Shown: one piece after another, positions 1 to 50,790 of the stretch | Numbering within the stretch: the first letter of the stretch is position 1 | Layout of the letters: every line of letters begins with the position of its first letter | NCBI GenBank assembly: GCA_003021745.1 | Contig: PXQY01000112.1 | Location: 1 to 50,790 of the forward strand | Length of the DNA stretch: 50,790 bases | Direction: 5' to 3' | DNA from: Halobacteriales archaeon QH_7_69_31 | Lineage (GTDB): Archaea > Halobacteriota > Halobacteria > Halobacteriales > Haloarculaceae | Made by a program: the position numbers and the translations under genes | Notes under the pieces: generated by a model | Database searches by the model: none | Told to the model about the DNA's origin: nothing | What the model saw: the letters and a program-made list of their open reading frames with translations, nothing else

Positions 1-153
1 ACTGCGTTCGGCCTCGCGACTCGCGTGTCGTCGTTTGCTCCGCCACTGCTCGCGGGTCGCTTCGCTCCCCGCTCACCCATTCGGCGGCCTCCCTCCCGTC
101 GGCCGCCCGTCCCATAGAAACGCCTTTCCGGGATGCCCGATTCGGCTCCGACA

Positions 154-1173
154 ATGACGAGCGTCAAGGAGTTCCGCGTCACGGAGCCGGCGACGCCGGA
201 CGCGCTCGGCCGCGGGGCGTTCGTCTTCACCGACGACTACTCCGTCTTCGACTGGGGGAAGATGCCGGACGCCATCCCCACCAAGGGCGCGTCGCTGTGT
301 GCGATGGGCGCCGCGAACTTCGAGCGACTCGAGGCCGCCGGCGTACCGACCCACTACCGTGGTGTGGTCGCCGCCGGAGAGGTCGTGCCCATAGCTGAGG
401 CGGCCTCGCCGCCACGCGAGATGGCGATCGACCTCACGCGCGTCCCGGACCTGCCACACCGGGGCCGTAGCTACGACTACGACGCCTTCCACGACGGGGC
501 CGGCGACACCTACCTGGTCCCACTGGAGGTCGTCTTCCGGAACACGGTTCCCGTCGGCTCCTCGCTCAGGGGGCGGGCCGACCCCGGCGAGTTCGACCTC
601 GCGTACGACACCTGGCCCGACGAGCCCGTGGAGCTCCCGGCGCCGGTCGTCGAGTTCTCCACGAAGTTCGAGGAGTCCGACCGGTACCTCTCCCGGGCGG
701 AGGCCGACGCCATCGCGGGCGCCGCCGACGTCGACGAGTTGGAGCGGGTCGCCCACGCGGTCAACGACCTCGTCACCGAGACGGCCGCCGAAGCCGGACT
801 GGCCCACGAGGACGGGAAGATCGAGTGTCTCTACGTCGACGGCGAGGTCCGGGTCGCCGACGTCGTCGGCACGTTCGACGAGAACCGCTTCGCCGTCGAG
901 GGCCAGGAGCTCTCGAAGGAGGTCCTCCGGCAGTACCACCGCCGCACCCAGCCGGGGTGGGTCGAGGCGATCGAGGACGCGAAGGCCGCCGCCACGGCGC
1001 AGGACGTCGCCGACTGGCGGGCGCTCTGCGACCGGGAGCCGGAGCCGCTTGCCGACCACGTCATCGACGCCGTCCGCGACATGTACGCCGCCGGCGCGAA
1101 CGCCTACATCGGTCGGGCGCTGTTCGACGCGCCGCCGGTGTCGCGAGCCGTCGCGACGATCCGTTCGCTGTAG
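154..1173 (+). CDS. purC: phosphoribosylaminoimidazolesuccinocarboxamide synthase (SAICAR synthetase)
   Basis: Translation MTSVKEFRVTEPATPDALGRGAFVFTDDYSVFDWGKMPD... with the KIECLY..GEVRVADVVGTFDENRF motif; start chosen at ATG 154 inside ORF 133..1173. Confidence 0.93.
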   Translation: MTSVKEFRVTEPATPDALGRGAFVFTDDYSVFDWGKMPDAIPTKGASLCAMGAANFERLEAAGVPTHYRGVVAAGEVVPIAEAASPPREMAIDLTRVPDLPHRGRSYDYDAFHDGAGDTYLVPLEVVFRNTVPVGSSLRGRADPGEFDLAYDTWPDEPVELPAPVVEFSTKFEESDRYLSRAEADAIAGAADVDELERVAHAVNDLVTETAAEAGLAHEDGKIECLYVDGEVRVADVVGTFDENRFAVEGQELSKEVLRQYHRRTQPGWVEAIEDAKAAATAQDVADWRALCDREPEPLADHVIDAVRDMYAAGANAYIGRALFDAPPVSRAVATIRSL

Positions 1174-1361
1174 CGGCGCCGGTCGTCGCGGAACGTGTGC
1201 TCGTCTGACCGGCATCACGGGCGACGGCGCCGCTCCGCGACGGGCTGGCCACGCGGCCGGAAGGGACAGACGGGGTGGCAGCGGGTGCTCGCCCCGGTGA
1301 TGCCCACGGCGGCCGGGGCGGTCGGCGACGGCGGGGATCCGCTCGACACCCACGCCATCGG

Positions 1362-1377
1362 TTTAGGCGTACCTAAA
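1362..1377. promoter_or_regulatory. palindromic operator TTTAGGCGTACCTAAA, resembling haloarchaeal DtxR/Idr/SirR-type iron-regulator sites
   Basis: Perfect 6-bp arms TTTAGG/CCTAAA around CGTA in an AT-rich stretch upstream of purS. Confidence 0.4.
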
Positions 1378-1502
1378 ACACTAAAAGGTGTCGGCGCCGG
1401 TCGGCCATCGGCCGAGGAGGAGTCGATCCGTGACCAACCCTGCAGGCCGTACTCCCCCCGAACAACACAATCGTTTTCACGCCCGAATACGGCCCCTCGG
1501 AC

Positions 1503-1754
1503 ATGAGCGCCTACACCGCGACCGTCACCGTCCGGCCGAAGCGGGGCGTCCTCGACCCAGAGGCGGAGACGACCCAGCGGGCCCTCGAACGGCTCGGGTT
1601 CGACCTGGCGGACCTCCGGTCGGCGGACCGCTTCGAGGTGGATCTGGACGCCGCCGACGCCGCGGCCGCCCGGGCGCGGGCGACCGAGATGGCCGAGTGG
1701 CTGCTCGCGAACCCGACCATCCACGACTACGACGTCGAGGTCGGCGAGGCGTAG
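1503..1754 (+). CDS. purS: phosphoribosylformylglycinamidine synthase subunit PurS
   Basis: 83 aa, MSAYTATVTVRPKRGVLDPEAETTQRALERLGF...; next to purQ. Confidence 0.93.
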   Translation: MSAYTATVTVRPKRGVLDPEAETTQRALERLGFDLADLRSADRFEVDLDAADAAAARARATEMAEWLLANPTIHDYDVEVGEA

Positions 1755-1866
1755 ATGACCGTCGCCATGCGGGTGACGCCGACGTCCGGTCCGTACCCGA
1801 GGTGCTCACTGTGACTGTTGTCGTTCCATTGATGGCGTCGCTCGGTTCGTACCCGAGGTGCTCACT
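1755..1866 (+). repeat. two tandem 56-bp units (1755-1810, 1811-1866), each starting with a purQ-like start region
   Basis: Units aligned by eye, 41/56 identical; the 3' CGGTYCGTACCCGAGGTGCTCACT is nearly identical; the next base (1867) starts purQ. Confidence 0.85.
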
Positions 1867-2477
1867 GTGACCGTTGCCGTCATCCGCTTCGGCGGCTCGA
1901 ACTGCGACCGCGACGCCCGGCGGGCGCTCGACCACCTGGGCGTCGACGCTTCTCCTACGGCGACTACCTCCGCGCCGGCGCCATGGCCGCCCACGCCCCC
2001 ATCCTGGAGGAGGTTCGCGAGGCGGCCGCTGACGGCACGCCCGTGCTCGGCATCTGCAACGGCGCCCAGATCGGCTGCGAGGCCGGGCTGACGCCCGGCG
2101 CGTTCACCACCAACGAGAGCGCCCGGTTCCAGTGCGAGCCGGTCCACGTCCGGGTCGAGAACGCCGCCACGCCCTGGACGGCCGCCTACGACGAGGGCGA
2201 GGTCATCGAGCTCCCCATCGCCCACGGCGAGGGCCGCTTCGAGATCGCCGACGACCGCCTCCAGCAGCTGGAGGAGACCGACCGCGTGCTGTTCCGATAC
2301 TGCGAGCCGGATGGCGAGGTCACGGCGGCCGCCGACCCGAACGGCTCGACGGACAACGTCGCCGGCGTGCTCGGGACCGACGACCACGTCGCCGTCCTCA
2401 TGCCGCACCCGGAGCGGGCGACGCTGCCGGACCTCGGCGCGACGGACGGACAGGGCGTGCTGCGGGCGTTCGCCTGA
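1867..2477 (+). pseudogene. purQ: phosphoribosylformylglycinamidine synthase subunit PurQ, frameshifted by an internal deletion near 1949/1950
   Basis: Frame 1 MTVAVIRFGGSNCDRDARRALDHLGVDA, then another frame FSYGDYLRAGAMAAHAPILEEVREAAADGTPVLGICNGAQIGCEAGL...; the segment between LGVDA and GGFSYGDY is missing. Confidence 0.85.
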
Positions 2478-2511
2478 CGGATTACCGACCCGCTCTCACC
2501 GCGTGTGGCTC

Positions 2512-3621
2512 TCAGGTGACCAGCGGCTGGTTGTACGCCGTCTCCTCGGCCATCACGTACTCCCAGGTGGCCTCACACTCACAGGCCACCTGCTCGAACA
2601 CCGACGGGTCCTGCCGGAGGTCGAAGTCCTCGATGGCGGTCTGGACCCGGTCGTCGCAGTCCCCGCAGTTGTGGGGGCCGCGGTCCGAGCCATGGCCGAC
2701 GGGGTCCGACACCACGATGGCGTCGACGTCCGCGGTCGCCGCCAGCACCGCACATACCGACCAGAGCCACGGGGGCCGGTAGCCGCCGTCGTGGTACAGC
2801 TCCTCGACCATCGTGTGCCGCTGGACGTTGCAGGGGTTCATCGAGACGGTGTGACAGCCCTCGACGCCGGCACACCGCCGGATCGAGCGCATCATGTCCG
2901 CGACGGCGTCCGGCTCCGCGAGGAACGGCGGCTTCATGAGGAGGTACGCCTTGACGCCGGCGTCGGCGTCTGCGGTCCCAGCAGCCGGGGTCTCCAAACA
3001 CGCGGCCTCGAACTCGGTGAAGTCGAAGTATTTGTTGACGGCGTCGTGCCGCACTCGATCGGTCGCCGTCTCGAGGCCCACCGCGACGTCGGTATCGAGG
3101 CCTCGCTCGGTGAACTCCCGGACCTTCTCTCGATCGACGAAGTCCGGCAGCGACTCGACGACGATGCGGTCGCGGTCGGCGAACGTCTCGGCGACCGCCC
3201 GGCGGGTCTCGGCGGGGATCTCGCGCTCGTCGAGGAACGAGCCCGACGTGTAGATCTTGACGAGCCCGGCCCGGTCGGGCGCGTCGGGGTCGTCGCCGAG
3301 TCGCTCGCGTTCGTAATCGAGGCACGCATCGAGTTGAGTCACGAGATCCTCGTGGGCGACCGTGCCGCCGTCGACGCTTTCGGCCACGTAGCCGCACATC
3401 GTGCAGCCGCCGGCGCGGGCCCACCGGCAGCCGCCGGGGTTGAGGATGATCGTCAGGGAGTGGTAGACGCCGTCCGGGGTGTTGTCCTCGTCGAGCCACA
3501 CCCGCGTCGGCTCGGTCGGGTCGTAGGTCGTGTCGTTCCGGCTCCGGACCTCCCGCATCACCTCGTTGTGGGCCTCCATGCCCCGGCCCCGCTCGTAGGC
3601 CTCCGGGCTCGGCTGACTCAT
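2512..3621 (-). CDS. archaeosine biosynthesis radical SAM protein RaSEA
   Basis: Radical SAM CxxxxxCxxC (GGCRWARAGGCTMCGY), LKIYTSGSFLDE-like, ..VGHGSDRGPHNCGDCD; matches the haloarchaeal RaSEA family. Confidence 0.85.
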   Translation of the reverse strand: MSQPSPEAYERGRGMEAHNEVMREVRSRNDTTYDPTEPTRVWLDEDNTPDGVYHSLTIILNPGGCRWARAGGCTMCGYVAESVDGGTVAHEDLVTQLDACLDYERERLGDDPDAPDRAGLVKIYTSGSFLDEREIPAETRRAVAETFADRDRIVVESLPDFVDREKVREFTERGLDTDVAVGLETATDRVRHDAVNKYFDFTEFEAACLETPAAGTADADAGVKAYLLMKPPFLAEPDAVADMMRSIRRCAGVEGCHTVSMNPCNVQRHTMVEELYHDGGYRPPWLWSVCAVLAATADVDAIVVSDPVGHGSDRGPHNCGDCDDRVQTAIEDFDLRQDPSVFEQVACECEATWEYVMAEETAYNQPLVT

Positions 3622-3645
3622 TGCCGGCTGGTATCCGGCGCGCGG

Positions 3646-4059
3646 CTAAAGGGATGTCGCCCCGGCGTCGATGGCATCCTCGTTGGCCGGCGGCGCCACC
3701 GCCCGCCACAGCGCCGCGCCGGCCGTGGCGCCGACCGTGTTGACGAGGACGTCGACGGCGCTCGCACTCCGGGAGGGGAGCGGTGCCTGGACCAGTTCGA
3801 CGGCCCCGCCGTAGCACACCGCGGTCCCGGCGGCGAGGAGGAGGGCGCGTCCGTCAGCCCTGAGGAGGCCGTAGCCGACCGCGGCGGCCAGCCCGGCGTA
3901 GGCGACGAGATGCAGGGAGGTCGCGAGCGGGACGCCGAGAATCGACGGCGGCGGGCCCGGCCCGGGGTCCCGGACTGACGCCACGAGGATGAGCGTCGCG
4001 AACGCGCCGACGACGCCCCACCTGACGGCCGGCGCGGCTACGGGGAGTCGTCGGGGCAC
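3646..4059 (-). CDS. VanZ-like membrane protein
   Basis: RWGVVGAFATLILVASVRDP...HLVAYAGLAAAVGYGLL...AVELVQAPLPSRSASAVDVLVNTVGA; GTG start at 4059 or 4074. Confidence 0.7.
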   Translation of the reverse strand: MPRRLPVAAPAVRWGVVGAFATLILVASVRDPGPGPPPSILGVPLATSLHLVAYAGLAAAVGYGLLRADGRALLLAAGTAVCYGGAVELVQAPLPSRSASAVDVLVNTVGATAGAALWRAVAPPANEDAIDAGATSL

Positions 4060-4258
4060 GGCGCAGTCGTTCACCGCGGGCGGCCTTGAACGCTCCGGCA
4101 CGGCAGGACGGCGACGGTCGTCCCCGCGTCGGACATCGAGATGGTGGCTGTCTCGGTCCTCCGTGACGCCCAGCCGCTGGCACACTTCCGTCCGGCGGGT
4201 CGCCCACGGGGCGGTCGGCTGCACGGCGGGGCGTCCGGCCGGCCGCGAGCGGCGGCAG

Positions 4259-4276
4259 GTAACCGTTTCCGGTTAC
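4259..4276. promoter_or_regulatory. inverted repeat GTAACCG-TTTC-CGGTTAC followed by a TATA-like CTATTTA, upstream of the AOR
   Basis: Perfect 7-bp arms read directly. Confidence 0.45.
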
Positions 4277-4294
4277 ATCGCCGCGGCAACTATT

Positions 4295-6160
4295 TACGAA
4301 GGCGTCGACGACGAGGACGCACGGAAGTACATCGGCGCCCGCGGCCTCGGCGTCAAGTACGTCTTCGACCAGGGGCCGGACGTCGACCCCCTCGGGCCGG
4401 ACAACCTGTTGGCGTTCACGAACGGACCGCTGACCGGCACGCAGGTGACGATGAGCGGCCGCATCGCGATCTGTACGAAGTCCCCGCTGACCCACACCGT
4501 CACCGACAGCCACCACGGGGGGTGGTCCGGCGCCCGGCTCAAGTGGGCCGGCTTCGACGGCCTGCTGTTCGAGGGCGAAGCGGACCGTCCCGTCTACGCC
4601 TACGTCGAGGACGGCGAGGTCGAACTCCGGGACGCCTCCCACCTCTGGGGTGCCGGTGTCCACGCCACCCGCGATCGGGTCGAGGCCGACCTCGACGGCG
4701 AGTACGGCAAGGACCTCTCGATCATGGCCATCGGGCAGGCCGGCGAGAACGAGGTGCGGTTCGCCAACATCGTCAACGAGGACGACCGGGCGTCCGGCCG
4801 GGGCGGCACCGGCGCCGTGATGGGCTCGAAGAACCTCAAGGCCGTCGTCGTCCGCGCCTCGACGGACATGCAACAGCCGGCGGACCCGGAGACGTTCAAG
4901 ACGGGCCACAAGCAGGCGATGGAGGTCATCCAGGAATCGGAGGTCACCGCCCCGAACGAGGGCGGGCTCTCCGTCTACGGGACGAACGTCCTCATGAACG
5001 CGACCGAGGAGATGGACGGCCTCCCGACGCGGAACGCGAAGTACACCTCGACGGCCAGCGAGGCCGCCGAGTCGCCGGACGGGCCGGACATCGACGCCGA
5101 GCACGTCTCCGGCGAGAACGTCCGGGAGAACATCCTCGTCGAGGAGCCGACGTGTCACTCCTGTCCCGTCGCGTGCAAGAAGGAGGTCGAGGTCGACGTC
5201 CACCACAAGGGCGAGGACATGAACCTCCGGATGGAGTCCTACGAGTACGAGTCGGCGTGGGCGCTCGGCCCGAACTCCATGAACGACGACCGCGACCAGG
5301 TCGCCGTCATGATCGACCGGTGTAACGACCTCGGGTTCGACACCATCGACGGCGGCAACATGCTCGCGATGGCCATGGAGATGACCGAGAAGGGCTACGT
5401 CTCGGAGGGGATCGAGTGGGGCGACACCGAGGAGATGATCGACATGCTCGAGGCCATCGGTCACCGCGACGGCGACCTCGCCGACGCCCTGGCCGACGGC
5501 GCCGCGGGCGCCGCCGAGCGGTTCGACGCCCACGACTGCCGGCTGGACGTGAAGGGCCAGACGATGCCCGCCTACGACCCCCGCTGCATGAAGGGGATGG
5601 GCATCGCCTACGCCACCTCGAACCGCGGCGCCTGCCACCTGCGCGGCTACACGCCCGCCGCCGAGATCCTGGGCATCCCGGAGAAGGTCGACCCCGTCGA
5701 GTGGGAGGGCAAGGCCGAACTCACCGCGACGTTCCAGGACATGCACGCCATCTCCGACAGCTTCGACATCTGCAAGTTCAACGCCTTCGCCGAGGGCATC
5801 GAGGAGTACGTCCTCCAGTACAACGGCATGACCGGCCGCGACGTCGGCGAGGAGGAACTCATGCAGGCCGGCGAGCGCGTCTGGAACCTAGAGCGGTACT
5901 ACAACAACCTCGTCGGGTTCGACGCCGCGGACGACGACCTGCCGGACCGGTTCGTCGAGGGCGCCGACGAGGCGGTCCCCGGCCAGGGCGGCGTCGAGGG
6001 CAGCCTCGTCGAACTCGACCGGATGAAGGACGCCTACTACGACCACCGCGGCTGGGTCGACGGCGTCGTCACCGAGGAGAAACTCGACGAACTCGACATC
6101 GACGTCGGGCCCGGCACCGACGTCACCGCCGGCGAGGGCGCGGCGCCCGCCGACGACTGA
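4295..6160 (+). pseudogene. aldehyde ferredoxin oxidoreductase (tungsten, AOR family), apparently missing its N-terminal ~25 codons and start
   Basis: YEGVDDEDARKYIGARGLGVKYVFDQGPDVDPLGPDNLL...TMSGRIAICTKSPLT...CHSCPVACKK; no ATG/GTG immediately upstream in frame and promoter-like DNA runs straight into codon ~25. The rest is intact, so it could be expressed from a distant start. Confidence 0.8.
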
Positions 6161-6327
6161 GGATCGAACGCGCGCTTTTTTTCCAGGCCGCCGGGTAGTC
6201 GATGGACGACCAGTACCGGTGTCGTGACCGTTGGACCCCCTCTCGCGTAATTGTTACTGAAACTGTTTACAAGTGCGAACGCAGGCGGTCGTGCGGTTCA
6301 TATCGTTATGACATACAGTGATCACTA

Positions 6328-7416
6328 TCAGTCGAAAGCGTAGAGGTCGCCGGCCCTCGTGGGGACGTAGAGCACGCCCTCGACGGCGACTGGACCGGTG
6401 GTCAACCCGGCGTAGCCGACCTCGCCGGTGTCGTACAGGCGGGTCCCGAACGTGTTCCGCGTCGTGCCGTCGTCGGCGTCGAGGGCGACGAGCGAATTGG
6501 AACGCGGGGTGAACCCCCCGCCCGTGTATACCGTGTCGGCGGCGACGGTCGGGGACACGAGGGTTTCCACGTCCGTCTCGACGCTCCAGCGGCGTTCGCC
6601 GTCCGTGGTGAGCGACGCCACCCGCCCGCCGGTGCCGGCCGCGTAGACGGCGTCGTCGGTGACCGCGACCGGTAGCTCGATGCGGAACACCTCCAGGTCC
6701 TGCCGCCAGCGCTCCTCGCCGGTGGCGGCGTCCAGCGCGAGCAGGACACTGTCCTCGACTCCAAGATAGACGCGGCCGTGTGCGATGGCCGCGATCCCAT
6801 CGGGCTCTACCTCCGTACGCCACTGCTGGTCACCCGTGTCGGCGTCGAGCGCGTACGTCCACTCGGAATCCTTCGCGCTAGCTCCGACGAATACGGACCC
6901 GTCGGCGACCCCCAGGAGGGAAGCGCCCTCATCTTCGGGGGCCGTCCGCCACAGCTCGTCGTCACCGTCGCGCGCGATGACCTGCATCCCGGCGGTTTTG
7001 TAGGTGGTGCCGCCGACGACCCGGGCACCCCGGAAGCGGGCCTTCATTTCCCACTCGTCCGACGAATCCTCAATACGTTCGCCCGTTCGGGCGTCGTTCT
7101 GGTGCGGACCAAACTGGAGTACTCCGGGACTATGGATCAGAATGCCCAGCTCGGACGGTCTACAATTGGCGTAGCGCCACGCCGGTTCCTCCAGGCTGTC
7201 CGGTCCGATCGCGTCGGGGTCGTAGCCGGTGTTGGCGGCGTTGTAGTGTAGGTGTCCCCACTCGGCGTCGGCCGAGAGTTCGACGTCGTGGTCGTGGATG
7301 GTGCGGCCCTTCTCGCAATCGGTGCCCTCGGGACCGAGCTGGAGACAGCCGCCGACACCGAATCCCGTGACGACGCCGGCTGTTCTGAGTGCCGTTCGCC
7401 GACGTATTTTCACCAT
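6328..7416 (-). CDS. PQQ-like beta-propeller repeat lipoprotein
   Basis: Lipobox-like GFGVGGC; repeated YALDADTGDQQW / LALDAATGEERW / VALDADDGTTR motifs. Confidence 0.85.
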   Translation of the reverse strand: MVKIRRRTALRTAGVVTGFGVGGCLQLGPEGTDCEKGRTIHDHDVELSADAEWGHLHYNAANTGYDPDAIGPDSLEEPAWRYANCRPSELGILIHSPGVLQFGPHQNDARTGERIEDSSDEWEMKARFRGARVVGGTTYKTAGMQVIARDGDDELWRTAPEDEGASLLGVADGSVFVGASAKDSEWTYALDADTGDQQWRTEVEPDGIAAIAHGRVYLGVEDSVLLALDAATGEERWRQDLEVFRIELPVAVTDDAVYAAGTGGRVASLTTDGERRWSVETDVETLVSPTVAADTVYTGGGFTPRSNSLVALDADDGTTRNTFGTRLYDTGEVGYAGLTTGPVAVEGVLYVPTRAGDLYAFD

Positions 7417-7633
7417 CTGTGTATCAGCGGGTCCGTCGACGGACGGTTCGATCGGTACGTGTCATAGATCGGGTGTCGGTAGGGTTCTATATATCAAACC
7501 AAGAATAAAAAACGTACCGGCGGTCGCCACGGCGGTTTTCAGATAAGCACTGAGCGGCGAGCCAATGTCTGCCGGCCGATCAACTGACTCCTGGCGGACT
7601 GGAAGGGCGTGACGCTGCGTAGCGGCGTAGAGA

Positions 7634-8286
7634 TTAAGGAAAGATTTGAATAGTTTGAGCCCATATCGTGAGTATGAGAAATGGTCGGCGAAAAGATATC
7701 GAACGACACCTCAGTGAAGCGGAATTAGACGCAAGACTTCGTGTTGCAGACGACCCCGAGATGGTTCGACGGCTCGGGTTCGTCAAAAACCTCTACCAGG
7801 GTGATACGCTCGGCGAGGCCGCCGGTCGCGAGGGAAAGTCCCAACCGACCGGCGCGCGGTGGGCGGAGCGTTGGAACGACGGCGGCGTCAGCGGACTCGC
7901 GCCGGACCACGGCGGCGGGCGACCCTCGAAACTGACCGATGGGGAGCGCCAGCAGCTGCGGGACCTACTCGAGGCCGACCAACCGTGGACGATACAGGAA
8001 GTCCTTCACCTCATTGAAGAAGAATTCGACGTTACATACCATCCAAATTATATATACGAACTCCTACGGTCGCTCGACATTCACTATATAAAACCACGAA
8101 TACCAAACCAACGAGCAGATCTGCCACGCGATCGAGCGCATACGCGCCAATAACCTAAATAGAAACGTCTCCTCGATCGAGGCGTTTTGTTCGGTAGTCC
8201 GGGACGTCTTCGATCGGCTCACCGGGAACGTGCGTGTTGCTGCAAACTGGATCGAACGCTTCTTAAATATTCAAAAGTTATCTTAA
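7634..8286 (+). mobile_element. IS630-type insertion sequence remnant with the central transposase deleted
   Basis: Imperfect terminal inverted repeats TTAAGGAAAGATTTGAATAGTTTGAG / CTTAAATATTCAAAAGTTATCTTAA; N-terminal HTH domain and C-terminal ...DRLTGNVRVAANWIERFLNIQKLS* present, DDE core absent. Confidence 0.75.
7668..8153 (+). pseudogene. IS630 family transposase, N-terminal HTH/winged-helix part (truncated)
   Basis: HLSEAELDARLRVADDPEMVRRLGFVKNLYQGDTLGEAAGREGKSQPTGARWAERWNDGGVSGLAPDHGGGRPSKL...YHPNYIYELLRSL. Confidence 0.8.
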
Positions 8287-8423
8287 GATGGCTGTCGTCA
8301 CGCGGCCCGCGAGCAGAAGTCGAGAGTGCCGGGGGCTTTCTGGATTCCCTACCCCTTATCTGAAGTCTACCGTCGCCGCGACCGGACGGACTTTGACAAG
8401 CATTGCTGAACTCCAGCAGTTAA

Positions 8424-8759
8424 TCGCGAAGCCACCGTCAGCAGGTATTACGAACTGGTCGACGAGTGCAGCGACGACGAATTTGTCGAACCGTTCGCCG
8501 AGGACGACCGCTACGAGCGGCCCGGTCGGGCCGCAATCGAGGGCCGCGAGGCGCTGGGGAGTTCTCCGAGGAGGGGTGGCCGCTGAGGCGGGCCGCCACG
8601 AACTCGACGCCGACGCCGACGGCGCGACGGTCGCCGCCCGGGGGGTTTTCCGGCCGCCAGGGCGACGAGACGGTCAGCTTCGCGTTGTCGGACTTCCACG
8701 AGTTCGACGGCGACCGCATCGCCCGGCGGTACACACTCACCGACCGCGAAGCGGTGTAG
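8424..8759 (+). pseudogene. NTF2/SnoaL-like small protein, broken over three frames
   Basis: EATVSRYYELVDECSDDEFVEPFAEDDRYERPGRAAIEGREALG, then GRHELDADADGATVAARG, then FSGRQGDETVSFALSDFHEFDGDRIARRYTLTDREAV in different frames. Confidence 0.65.
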
Positions 8760-8848
8760 CGGCCGGAAGGGGGCCCGCCGGACCCCTCAACGACCGCACT
8801 GATTGCAGGAGTCGGTGGCTTTCTCGGGCGCCGGGCCATCGCGCCTGT

Positions 8849-9421
8849 ATGGACCGCTATCGGGTCCGTCGCCTGTGGGAGGACGTCTCGGCGACGTACG
8901 CCGACCAGCGGGACCCCGACGGTAGCGACGCCGACCTGCTCGAGGACCTGCGCGGGCGGTTGCCCGACGACCCGCTGGTCGTGGACGTGGGGTGCGGCGA
9001 CGGCGCCCGGACGCTCGCCAACCTGCCGGACGGCAGCATCGGCGTCGACTTCGCCCGTGCCGGCCTCGACCTCGCGGCCGGGGAGGTCCCCGCCGCGCGA
9101 CTCCTCCAGGGCGACATGCTCGGGTTGCCGCTCCGGACGGGGGTCGCCGACGCGGTGACGGCCTACCACGCCGTCTTCCACGTCGACCGGGAGCGACACC
9201 CCGAGGTGTACGCGGAGTTCGCCCGCGTGCTGAAGCCGCCGGGCGGCCGGTTCGAGACGGTCCGGCGCGGGTGGATGGGCGGGTCGATGTTCTTCTCGGC
9301 GCCGGGCCGCGGCCGGACGCTGGACGCCATCGAGGACGCGGGTTTCGAGGACGCCGAAACTGTCACGGCCGATGATCCGCTGGGCAACAGCACTGAGTTC
9401 GTCTTCGCCCGTCGGGGCTGA
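8849..9421 (+). CDS. class I SAM-dependent methyltransferase
   Basis: PLVVDVGCGDGARTLANLPDGSIGVDFARAGLDLAAG... ARVLKPPGG motif. Confidence 0.8.
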   Translation: MDRYRVRRLWEDVSATYADQRDPDGSDADLLEDLRGRLPDDPLVVDVGCGDGARTLANLPDGSIGVDFARAGLDLAAGEVPAARLLQGDMLGLPLRTGVADAVTAYHAVFHVDRERHPEVYAEFARVLKPPGGRFETVRRGWMGGSMFFSAPGRGRTLDAIEDAGFEDAETVTADDPLGNSTEFVFARRG

Positions 9422-9423
9422 CC

Positions 9424-9690
9424 GCTACTTGCTGACGACGACGGCCTCCCGAACCTCGATTGCGGTTTCGAAAACCCGGCGCCGGTCGATGTCGCCGCCG
9501 AGCCGCTAGAGGTGCGCGGGGTGGGCCCGCCGCAGGGCCTTCCACTCGCGCTCCTCGAGGCCCATTTCCTCGCCGGGGTCCGTCCAGTGGTCCGACTCGA
9601 CGAAGAAGGCCGCTTGCGATTCGTCGTCGTGGGCGCGCTCGTAGCGGCGGTCGTACTCGAGGAGCCGTGGCCCGAGCGGGCGCTGGGCGC
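9424..9690 (-). pseudogene. decayed, 5'-truncated paralog of the 10290..10655 protein
   Basis: Reverse frame reads LLEYDRRYERAHDDESQAAFFVESDHWTDPGEEMGLEEREWKALRRAHPAHL*RLGGDIDRRRVFETAIEVREAVVV; TAG interrupts; clear DNA similarity to 10310-10560. Confidence 0.7.
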
Positions 9691-9694
9691 GGGC

Positions 9695-10108
9695 TTACCC
9701 TTCGACCCGGCAACCAGCTCCGGACCACGTCCCGAGGAGGTGCACGTCCCCCTCGTACGTTATTTCATACTTCGTCACGACGTCCGTGTACTCGTACTCG
9801 GGGGCCGGTTCGTCGGTGTCCTCCACCTCGTAGTAGCTGTCCAGGTTCTCGAGTGCACCCTCGAAGTACCGCTGTGCGGTCGACGACAGGTTCTCGTACC
9901 GATACCGGTCGGCTATCTGGTGGTCGCGTTCCTCATCCAGTATGTTGTGACGTAGCGTACAGTCGCCGGGTCCGGTCGCCGTCTGCTCGTCGGTCGTCGA
10001 ATCGGTGGCCCCGTCATCGGTCGTCGTCCGACCGGTAGTGCATCCGGCGACCGCTGCCGTTCCGCCAACGATCAGGAACCGTCTCCGTGTCTGGAGGGCC
10101 TCTCGCAT
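9695..10108 (-). CDS. hypothetical lipoprotein
   Basis: N-terminal twin-Arg/lipobox-like signal TRRRFLIVGGTAAVAGC. Confidence 0.65.
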   Translation of the reverse strand: MREALQTRRRFLIVGGTAAVAGCTTGRTTTDDGATDSTTDEQTATGPGDCTLRHNILDEERDHQIADRYRYENLSSTAQRYFEGALENLDSYYEVEDTDEPAPEYEYTDVVTKYEITYEGDVHLLGTWSGAGCRVEG

Positions 10109-10289
10109 GGCCGGCTGGTTGTCCTCGCTGACTTGTTTATCTTGTGTCTACATTTTCGAATTTTTGCTCTTGTGAAGCACGTTGTTGATTTCAGTGGGCG
10201 GTGTCGAGAGCATGTTTGAGCATCGTCACCAGCTGCACGCAGCGGGCGATGGCGTACTCCTGGAACCACGCAGCGGGTAACCACTGGAA

Positions 10290-10655
10290 TCAGTCCCTCC
10301 CTTTCCCGATGACGACGGCCTCCCGGAGTTCCAGCGCGGTCTCGAACTCCTCGCTGCGATCGAGGTCCTCGCCGAGTTCGCGCAGGTGGGTAGCGTGGAC
10401 GCGCCGGAGGGCCTGCCATTCCCGCTCCTCGAGGGCCATCTCCTCGCCAAGGTCGGCCCAGTGGCCCGCCTCGACGAAGAAGACGGCCGCCGACTCCTCG
10501 GCGTGGGCGCACTCGTACCGGCGGCCGTACTCCGGGAGCCGCGGGCCGAGCAGTCCCTGGGCCCGGTCGGCCAGGTCCGGCAGCCGCTCGCCGGAGACCG
10601 ACGCCTTGGCGGCGGCGAGTACCAGCGCCGTGCCGTCGAGCGGGCCGCCGGCCAT
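10290..10655 (-). CDS. conserved haloarchaeal hypothetical protein
   Basis: 121-aa ORF, tightly spaced last gene of the arcS-MoaD cluster. Confidence 0.7.
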   Translation of the reverse strand: MAGGPLDGTALVLAAAKASVSGERLPDLADRAQGLLGPRLPEYGRRYECAHAEESAAVFFVEAGHWADLGEEMALEEREWQALRRVHATHLRELGEDLDRSEEFETALELREAVVIGKGRD

Positions 10656-10658
10656 CCG

Positions 10659-10919
10659 TCACCCGCCGGCGCGGATGGCCTTCCGGTCGAACCGCTCGAT
10701 GAGGGGGGAAAGCACCGCCTCCTCGCCCTCGAAGGTGACCGTGACCTCCGAGAGTTCGATGGCACCGGCCGGGTTGGCGGAGGCCTCCGAGAGGTCGGCC
10801 GCCCACCCGTCGCCCTCGACCCGGTCGCCATCGGGGTCGACGCGCTCGCCGCCGAGGTTCTCCAGGTAGTCCGCGGCGAGCCGCTTCGAGATGCCGCGGT
10901 ACTGTTCGGTCCGCTCCAT
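10659..10919 (-). CDS. conserved small hypothetical protein downstream of the ubiquitin-like gene
   Basis: 86-aa ORF adjoining the upstream gene. Confidence 0.65.
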   Translation of the reverse strand: MERTEQYRGISKRLAADYLENLGGERVDPDGDRVEGDGWAADLSEASANPAGAIELSEVTVTFEGEEAVLSPLIERFDRKAIRAGG

Positions 10920-11248
10920 CAGCCGCCCGCGACCGGTGGGAAGACACTCACCCGGTCGCCCGCGTCGAGTTCGGTCTCGGGGCCGTTCAGGTGGACGACT
11001 TCCCGGCCGTTCTTCAGCACCGATAGTTGCGGCCCGATGTCACCGTCGTCGTCCAGCAACTCGCCGGCAAGTTCCGGGTACTCGGACTCGATGCCCGCGA
11101 GGACGTCGCCGACCGTCGCGTCGGCGTCGAACGCCCGGTGGAGTTCTTTCTGTCCGACGGCGGCCCGGAAGGTCGCGAAGAACCGGAGTTCGAGCTCCTT
11201 CTCGTCGGACGCGGCGTCGGGGCGTGCGTCCGGGGCGTCGCCGGTCAT
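10919..11248 (-). CDS. MoaD/ThiS-family ubiquitin-like small modifier (SAMP-like)
   Basis: ELRFFATFRAAVGQKELHRAF...LNGREVVHLNG-like core, C-terminal ..DAGDRVSVFPPVAGG ending in GG. Confidence 0.85.
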   Translation of the reverse strand: MTGDAPDARPDAASDEKELELRFFATFRAAVGQKELHRAFDADATVGDVLAGIESEYPELAGELLDDDGDIGPQLSVLKNGREVVHLNGPETELDAGDRVSVFPPVAGG

Positions 11249-11631
11249 CGGTCCGAGAGCCGGATGCCGTCCTCGACCAGCCGGGCGTTCCGCTCGCGGT
11301 CGAGCCGGTCGGCGAGCCAGTCGTGTTCGTACAGCTGTGCGATGAGGTCCGCGTACAGGTTCCGCCACGCCAACGCGAAGACTGGCGACTGGCCCCACGC
11401 GCGGAGTTCCGGGACGAACGCGTCGAACCGCTCGCGGCGGGCCTCGAAGTCCTCGATGAGGTCCAGCACGTCGGCCGCCGCGTCGCCGTCGTCGTCGGCC
11501 GCCTCCAGGAGGCGGGCGAGTCGCTCGTTGTAGCCCTCGACGGCCCGTTCCATGTCGGCGGCGGCGGTCGCGTCCTCCTCGGGGAGTGCGTCCAACAGCG
11601 GCCCGGGGACGCCCAGCTCGATGTCGTCCAT
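11245..11631 (-). CDS. conserved haloarchaeal hypothetical protein
   Basis: [96 protein letters not shown]... Confidence 0.75.
   Translation of the reverse strand: MDDIELGVPGPLLDALPEEDATAAADMERAVEGYNERLARLLEAADDDGDAAADVLDLIEDFEARRERFDAFVPELRAWGQSPVFALAWRNLYADLIAQLYEHDWLADRLDRERNARLVEDGIRLSDR
11438..11496. repeat. 59-bp perfect direct repeat, copy 1 (probable source, in the small gene downstream of arcS)
   Basis: cgggcctcgaagtcctcgatgaggtccagcacgtcggccgccgcgtcgccgtcgtcgtc identical to 12654-12712. Confidence 0.95.
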
Positions 11632-11680
11632 GCGGAGGGCGTGGTCCCGCGGCGGTAAAAACCTGGCCGGCGCCAGCCCG

Positions 11681-13321
11681 CTACCGCGCCGTGCAGTGGC
11701 GGACGTCGACGGCGACCCCGCGGGTCGACTCGACCATCGCCTCGCCGTGGCAGGCCGCCCGGCCGACGGCGAACGCCGCGGGGCCCTCGACGAGGACCTC
11801 GTCGCCGGGCCGGATGGCCTCGTCGGCATCGAGCACGCCGGGTGCGAGGACGCTGCCGCTGGGGACGAAGTCGTCGATCCTGACGGTCTTCGTCGGCGCG
11901 TCGCTGTCCCGCCAGGCCCGGGCGCCGGCCAGTGTCAGCGAAAGCGTCCCGTACTGGGCGACCATCGTGGCGAGCTGGTCGCCGCCGGCGTCCCTGACGC
12001 GGAGCTTCGGGTAGCGGCCCGTGGTCTCGGCGTCGGGGCCGAACACCTGGTCGCCGGCGCCGTCGCCGAACTGGACGTCGGCGATGGCCCGGACGGTCGC
12101 CTGCTCGCGGGCCGACATCCGGTAACTGTCCTGGCCCGCGAGGGCGTCCTCCAGCGCGGCCAGCGACGCGTCGGTCGTGGGGTGGTCGGCGACGGTGTAC
12201 TCGAAGTCGATGCCCGTCCTGGCGGCGGCGCGCTCGCAGACCTCGCGGTACGCCTCGGGCGGGACGTGGGCGACGTGGCGGTCGTAGTCGGCCCGCTCCA
12301 GGTACCGCGCGAGGACGCTCGCGACGAACTCGATCTCGGTCTCGGTCCACCGGCCGGTGACGACGCTGTCGTAGTGCTGGGCGGGGTAGGTGGTCTCCAG
12401 CTCGTTCGGGACGACGCCGATCGGCGAGGACATCGAGACGACGTGGCCCCGATAGGCGATGGCGTCCGTGAACTGCCGGTGGCTCCGGGAGTCGCTGTAG
12501 GGCTTCCGCGCCGAACAGGGGACGACCACCAGCGGGGCGTCGAGCCGCCGCCGGTACCGGCTGGTCACCCGGTCGGCGAACCGCTGGATCTCGGCCCGCC
12601 GGAGCGTGTCGTCGGTCGCCGCGAGCAGTTCGTTCCGGCGGAACACCGGCGTTCGGGCCTCGAAGTCCTCGATGAGGTCCAGCACGTCGGCCGCCGCGTC
12701 GCCGTCGTCGTCCCGGGAGAACTCCGCGATCGGCGTCCGACAGGCCTCGCAGGCACACGGCAGTTCCGCGAGGTCCTCGAGGAACGTCTCGCCGTCGGTG
12801 GTGAGGTAGACGCCCTCCAGCCCGCGGGCCCGGGCGCGTTTCTCGTCGAGGAGGTCGACGCCGGCGTACGCGAGGGTGGCGGCGTTTGCGGGCGTCGCGA
12901 CGCCCGGGAGGTACAGGGCCGCGTCGGCCGGGATGGCGTCCTTGACCGCGAGGAGGGCGTCGACGAACGCCTCGGCGTGGCCGACATAGCCCGTGGCGCC
13001 GGCCAGGACGTAGGCGTCCGTCCCGTGGTCGTCGGCGGTGGCCGGTGACACCACCGCGGCGCTGGGGTAGTCGACGTCCGGGACGTCCGGCGCGAACGCC
13101 GCCGCGACCGGCGGCTCCGTCCCCGGCGGCAGCGCGCGGTGCGGCAGCACCGTCAGTGACGCGGGGTCGTCCTCGGGTACCTCCCGGGGCTCGTGCCACC
13201 GGCTTCCGGCGTCATCGAGGACGTCATCGACCAGCGCCGGCGTGCCGAGCGGGTCGGCGAGTCGTAGTTCGCCGCGACGGGCCGCCGCGTCGCGGGCGTG
13301 GACCTCGAAGTGCTCCGTCAT
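11681..13321 (-). CDS. arcS: archaeosine synthase subunit ArcS (TGT paralog), with an anomalous central replacement
   Basis: [33 protein letters not shown]...[34 protein letters not shown] (PUA end); [21 protein letters not shown]...[20 protein letters not shown]. Confidence 0.88.
12654..12712. repeat. 59-bp perfect direct repeat, copy 2 (inside arcS)
   Basis: Identical 59 bp; encodes [20 protein letters not shown] in both genes. Confidence 0.95.
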
Positions 13322-13405
13322 ACCTCCCCGTCGTCGGGACCCGGTAACTGTCCGTCGATTCCGCGCGGGCCACCGATTTATGGGCCGGGCCGGCCTCCGT
13401 CCGAC

Positions 13406-13892
13406 ATGGATCGCGAGGCCTTCGCCGGGCGCATCGACCACACCGTCCTCGGGCCGGAGACGACCCCGGGCGACGTCGAGACGGTCCTTTCCGCGGCGGC
13501 TGCCCATGGGATGAACGCGTGCATTCCGCCCTGTTATGTGGCGGACGCGGCCGAGTCCGCGCCGAACGTCACGGTCGTCACGGTGTGTGGCTTCCCGCAC
13601 GGCCAGGCGTCGGATCGTCGAGGCGCCGCTGCTCTCGGATCCGGAACTCCGGACCGCCTGCGAACTGGCGGCCGACGCGGACGCCGACTTCGTCAAGACG
13701 GCGACCGGGTTCTCGGGGGGCGGCGCGGCGGTCGCGGACGTGGAGGTGATGGCCGAATACCTCCCGGTGAAGGCCAGCGGCGGCATCGGGAGCTTCGAGG
13801 CGGCCGTCGCGATGCTCGAGGCCGGCGCCGACCGCATCGGCGCCTCCTCGGGCGTGGAGATCGTCGAGGGGTACGACGCCGAGGCGTTCTGA
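13406..13892 (+). pseudogene. deoC: deoxyribose-phosphate aldolase, internally deleted and frameshifted near 13604-13614
   Basis: [49 protein letters not shown]...[12 protein letters not shown], then another frame [61 protein letters not shown]... Confidence 0.85.
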
Positions 13893-13987
13893 GGCGGTCA
13901 CTGCGGACCGGCGTGTCCCCCACGGCCCGACAGATGGCCCGAAGCGTCGCCCTTTTGCCGCCGTAGCGACTCCCTTCCGGTAGGCGG

Positions 13988-15232
13988 ATGGCCACCTACC
14001 ACATCGAGACGTACGGCTGTACGTCCAACCGTGGCGAGAGCCGCCAGATCGAGCGGCGGCTCCGGGACGCCGGCCACCACCGCGTCGAGGGGCCGGACGA
14101 GGCGGACGTGGCCATCCTCAACACCTGCACGGTCGTCGAGAAGACCGAGCGGAACATGCGGCGGCGGGCCGAGGAACTCGAGGCCGCGACGGCCGACCTC
14201 GTCGTCACCGGCTGCATGGCGCTGGCCCAGGGCGAGCAGTTCGAGGACCTCGACGCCCGACTCTGCCACTGGGAGGACGTCCCGACGGCCGTGACGAACG
14301 GGGAGTGTCCGACGACGACCCCGGACACTGAACCGGTGCTGGACGGGGTCGTCGGCATCCTCCCCATCGCCCGCGGCTGCATGAGCAACTGCTCCTATTG
14401 CATCACGAAGTTCGCGACCGGGCGCGTCGACTCGCCGCCGGTCGCGGCGAACGTCGAGACGGCCCGGGCGCTGGTCCACGCCGGGGCCCGGGAACTCCGG
14501 GTCACCGGCCAGGACACCGGCGTCTACGGCTGGGACACCGGCGAGCGCAAGCTCCCCGAGCTGCTTGACCGCATCTGCGACGTCGACGGCGAGTTCCGGG
14601 TGCGGCTGGGGATGGCCAACCCCGGCGGCGTCCACGGCATCCGTGAGGAACTCGCCGACGTCTTCGCCCGGAACGACGAGCTGTACGACTTCGTCCACCT
14701 GCCGGTCCAGTCCGGCAGCGACGACGTGCTGGAGGCCATGCGTCGCCAGCACCGCATCGAGGAGTTCCGCGAGGTGGTCGCCGCGTTCGACGACCGGCTG
14801 GACCACTGGACGCTGGCGACGGACGTCATCGTCGGGTTCCCGACCGAGACCCGGGCCGACCACCAGCAGTCGATGGAGCTCCTCGGGGAGGTTCGCCCGG
14901 AGCGGATCAACATCACGCGGTTCTCCAAGCGCCCCGGCACGGACGCCGCCGACATGCAGGGGCTCGGCGGCACGTTGAAGAAGGAGCGCTCGAAGGCGAT
15001 GACGGACCTGAAGATGGAGGTCTGTCGGGAGGCCCACGCCGGGATGGTCGGCGACACGCACGAAGTGCTGGTCGTCCGGGAGGGCACCGGCGACTCGGTG
15101 AAGTGTCGCGACGAGGCCTACAGGCAGATCGTCGTCACGGACGCCGAGGAGCGGGGCGTCGCCGTCGGGGACGTCCTCGACGTCGAGATCACCGCGAACG
15201 AGGCGGTGTACTGCTTCGGCGAGCCGGCCTGA
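13988..15232 (+). CDS. MiaB-like tRNA (N6-threonylcarbamoyladenosine(37)-C2)-methylthiotransferase
   Basis: YHIETYGCTSNRGESRQIERRL...ARGCMSNCSYCITKFATGRVDS radical SAM CxxxCxxC, TRAM-like C-terminus. Confidence 0.92.
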   Translation: MATYHIETYGCTSNRGESRQIERRLRDAGHHRVEGPDEADVAILNTCTVVEKTERNMRRRAEELEAATADLVVTGCMALAQGEQFEDLDARLCHWEDVPTAVTNGECPTTTPDTEPVLDGVVGILPIARGCMSNCSYCITKFATGRVDSPPVAANVETARALVHAGARELRVTGQDTGVYGWDTGERKLPELLDRICDVDGEFRVRLGMANPGGVHGIREELADVFARNDELYDFVHLPVQSGSDDVLEAMRRQHRIEEFREVVAAFDDRLDHWTLATDVIVGFPTETRADHQQSMELLGEVRPERINITRFSKRPGTDAADMQGLGGTLKKERSKAMTDLKMEVCREAHAGMVGDTHEVLVVREGTGDSVKCRDEAYRQIVVTDAEERGVAVGDVLDVEITANEAVYCFGEPA

Positions 15233-15250
15233 CACCGCCGGCCGCCCCGG

Positions 15251-15367
15251 GTCACGTGCGGTCGGGTCCTCCCACTCGCCGATGCCCGTCGGGCCGGTCA
15301 CGTGCGGTCGGGTCCTCCCACTCGCCGATGCCCGTCGGGCCGGTCACGTGCGGTCGGGTCCTCCCAC
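15251..15367 (+). repeat. 46-bp tandem repeat (2 full plus one partial copy) overlapping the CDF gene 3' end
   Basis: gtcacgtgcggtcgggtcctcccactcgccgatgcccgtcgggccg at 15251 and 15297, partial at 15343. Confidence 0.95.
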
Positions 15368-16240
15368 GTCCCCGACGTCGGGCCTCGCCTCCAGGGCGTC
15401 GACGAGGTCGGACTCGATGTCGTGGGCCTCGACGACGGTCAACTCGCCGTCGACCTCGAGGTGGGCCTCGACCTCCAGGTCGGTGCCGTCGTAGAAGACG
15501 GCGACGTCGTGGACGCCGCGGACGTCCGGGTGTGCGCGGAGCGGTTCGACCACCCGACGCCGCTCGGCCTCTGACGGGGCGGCACCGACCAGGTACGTGA
15601 CGTTCTCGCGGGCGATGTCGCCACCCTGGTGGACGACGAGCAGGCTGACGACGCCGCCGGCGACGGCGTCGAGCAAGGGGTACCCCAGGAGGACGCCGAC
15701 GACGCCGACGAGGGCGGCGATGGAGGTGTAGACGTCGTTGCGGCAGTCGACGGCCAGTGCCGCGAGCGCCGCCGAGCCCACGACCGCGTTCACCCGTCTG
15801 GTGTACCGGTAGAGCAGCGCCATGTCCGCCATGGCGAACAGGAGCGCCCCGACCAGCACCGGGCTGAACGCGACGGTCGGGCCCTCGAGGACGCTCCGGG
15901 CCGATTCGTAGAGGAGGACGAGCCCGAGCAGAACGACGACGCCGGCGACGAAAAGCGCCGCGAGCGGGCCGACGCGCTGGTGGCCGTGGGGGTGGGCGTC
16001 GTCGGGGTCGGTGTAGACGTTCCGGCCCCACACCAGCACGACGACGCTGGCGAGGAGGTCGCCGACCGAGTGGGCGGCGTCGGCCACGAGCGCGACGGAG
16101 CCGAACGCCAGGCCCGCGCCGGCCTCGACCAGTATCTTCGCGAGGTTGCCCGCGACGTTGACGGCACCGGCTCGGGTGAACCGACGCCTGGCGGCGCCGG
16201 TGTCGGGGGCCGCCTCGGCCGCCGGCGTCGCGTCGCGCAT
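15344..16240 (-). CDS. cation diffusion facilitator family transporter (altered C-terminus)
   Basis: GSVALVADAAHSVGDLLASVVVLVW...HPHGHQRVGPL...AVDCRNDVYTS; hydrophobic segments and C-terminal cytoplasmic domain. Confidence 0.88.
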   Translation of the reverse strand: MRDATPAAEAAPDTGAARRRFTRAGAVNVAGNLAKILVEAGAGLAFGSVALVADAAHSVGDLLASVVVLVWGRNVYTDPDDAHPHGHQRVGPLAALFVAGVVVLLGLVLLYESARSVLEGPTVAFSPVLVGALLFAMADMALLYRYTRRVNAVVGSAALAALAVDCRNDVYTSIAALVGVVGVLLGYPLLDAVAGGVVSLLVVHQGGDIARENVTYLVGAAPSEAERRRVVEPLRAHPDVRGVHDVAVFYDGTDLEVEAHLEVDGELTVVEAHDIESDLVDALEARPDVGDVGGPDRT

Positions 16241-16310
16241 CGTCCAGGGTAGCCGGACCACCCGGATAAGTGATAGGATTAGCGCGGTCGAAGCCGGCCA
16301 TTCGACCGGG

Positions 16311-16847
16311 CTAGAACTCGACGTGGACCGCGCCGCTGTCACCGACCGTGGCGCCGGCCTGCTCCCGGAAGGCCGCATGGAGGGTGTCGTAGGTGTCGGC
16401 GACGGCCTCGACGATGACCTTCGTGTCGGCGGTCACCGGCATGAAGTTCGTGTCCCCGGTCCAGCGGGGCACCATGTGGGTGTGGAGGTGGCCGTCGATG
16501 GAGCCACCGGAGGCCGCACCGAGGTTCAGCCCGGTGTTGACGCCGTCCGGCCCGAGCCCGGCCTCGAACGCCTCGATGGTGCGTTGCTTCAGCCTGGCGT
16601 GGTCCGACACCACCGTCGCCTCCAGGGCCTGGTAGTCCCCGACGTGCTCGTCGGGGATGACCATCACGTGGCCGGGGTTGTACGGGTAGTTGTTCAACAG
16701 CACGTAGGCGTGGTCGGTCTCGGCGAGCACGTTCGCCTCGCGGGCGTCCGCCCGCTCGGGCAGCACGCAGAACGGACAGCCGTCGATGTCGTCGGTGCCG
16801 TCGCGTTCGACCCACTCGATGCGCCAGGGAGCGAACAGCCGGTCCAT
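16311..16847 (-). CDS. HIT family protein
   Basis: CPFC..., GHVMVIPDEHVGDYQAL, DGHLHTHMVPRW histidine triad. Confidence 0.92.
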   Translation of the reverse strand: MDRLFAPWRIEWVERDGTDDIDGCPFCVLPERADAREANVLAETDHAYVLLNNYPYNPGHVMVIPDEHVGDYQALEATVVSDHARLKQRTIEAFEAGLGPDGVNTGLNLGAASGGSIDGHLHTHMVPRWTGDTNFMPVTADTKVIVEAVADTYDTLHAAFREQAGATVGDSGAVHVEF

Positions 16848-17061
16848 GTCTCCGCGTCCGTTCGTGACGGGTTAACTCGTTCCATCCGTACGACAACTTA
16901 AACGTTTTGGCCGTTCAGGTCCCTGGACCGCTCCCGTTGAACGGTCTCGGCCCGGTTCCCACCGTCTCCGGCCCGGGCGTGGGCCCGCCGCGTGAACGGT
17001 CCAAACAGTCCCCAACCGAATCACCCCTTTATCCAGGTCTTCCTGCTACGAAGGAACTACG

Positions 17062-17259
17062 ATGGCCACCCGAATCGAGGACGACCGGATGGACGAAGAC
17101 TGTGGGGAGTGCCGCCGCGAGACGCCCCACGAGGTCACCATCACGCTCCTCACGGAGAGCCACAAGGCGGAGAACGCCGAGTTCTCCCGCGAGCCGTACC
17201 GCGTGGCCAGGTGTCGCGTCTGCGGTGCCGAGACCACGACGCGGATGAACAACGCTTGA
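17062..17259 (+). CDS. small zinc-ribbon protein (haloarchaeal DUF7835-like)
   Basis: 65 aa with CGEC and CRVC motifs. Confidence 0.7.
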   Translation: MATRIEDDRMDEDCGECRRETPHEVTITLLTESHKAENAEFSREPYRVARCRVCGAETTTRMNNA

Positions 17260-17398
17260 TGGGGCCGGACGGCTGTTCGGGAAGGCCCGACCACGACGAA
17301 GGTATCACTACGACGGTATCCAGAACCGTTCCGCGATGGTCCGGTAGTGGCCAGTATGGCTCACCCTCGCATCGGGAGCCCTTCCCGCGGACTGGAGC

Positions 17399-18292
17399 CT
17401 ACCTGTCCCGCGTCGTGACCTCACAGCCGTCCTCGGTGACGATGACGGTGTGTTCCGTCTGGCTCACGAGACAGCCCTCCTGCTCCTGCAGCACGGGGTA
17501 GCCGTGGACGACGTCGTCCCGCGCGAGGCGACGCAGCGCCATCTCGGCCCGGTCGGTATCGAGCCACCGGCGGGCGAACGGGAGCGTCTTGAACTCCTCG
17601 ACGATCTGCTCTAGGGCCGCGCGGGCCTGCCGGTTCCGGACGCTCGCCTCCCGCTCCAGGGAGTAGATCTCCTCGTGGCTGCCCTCGTTGACCTTGCCGC
17701 CGCCATCGGTGGCGAACGGCTCGATGGCGACGACGTCGCCGGCCTCGAGTTCGACGCCCTGCTCGACGCCCCGGTTCGGGACGTTCGGCTCGGTGTGTTG
17801 CTCCCAGTGGCCGAGGCCGTGGCCGGTGAGGTTGACGACGGGGTTGTAGCCGTACCCGTCGACGACGGCCTCGATCTCGGCGCCGATCTCGCCGGTCTCG
17901 ACACCCGCCTCGACGACGTCCAGGGCGGCCTCCAGCGCCTCCGCGGGGGCCGCCGCCAGGTCGGAAGTCCCGGAGAGGTCGACCGTGATCGCGGTGTCGG
18001 CCAGCCAGCCGTCGACGTGCACGCCGATGTCGAGGTTCACCATCTCCTCGCCGAACGTGGCGTCGTCGTCCGGGGTCGGGGTCGCGTGGGCGGCCTCGTG
18101 GTCGATGCTGATGTTCACCGGGAAGGCGGGCTCGCCGCCCAGCTCCCGGATGCGCTCCTCGGCGTACGCCGCGACCTCGAGGTGGCTGGCGCCGACCTCG
18201 ACCCGCTCTGCGGTCTCGGCGCGGACCTGGGCGAGGATCTCGCCGGCCTCGCGGTGCTTCTCGTACCGTTCGCCGGTGAGGTCGGGGCTCAT
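17399..18292 (-). CDS. map: type II methionyl aminopeptidase
   Basis: MSPDLTGERYEKHREAGEILAQVRAETAERV...FPVNISIDHEAAHATP...NLTGHGLGHWEQHTEPNVPN. Confidence 0.93.
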   Translation of the reverse strand: MSPDLTGERYEKHREAGEILAQVRAETAERVEVGASHLEVAAYAEERIRELGGEPAFPVNISIDHEAAHATPTPDDDATFGEEMVNLDIGVHVDGWLADTAITVDLSGTSDLAAAPAEALEAALDVVEAGVETGEIGAEIEAVVDGYGYNPVVNLTGHGLGHWEQHTEPNVPNRGVEQGVELEAGDVVAIEPFATDGGGKVNEGSHEEIYSLEREASVRNRQARAALEQIVEEFKTLPFARRWLDTDRAEMALRRLARDDVVHGYPVLQEQEGCLVSQTEHTVIVTEDGCEVTTRDR

Positions 18293-18319
18293 GCGACCGG
18301 GTTCGGGGGGTCGGATGAA

Positions 18320-19108
18320 ATGGGTTGCGTTCGGGAACCGCCCGCGAGGGCCGCTATCGCAACGCTTTCGACGCTGTACCGCCGCCGGCCGCCGGTGACC
18401 GAGGCGACCGTCGCCGCCCTCGCGCCCTGGATGGCCGCCGGCGGCGCCCTGTACGCGCTGTTCCAAGTCGAAGCCGTTCCGGGCGCCGTCGCCCAGCTCG
18501 TCGGGTCGCCGGCGGTGTACGGGACCGTCGCCGTCGCCGCGGGCCTGACCGGGGCCGCCGTCGCCGAGCGACCGGCCGACGCCTGGACGCCGCGGTCCGC
18601 CCCTGGCATCCTCGCCGGCACCGGTACGGCGGTGCTTTCGGGCGCGCTCGCTACCGCCGCCGTAACGGCGCCCAGCCTGGGTTCGGCCGCCGTCGCGCGC
18701 TCGGTGGCCATCCTCGCGGCAGCCGCCCTTGCGACGGCAGGGGTCTGGGCCGGGGTCCGCCGGCTCGATCGGGGCCGGGCGACCGGCCTCGTCGGCCTCC
18801 TCGCCGTCTTCGGCCACGCCCTCGACGGCGTCTCCACGGCCGTTGGCTACGACCTCCTAGGTTTCGGCGAGCAGACGCCGCTGTCCCGGGTCCTCATCGA
18901 GGCCGGCGCCGCCCTGCCGGCGCCGGCCGCCGTCGGCGACGCCTGGCTGTTCGTCCTCGTCAAGCTGCTGGTCGCCGCGGTCGTCGTCGGGCTGTTCGAC
19001 GACTACGTCCGCGAGGAGCCGGCCGAGGCCTACCTGCTCCTGGGGCTGGTCGCGGCGGTCGGGCTCGGCCCCGGCGTCCACAACGTGGTGCTGTTCGCGA
19101 TCGCGTGA
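18320..19108 (+). CDS. DUF63 family membrane protein
   Basis: VTEATVAALAPWMAAGGALYALFQ...FGHALDGVSTAVGYDLLGFGEQTPLSR...GPGVHNVVLFAIA. Confidence 0.75.
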   Translation: MGCVREPPARAAIATLSTLYRRRPPVTEATVAALAPWMAAGGALYALFQVEAVPGAVAQLVGSPAVYGTVAVAAGLTGAAVAERPADAWTPRSAPGILAGTGTAVLSGALATAAVTAPSLGSAAVARSVAILAAAALATAGVWAGVRRLDRGRATGLVGLLAVFGHALDGVSTAVGYDLLGFGEQTPLSRVLIEAGAALPAPAAVGDAWLFVLVKLLVAAVVVGLFDDYVREEPAEAYLLLGLVAAVGLGPGVHNVVLFAIA

Positions 19109-19326
19109 GTGGTTTATCCCCGTCCGCGGGTGGCTGGGAGACGGCGCGTCGGGCACGCCGGTCACAGCACGGTGCCGATACAGCTGGCTGTCCGGCCGAG
19201 CGGCGGAGAGGCCGCGACGCGCTCGGCCATCGAGGGCAGCAGATCCGGCTCCCGTCCCCCGCAGCCGACCGACGACCCGCAGCGGCCGACGGAAGGGTTT
19301 ATCCGGCACTCGACCGACGTCCGGCC

Positions 19327-19983
19327 GTGACCACGGGGTATCTCTTCGACCTCGACGAGACGCTCGTGACCTACGAGCCCTCGACCCCCGGCATCTTCCG
19401 GACCGCCTGCGAGCGGGCGGGCGTCGAGCCGACGCCGGCGGCGACGGAGGCCATCGGCCCGGGCTTCGTCGAGACGTTCGTCGAGTTCGAGGAGAGCCCC
19501 TACGTCGGCGCGGCGCGGGCGGCCCGCGAGACCGGCCTGGACGTAGACCCCGAACCGTTCGCCGAGACGTACGTCGAGACCGAACTCGAAGCCACCCATG
19601 TCCCTGATGGGGTTCCGGAGCTGCTCTCGTCGCTCCCCTCGGTCGGCGTGGTGACCAACGGCTACGGGCCGGTCCAGCGCCGGAAACTCGCCGCCGTCGG
19701 CCTCCGAGAGCACGTCGACGCCGTGGTCTGTGCCGACGACGTCGAGGCGTTCAAGCCCGCCGACGAGCCGTTCGACGCCGTTACCGACGCCGTCGACGCC
19801 GCCGAATACGTGATGGTCGGCGACCACGTGGACTACGACATCCGGCCCGCCGCCGACCGCGGCTACCGGACGGTGTTCGTCGGGGAGGCGTCCGCCGCCG
19901 ACAGCCTCGCCGACCACCGGGTGGACGACCCGTCGGCGCTGTCGTCGGTCCCGGTCTTCCCGCGCTGTGCGACCGGCGAGTGA
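19327..19983 (+). CDS. HAD family hydrolase
   Basis: YLFDLDETLV, VVTNGYGPVQRRKL, VMVGDHVDYDIRPA motifs; GTG start. Confidence 0.88.
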   Translation: MTTGYLFDLDETLVTYEPSTPGIFRTACERAGVEPTPAATEAIGPGFVETFVEFEESPYVGAARAARETGLDVDPEPFAETYVETELEATHVPDGVPELLSSLPSVGVVTNGYGPVQRRKLAAVGLREHVDAVVCADDVEAFKPADEPFDAVTDAVDAAEYVMVGDHVDYDIRPAADRGYRTVFVGEASAADSLADHRVDDPSALSSVPVFPRCATGE

Positions 19984-20044
19984 CCACTCGATTGCGGCCC
20001 CGGACCGTCGACCGACTTTTGAGGGCCGCCGGCGACGTCCGGGC

Positions 20045-20770
20045 ATGGGTAAACAGCCGCACCTGCTGGTCGGGCCGGGCTACGTCCACGACGTCGCGCT
20101 GTTGCCGGGCGACCCCGGCCGCGTCGACCGCATCGCCGACCGGTGCGACGAGCGCGAGACGGTCGCGGAGAACCGCGAGTACCGGGTCGTGAACGCGGCG
20201 TACGACGGCCGACCGCTGACCGTCTGCTCGACGGGCATCGGGTCGCCGTCGGCCGCCATCGCCGTCGAGGAACTGGCCGCCGTCGGCGTCGAGACGGTCG
20301 TCCGCGTCGGCACCACCGGTGCCCTCCAGGCCGGCATCGAGATCGGCGACGTGGTCGTCGCCACCGGCGCCGCCAAGGACGAGGGCACCTCCCGCCGGTA
20401 CGAGGCCGCCACGGTGCCGGCGGTCCCGGACCACGAGACCCTGTCGGCGCTCGTCGACGCCGCCGCCGGGCGCGACGCGCCGGTCCACGTCGGTCCGGTC
20501 GCGACGGACGACGCCTTCTACGCGGAGACCGACGAGCACGTCGCGGCCTGGAACGACGCCGGCCTGCTCTGCGTCGAGATGGAGGCCGCCGCCATCTTCA
20601 CCGTCGCCCGCCGGAAGGGCCTGGGGGCCGGCGCCATCTGTACGGTCGATGGCAACCTGATCGAAGGTACCCAGAAGGGCGAGACCGACGCCGAGGAACT
20701 CCCAGAACAGGCGAAGGACAACGTCGGCCGCGCCATCGAGATCGCGCTGGAAGCGGCGACCCAGCTGTAG
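20045..20770 (+). CDS. udp: uridine phosphorylase
   Basis: MGKQPHLLVGPGYVHDVALLPGDPGRVDRIAD...VRVGTTGALQAGIEIGDVVVATGAAKDEGTS. Confidence 0.92.
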   Translation: MGKQPHLLVGPGYVHDVALLPGDPGRVDRIADRCDERETVAENREYRVVNAAYDGRPLTVCSTGIGSPSAAIAVEELAAVGVETVVRVGTTGALQAGIEIGDVVVATGAAKDEGTSRRYEAATVPAVPDHETLSALVDAAAGRDAPVHVGPVATDDAFYAETDEHVAAWNDAGLLCVEMEAAAIFTVARRKGLGAGAICTVDGNLIEGTQKGETDAEELPEQAKDNVGRAIEIALEAATQL

Positions 20771-20822
20771 CGGACCGCTGGCGGGAGAAGACTCCGACAG
20801 GCGCCCTGGCGGCCGGAACGTG

Positions 20823-21266
20823 TCAGCCGTCGGGCGCCGACTCCAGCGCCGCCTGCCGCAGGTTGCGGCACCGGTCGGTCTCGACCCGGAGGTCCGGCAC
20901 CGGCACGGGGTCGTTGGCCTCGTCGACAGCGACGAAGACGAAATGGGAGTCGGTCGTCCGCTCGCGCTCGCCGGTCCGCGGGGCCTCACGGTGGGCCCGC
21001 AGGTGGACCCGGACGCTCGTCCGTCCGGCCTCGTAGACGACGGCCTCGATGACGCAGACGTCGCCCTGCGGAATGGGGCGATCGAAGTTCAGCCCCTCGA
21101 TGCGGGCGGTCACGCAGGTCTCGCCGGCATGCCGCATCGCCGCCATCGCGCCGACCTCGTCCATCCACTTGACGACGGTCCCGCCGTGAGCGGCGCCGTA
21201 GTTGTTGGTGTCGGACGGCTGGACGTGCTGGCGGTTCTCGATGTAGGTCTCGCTGACCGTGGGCAT
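20823..21266 (-). CDS. acyl-CoA thioesterase (hotdog fold)
   Basis: SDTNNYGAAHGGTVVKWMDEVGAMAAMRHAGETCVTARIEGLNFDRPIP. Confidence 0.88.
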   Translation of the reverse strand: MPTVSETYIENRQHVQPSDTNNYGAAHGGTVVKWMDEVGAMAAMRHAGETCVTARIEGLNFDRPIPQGDVCVIEAVVYEAGRTSVRVHLRAHREAPRTGERERTTDSHFVFVAVDEANDPVPVPDLRVETDRCRNLRQAALESAPDG

Positions 21267-21326
21267 ATCCCGCCGGTCGTGCGGCAGGGCCAAACGTGTT
21301 GGCCTGGAGGATCGGCGACGCGACGA

Positions 21327-22167
21327 CTACAGCCCTCCGACGATGGCAGTCTGCATCGCGTCGCTGTTGAACGCCTCCCCGACGTCCCCGTCCGGCGTCA
21401 GCAGGATCAGGCCGGCCGAGCCGTCGACCAGGTCGGCGAACTCCCCGATAGCAGCCTCCGCCGCGGCCTGCGCCCGGCGGCCGTCCTCGAGGTGGTCTAC
21501 GGCCCGCCGGGCGAGCGTCACGCGGGCGATGTCCTCGCCGGCGCCGGTCGCGGAAGCGCCGCCGGCCGGCGTCGCCGTCGGTCGCGACCGCGCCGACCGT
21601 GTCGTGGTCGCGGTCCGGCGGCACGTTGCCGCTCTCGTCGCCGCCCACACTGTCACCGCCAGCGGCCACGCCCGCGTCGGGGTCCCGACCGAACCGCTCG
21701 CTCACCCACCGGGCGTGGGTGAGCCGGTCGCCGTCCGGGCGGTCATCGATGTCGGCCCACCGCTCGCGGGTCTCCGCAGTCCGGAGGTCGACGCCGGTGT
21801 CGACGCCGGCGGCCTCGGCGAGGTCGACGGCGTGGACGCCGGCGACGAGGACGTGCGGCGTCTCCACCTTGACGGCCCGGGCGACGTCGACGGCGTGCTC
21901 GACGCCGGGCATCCCGCAGGCGGCGCCGACCCCGCGGTCCTCGGTCATCAGGCCGGCGTCGGTCCGAACGTGGCCGTCCGTCTGGACGGCGCCGCCAACC
22001 CCGGCGTTGAACCGGGGGTCCGACTCGAGCGCCCGGACCGTCGTACAGACCGCGGCCGTGGGCGTGTCGGCGTCGGTGCCGGCCGCGGCGGACGCATCGA
22101 GCGCCCGCTGTCTGTCCGTCGGCTCGTCGGGTGGCGAGCCGGCGCCCCCGTGAGCGATGACGCGCAT
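21327..22167 (-). pseudogene. isoaspartyl peptidase/L-asparaginase (Ntn-hydrolase type), frameshifted by an internal deletion near 21560-21575
   Basis: MRVIAHGGAGSPPDEPTDRQ...FNAGVGGAVQTDG...DHDTVGAVATDGD, then another frame ATPAGGASATGAGEDIARVTLARRAVDHLEDG...LILLTPDGDVGEAFNSDAM. Confidence 0.85.
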
Positions 22168-22375
22168 GCCACCCCCTCGGGCGGGGAGGGATTACCGCTT
22201 GCGACTCCGCGGCCCGAACGGGTCGGCGTCTGATCCGCGTAAAGCGGCCCCAGACCGGACGCTTGCGGTCGCCACCACCCCCAGGCCGGCGGCCAGAGGG
22301 ATTGTACCGGTCGTTGATGCACGATGCCGCGGGATAGCGGTACGCCTATGGGGGGCCCGGCAGAACGCCCGCGGC

Positions 22376-23632
<1,257 letters not shown>

Positions 23633-23943
23633 CACGGCGTCGATTCCACCCCCATCTTCCTTGGTATCATTCACGCTCATCGTACATCCTCGACCTGCCC
23701 GAAAGCCCTCGACCCGCTGGCGCTCCCGGCTCGCGGTGCTCGCCGGTTGCGCCTTCTCCAGGTTCCGCACTCCGTTCGGACCCTCGCCGGCGGTCGGCGT
23801 CTCAACAGGGGCCAGGGCTCTTGGTTGGTGTCGTTCGATACGGCGAATATTCATCGAACGTTCCACGGGTATTGTTGTGGATGGAGCCAGCCCAGAACGC
23901 TACTGGCCAAAGATGGTTAATGAAAGGACGTTTGTATTAAAGT

Positions 23944-24570
23944 ATGAATCGACGTCGTCTGCTCTCTGCGGCTGGCGTGGGGGTGGTACCGTTGTCGGGG
24001 TGTACCTCGCTCGGCTCGTCGCTCGGGCCCAACGAGGGCGGGGGGACGCCGACCGAGCACTCCGAGTCATCGCCGACGGCGACGGAATCACCGACGACCA
24101 CGCCCGATGTCGAGCCTTCGAAAACGTTGAGCGAGGCTCCGACACCGAAGTACTCGGAGCCCGGCGACGTCGGTGACGACCGCCCACCCAGGGATGAAGA
24201 GGGTGATACAATCGAAATCGGGAGCCGGGATACCGTCGAGAATCCTGACGATAATGTAGCCCATGGCCTGATCATCTGGCACCTGGGGGACGACACCCAT
24301 TACCTCGAAGTACAGATCGTTGACGAGCAAGAAAAATCGGGCGACTACCATTCGGTCCACGAGGTTCGAACGAACCATCACGTAACCATTCAACTGAACG
24401 AGCCCTCGGACTACGTCATCAACGTGTATGACCACCAAACCGGGGGCGGTACAACCCTCACTGTTTCCGAATCCCGGTTCGACTGCAATAGTTCGTCGCA
24501 CTGGCTCGTGTCGTATCCGGACGGAGACTTCGGCGCCTCGTTAGTGACGAGAGTAGCGGACTGCGATTAG
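23944..24570 (+). CDS. hypothetical lipoprotein
   Basis: MNRRRLLSAAGVGVVPLSGC lipobox and Thr/Ser/Pro-rich linker. Confidence 0.75.
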   Translation: MNRRRLLSAAGVGVVPLSGCTSLGSSLGPNEGGGTPTEHSESSPTATESPTTTPDVEPSKTLSEAPTPKYSEPGDVGDDRPPRDEEGDTIEIGSRDTVENPDDNVAHGLIIWHLGDDTHYLEVQIVDEQEKSGDYHSVHEVRTNHHVTIQLNEPSDYVINVYDHQTGGGTTLTVSESRFDCNSSSHWLVSYPDGDFGASLVTRVADCD

Positions 24571-24615
24571 AGGTCCGACCACCAGACGTTGTGTGGTCCT
24601 TGAGGGTCGCCGTCC

Positions 24616-24954
24616 TCACTCCGCCCAGTCGGGGTCGGGCCGCGGCGGCGCGAACACGTCCACGCCGCGGACCGGGCCCTCGCCGCGGTTCTCGGCGGCG
24701 TGGGGCTCCCCGCTCGGGATGGTGAACGACTCGCCGGCCGCGACGGGTACGGCATCGCCGTCGACGAGGAACGTCAACTCGCCCTCGTAGACGAACCCGG
24801 TCTGTTCGTGGCGGTGGCTGTGCTCCGGCACCGTCGCCCCCGCCTCGATCTCGAAGCCCTGGATGCTCGTGCACTCGCCGACGGCCAGTTGTGTGAGGTG
24901 GACCCGGTCGACGGCCTCGACCGTCTCGCGCTCGGCAAGTCCGACGCGTTCCAT
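24616..24954 (-). CDS. cupin domain protein
   Basis: VPEHSHRHEQTGFVYEGELTFLVDGDAVPVAAGESFTIPSGEPHAAEN. Confidence 0.88.
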   Translation of the reverse strand: MERVGLAERETVEAVDRVHLTQLAVGECTSIQGFEIEAGATVPEHSHRHEQTGFVYEGELTFLVDGDAVPVAAGESFTIPSGEPHAAENRGEGPVRGVDVFAPPRPDPDWAE

Positions 24955-24997
24955 GGGGCCAGGTAGGCTGGCGACGCCTTGAGCCCTTTCCCGGCAG

Positions 24998-26224
24998 TCA
25001 GGCGTCGAACCCGGCCCCGTCAGCCTCAACGGCCTCGCCTAGCGCGGCGTGGGTCTTACAGCCGGCGCCTGTGTTGATGACCACGACGTCGTCGTCGGGC
25101 CCGAAGACGCCACGGTCGGCGAGGTCGACAGCCCCGGCCAGCGCGACGGCGGCGGTCACGGAGGCCTCGGGGCCGTCGCTGCGGGCCAGCCGCAGGCTCG
25201 CCTCGACGGCGGCCTCGTCGGAGACGGCGACGCCGGTGCCGCCGCTCTCGCGGACCGCCGAGAGCATCCACGGCGAGGCGCCGGGGTCCGGGATTTCGAC
25301 CCCGCGGGCGACACTGTCCGGATCCGGCCAGGGCTCGTGGGCCTCGGCGCCGGCCCGGATGGCCTCCACGACGGGTGCCGCCCCCGTCGTCTGGGCGACG
25401 TGAAGCCGCGGCGGGTCCGGTCCGAGCCAGCCGACCTCGCGGAGCTGCCGGTAGGCCTTCCAGATGCCGATCAGGCCCACGCCGCCGCCGGTCGGATACA
25501 CCACGTGGTCAGGAACGCGCCAGTCGAGCGCGTCGAACAGCTCGAACCCCATCGTCTTCTTGCCCTCGTGCCGGAACGGCGTCTGGAACGTCGCCACGGA
25601 GTGCCAGCCGTGCTCGGCGCGGGCCTCGGTGAAGGCCGCACCGGCGTCGCCGATCTTGCCGTCGACCAGGTGGAGGTCGGCGCCGTGGGCGGCCACGAGG
25701 TCCTTCTTGACCGCGCCGGCCTGGTGGTTCAGGAAGACGTGGCAGTCCATGCCGGCCCGGGCGGCGTACGCACTGGCCGATTGACCGGCGTTGCCCGCCG
25801 ACGGCAGCGCGACAGTGTCGACGCCGCGCTCGTTGGCACAGGAGATGGCGGCCGCCTGGCCGCGGTCCTTGAACGTGTTCGTGGGGTTCTGGCCCTCGTC
25901 CTTCACGAGCAGGCGGCCGACGCCCAGGTCGTCGGCCAGACTGGGACAGGACAGAAGCGGCGTGTCGCCTTCGCGCATCGAGACCAGCGCGTCGGCGTCC
26001 CGGAGCGGGAGCAGTTCGCGGTAGGCCCACATCGAGCCGCCGCGGCTCGCCCACGTCTCGGGGGCCACGTCGAACGCGTCGAGGTCGTACCGGGGGTCGA
26101 GGATGCCGCCGCAGTCCGGACAGGGGTAGTCGGTCAGCGACAGGTCGTAGGTCGTGCCGCAGCCGCGACAGGTGATGTGGGAGACGCAGCTGTCGGTCGA
26201 TTCGAACTCCCCGGTGATGGACAT
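24998..26224 (-). CDS. thrC: threonine synthase
   Basis: N-terminal CRGC..CPDC ribbon, NPTNTFKDRGQAAAIS PLP-Lys motif, SAGNAGQSASAYAARAG. Confidence 0.88.
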   Translation of the reverse strand: MSITGEFESTDSCVSHITCRGCGTTYDLSLTDYPCPDCGGILDPRYDLDAFDVAPETWASRGGSMWAYRELLPLRDADALVSMREGDTPLLSCPSLADDLGVGRLLVKDEGQNPTNTFKDRGQAAAISCANERGVDTVALPSAGNAGQSASAYAARAGMDCHVFLNHQAGAVKKDLVAAHGADLHLVDGKIGDAGAAFTEARAEHGWHSVATFQTPFRHEGKKTMGFELFDALDWRVPDHVVYPTGGGVGLIGIWKAYRQLREVGWLGPDPPRLHVAQTTGAAPVVEAIRAGAEAHEPWPDPDSVARGVEIPDPGASPWMLSAVRESGGTGVAVSDEAAVEASLRLARSDGPEASVTAAVALAGAVDLADRGVFGPDDDVVVINTGAGCKTHAALGEAVEADGAGFDA

Positions 26225-26302
26225 GTCGGCGGCTCGGCCCTGCCACCTATAGCTCCTGCGACGAGGGCCGCCGTGGGCAGCGATCCGTGTTCGTCCGGCG
26301 GG

Positions 26303-27109
26303 CTACGCCTCGAGGTCGGCCGCCGCGAGCAGCTCGCCGAGTCGGTCCCGGGCGTCGGCGTCCGGCGGCCGGTGGGGCGAGCGGGCGCGGCCGGCGGGCA
26401 CACCGCGCTCCCGCATCGCCCACTTCAGCCCGGGCACGCCGAACTCGGCGGTGACGGCCCGGTTCAACTCGACGAGCGCGGCGTTCAGCCGGCGCGCCCG
26501 GGTTGCATCACCAGCCTCGTGGGCCGCGGTCACCTCCGCGAGTGCCGCCGGCGCCAGGTTGGCGAGCCCGAGGACGCCGCCCGTGCCACCGGTAGAAAGC
26601 GCCTGGGCGAGCAGTCCGCCACTGCCCACCAGGAGGTCGAACTTCGCGTCGGCGGTCCGTCGACGCGTCCGCAGAAAGGCCGCCAGGTCGCCGCTGGAGT
26701 CCTTCATGCCGACGACCGACGGATGGCCGGCGAGCCGGCCGACGGTCGCGGGCTCCAGCCGGACGCCGGTGTGGGTCGGCACGGCGTACAGGTACACCGG
26801 GAGCGGCGACGCGTCGGCGACCTCGCGGTAGTACGCCTCGATGGCGGCCTGGTCGTGGTCGTAGTAGAACGGCGTGACGATCATCGCGGCGTCGGCACCG
26901 ACCGGGACCGAGGCCGCATCGACGACGGTCTCGACGACCGCCGCGCGTTCGTCGGCCGTCATGAGTTCCGCCTCGCTGTTCGAGCCGCACGGCACGAGGA
27001 AGTCGACGCCGCGGGCCTCGACCCACGCGACGACCTCGCGGAGGCGGTCGTGGTCGACGTCACCCGACTCGTCGAACGGGGTGACGAGCGGCGGTCCGAT
27101 GCCCTCCAT
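26303..27109 (-). CDS. dihydrodipicolinate synthase/N-acetylneuraminate lyase family protein with an in-frame internal deletion
   Basis: MEGIGPPLVTPFDESGDVDHDRL...VPCGSNSEAELMTADER...VYLYAVPTHTGVRL...VVGMKDSSGDL; SVPVGADAAMIVTPFYY lacks the usual intervening strand/helix. Confidence 0.82.
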   Translation of the reverse strand: MEGIGPPLVTPFDESGDVDHDRLREVVAWVEARGVDFLVPCGSNSEAELMTADERAAVVETVVDAASVPVGADAAMIVTPFYYDHDQAAIEAYYREVADASPLPVYLYAVPTHTGVRLEPATVGRLAGHPSVVGMKDSSGDLAAFLRTRRRTADAKFDLLVGSGGLLAQALSTGGTGGVLGLANLAPAALAEVTAAHEAGDATRARRLNAALVELNRAVTAEFGVPGLKWAMRERGVPAGRARSPHRPPDADARDRLGELLAAADLEA

Positions 27110-27229
27110 GTGCGGTGGGCGGCCGCCGGTCAGTTGGGGCTTTCGCCGCCGGGCCGTCGACCGGCAGCCGCCTGGATGGTCACTGCCGGCGCCCCGACGC
27201 TTTTGCCCCATGCCGAATCAGATACTGCT

Positions 27230-27733
27230 ATGTACGCGGTCGTCGGCTGCTCGAACTGCCGGGCGCTGTGGGTGGTCGAGGACCGCCCGGAGACCACGCA
27301 GTGTCCCCGCTGTCGGTCGACCCACCGATTCGAGCGGCTTAAGGCCTTCGCGGAGACCGACTCCGCCGACGCGGCGGTCCGCGCCCGCAGCGAACTGCTG
27401 GCCGAGCGGGCCGACGAGGGCGGGTTCGTCGACCCGGCGACCGTCGACGCCGAGGCGGTCGGCATGTCCGAGGAGTCGTTCCTGGCCGCGTCCGGACTCG
27501 ACGCAGAGGAGGTCACAGCGGCCGGCGACCGCCGGGGCCCGGGCGAGGGGTCGCGGAGCCGCCGGCAGGTGGTGCTGGATGCGTTCGAGGCCCTTGAGGC
27601 GCCGACCGACGACGCCGTCCGCGCCTACGCCGCCGAGCATGGGGTCGAGGCGGCCGACGTCGACCGGGTGCTTTCGAAACTTCAGCGTGCCGGCGAGGTG
27701 ACCCGGAGCGACGGGGTCTACCGGCGGCTCTGA
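27230..27733 (+). CDS. DUF5817-like protein (N-terminal zinc ribbon plus winged helix)
   Basis: MYAVVGCSNCRALWVVEDRPETTQCPRCRSTHRFERLK..., C-terminal VDRVLSKLQRAGEVTRSDGVYRRL. Confidence 0.78.
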   Translation: MYAVVGCSNCRALWVVEDRPETTQCPRCRSTHRFERLKAFAETDSADAAVRARSELLAERADEGGFVDPATVDAEAVGMSEESFLAASGLDAEEVTAAGDRRGPGEGSRSRRQVVLDAFEALEAPTDDAVRAYAAEHGVEAADVDRVLSKLQRAGEVTRSDGVYRRL

Positions 27734-27792
27734 TCGGCCCTCGGCGCGCGCCAGTCCGAACCGGCTTTGTACCGGTCGGCCGACGTCGGGGT

Positions 27793-28113
27793 ATGGAGCG
27801 TGAGCCGACGGCGTACAGCCGGCCGCTCGTCGTGTTCGGCCTCGGCGCCGTGCTGGTGGCCGACCTGGCCGTCGGGATACCGTCCCCCGCGTTCGTCGGC
27901 GCCGGGGCGGCGGTGCTTTTCATCTCGGGGGTGGTCCACCTCGCCGCCGGCGAGCGGCGGGCCGCCGCCGGCTGGGGCATGTTCGGACTCGCGCTGGGGT
28001 TCTTCCGCGTCCTGGACGGGGGTTCGGACGCGCTCGTACTCCTCGCCGTCGGGTCGCTGGTCGTGGCCGGGCTGGCGTTACAGATCAGCGAACGCGTCGA
28101 GGACCGGCTCTGA
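27793..28113 (+). CDS. small membrane protein
   Basis: Four hydrophobic segments in 106 aa. Confidence 0.65.
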   Translation: MEREPTAYSRPLVVFGLGAVLVADLAVGIPSPAFVGAGAAVLFISGVVHLAAGERRAAAGWGMFGLALGFFRVLDGGSDALVLLAVGSLVVAGLALQISERVEDRL

Positions 28114-28531
28114 GCCGCGAGGCCGAACGGAGTGAGGCCTCGGAATGAGCGAGCGGGAGGACCGACCGTAGGGAGGGACGACACGCGAGCCGCGAGCCGC
28201 GAGCGGAGCGAGCGCTTCGGACTGTGCGAGCGGTGAACGCAGCGACCCGCGAGCCGCGCGGTCGACCATCGGGAGACCGCGGAAGGAGCGAGCTGCGAGC
28301 CGGGCGGTCTCCGCCCGAGAACGCCCGAGCGGTCCGGACGGACTGGCCCCGCGCGCGGCGAGCCTTCCACCGGCGGTGGACTGCGGTCTTGGCCGTCCGC
28401 CTGGAGACGCCGCCGGCAACGGTCTGGCGGCCACATTCTACGGCCTCGCGAGTTCGAGCGGACCGGCGACCACGGCGTGGACATCGGTGGGGCTCGACGG
28501 ATAGCCCGGCGAGTCGACCCCCGTCGAGGGC

Positions 28532-29740
28532 CTACCGGCCCAGTTCAGCGTGAGCGCCGGCGAGGTTGTCCGAAGCGAGCGCGCCGAGCAGCGACAGCTC
28601 CCCGCCGAGGGCGGCGGTCGCGATGACCTCCGCGAGGGCGTCGGCGTTGCTGCCGGCGGGGTCGCCGCTGCCGCGGACCCCGACGACGTCCAGCGCCTCG
28701 GCCTGGGTCGGCAGCGTCGTGCCGCCGCCGACCGTCCCGACCTCCAGCGACGCCAGTGTGAGGCTCGCATAGAGGTCCTCATCGCGGACGTCCGCGGTGG
28801 TGATGGCGTTGGCGCCCTCGACGACCTGGGCCACGTCCTGGCCGGTCGCGAGGAAGGCGGCGGCGACGGTGTTGGCGGCGTGGGCGTTGAACCCGAGCGA
28901 CCCCGCCTTGGCGGAGCCGACGAGGTTCTTCCGGGTGTTGGCCTCGACGATGGCCGCCGGCGTGGTGTCGAAGTACGTCTCCACTGTCTCACGCGGGATT
29001 TCGACGTCGGCGGCGACGGTTCGGCCGCGGCCCTCGACGCTGTTGACCGCGGCGGGCTTCTTGTCCGAACAGAGGTTCCCCGATAGCGCGACGAGGTCGG
29101 CCGGCGTCTCCGCGGCGACGACGTCGCAGGCGGCCTCGGTAGCGATGGTGGCCATGTTCATCCCCATCGCGTCCGCGGTGTCGTAGGCGAACCGGAGGAA
29201 GACGCTGTCGCCGACGACGTACGGCGTGACCTCGCGCAGCTCGCCGTGGCTCGTGGTCGACTCGGCGGCCTCGGCGAGCGCGTCGACATTGTCCCGGACC
29301 CAGCCGGCCACCTCGCCGGCCTCGCCGACGTCGGCGACCCGGAACACGGGCGCCCGCGTCATCGCGTTCTGCAGCACCCGGGCGGTGGCGCCGTCGGCCG
29401 CCCGGATGGCCGCACAGCCCCGGTTGACCGAGGCGACCAGGGCGCCCTCCGTGGTCGCCATGGGGAGGAACCGCTCGCCGTCGACGGCGCCGCCGTCGAT
29501 CCGGATGGGCCCGACGACCCCCATCGGGACCTGGGCCGCGCCGAGCATGTTCTCGATGTTCGGTTCGGCGTCGGCGGCGTCGAAGGTGTAGGCGCCGACG
29601 GCGTCCAGGTCCGCCGCGGTGTCCTCGACGAGTAGGTGACGTCGGGCCGTCGCGGCGACGTCGGGGTCGGCGTGCGCTTCGAGTTCGTGCAGGCGCAACT
29701 CGCCGCGCCGGACTCCGTCGACGAGTTCCTCGGTGTCCAT
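28532..29740 (-). CDS. hmgA: 3-hydroxy-3-methylglutaryl-CoA reductase
   Basis: ENMLGAAQVPMGVVGPIRIDG, MATTEGALVASVNRG, GDAMGMN-like ADAMGMNMATIATE, SGNLCSDKKPAAVN. Confidence 0.95.
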   Translation of the reverse strand: MDTEELVDGVRRGELRLHELEAHADPDVAATARRHLLVEDTAADLDAVGAYTFDAADAEPNIENMLGAAQVPMGVVGPIRIDGGAVDGERFLPMATTEGALVASVNRGCAAIRAADGATARVLQNAMTRAPVFRVADVGEAGEVAGWVRDNVDALAEAAESTTSHGELREVTPYVVGDSVFLRFAYDTADAMGMNMATIATEAACDVVAAETPADLVALSGNLCSDKKPAAVNSVEGRGRTVAADVEIPRETVETYFDTTPAAIVEANTRKNLVGSAKAGSLGFNAHAANTVAAAFLATGQDVAQVVEGANAITTADVRDEDLYASLTLASLEVGTVGGGTTLPTQAEALDVVGVRGSGDPAGSNADALAEVIATAALGGELSLLGALASDNLAGAHAELGR

Positions 29741-29822
29741 ACCGGCGCCTCGCGGGGGCGGGACTAATGGCTTCGGTGAGTGCCGCAGGAGGTTTCAAGG
29801 CCGTCGCGGCCGGCGGTCCGGT

Positions 29823-31379
29823 ATGACCGAGCCGGCGGACCGCATCTTCCGGAACGCGGAGGTTCATACGCTTTCGACACCCGACGCGGCGGCTGACGCC
29901 GCCGCGTCAGAACCTGCCGGGCGGCACGCGGACGAGCCCCACGAGGCCGTCGCGGTCCGGGACGGTCGCGTGCTCCGGGTCGGCGACGGCGACGAGGTCG
30001 GGTTCCTGGAGGGCGTCGCGACTGACGTAATCGACTGCGAAGGTGGCGTCCTCCTGCCGGGGTTCGTCGACGCCCACACCCACATGGAGGTGCTCGGCCG
30101 GCGGCTCGTCCACGCCGACCTCGGGGCGGCGACCGACCGGGAAAACGCCATCGCGCGGCTCGCGGACGCCCCGGGCGACGACTGGATCCTCGGGTACGGC
30201 TACGACGAGTCCACCTGGCCGTCCGGCCGGTTCCTCACCCGCGAGGACCTCGACGCCGTCTCGACGGACACCCCGGTGGTCGCGTTCCGGGAGGACCTGC
30301 ACACGGCGTCGGTGAACTCGCTGGTGCTGGAACGGTACGCCGACGACCTGCCGGCCGATGACGTCACCCGCGAGGCCGGCGAACCGACCGGCGTCGTCAC
30401 CGAGGGGGCCGCCGAGTTCCTCCGGATGGAGACCGCCCCCGGCCACGAAGAGACGAAACGGCTCGTCGAAGCGGCCCGCGACTACGCCCACGAACGCGGC
30501 GTCACCGGCGTCCACGACATGGTCAGACGCTCCCACGCCCCGGCGGCCTACCGGGAGCTCGCCGTCGCCGACGACCTCCAGTTGCGCGTCCGGCTGTACT
30601 ACTGGACCGACCACCTCGACGCCGTCGAGGAACTCGGGCTGGCGTCGGACCACGGCAGCGACCACGTCGAGGTCGGCGGCATCAAGACCTACACCGACGG
30701 CTCCATCGGCGCGGGCACGGCGAAGCTGACCGGGCCCTACGCCGACCGCGACGGCACCGGCGAGTGGGTCGTCACACCCGATGAACTGGCCGACGTCGTC
30801 GACCGCGCCGAGGCCCGCGACCTCCAGCTCGCGGTCCACGCCATCGGCGACGAGGCGGTCCGGGTCGCCCTCGAGGCCCTGCCCGACGACCCCGACGCCA
30901 GACACCGCATCGAGCACGCCGAACTCCTCCCGCCCGACCTCGAGCCGTCGGAGTTCCACGCCGTCGCCTCGATGCAGCCGAACTTCCTCCGGTGGGCGCG
31001 CGACGGCGGGCTCTACCACGACCGCCTCGGGGAGGCCCGGACGGCGTCCTCGAACCGCTTTGCGGACATCCAGGCGGCCGGCGTCCCGCTGGCGTTCGGC
31101 AGCGACGGCATGCCGCTTTCTCCACTCTACGGCGTCGAACAGACTGTCACGGCGCCCGAATCCTGCCAGCGCCTCGGCGTCACCGACGCCCTTCGGGCCT
31201 ACACCGCCGGTGCGGCCTACGCGGGCCGCGCCGAGGACCGGTTCGGCACGGTCGAACCGGGCAAGTGCGCGGACTTCGTCGTCCTCTCCGAGTCGCCGTG
31301 GGCCGTCGACCCCGGTGACATCGCCGACATCCCGGTCGCGATGACGGTCGTCGACGGCGAGGTCGTCCACCGGGCGTGA
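29823..31379 (+). CDS. amidohydrolase (YtcJ-like)
   Basis: LLPGFVDAHTHMEVLG, LQLAVHAIGDEAVRVALEAL, FGSDGMPLSPLYGVEQTV. Confidence 0.9.
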   Translation: MTEPADRIFRNAEVHTLSTPDAAADAAASEPAGRHADEPHEAVAVRDGRVLRVGDGDEVGFLEGVATDVIDCEGGVLLPGFVDAHTHMEVLGRRLVHADLGAATDRENAIARLADAPGDDWILGYGYDESTWPSGRFLTREDLDAVSTDTPVVAFREDLHTASVNSLVLERYADDLPADDVTREAGEPTGVVTEGAAEFLRMETAPGHEETKRLVEAARDYAHERGVTGVHDMVRRSHAPAAYRELAVADDLQLRVRLYYWTDHLDAVEELGLASDHGSDHVEVGGIKTYTDGSIGAGTAKLTGPYADRDGTGEWVVTPDELADVVDRAEARDLQLAVHAIGDEAVRVALEALPDDPDARHRIEHAELLPPDLEPSEFHAVASMQPNFLRWARDGGLYHDRLGEARTASSNRFADIQAAGVPLAFGSDGMPLSPLYGVEQTVTAPESCQRLGVTDALRAYTAGAAYAGRAEDRFGTVEPGKCADFVVLSESPWAVDPGDIADIPVAMTVVDGEVVHRA

Positions 31380-31475
31380 GTCCCGACGGCGGAACGACCG
31401 AGGGCGTCCGGAGGCCCGCGTCGCCCGACCGCGAAGGGGCGGTTATTTGACGCCGGCTTACTAAGCCGCCGCCGA

Positions 31476-33329
31476 ATGGCACACACGCCAAGCCGGATCG
31501 GTCTCGCCGTCGCCCTGGTCGTCGCGTTCGCGGTCGTCTGGTCGCTGGAGGGCCGGGGGCGCTGGCGCGCCCGGTTCACCGACCGCTTCGTCCTCGGGGT
31601 GCCGTGGGGCACGCTGGTGACGGTCGCCGTGGTCGTCGGGTTCTACCTCCTCGCACAGAGCGGGCTCCGGCACTGGTCCGCTCCCGTCGTCTACCCCTTC
31701 GTCACCTGGTCGTACTTCTATCCGACCGGCATCCTGACCGCCGGCGTCGCCCACGGCTCCCCCGGTCACCTCCTCGGGAACATGCTGGGGACGCTTGCCT
31801 TCGCGCCCATCGCCGAGTACGCCTGGGGCCACTATCCACCCTCGGACCGCGGCCGCACCCGCCTCGGGCGCCGCGACACCGGCGGCCTCCTCGCCCGGCC
31901 GGTCGTCCGCGCGCTCGTCGTCTTCCCCGCCGTCCTGCTGCTCGCGGCGTTTCTCACCGCCGCGTTCGCCGCCGGCCCCGGCCTCGGCTTCTCCGGCGCC
32001 GTCTTCGCCATCGCCGGCCTCGCGGTCGTCACCTACCCCGTCACGACGCTTCTGGCGCTCGTCGCCGCCAGTGCACTCGGCACCGTCTACCGGGCGATCA
32101 CCGAGCCGGTCGTCCGGGCGGGCATCGAGGCCGGCGGGCCCTCGCCGCCCCCGTGGGCCTCGATCGCGTTCCAGGCACACCTGCTCGGCTTCCTCGCCGG
32201 TGTCGCCGTCGGCGCGGCGCTGTTGGGCCGGCGGGGCCGCCGCCCGGCCCTGGACCGCGTGTTCCTCGCGACGCTCGCGCTCGGCCTGGTGCAGGCGCTG
32301 TGGCTGTTGGTCTGGGTCGACGGCGAGACGTTCGTCCTCTACCGCGCCGCCGGTGTCGCCCTCGTCGCTCTCCTGTCCGTGCTGGTCGCCGCCGCGGCGG
32401 GCGGCAGCAACCGCCCGCTCCCGAAACCGCTGTCCGCGCTGCCGCGACGGCCGAAGCGCCGCCACCTCGCGGCAGTGTGGCTCCTCCTCGTCATCGTTGC
32501 GGCCGCCGCCGGCATCGCGGCCGTCGTCATGGAGGCCGAGCTCGTCGGCCTCGGCGTCGGCGTTCTCGTCCTCGTCGCCGTCGTCCTGGCGGTGCCCGCG
32601 CTCCCGCCGCTCCTGCCGGACCGGCTGGTCGCCTCCCCGGTGTCCCGGCGGTGGAGCGCGGGCGCGACAGTTGCCGTCGCCGCCATCGTCGTCGCCGCCC
32701 CCGCCGTCCCGCTCGGGTTCGTCGTGGTCGCCGACGACGCCGGCGTCCCCGGTGGGACGGCCGTCGAGGTCCGCGACTACGACGTCGCCTACGGCGAGAA
32801 CGTCACACCCCCACGGGACACGCTCGTCGACTTCGGCAACGAGACCGACCCCGTCAACGTCACCGGCGTCATCGTCGAGAGTAGCGACCGGGAACTGTGG
32901 GGCGTCGCCGTCCGGGAGGAGTCACTCGCGTTCGCCGGCAACGACACCGTCGTGCTGGGCGGCCTCGGCTGGCGCGAGACCGTCGAGGCCAACCGGACCG
33001 GCTGGACCGTCCCCGGCAACGACACCGTCTACGCCGTCGACCTCACCCACGACGGCGCGACCACCCGGTCGTTCCGCTCGGCCCCCTCGACCGCCGACGT
33101 CCTGGTCGACGGCCGCCGGGTCGCCGTCGCCCCGACCACCGACGGCTTCGAACTCCGCGTCATCGAGAACGGCTCGACGGTCGGCACGGCGCCGATCCCG
33201 GCCGCGAACGAGTCGGCGTCCGTCGGCGACCTGCGGCTGGAGACCCGGGTCGAGGACGGCACGGCGCGGGTCGTCGCGGTCGCCGACCGGACGGAGGTCC
33301 AGGTCGCCGCCCGGGAGACATACAACTGA
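31476..33329 (+). CDS. rhomboid family intramembrane serine protease with a C-terminal extracytoplasmic domain
   Basis: GHLLGNMLGTLAFAPIAEYAWGHY, GLGFSGAVFAIAGLA (GxSG), AHLLGFLAGVAVGAAL. Confidence 0.88.
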   Translation: MAHTPSRIGLAVALVVAFAVVWSLEGRGRWRARFTDRFVLGVPWGTLVTVAVVVGFYLLAQSGLRHWSAPVVYPFVTWSYFYPTGILTAGVAHGSPGHLLGNMLGTLAFAPIAEYAWGHYPPSDRGRTRLGRRDTGGLLARPVVRALVVFPAVLLLAAFLTAAFAAGPGLGFSGAVFAIAGLAVVTYPVTTLLALVAASALGTVYRAITEPVVRAGIEAGGPSPPPWASIAFQAHLLGFLAGVAVGAALLGRRGRRPALDRVFLATLALGLVQALWLLVWVDGETFVLYRAAGVALVALLSVLVAAAAGGSNRPLPKPLSALPRRPKRRHLAAVWLLLVIVAAAAGIAAVVMEAELVGLGVGVLVLVAVVLAVPALPPLLPDRLVASPVSRRWSAGATVAVAAIVVAAPAVPLGFVVVADDAGVPGGTAVEVRDYDVAYGENVTPPRDTLVDFGNETDPVNVTGVIVESSDRELWGVAVREESLAFAGNDTVVLGGLGWRETVEANRTGWTVPGNDTVYAVDLTHDGATTRSFRSAPSTADVLVDGRRVAVAPTTDGFELRVIENGSTVGTAPIPAANESASVGDLRLETRVEDGTARVVAVADRTEVQVAARETYN

Positions 33330-33493
33330 CGCACCAGTCGACCCGTCCGCCCGGCACCGCGGGGCAATCGCGGCGGCGACCTCTTCCAGTACCCGGAATT
33401 GCGGCAATATTCTCCACATAACCCCGTCTTTGAAGACGAAATTTTATCAATACCGCCGTCCGTAGACCGTCCAACCCGACGAGGTACCCATAC

Positions 33494-34627
33494 ATGCCCG
33501 AGATGGACACGGTCGACCTCGAGACCGACCTCAGCCTGTTCAAGTACGACGACCTCGAGCAGCTCCCGCCCGCCTACCGCGACCTCGACGAGTCCGACCG
33601 GACCCGCCGCATCGAGGCCGCCCGCGCGGAACTGGGCGAGGAGGTCGTGGTACTCGGCCACAACTACCAGCGACGCGAGATCGTCGAGCACGCCGACTTC
33701 ATCGGCGACTCCTACCAGCTCTCGAAGCGGGCCGCCGAGGCCGACGCCGACTACGTCGTCTTCTGCGGCGTGACGTTCATGGCCGAGTCAGCCGACATCA
33801 TCACCGACGACGACCAGACGGTCGTCCTCCCGTCGATGGAGGCGTCCTGCCCGATGGCCGGGATGGCCGAGGCCCTGCAGGTCGACGCCGCCTGGGCCGA
33901 ACTCACCGCGGCGGCCGACGACGCCGACGTCGTCCCCATCACCTACATGAACAGCTATGCGGACCTGAAGGCCTTCTGCGCCGAGCAGGGCGGGCTGGTC
34001 TGTACCTCCTCGAACGCCCACGAGGCCTTCGAGTACGCCTTCGAGCGCGGCGACAAAGTGCTCTTCCTGCCGGACAAGCACCTCGGCTACAACACCGCCC
34101 ACCGGCTCGACATGGCCGGGGCGACCGCCGAGTGGGACCCCTGGGACTCCGAGGCGGCCGACGCCGAAGGGGTCGCCGACGCCGACATCGTGCTGTGGGA
34201 CGGCTACTGCCAGGTCCACGAGCGGTTCACCGAGGCCCACGTCGAGCAGTTCCGCGAGGCGCATCCGGACGGCAACGTCATCGTCCACCCCGAGTGCCGC
34301 CGCGAGGTCGTCGAGGCGGCCGACGTCGCCGGCTCGACCTCCACCATCTGTGAAACCGTCGAGGAGGCCGACCCCGGCGAGACGTGGGCCATCGGCACCG
34401 AGATCCACCTCACGAATCACCTCCAGCGGTGGCACCCCGACGTCGACGTCGTGCCGCTCTGTGGCGGCGCCTGCATGGACTGCAACGCGATGCGGCAGGT
34501 CGACCCGAACTACCTGACGTGGGTGTTGGAGGCGCTGGCCGACGGCACCGAGCGGAACGTCGTCGAGGTCCCGCCGCGCGAGAAGGAACTGGCCGAGCTC
34601 GCCTTACAGCGCATGCTGGAGGTCTGA
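33494..34627 (+). CDS. nadA: quinolinate synthase
   Basis: VVLGHNYQRREIVEHADFIGDSYQLSK, CGGACMDCNAM. Confidence 0.95.
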   Translation: MPEMDTVDLETDLSLFKYDDLEQLPPAYRDLDESDRTRRIEAARAELGEEVVVLGHNYQRREIVEHADFIGDSYQLSKRAAEADADYVVFCGVTFMAESADIITDDDQTVVLPSMEASCPMAGMAEALQVDAAWAELTAAADDADVVPITYMNSYADLKAFCAEQGGLVCTSSNAHEAFEYAFERGDKVLFLPDKHLGYNTAHRLDMAGATAEWDPWDSEAADAEGVADADIVLWDGYCQVHERFTEAHVEQFREAHPDGNVIVHPECRREVVEAADVAGSTSTICETVEEADPGETWAIGTEIHLTNHLQRWHPDVDVVPLCGGACMDCNAMRQVDPNYLTWVLEALADGTERNVVEVPPREKELAELALQRMLEV

Positions 34628-34628
34628 G

Positions 34629-36140
34629 ATGGGAGTCGAGGAGCGCACCACCGACATGCTCGTCGTGGGCAGCGGCATCGCGGGCTGTGCCGCCGCCCTG
34701 GCGGGCGCCCGCGCCGGCGCCGACGTCACCCTCGCCACGAAGGCGGCCCGACCGGAGGACTCGACGTCCTTCTGGGCGCAGGGCGGCGTCGCCGTCGCCC
34801 GCGGCGACCCCGAAACTCTGAAGGCCGACATCGTCGAGGCCAGCGACGGCCTCGCCGACCCCGAGGCGGTCGACGTCCTCGTCTCCGAGGCCGACGACGC
34901 CGTCCGGGACGTCTTCGTCGACACGCTCGACGTCGACTTCGACGGCGACGAGGCGTTCGACTACGGCCGCGAGGCCGCCCACAGCGAGGCGCGGATCCTC
35001 CACGTCGACGCCGCCACCGGCCGCCACCTGCTCGCGCCGTTCCTGAACCACCTCGCCGACCACGACCGCGTCCAGGTCCTGGAGGACACGGCGGCGCTGG
35101 ACCTCCTCACCCACGAGGGCCGCGTCCACGGCGCCATGATCGAACTTGACGACGAGTGGGCGCCCTGCTTCGCCGGCGCCACGGTGCTGGCGACCGGCGG
35201 CATCGGCGCCTGCTACCGCCGCTCGACCAACCCGCCGACCGCGACCGGCGACGGCATCGCGATGGCCGCACTCGCCGGCGCCGACGTCGCCGACATGGAG
35301 TACGTCCAGTTCCACCCGACCGCGTTCGCAGGTGAGGGCGAGATCGGGGACGGCCAGGGCACCTTCCTGCTCAGCGAGGCCGTCCGCGGCGAGGGCGCCG
35401 TGCTCCGGAACGCAGAGGGCGAGCGGTTCATGCCCGACTACCACCCGGACGCCGACCTCGCGCCCCGCGACGTTGTCGCCCGCGCTGTCAAGCAGGAGCG
35501 CGAGCGGACCGGCGCGGTCCGGCTCGACGTGTCACCGCTTTCGTTCGACGACGAGTTCCCGGACCTGGCCGACGAGTGCCAGCGCCGGGGCATCGACCCC
35601 GCCGACGGCATCCCCGTCGCGCCCGCCCAGCACTTCCTCTGTGGCGGCATCGACGTCGACACCGAGGGCCGCACCTCCCTGGACCGGCTGTTCGCGGTCG
35701 GCGAGTGTGCCAGGACCGGCGTCCACGGCGCCAACCGCCTGGCCTCCACGAGCCTGCTCGAGTCCCTTGTCTGGGGCCTCCGCGCCGGCGAGGCCGCCGC
35801 CGGCTTCGACGCCGAGCGGGTCGAGGCCCCGGACCTGCTCGACCGCGACCCCGCGCTGCCCGACACCTTCGCCGACGAGAAGTTCGTCCGGCTCCGCCGG
35901 GTCATGACCGACTCGGTCGGCATCACACGCTCGACGGCGGACCTCGACCGGGCGGCGAGCGTGCTCCGCCGGCTGAAGGGCGAGGTCGACGCCTACACCC
36001 GGACGCGGACGAGCCGCTCGCTGTACGAACTCCGCGGCGCGGCCGTGACCGCCCTGCTCGTCGCCCGCGCCGCCGCGGACAACGACGAGTCCCGCGGCTG
36101 CCACCACCTGGAGGAGGGCGCGGCCGTTGACGCCGATTGA
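34629..36140 (+). CDS. nadB: L-aspartate oxidase
   Basis: DMLVVGSGIAGCAAALAGA, SFWAQGGVAVA, HGANRLASTSLLESLVWG. Confidence 0.95.
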   Translation: MGVEERTTDMLVVGSGIAGCAAALAGARAGADVTLATKAARPEDSTSFWAQGGVAVARGDPETLKADIVEASDGLADPEAVDVLVSEADDAVRDVFVDTLDVDFDGDEAFDYGREAAHSEARILHVDAATGRHLLAPFLNHLADHDRVQVLEDTAALDLLTHEGRVHGAMIELDDEWAPCFAGATVLATGGIGACYRRSTNPPTATGDGIAMAALAGADVADMEYVQFHPTAFAGEGEIGDGQGTFLLSEAVRGEGAVLRNAEGERFMPDYHPDADLAPRDVVARAVKQERERTGAVRLDVSPLSFDDEFPDLADECQRRGIDPADGIPVAPAQHFLCGGIDVDTEGRTSLDRLFAVGECARTGVHGANRLASTSLLESLVWGLRAGEAAAGFDAERVEAPDLLDRDPALPDTFADEKFVRLRRVMTDSVGITRSTADLDRAASVLRRLKGEVDAYTRTRTSRSLYELRGAAVTALLVARAAADNDESRGCHHLEEGAAVDAD

Positions 36141-36948
36141 GCGCTCGCGGGTCGAGCGCTGGCTCCGGGAGGACCTCGGCCACCACGACGTCACCAACGA
36201 CGTCCCCGGCCGGACCGTGGGCCGGCTCGTCGCGACGGCCGAGGGGGTCGCGGCCGGCCTCGACGCCGCCGCGGCGGTGTTCGAGTACCTCGACGTCGCG
36301 GTAACCGACTGCGTCGACGCCGGCACGGCCGTCAACGCCGGCGACGTCCTCCTCCGCGTCGAGGGCCCCGCCGCCGCCGTCCTCCGGGGCGAACGGGTCG
36401 CCGTGAACGTCGCCGGCCACGCCGCCGGCGTCGCCACGCGGACCGGGCGGGCCGTCGAGGCCGCCCGCAGCGTCGCCGACGACGTCCGCGTGGCCGGCAC
36501 CCGGAAGACCACGCCCGGGCTCCGGGGCCTCGAGAAGCGTGCCATCGCCGCCGGCGGCGGGGACACCCACCGGCTCGACCTCTCCCACATGGTGATGGTG
36601 AAGGACAACCACGTCGCGGAACTCGGCCTCGAGACCGCCATCGAGCACTTCCGCGACCGCGCCTCCTTCGCGACGAACCTCGAGGTCGAGGTCGAGTCCC
36701 CGGCCGACGCCGCCCGCGCCGCCGAGGCGGGCGCCGACGTAGTCCTCCTCGACAACATGACGCCCGAGGAGACGGCCCGCGGGGTCGAGGCCATCGACGG
36801 CGACGCGCTCGCAGAAGCCTCCGGCGGGATCACGGTCGAGACCGTCCCCGACTACGCGGCCACGGGCGTCGATGTCGTCTCGCTGGGGAGTCTCACCCAC
36901 TCCGCACCGGCGCTCGACCTCTCGTTCCGGACCGGGTCCGTCGACTGA
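36127..36948 (+). CDS. nadC: nicotinate-nucleotide diphosphorylase (carboxylating)
   Basis: REDLGHHDVTND, AGTRKTTPGLRGLEKRA, HMVMVKDNHV; overlaps the nadB 3' end, TTG start. Confidence 0.94.
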   Translation: MTPIERSRVERWLREDLGHHDVTNDVPGRTVGRLVATAEGVAAGLDAAAAVFEYLDVAVTDCVDAGTAVNAGDVLLRVEGPAAAVLRGERVAVNVAGHAAGVATRTGRAVEAARSVADDVRVAGTRKTTPGLRGLEKRAIAAGGGDTHRLDLSHMVMVKDNHVAELGLETAIEHFRDRASFATNLEVEVESPADAARAAEAGADVVLLDNMTPEETARGVEAIDGDALAEASGGITVETVPDYAATGVDVVSLGSLTHSAPALDLSFRTGSVD

Positions 36949-37027
36949 CTGGGTCGGTCGAGTGAAACGGTCGGTCGACTGAAGGGTCGATCGACCGATC
37001 GGAGAGCCCGCCTTGGGGCTCCGGGCC

Positions 37028-37264
37028 TCAGTCGTTGACGGCGCCGGAGAAAGTCAGCACGGCGCCGACGGCGGCGACGACCAGGCCGCCGAGCCGGACC
37101 AGTTGCCACTGCATCGACTCCTCATCGCTACCGCCCATGAGGGACCAGCCGGAGTCCTGCTGGGCTTCCATCAGTTCCATGTGACCGTACACCAGGACGA
37201 TGGCGCCCACGACGAGGGCGACCAGTCCGAGTATCATGAGCGCGTCCAGGTTGTTGTCACTCAT
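37028..37264 (-). CDS. small membrane protein (DUF-type)
   Basis: Two hydrophobic helices in 78 aa. Confidence 0.65.
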   Translation of the reverse strand: MSDNNLDALMILGLVALVVGAIVLVYGHMELMEAQQDSGWSLMGGSDEESMQWQLVRLGGLVVAAVGAVLTFSGAVND

Positions 37265-37408
37265 TGCAGTCGCACCCAATCGGGTCGGGGAAATAAACAT
37301 TCTGGCCCAGTGGTAGGATACAGGTCAGTCGGTGCGGGCGACTCCGGGTCTGACACGGCGGTTCGCGCGTTGCCGGCTGCACGAGGCCCGACCGGGGCCG
37401 GGTCGTGC

Positions 37409-38854
<1,446 letters not shown>

Positions 38855-38864
38855 AGTGGCACCT

Positions 38865-39605
38865 TCACTGGTGTCGATCAGCAGTCTCTGTGCTAACCGC
38901 CCGCGCGCCGTCCACGGTCTCCCGGACGGCCTCGACGCCCTCGTCGTGAACCAGATCGCCCACGATCACGGTGTCCGCCCGCTGCCGCATCTCGCGGGCC
39001 GACTCGTAGTCGCGGATCCCGCCGCCGTAGAAGACCGAGGCGTCGTCCGTGCCGTCGGCGGCCGCCCGCACAATGTCGGGGTCGCCGTAGGTCCCGGAGT
39101 ACTCGACGTAGACGATCTCCTGGCCGAGCGCGCGGTCGGCGATTTCGGCGTAGGCGGCGACCTCGTCCGGCTCGAGGTCGCAGTCGGCGTCGGTGTACTC
39201 CGCGACGGACGCCTCGGGGTTCATGATGACGTAGGCCTCGGTGTACGTGCGCCGCCAGTCGATCCGGTCGTCGAGCCGCGCCCACTCCTTGTGGGCGCCC
39301 ACGGTCCAGAATGGGTCGCCGGCGTTGAGCACGATCGGGATGAGGTAGCCGTCCAGGCCGTCCCGGTGGACCACGCTCGCGACGTTGGAGGGCTCGATGT
39401 ACACCGGGACGTCGTGGGCCGCCGTCGCCTCGACCACCCGCGCCATCTTCGCCTCGGTCATGCCGGTGGTACCGCCGATCTCGAGGGCGTCGGTGCCGGT
39501 GGCGCAGACGTCCTCGAAGGTCTCGCCCGCCCGGAGCGTCTTGTCCGGGTCGATCTTGACGACGTGGTCCCAGTCGGCCCAGGGGACGCCCATAGGCGGG
39601 CCCAA
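38865..39605 (-). CDS. phosphoglycerol geranylgeranyltransferase (GGGP synthase)
   Basis: [59 protein letters not shown]. Confidence 0.92.
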
Positions 39606-39704
39606 CCCGCGGGTCGCTAAAACAACTTCGGGTTCGCGTCCCGGGGACGCGCCGGCGTCGTGGGTCTTAGCTCGTCTCTCGGGGCCGCCGCTGGGTCTCG
39701 CCGG

Positions 39705-42105
39705 TCACGAGCCGGCCGCCGCGTCGGCGGTGACCGTCGCCTGCCACTCGCGGATGCGGTCCGCCGAGACCCCCTGGACGTCGTCGGCGACGGCCTCGGC
39801 GTCGGCGCCCCGGAGGTCATCCAGGGACTCGACGCCGGCCCGGGCGAGCTTGTCGGCCGTCTTCTCGCCGACGCCCTCGAGGTCCTCCGCCGCGCCGGGG
39901 CAGCGGCAGCGAGTACTCACAGTCGGGGTACCGGGTACAGCCGACGAGCCGGGAGCCGTTCCGGAGCCGCTTTATCGCCAGCTCGCCGTCGTGCGCTTCG
40001 GCGGCTTCACCGCCTCCGCCTCGCGGCGACTCCGTCGCCGCGCTCGCCCCACAGTCCGGACACGTCCCGATCACGCGGTCATCGGTTTCGTCGGCGTCCT
40101 GGGCCTCACAGCGGGGACAGCCATGGACGAACGTGCTCCGGCCGGCCAGCATCTTCACGTGCCACAGGTCGTGGTCGTCGCAGCGCTCGTCCAGCACCGT
40201 CGGCTCGCCCTGGTTCGGTAACGGCAGCGTGTACTCGCAGTCCGGATAGCCGTCGCAGCCGACGAAGTACGAGCCCTGCCGGGACTGCCTGACGAGCAGA
40301 TCCTCGCCGCAGTCCGGACACGGCCCAAGCGTCCGGTCGGCCTTCATCGACTCCTGGAGGTGCTCGCCGATGGCCTTCCGGGAGTCGTGGAGGTCCTCGA
40401 AGATGGCCGAGAGCATCTCGCGGGACGCTTCGGTGACCTCCTCGAGGTCGGCGTCGCCCTCGGCGATGGCGCGCATGTCGGCCTCGAGCTGGGCCGTCAT
40501 GTCCTCGTCGACGATGCGGTCGGCGAACTTCTCGGCGGCCTCGACGACGCCCATCGCGAGCGCCGTCGGCCGTGGCGGGTCGCCTTCGACGTAGCCCCGG
40601 TCGTACAGCTTCTGGAGGAGGTTGTGTCTGGTCGACTTCGTCCCGAGCCCCCGGTCGGCCATCTCCTCGATGAGCCGGGATTGGCCGCGGCGCCGGGGCG
40701 GCTGGGTCTCCTTGGCCTCCAGCCGGACGTCGGACACGTCGAGGACGTCGCCCTCCTCGACGGCGGGGACGTAGTTTTCCGCGGTCGATCCGTAGGGGTA
40801 GACGGCGTGGTAGCCGGGCTCGACCAGGCGCTTGCCGTTGGCCTTCAGCAGGCGGTCGTCGGCCGCGCTGACCACCTTCAGGTGTTCCCACTCGGCGGCG
40901 TCGGCGACGGTGGCGAAGAACCGCCGGACGACGAGTTCGTAGACCCGCCACTCGTCGTCGGATAGTTCCTGCCGGCCGGGGACCTCGCCCGTCGGGTGGA
41001 TGGGCGGGTGGTCGGTCGTCTCCTCGTCGCCCGCCGTCGGCTCGACGTCGCCGTCGAGAAGCGTTTGGGCGTCCTCGTCGAACGGGTGGTGGCCCACGAA
41101 CGATTCGAGGAGGTGCGCCGGGTCGAGGTCGTCCGGGTACACCGTGTTGTCGGTCCGGGGGTACGTGACGTAGCCGGCGGTGTACAGCTCCTCGGCGACG
41201 CTCATCGCCCGCTGGGCGGACAGCCCGAGCGACCCGGCGGCGCTGATGTAGGCCGTGGTGTCGAACGGCGCCGGCGGCGCATCGGTCCGCCGGCGGCGGT
41301 TCACCGACCGGACGACCGCCTCCCCGGCCTCGGTGAGGTCCGCGTGGACGGCCTCCGCGGCCGCCTCCTCCCAGACCCGTTCGGTCTCGGTGCCGTCCTC
41401 GCGGTGGAAGTACTGGGCTTCGAAGGCCTCCTCGGCGCCGAGGTCGGCGAACAGCTCCCAGTAGTCGTCGGGCTCGAACGCCCGTATCTCCCGCTCGCGG
41501 TCGACGATCAGCTTCAGGGTCGGCGACTGCACCCGACCGACGGAGATGAAGTCCTCGCCGAGCCGGCCGGCCGACAGCGAGAGAAACCGGGTCAGCGCCG
41601 CGCCCCACAGCAGATCGATGACCTGGCGGGCCTCGCCGGCGGCCGCCAGGTCGACGTCGAGGGCGTCGGGGTGGGCGAAGGCGTCGGTCACCTCCGTCTG
41701 GGTGATCGACGAAAAGCGCACCCGCCGCGTGGGGACGTCGGTGACGGACTCTATGAGTTCGTGGGCCTCCTTGCCGATGAGTTCGCCCTCCCGGTCGTAG
41801 TCGGTGGCGATGACCGCCTCGTCGGCCGCGTCGGCCAGTTCCTCCAGCGTGCGGACGATGTTCTCCTGGGTCGGCGTCTTCACGACGTCGGCGCCGACCA
41901 GCTCGACCGGCTGGACGTCCCGCCAGTCCGAGTATTCCGGGGGGAAGTCGACGCCGACGACGTGGCCGGACAGGCCCACGCACCGCCGGTCGCCCCAGCG
42001 GTAGACGTTGACGCCGTTCCGCCGCTCGACGGACGCCGCCCCCTCCGAGAGGATGTCGGCGATGCGTCGCGCGGCGTCGTCCTTCTCGGTGACGATGAGT
42101 TCCAC
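39705..42105 (-). pseudogene. topA: DNA topoisomerase I (type IA), 3' end frameshifted near 39893-39905
   Basis: VELIVTEKDDAARRIADIL... YVTYPRTDNTVYP ...three Zn ribbons... CEYSLPLPRRGG, then another frame AAEDLEGVGEKTADKLARAGVESLDDL...VQGVSADRIREWQA (HhH end). Catalytic core intact. Confidence 0.85.
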
Positions 42106-42619
42106 GGTGGGGGCCGATAGACCGACTCGGACTTTCAACCTTTCGTCGTGGGAGGCCCGAAACCGCAGGCGGGCGCGCCCACGAGCGCGGACGCGTAGGA
42201 GGAGTCTCGCAAGCCGGTGTGGGCGGTCGCCCGGTCCGTCCGCGAGTGAGCGACCGCCGCGTGTGAGCGCGAGCAGCCCGATGCCAGTGAGCCCCCGGGA
42301 CGGCCAGTGAGCCTCGGCTCCTGTAGGATCCCGCAGCCTCGGTGGCTCGGTCCTGTCACCGGGCCAGGTCGGGGGAGGCGGCGCCGGTCGGGCGCCACGC
42401 CTGGCCGACGGGCGGCCCCGCAGCCGCCCGACCGGGGAGACACCGTCACCGGAGTTCGACGTATCATTCCGTTCATCGACGTATACTATCACCCCCGGTA
42501 CCCGACGCGAGGCCTCGGGGGCGCAGCGGGCAAATCCGCCTGCCATCGGGGGCCTGCAACCAACACCTTTATTGTTGCCAGGTAAATCTCTGGGCACTAG
42601 GGCTGCGGTACTATTGACC

Positions 42620-44272
42620 ATGACCAGCAAAAACCGAGACATCTCGATGGACCGACGGAAGATACTGCAGGGGATGGGAGCTGCCACGGTCGTCGGCCTC
42701 GCCGGCTGCCAGATAGGGGGTAATGGCAACGGCAACGGTGACGCGGACGGCGGCACGCTCCAGTTCGCCCAGGCCAAGGCGCCGATCAGGTTCGACCCGA
42801 TCACCCTCAACGACGTCCCCTCCTCTCAGGTCACGGGGGTGATCTTCGAGGGCCTCTACGAGTACGACGAGGCAACGGGCCACCGTCCACAACTCGCGAC
42901 GAGCGAACCCGAGGTGTCCCGGGAGGGGAGCCGGTGGGTCGTCGAGCTTGAGGGGGCGGCGACCTTCCACAACGGCGATCCGGTGACCGCCGAGGACGTG
43001 AAGTACTCCTTCGAGGCGCCGTTCGACGAGGAGACCGAGAACGCCTCCGAGGTCGACATGATCGACACCGTGGAGACCGTCGACGAGGGGACGGTCCAGT
43101 TCGACCTCAACTTCCCCTACGGCGCGTTCCGGCACACGCTGCACCGCGCGGTCGTCCCGAAGTCGGTTCGGGAGGAGACGAAACAGACGTTCGGCGAGGA
43201 CGAGACGCCCTCGGGCGACGAGGAAATCTTCCGGTTCGACCCGGTCGGCTCGGGTCCCTTCGAGTGGGTCGAGTGGACCCAGGGGGACAACGTCCGGGTG
43301 CAGCGCCACGACGATTACTGGGGCGAGGAACGGCCGAACCTGGCCGAGATCGAGTTCTCGCCGATCGCGGAGCCGACGACCCGTGTGACCTCCCTGGAGA
43401 ACGAGGAGCAGGACGTCATCACCGACGTCCCGCCGGACCTCTGGACGACGGTCGAGGACAGCGACTCCGCCTCGATCGACCAGTCGCCCGGTATCGGGTA
43501 CTTCTACCTGGCGTTCAACTGCAAGGAGGGGCCGACGTCGGACCCACAGGTCCGGGAGGCGGTCGATTACGTGTTCGACATGGACACCGCGATCGAGAAC
43601 TTCGTCGCGCCGACCGGCGTCCGGCAGTACAGTCCACTCCCGCGATCCACCGCCGAGGACTGGGAGATGCCGCTCGACGAGTGGCGGCAGATCCCCCACG
43701 ACAAGGACATCGGCGAGGCCCAGTCGCTGCTCGAGGACGCCGGCGTCGCCCAGGACTACGGCTTCCGCATCATCGTCCCGCCGGACGACAAGCGCGAGAA
43801 CATCGGCGTCACGGTCTCCAACGGACTTCAGGAGGCCGGCTGGGACGCGAGCGTCCAGCGACTGGAGTGGGGCACGTTCCTCCAACAGTACATCACCGGC
43901 AGCGAGGACGACTACAACATGTACACGCTGGGCTGGTCCGGACTCCCCGACCCGGCGTCGTTCACCTTCCCGCTGTTGAGCCGTGCCGACGAGGCACTCG
44001 GCCAGACGAACGGCACGTACTGGGGCGCGAACAGCGAGGCCGGCAAGGAGGCCTCCGACAAGTTCATCGAGGCGCGTGAAAGCGCCGACTTCGAGGAGCG
44101 CCAGCCGCTCTACCAGGAGGCCATCACCACGATGCTGGAGGCGCGGGTCCACCTGCCCGCCTACAACCTGAAGGAGAGCTACGGCGTCGACAACGACGTC
44201 AGCGGGTTCACCTCTCACCCGGCGGCCGGCTTCAAGGTCTTCGACGAGAACAACAACACCTCCGTCCAGTAG
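42620..44272 (+). CDS. ABC transporter substrate-binding protein (dipeptide/oligopeptide, SBP_bac_5)
   Basis: Lipobox VVGLAGC, GLYEYDEATGHRPQLATSEPEV...ATFHNGDPVTAEDVKYSFEAPFD. Confidence 0.92.
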   Translation: MTSKNRDISMDRRKILQGMGAATVVGLAGCQIGGNGNGNGDADGGTLQFAQAKAPIRFDPITLNDVPSSQVTGVIFEGLYEYDEATGHRPQLATSEPEVSREGSRWVVELEGAATFHNGDPVTAEDVKYSFEAPFDEETENASEVDMIDTVETVDEGTVQFDLNFPYGAFRHTLHRAVVPKSVREETKQTFGEDETPSGDEEIFRFDPVGSGPFEWVEWTQGDNVRVQRHDDYWGEERPNLAEIEFSPIAEPTTRVTSLENEEQDVITDVPPDLWTTVEDSDSASIDQSPGIGYFYLAFNCKEGPTSDPQVREAVDYVFDMDTAIENFVAPTGVRQYSPLPRSTAEDWEMPLDEWRQIPHDKDIGEAQSLLEDAGVAQDYGFRIIVPPDDKRENIGVTVSNGLQEAGWDASVQRLEWGTFLQQYITGSEDDYNMYTLGWSGLPDPASFTFPLLSRADEALGQTNGTYWGANSEAGKEASDKFIEARESADFEERQPLYQEAITTMLEARVHLPAYNLKESYGVDNDVSGFTSHPAAGFKVFDENNNTSVQ

Positions 44273-44364
44273 GGACGGACGGCGGCGCGGTCGCCCCGTC
44301 GGGGCCCGACGCGTGGCGGCCGCGAGCCAACCGACATTCCGGTTCGATCTAAGACACCGCGTCC

Positions 44365-45441
44365 ATGGGGCTGTTCCGATACGCGACCCGGCGGCTGCTT
44401 CAGGCGATACCCGTACTCCTCGGCATCGCGACGATCACCTTTTTCCTGAGCAACGCCGTCCCGGGCGACCCGATCGACATCATGCTCGGGCCGTCGCCGG
44501 CACAGGAACAGAAGGCGGCGATCCGCGCGAAGTACGGACTCGACCGGCCGCTGTGGCTCCGCTATATCACCTACCTCGGCGACGTTTCGCCGATCTGGCT
44601 GTCGACGGTCGATGGCTTCCCGTACGTGGCACCGGAGTTCGGCGTCGATCTCGGGCGGAGCATCCATTTCGGGGCGCCCGTCACGGAGAAGATCAAAGAG
44701 CGGCTCCCGGTGACGATGCTCCTCATGGGCTCGGCGTTCACGTTCGCGCTGGTCACCGCCGTGCCGCTCGGCGTCATCTCGGCGTACCGGCGAAACCAGC
44801 CCACCGACCACGTCTCCCGGGTCGTCGCCCTCGTCGGCGTCTCGACGCCGTCGTTCTGGATCGGGCTGGAGCTGATCATCGTGTTCTCCTTTTACCTCGG
44901 GTGGCTCCCCTCGAACAGCCTGGTGATGCCGTGGAACCTCCCGCCGGCGGCAGACCAGGCGGGGCTCCTCTCCGTCGAGTTCTGGCGGATAGCGGCGAGC
45001 CACCAGGTGCCGGTGCTGCAGCACCTGATCCTCCCGACGATCTCGCTTGGGACCCTCCAGATGGCGGCGATAACCCGGATCGAACGGTCGGCGATGCTCG
45101 AACAGCTCTCCCAGGACTACGTCCAGCTCGCGCGGGCCTACGGCGTCCGCGACCGGAAGATCCTCCGGAAACACGCGTTCCGGCCCGCCCAGCTGCCGGT
45201 GATTACCATCGTCGGCCTGAACCTGACCACGGCCTTCGGCGGCGCCGTGCTGACGGAGACGGTGTTCTCGATCAACGGGATGGGCACGCTGATACTCACC
45301 GGCGTGCTGAACATCGATTATCCGCTCATCATGGGCACGACGCTGGTCTTCGGTCTCATCTTCGTCCTGGGGGTCATCCTGACGGACATCTCCTATGCCT
45401 ACGTCGACCCGCGCGTCAGTTACGGGGACCAGGAGGCCTGA
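44365..45441 (+). CDS. ABC transporter permease (DppB type)
   Basis: RLLQAIPVLLGIATITFFLSNAVPGDP...; ERSAMLEQLSQDYVQLARAYGV EAA-loop. Confidence 0.92.
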   Translation: MGLFRYATRRLLQAIPVLLGIATITFFLSNAVPGDPIDIMLGPSPAQEQKAAIRAKYGLDRPLWLRYITYLGDVSPIWLSTVDGFPYVAPEFGVDLGRSIHFGAPVTEKIKERLPVTMLLMGSAFTFALVTAVPLGVISAYRRNQPTDHVSRVVALVGVSTPSFWIGLELIIVFSFYLGWLPSNSLVMPWNLPPAADQAGLLSVEFWRIAASHQVPVLQHLILPTISLGTLQMAAITRIERSAMLEQLSQDYVQLARAYGVRDRKILRKHAFRPAQLPVITIVGLNLTTAFGGAVLTETVFSINGMGTLILTGVLNIDYPLIMGTTLVFGLIFVLGVILTDISYAYVDPRVSYGDQEA

Positions 45442-45442
45442 C

Positions 45443-46471
45443 ATGTCGGGGGAGACACCACACGATAGACGCGACGTGGACGGCCGCGCCGACGTGGAGA
45501 TCGACGCCGAGGACGACGGCGGGCTCGAAGCGGAGGAGGTCGAAGCCCGCGTCGGGCTTTCCTACACCCTCGTGCAGTTGCGTCGGGACCCGACGGCGCT
45601 GGCCGGGCTCGCGATAATCTCCGTCTCGACGGCCGTGGCGATCGTCGCGAGCATCGACGCGTTGCTCCTGGACTACTGGTTGACTCAGACCTTCTGGTAC
45701 CACCCGGAACTCGGGCCACACGCTGACACGAACCTACCCCCGTATGGCGTCTCGAACCAGTACTACGATGCGTCCCGGTCGACGCTCGCACACCCGCTCG
45801 GCACCGACTTCCGCGGCCGTGACGTCGCCGTCCGGCTGTTCTACGGCACCCGGATCGCGATCACCGTCGGGTTCACCTCGACCGTCATCGGGCTGGTCGG
45901 CGGCACGCTCACCGGGGCCGTCGCCGGCTACTACGGCGGCTGGATCGACGACGTGCTGATGCGGGGAGCTGAGATCCTGTACGCGATCCCCTTTCTCATC
46001 CTGGTGATCGTGATCGTCTCCGTGCTCGATCCCCAGCGGCAGAACGCACTTCTTGTGGCGATGGTCGGCGTCGGGATCGCGTCGATGCCGACGTTCGCCC
46101 GCCTGATCCGGTCGCGGGTGTTCTCCGTCCGGGAGGAGGAGTACGTCGAGGCGGCCAAGGCGGCCGGCGTGAAGGACCGGTGGATCATCCTCAGACACGT
46201 CATCCCGAACAGCTTCGCGCCGGTCTTAGTCCAGGCGACGCTGCAGATCGGGCTCGCGATCCTCATCATTGCCGGCCTGTCCTTTCTCGGCTTCGGCGCC
46301 CAGCCACCCCAGGCGTCGTGGGGCCAGATGCTGAACAAGGCCCGCCCCCTCCTGATCCCGAACCCGTGGTTCAGCATCTTCCCCGGCCTCTGTATCCTGT
46401 TCACCGTCGTCGGCTTCAACCTGCTCGGCGACGGCCTCAGAGACGCTGCGGACCCCCGTATTCAGAACTGA
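45443..46471 (+). CDS. ABC transporter permease (DppC type)
   Basis: HPLGTDFRGRDVAVRLFYGTRIAITVGF; EEYVEAAKAAGVKDRWIILRHVIPN. Confidence 0.92.
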   Translation: MSGETPHDRRDVDGRADVEIDAEDDGGLEAEEVEARVGLSYTLVQLRRDPTALAGLAIISVSTAVAIVASIDALLLDYWLTQTFWYHPELGPHADTNLPPYGVSNQYYDASRSTLAHPLGTDFRGRDVAVRLFYGTRIAITVGFTSTVIGLVGGTLTGAVAGYYGGWIDDVLMRGAEILYAIPFLILVIVIVSVLDPQRQNALLVAMVGVGIASMPTFARLIRSRVFSVREEEYVEAAKAAGVKDRWIILRHVIPNSFAPVLVQATLQIGLAILIIAGLSFLGFGAQPPQASWGQMLNKARPLLIPNPWFSIFPGLCILFTVVGFNLLGDGLRDAADPRIQN

Positions 46472-46472
46472 C

Positions 46473-47603
46473 ATGAGCACACACGAGACGATCCTCGAAG
46501 TCGAGGACCTGAAGACGCAGTTCTTCACCGAGGAGGGCGTCGTTCGCGCCGTCGACGGCATCGATTTCGACGTGCGCCGCGGCGAGATCGTCGGCCTGGT
46601 CGGCGAGTCCGGCGCCGGCAAGAGCGTCGCGGTCCAGTCGATCCTCCGGCTCGTCGAGGAGCCGGGCGCCATCGTGGGCGGCGAGATCCGGTACAAGGAC
46701 GACCTCCTGTTCGGGCTCAAGGCGAGCGCGGACGACCCCCAGGAACGGACCGAGCGGGAGGAGATGCTATCCCGGACGGAGATGCGGACACAGATTCGCG
46801 GCCGGGAGATCGCGATCATCTTCCAGGACCCGATGGAGTCGTTGAACCCGGTCTACACCGTCGGCAGCCAGATCGAGGAGTTCATCGCGCTGAACCGGGA
46901 GGTCCCCGGCGACCAGGCCCGCGAGATCGCGATGGACACGCTGCGGGACGTCGGCATCCCGGAGGTGGAGTCCCGCTACGACGACTACCCCCACCAGTTC
47001 TCCGGCGGAATGAGACAGCGCGTCCTGATCGCGATGGCGCTGGCCTGCGAGCCGGACCTCATCGTCGCCGACGAGCCGACGACGGCGCTGGACGTCACCG
47101 TCGAGGCCCAGATCCTCAACCTCGTCGACGACCTCCAGGCCCGCTACGACACCAGCCTGGTGTGGGTCACCCACGACATGGGCGTCGTCGCCGAGATCTG
47201 TGACCGCGTCAACGTCATGTACCTCGGGGAGATCGTCGAGCAGGCGCCCGCCGACGACCTGTTCCACGACACCAAACACCCCTACACGTCGAAGCTGCTC
47301 GCGTCGCTGCCGCGGCCGGACCGGACGGTCGGGGAACTGGACTCGATCGGCGGCGTGATGCCGGAAGCGATAAACCCGCCATCCGGCTGCCGGTTCCACT
47401 CCCGGTGTCCGGAGGCCCGGGAGGTCTGTGCGGAGGTCCACCCGGACGAGCGGCCCTCGGCCGAGGCCGGCAGCCACCACACGGTCGCCTGCTTCCGGGA
47501 CGACGCCTTCGACGTCGGCTACTGGGACAGCCCCCCGATCGAGACGGAGGCGAGCGGTGGCTTCGCGGCCTCCCTGACCGCCGAGGAGGGCGAGTCCGGA
47601 TGA
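46473..47603 (+). CDS. ABC transporter ATP-binding protein (DppD type)
   Basis: [12 protein letters not shown] Walker [39 protein letters not shown]. Confidence 0.94.
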
Positions 47604-49198
47604 GCACGGAACCCGACGCGGGCAGCGCCGGGGCGGTCCAGCCCGGGTTCGGCGAGCCCCTGCTCGAAGTCTCGAACCTGAAGAAATACTTCGGCAACAG
47701 CGAGGGCTTTCTCGGCCCGATCACGTTCGACCGCGACGGCGCCGTCCCGCGGCCCACGGTCGAGCGCGAGTGGGTGCGCGCGGTCGACGGCGTGGAGTTC
47801 GACATCAAGCGGGGCGAGACGCTCGGGCTCGTCGGCGAGTCCGGCTGCGGGAAGTCGACGCTCGCCCGGACGCTGTTGAAGCTGGTCGAGCCGACCGACG
47901 GCGAGGTCCAGTTCAAGGGCGTCGACCTGGCCGACGCCGGCGGCGAGCAGCTCCGCCGGATGCGGAAGGACATGCAGATCATCTTCCAGGACCCCCAGTC
48001 CTCGCTGGACCCGCGGATGAAGGTCGGGCCCATCATCGAGGAGCCGATGAAGGCCCACGACCTGCCGGAGTCGGACCCGTCGGTGTCGGCGCGCGCGGAC
48101 GTGCGAAACGACACGGAGTACGCCGTCGACGTGACGGTCGACGACGACGTAGACGTGGCGGTCGACGCGACCGACGGGGTCGCGGTCGCCGACGTCGAGG
48201 TAGTCGAGACGGAGGAGGGCGTGACCGCCACCGCCGAGTCGGACCTGCTCGGTGCGACGGTCGAGGAGGCCGGCGACCGGGTCCAGGTCACGGTGTCCAT
48301 GTCCGCCTCGAAAGGCGCGGTCCGTCGGGCTCGCGTCCGGGAACTGCTCGGGAAGGTCGGCCTGGACCCCCAGCACTACAACCGGTACCCCCACCAGTTC
48401 TCCGGCGGCCAGCGCCAGCGGATCAACCTCGCCCGCGCCCTGTCGGTGAACCCGGACTTCATCGTCTGCGACGAGCCGACCAGCGCACTCGACGCCTCCA
48501 TCCAGGCGCAGGTGCTGAACACGATGAACGAGCTACAGGACGAATTCGGGCTCACCTACCTGTTCATCAGCCACGACTTGAGCGTCATCCGGTACATCGC
48601 CGACCGTGTCGCGGTGATGTACCTCGGGGAGATCGTGGAACTCGCCGACAAGGAGGAGCTGTTCGAGAACCCGAAGCACCCCTATACCGACGCGCTGCTG
48701 TCGGCGATCCCGGCCCCGGATCCCCGGGCAACCGAGGCGCGGGCCCCGTTGGAGGGCGACGTGCCGTCGCCGATCGACCCGCCGAGCGGCTGCCGGTTCC
48801 GGACCCGGTGTCCGGAGCTCATCGCGCCGCCGGAGTACGACTTCTCCGAGGCCGAGTGGGACGCCGTCCGGGCGTTCACCCGCGCCGTCGACCGTCGCGC
48901 GCCGGCCATCGACGCCGCGGAGGCCGACGAAGAGCGCGGCGCCGGGACCCTGCGCCGGGAGCTCCGGATGACCTACTTCGAGGACGTCGACGTCGGCGGC
49001 GAGGCGGGCGAGGTCGTCGACGAGGCGATCGCGGCCGTCGTCGACGGCGACCCCGAGACCGCCGACGCGTTGCTCCAGGAGGCCTTCGCCGAACGCAGCA
49101 TCTGCGCCCGCGAGGACCCGAACTACGTACTCGAGCCGGAACTTGGTGGCAGCGTCCACAAGGCGGACTGCCACCTGCACCGCGGGGACGCCGACTAG
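47600..49198 (+). CDS. ABC transporter ATP-binding protein (DppF type) with an acidic insertion before the signature motif
   Basis: [51 protein letters not shown]. Confidence 0.93.
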
Positions 49199-49224
49199 CG
49201 CTTCACCGCACGGAAAAACTGTAA

Positions 49225-49575
49225 CCTCGAACGCCCTCGGCGCGCTCGACCACGCACTCGGAGAGACGACACCACCCGCCACCGCCTGGAAAGCCCTCGG
49301 CCGGCTGGCGAACAGACCCGGACACGATACCACCCGGACCGCCACCGCCTCGACAGCCCTCGGCCGGCTGGCGAACAGACCCGGACACGATACCACCCGG
49401 ACCGCCACCGCCTCGAAAGCCCTCGGCCGGCTGGCGAACAGACCCGGACACGATACTACCCAGACCGCGTCCACCTGGAAAGCCCTCGGCCGGCTCGCGA
49501 ACACACCCGGACACGTTACCACTCAGACCGCATCCACCTGGAAAGCCCTCGGCCGGCTGGCGGACCACGCTGTGA
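49225..49575 (+). repeat. 63-bp (21-codon) tandem repeat array, about 5.5 copies, first degenerate
   Basis: agccctcggccggct at 49292, 49355, 49418, 49481, 49544; + strand reads KALGRLANRPGHDTTRTATAS repeatedly. Confidence 0.92.
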
Positions 49576-49665
49576 GGGATATCCTCGCTCACGTGCGTTC
49601 GCTCGGATAGGGCCCTCACAGCGGCCGCCACCCGGCCTCGCCCTTTCAGTCCACCAGGAGATTGA

Positions 49666-50478
49666 TTATTGGACGGGGCGTGCGCGCGTCGACCGCCGCG
49701 AGCATCCGCGAGCGGCGGTCGAGACGTCGTGCGCGAGGGACGACCGAACCCGAGCGCAAGCGAGGGTGAGGGAGTCGGCTGGGGAGGTCTGTGGTGCGGT
49801 CGCGGTGCTGTACCTGGTGGATTCGAAGGGCGAGACCGCGGTCGATCCGGCCCGGAGGCCGCAAGCACCGCAGCGAAGCGAGGAGCGCAGCGTGCCTCCC
49901 GGCCGGTCGAGCCGGTCGAGGGCTTCGGAGGGGGAAGTAGCGTAAGTGTTGGCGTCGGAGAGCCGGTCGAGGGCTTCGGCGGTGGAGTTGGGTGCGGTCG
50001 TTCCGCCGGCGGGCCGACGGCCGTCGACCGCCAGGAACGCGCTGATCTCCACGTCGCCGGTCGCCGGCTCCCAGCGGGTGGGGTCGCCGACGCGCTTGAT
50101 GCGGCCGTCCCACCGGCGCCTGACGCGCTTGCGTTCCTGTGAGCGGAAGGATAGCTGGCCGCCCCCGACGTCCCGGAGCCGGCGCCGGGGTTCGTCGCTG
50201 GCCTCGAGGAGGCCGTCGACGGCCCACCCCCAGAGCCGCGGCGTGGGCGTCTCGACGGTGACCGGGACCGGGAAGCGGTTGCGGAACTCGATGGTGAGGT
50301 CGATCGGGTCGCCGGCGGCGTAGCGGTCGCGGTCGGTGACGACGGTGACGTCGACGGCGCGGCGCGCCAGCCGCTGGGGGACGAAGAAGCCGATGAGGCG
50401 GCCGAGGTGGTCCGGGTTCTCGTCGGCGTCGAGCCCGAAGCGATCCTCGACCTCGCGGGTGGCGTCGCCGGGGTCCAT
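49666..50478 (-). CDS. haloarchaeal hypothetical protein (DUF7974-like); C-terminus runs into repeat-like sequence
   Basis: MDPGDATREVEDRFGLDADENPDHLGRLIGFFVPQRLARRAVDVTVVTDRDRYAAGDPIDLTIEFRNRFPVPVTVETPTPRLWGWAVDGLLEASDEP... Confidence 0.65.
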   Translation of the reverse strand: MDPGDATREVEDRFGLDADENPDHLGRLIGFFVPQRLARRAVDVTVVTDRDRYAAGDPIDLTIEFRNRFPVPVTVETPTPRLWGWAVDGLLEASDEPRRRLRDVGGGQLSFRSQERKRVRRRWDGRIKRVGDPTRWEPATGDVEISAFLAVDGRRPAGGTTAPNSTAEALDRLSDANTYATSPSEALDRLDRPGGTLRSSLRCGACGLRAGSTAVSPFESTRYSTATAPQTSPADSLTLACARVRSSLAHDVSTAARGCSRRSTRARPVQ

Positions 50479-50483
50479 CGTTT

Positions 50484-50790
50484 TCAGTCCTCGAGTTCGG
50501 CCCGGAGGCGTTCGTTCACGGTGCCGGGGTCGGCCGACCCGCCGGTCGCATCCATCACCTGGCCGACGAGGAAGTTCAGCGCGCCGTCCTCGCCGGCGTG
50601 GTAGTCCTCGACGGCGCCGGGGTTGTCGGCGACCGCGGACTCGACGGCGGCGGCGACCGCGTCGTCGTCCGTCTTGCCGAGGCCCTCCCGCTCGACGATC
50701 TCGTCCGGCGGTAGCCCGTCGTCGAGCATCCGGCGTAGCACCGTCTCCTCGGCGTTCTTGACGGTGATGGCCGCCTCGTCCACCAGCTCG
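50484..50790 (-). CDS. gatB: Asp/Glu-tRNA amidotransferase subunit GatB, C-terminal part (runs off the window)
   Basis: ELVDEAAITVKNAEETVLRRMLDDGLPPDEIVEREGLGKTDDDAVAAAVESAVADNPGAVEDYHAGEDGALNFLVGQVMDATGGSADPGTVNERLRAELED. Confidence 0.88.
   Translation of the reverse strand, partial: ELVDEAAITVKNAEETVLRRMLDDGLPPDEIVEREGLGKTDDDAVAAAVESAVADNPGAVEDYHAGEDGALNFLVGQVMDATGGSADPGTVNERLRAELED

What the first reader, a model, noticed from the sequence alone, without database searches (positions are those of the whole stretch)
1755..42105. Window-wide pattern of local deletions, filler insertions and short tandem duplications in housekeeping genes
Seen: purQ, deoC, isoaspartyl peptidase and topA each read in two frames around a missing segment; DapA-like and gpmI lack conserved segments in frame; AOR lacks its 5' end; arcS has a segment replaced by 59 bp from the next gene; purQ and the CDF gene carry 56-bp and 46-bp tandem units at their ends. 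Neighbouring genes (purC, icd, thrC, hmgA, nadA-nadB-nadC, the ABC operon) look intact. About one third to one half of the deletions keep frame, roughly what random lengths would give, so they do not look selected for function. Inference: either a consensus/assembly artefact, or a lineage with a high rate of microhomology or template-switching rearrangement. If real, this is an unusual genome-instability phenotype.
Basis: partly seen in the sequence, partly recalled or inferred. Interest (0 to 1): 0.85.

Follow-up and report, generated by a model that had tools for sequence, protein, structure and literature searches.

The report
Assembly errors mimicking gene decay
The missing chunks in housekeeping genes are really in this draft archaeal sequence, but they occur across its contigs, break ribosomal proteins that no cell can lack, and are absent from its relatives, so they are almost certainly assembly errors rather than an unstable genome.

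Summary
The window is one whole contig of a 135-contig, 2.2 Mb, 72.9%-complete haloarchaeal draft genome. Congeners confirm sharp private losses of 64-159 bp in purQ, arcS, deoC, an asparaginase-family gene, a DapA-like gene, gpmI and topA, plus a truncated AOR 5' end. The arcS lesion contains a 59-bp exact copy of sequence 1.2 kb away; a 46-bp exact tandem sits by the CDF gene.

The same lesions occur on other contigs: 19 automatic calls in 96.5 kb of coding against 9 in 374.9 kb of ten congeners (p about 8e-8); frame-changing breaks are 9 against 0. Five of 16 curated lesions keep frame (chance 1/3), against 9 of 9 in congeners. Small frame-changing gaps are not in excess. The only copies of ribosomal proteins uS5 (about 59 residues missing) and uL6 (frameshifted) are broken, which a living cell should not tolerate.

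Best reading: local assembly error in a draft, not genome instability. One item was misread: the 56-bp tandem at purQ is natural. It encodes two overlapping mini-ORFs between purS and purQ, a feature shared by congeners and found in other genera.

The parts
1949..1950 (+). purQ: 64 bp missing, frameshift
   Evidence: 9 of 9 relatives agree on 64 bp; two reading frames; base-level alignment
1755..1870 (+).
   Evidence: repeat period 56 or 62 bp at the same place in congeners; mini-ORFs read
4295..4305 (+). AOR (aldehyde ferredoxin oxidoreductase): 5' end, about 22 codons, missing
   Evidence: homology to all relatives compared starts here; AFOR_N profile starts at position 15
11438..11496 (.). 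source of the 59-bp copy found inside arcS
   Evidence: exact repeat at distance 1216
12654..12712 (-). arcS: segment replaced by the 59-bp copy, net loss 114 bp, frame kept
   Evidence: 10 of 10 relatives; exact repeat
13606..13614 (+). deoC: 158 bp missing, frameshift
   Evidence: DeoC family
15250..15375 (.). 46-bp exact tandem x2.7 at the 3' end of the CDF transporter gene; about 79 bp longer than in relatives
   Evidence: relatives G001 and G010 79 bp shorter; unit absent from fetched relatives
21563..21572 (-). asparaginase/isoaspartyl-peptidase gene: 95 bp missing, frameshift
   Evidence: G011 and G002 orthologues; Asparaginase_2
26899..26900 (-). DapA-like gene: 66 bp missing, frame kept
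   Evidence: G011 only; Pfam DHDPS match split in the window protein, whole in G011
38414..38423 (-). gpmI (2,3-BPG-independent phosphoglycerate mutase): 159 bp missing, frame kept
   Evidence: 4 of 4 relatives; iPGM_N match broken
39887..39888 (-). topA: 143-155 bp missing, frameshift
   Evidence: 9 of 9 relatives; two frames

Best explanation
The lesions are local assembly errors in a draft assembly. At many thinly covered or tangled places the assembler or gap-closing step most likely joined contig ends without the roughly 30-180 bp between them. Sometimes it put in a wrong short stretch (the 59-bp copy in arcS) or a wrong number of tandem copies (the 46-bp unit). Misjoins between co-occurring strains could be part of it. 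The organism's real genes are presumably intact. Shown: the lesions exist, are private to this assembly, occur on its other contigs, ignore reading frame and hit the only copies of universal ribosomal proteins. Inferred: the exact software step, short reads and low coverage.
For: Same lesion class on other contigs of the draft. 19 calls in 96.5 kb coding against 9 in 374.9 kb of ten congeners, and 9 against 0 frame-changing. 5 of 16 curated lesions in frame, against 9 of 9 in congeners. Only copies of uS5 and uL6 in the assembly are broken. Small frame-changing gaps not in excess. Published description of local assembly errors, duplicated sequence at joins and wrong repeat counts (PMC7111523). 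A similar frame-changing break in rpoA1 of another draft, G011.
Against: No reads or independent assembly of the same population could be examined. The 59-bp templated filler also fits a real template switch. Missing segments are not notably GC-rich or strongly folded, so no sequence reason for dropout is shown. Only 20 of the 134 other contigs were compared.
Confidence: 0.94

Rival explanations
1. The lineage really has a high rate of microhomology- or template-switch-mediated rearrangement, and these are genuine recent deletions, filler insertions and duplications.
For: Sharp junctions; a 59-bp exact templated filler and an exact 46-bp tandem; lesions private to this genome.
Against: The only copies of uS5 and uL6 are broken. 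Frame is kept only at the chance rate, so selection has not acted. Junction overlaps vary from none to a few bases and differ by relative, so an excess of microhomology is not shown.
Confidence: 0.03
2. Ordinary pseudogene decay in a reducing genome.
For: Many broken genes in a draft of 2.2 Mb, smaller than most congeners.
Against: Decay should bring many 1-2 bp frameshifts; these are not enriched (9.0 per 10 kb against 5.6-16.9). Ribosomal proteins and topA are among the hit genes, while neighbouring genes are whole.
Confidence: 0.01
3. The lesions are natural variants of functional proteins in this species.
For: Some of the losses keep the frame (arcS, gpmI, DapA-like, uS5, one in SpoVR).
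Against: Eleven of 16 curated lesions shift the frame, and relatives agree with each other on the full length at most sites.
Confidence: 0.01

Closest known systems
Local assembly errors in metagenome-assembled genomes (Chen et al. 2020, Genome Res., PMC7111523)
   Same: Incorrect local sequence inside otherwise good scaffolds, broken protein-coding genes, duplicated sequence at joins, wrong repeat numbers.
   Different: The paper identifies them from reads, which were not available here; the density in this draft is high.
Microhomology-mediated or template-switch rearrangement
   Same: Sharp deletions, some with a short templated filler.
   Different: Here indispensable single-copy genes are hit and there is no frame bias; excess junction microhomology was not shown.
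Reductive pseudogene decay
   Same: Many broken genes in one genome.
   Different: No excess of small frameshifts, and essential genes are not spared.

Membership tests
Local assembly error in a draft genome | The junction lacks read support | not testable with these tools
   No reads available
Local assembly error in a draft genome | Lesions are private to one assembly and occur on many of its contigs | tested here: met
   20 other contigs sampled
Local assembly error in a draft genome | Lesions ignore reading frame and gene importance | tested here: met
   5 of 16 in frame; uS5 and uL6 broken with no other copy
Local assembly error in a draft genome | Duplicated stretches or wrong repeat numbers occur too | tested here: met
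   59-bp exact copy and 46-bp tandem; but no firm excess of local repeats on other contigs
Microhomology-mediated or template-switch instability | Junction microhomology above chance | tested here: inconclusive
   Overlaps from none to a few bases, dependent on the relative used
Microhomology-mediated or template-switch instability | Indispensable genes keep an intact copy | tested here: not met
   No intact uS5 or uL6 in the assembly
Reductive pseudogene decay | Excess of small frameshifts | tested here: not met
   9.0 per 10 kb in the window against 5.6-16.9 in congeners

The most novel reading that the evidence does not exclude
A living haloarchaeal lineage suffers a very high rate of mid-size deletions with templated fillers, tolerated through many genome copies per cell, so that broken and intact copies of essential genes coexist and the assembly caught broken ones.
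Probability: 0.03. Interest if true: 0.85.

Novelty: not a real feature. Interest (0 to 1): 0.12.

Why it matters
This draft stands for its species in a genome collection, so its broken genes can be mistaken for pseudogenes, gene loss or new proteins, and may lower its completeness estimate. The comparison used here (mid-size private losses, random frame, essential genes hit, no small-indel excess) is a read-free way to recognise such drafts.

Tried and rejected
GC or hairpin dropout as the cause: missing segments average the 63rd percentile for GC and the 58th for folding energy, no clear signal.

General short-indel error: no excess.

Junctions 2472-2519 and 18332-18379: dropped as natural intergenic variation, because G007 lacks the extra sequence or relatives disagree on its length.

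8755-8803: G007 and G011 carry about 900 bp more there, in G011 with a whole extra ORF; this could be natural gene content, so it is left out of the count.

tRNA synthetase (PF00133) and AlaRS searches gave no clear new lesion. RpoA1 gave no hit in this draft.

Excess of local exact duplications outside the window: some exist in other contigs and also in congeners, so no firm excess.

Rfam found nothing in the window.

Full report
What the window is. It is the whole of contig C103 of a genome of 2,203,208 bases in 135 contigs, 72.86% complete, 0.25% contaminated. Twelve congeners are held, two of them single-contig genomes. Contigs C26 and C27 of congener G011 are largely syntenic with the window, so each suspected gap could be checked against relatives at roughly 75-89% DNA identity.

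Checking the observation. I aligned the window to fetched DNA of congeners and kept breaks where relatives agree on the length. purQ lacks 64 bp (9 of 9 relatives), arcS 114 net (10 of 10), deoC 158, gpmI 159 (4 of 4), topA 143-155 (9 of 9). The asparaginase-family gene lacks 95 bp against two relatives and the DapA-like gene 66 bp against one, with the Pfam profile agreeing for the latter. The AOR homology begins abruptly, with about 22 codons missing. The arcS lesion holds a 59-bp exact copy of 11438-11496. The 46-bp tandem unit at 15250-15375 is in no relative's DNA that I fetched. icd and the nad genes look whole.

The rest of the genome. I took 275 kb from twenty other contigs and 1.2 Mb of the complete congener G002. 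At protein level this genome has 19 automatic calls of missing segments in 96.5 kb of aligned coding sequence. Ten congeners treated the same way have 9 in 374.9 kb, all in-frame losses of 13-19 residues. Frame-changing breaks are 9 against 0. At DNA level, sharp deletions of 40-300 bp are 10 in 96.9 kb against 1 in 373 kb. The automatic calls include some doubtful or double ones; after removing those and adding lesions seen only at DNA level I keep 16 (7 in the window, 9 elsewhere), of which 5 keep the frame, as chance predicts. The AOR truncation is not in this count.

What is hit. On contig C17, ribosomal protein uS5 lacks about 59 internal residues and uL6 is frameshifted. A profile search of the whole assembly finds no other copy of either. 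Of six congeners searched the same way, all six have uL6 above the family cut-off and five have uS5, the sixth (G008) having uS5 cut by a contig break. purK and a SpoVR-family gene are each hit twice, and an HflX-type GTPase and a carboxyltransferase once. From general knowledge uS5 and uL6 are universal and indispensable, so a lineage with these as its only copies should not live.

Why not decay or instability. Small frame-changing gaps in the window (9.0 per 10 kb) lie inside the range of the congeners (5.6-16.9). The excess is therefore confined to losses of about 30-180 bp, and it ignores reading frame and gene importance. That is the pattern expected if contig ends were joined without the sequence between them. 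A published account of metagenome curation describes local assembly errors, duplicated sequence at joins and wrong repeat counts, and suspects one common assembler in particular (PMC7111523). A back-of-envelope gap count shows that a few hundred gaps in 2.2 Mb would fit roughly five-fold short-read coverage; this is inference, as neither read type nor coverage is known. Missing segments are not notably GC-rich or folded. The draft of G011 shows a similar frame-changing break in rpoA1, so such errors are not unique to this draft, only commoner in the parts compared.

What was misread. The 56-bp tandem at the start of purQ is natural. Between purS and purQ lie two mini-ORFs of 19 codons (1755-1814 and 1811-1870), the stop codon of each overlapping the next start as GTGA. 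Congeners G003, G008 and G011 show tandem repeats at the same place with periods of 56, 56 and 62 bp, lengths of the form 3n-4 that such overlaps require. Similar mini-ORFs are seen in G005, G007 and G077 (two copies) and in G001 and G010 (one); G002 has none and G004 a different one. Outside the genus they occur in G247, G296, G017, G057 and G088. Peptides such as MTVATTITTLCSHTRWSL and MTVAVSMTTTLCSHTGWSL recur. Part of that likeness may come from the ribosome-binding site and the copied start of purQ, so a functional peptide is not shown.

Verdict. I put local assembly error at 0.94. Raw reads would settle it.

Noticed in passing
window 1755-1870 (also L244, L249, L250, L252, L254, L255): One or two overlapping mini-ORFs of about 18-21 codons lie between purS and purQ in most congeners and in several other haloarchaeal genera; each stop overlaps the next start, and similar peptides (for example TLCSHTRWSL at the end) recur. 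Possibly coupled leader peptides; part of the likeness may come from the ribosome-binding site and start codon.
   Followed up: partly
window 28112-28307: Purine-rich GAGCGAGCG-type repeat with about 60 similar places in this draft and few in the congeners' DNA held.
   Followed up: partly
window 49230-49960: A 63-bp tandem array (4.6 copies) followed by a stretch that recurs at several places in G002 and on contig C4 of this draft.
   Followed up: partly
G011:C15:35710-36445 (not fetched): rpoA1 of the congener draft G011 is split over two frames with about 33 residues missing, like the lesions studied here.
   Followed up: no
G008:C3:2-205 and G008:C73:12-143 (not fetched): In draft G008 the uS5 gene is cut by a contig break over about the same residues (74-160) that are missing in this genome (91-149); this may be coincidence.
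   Followed up: no
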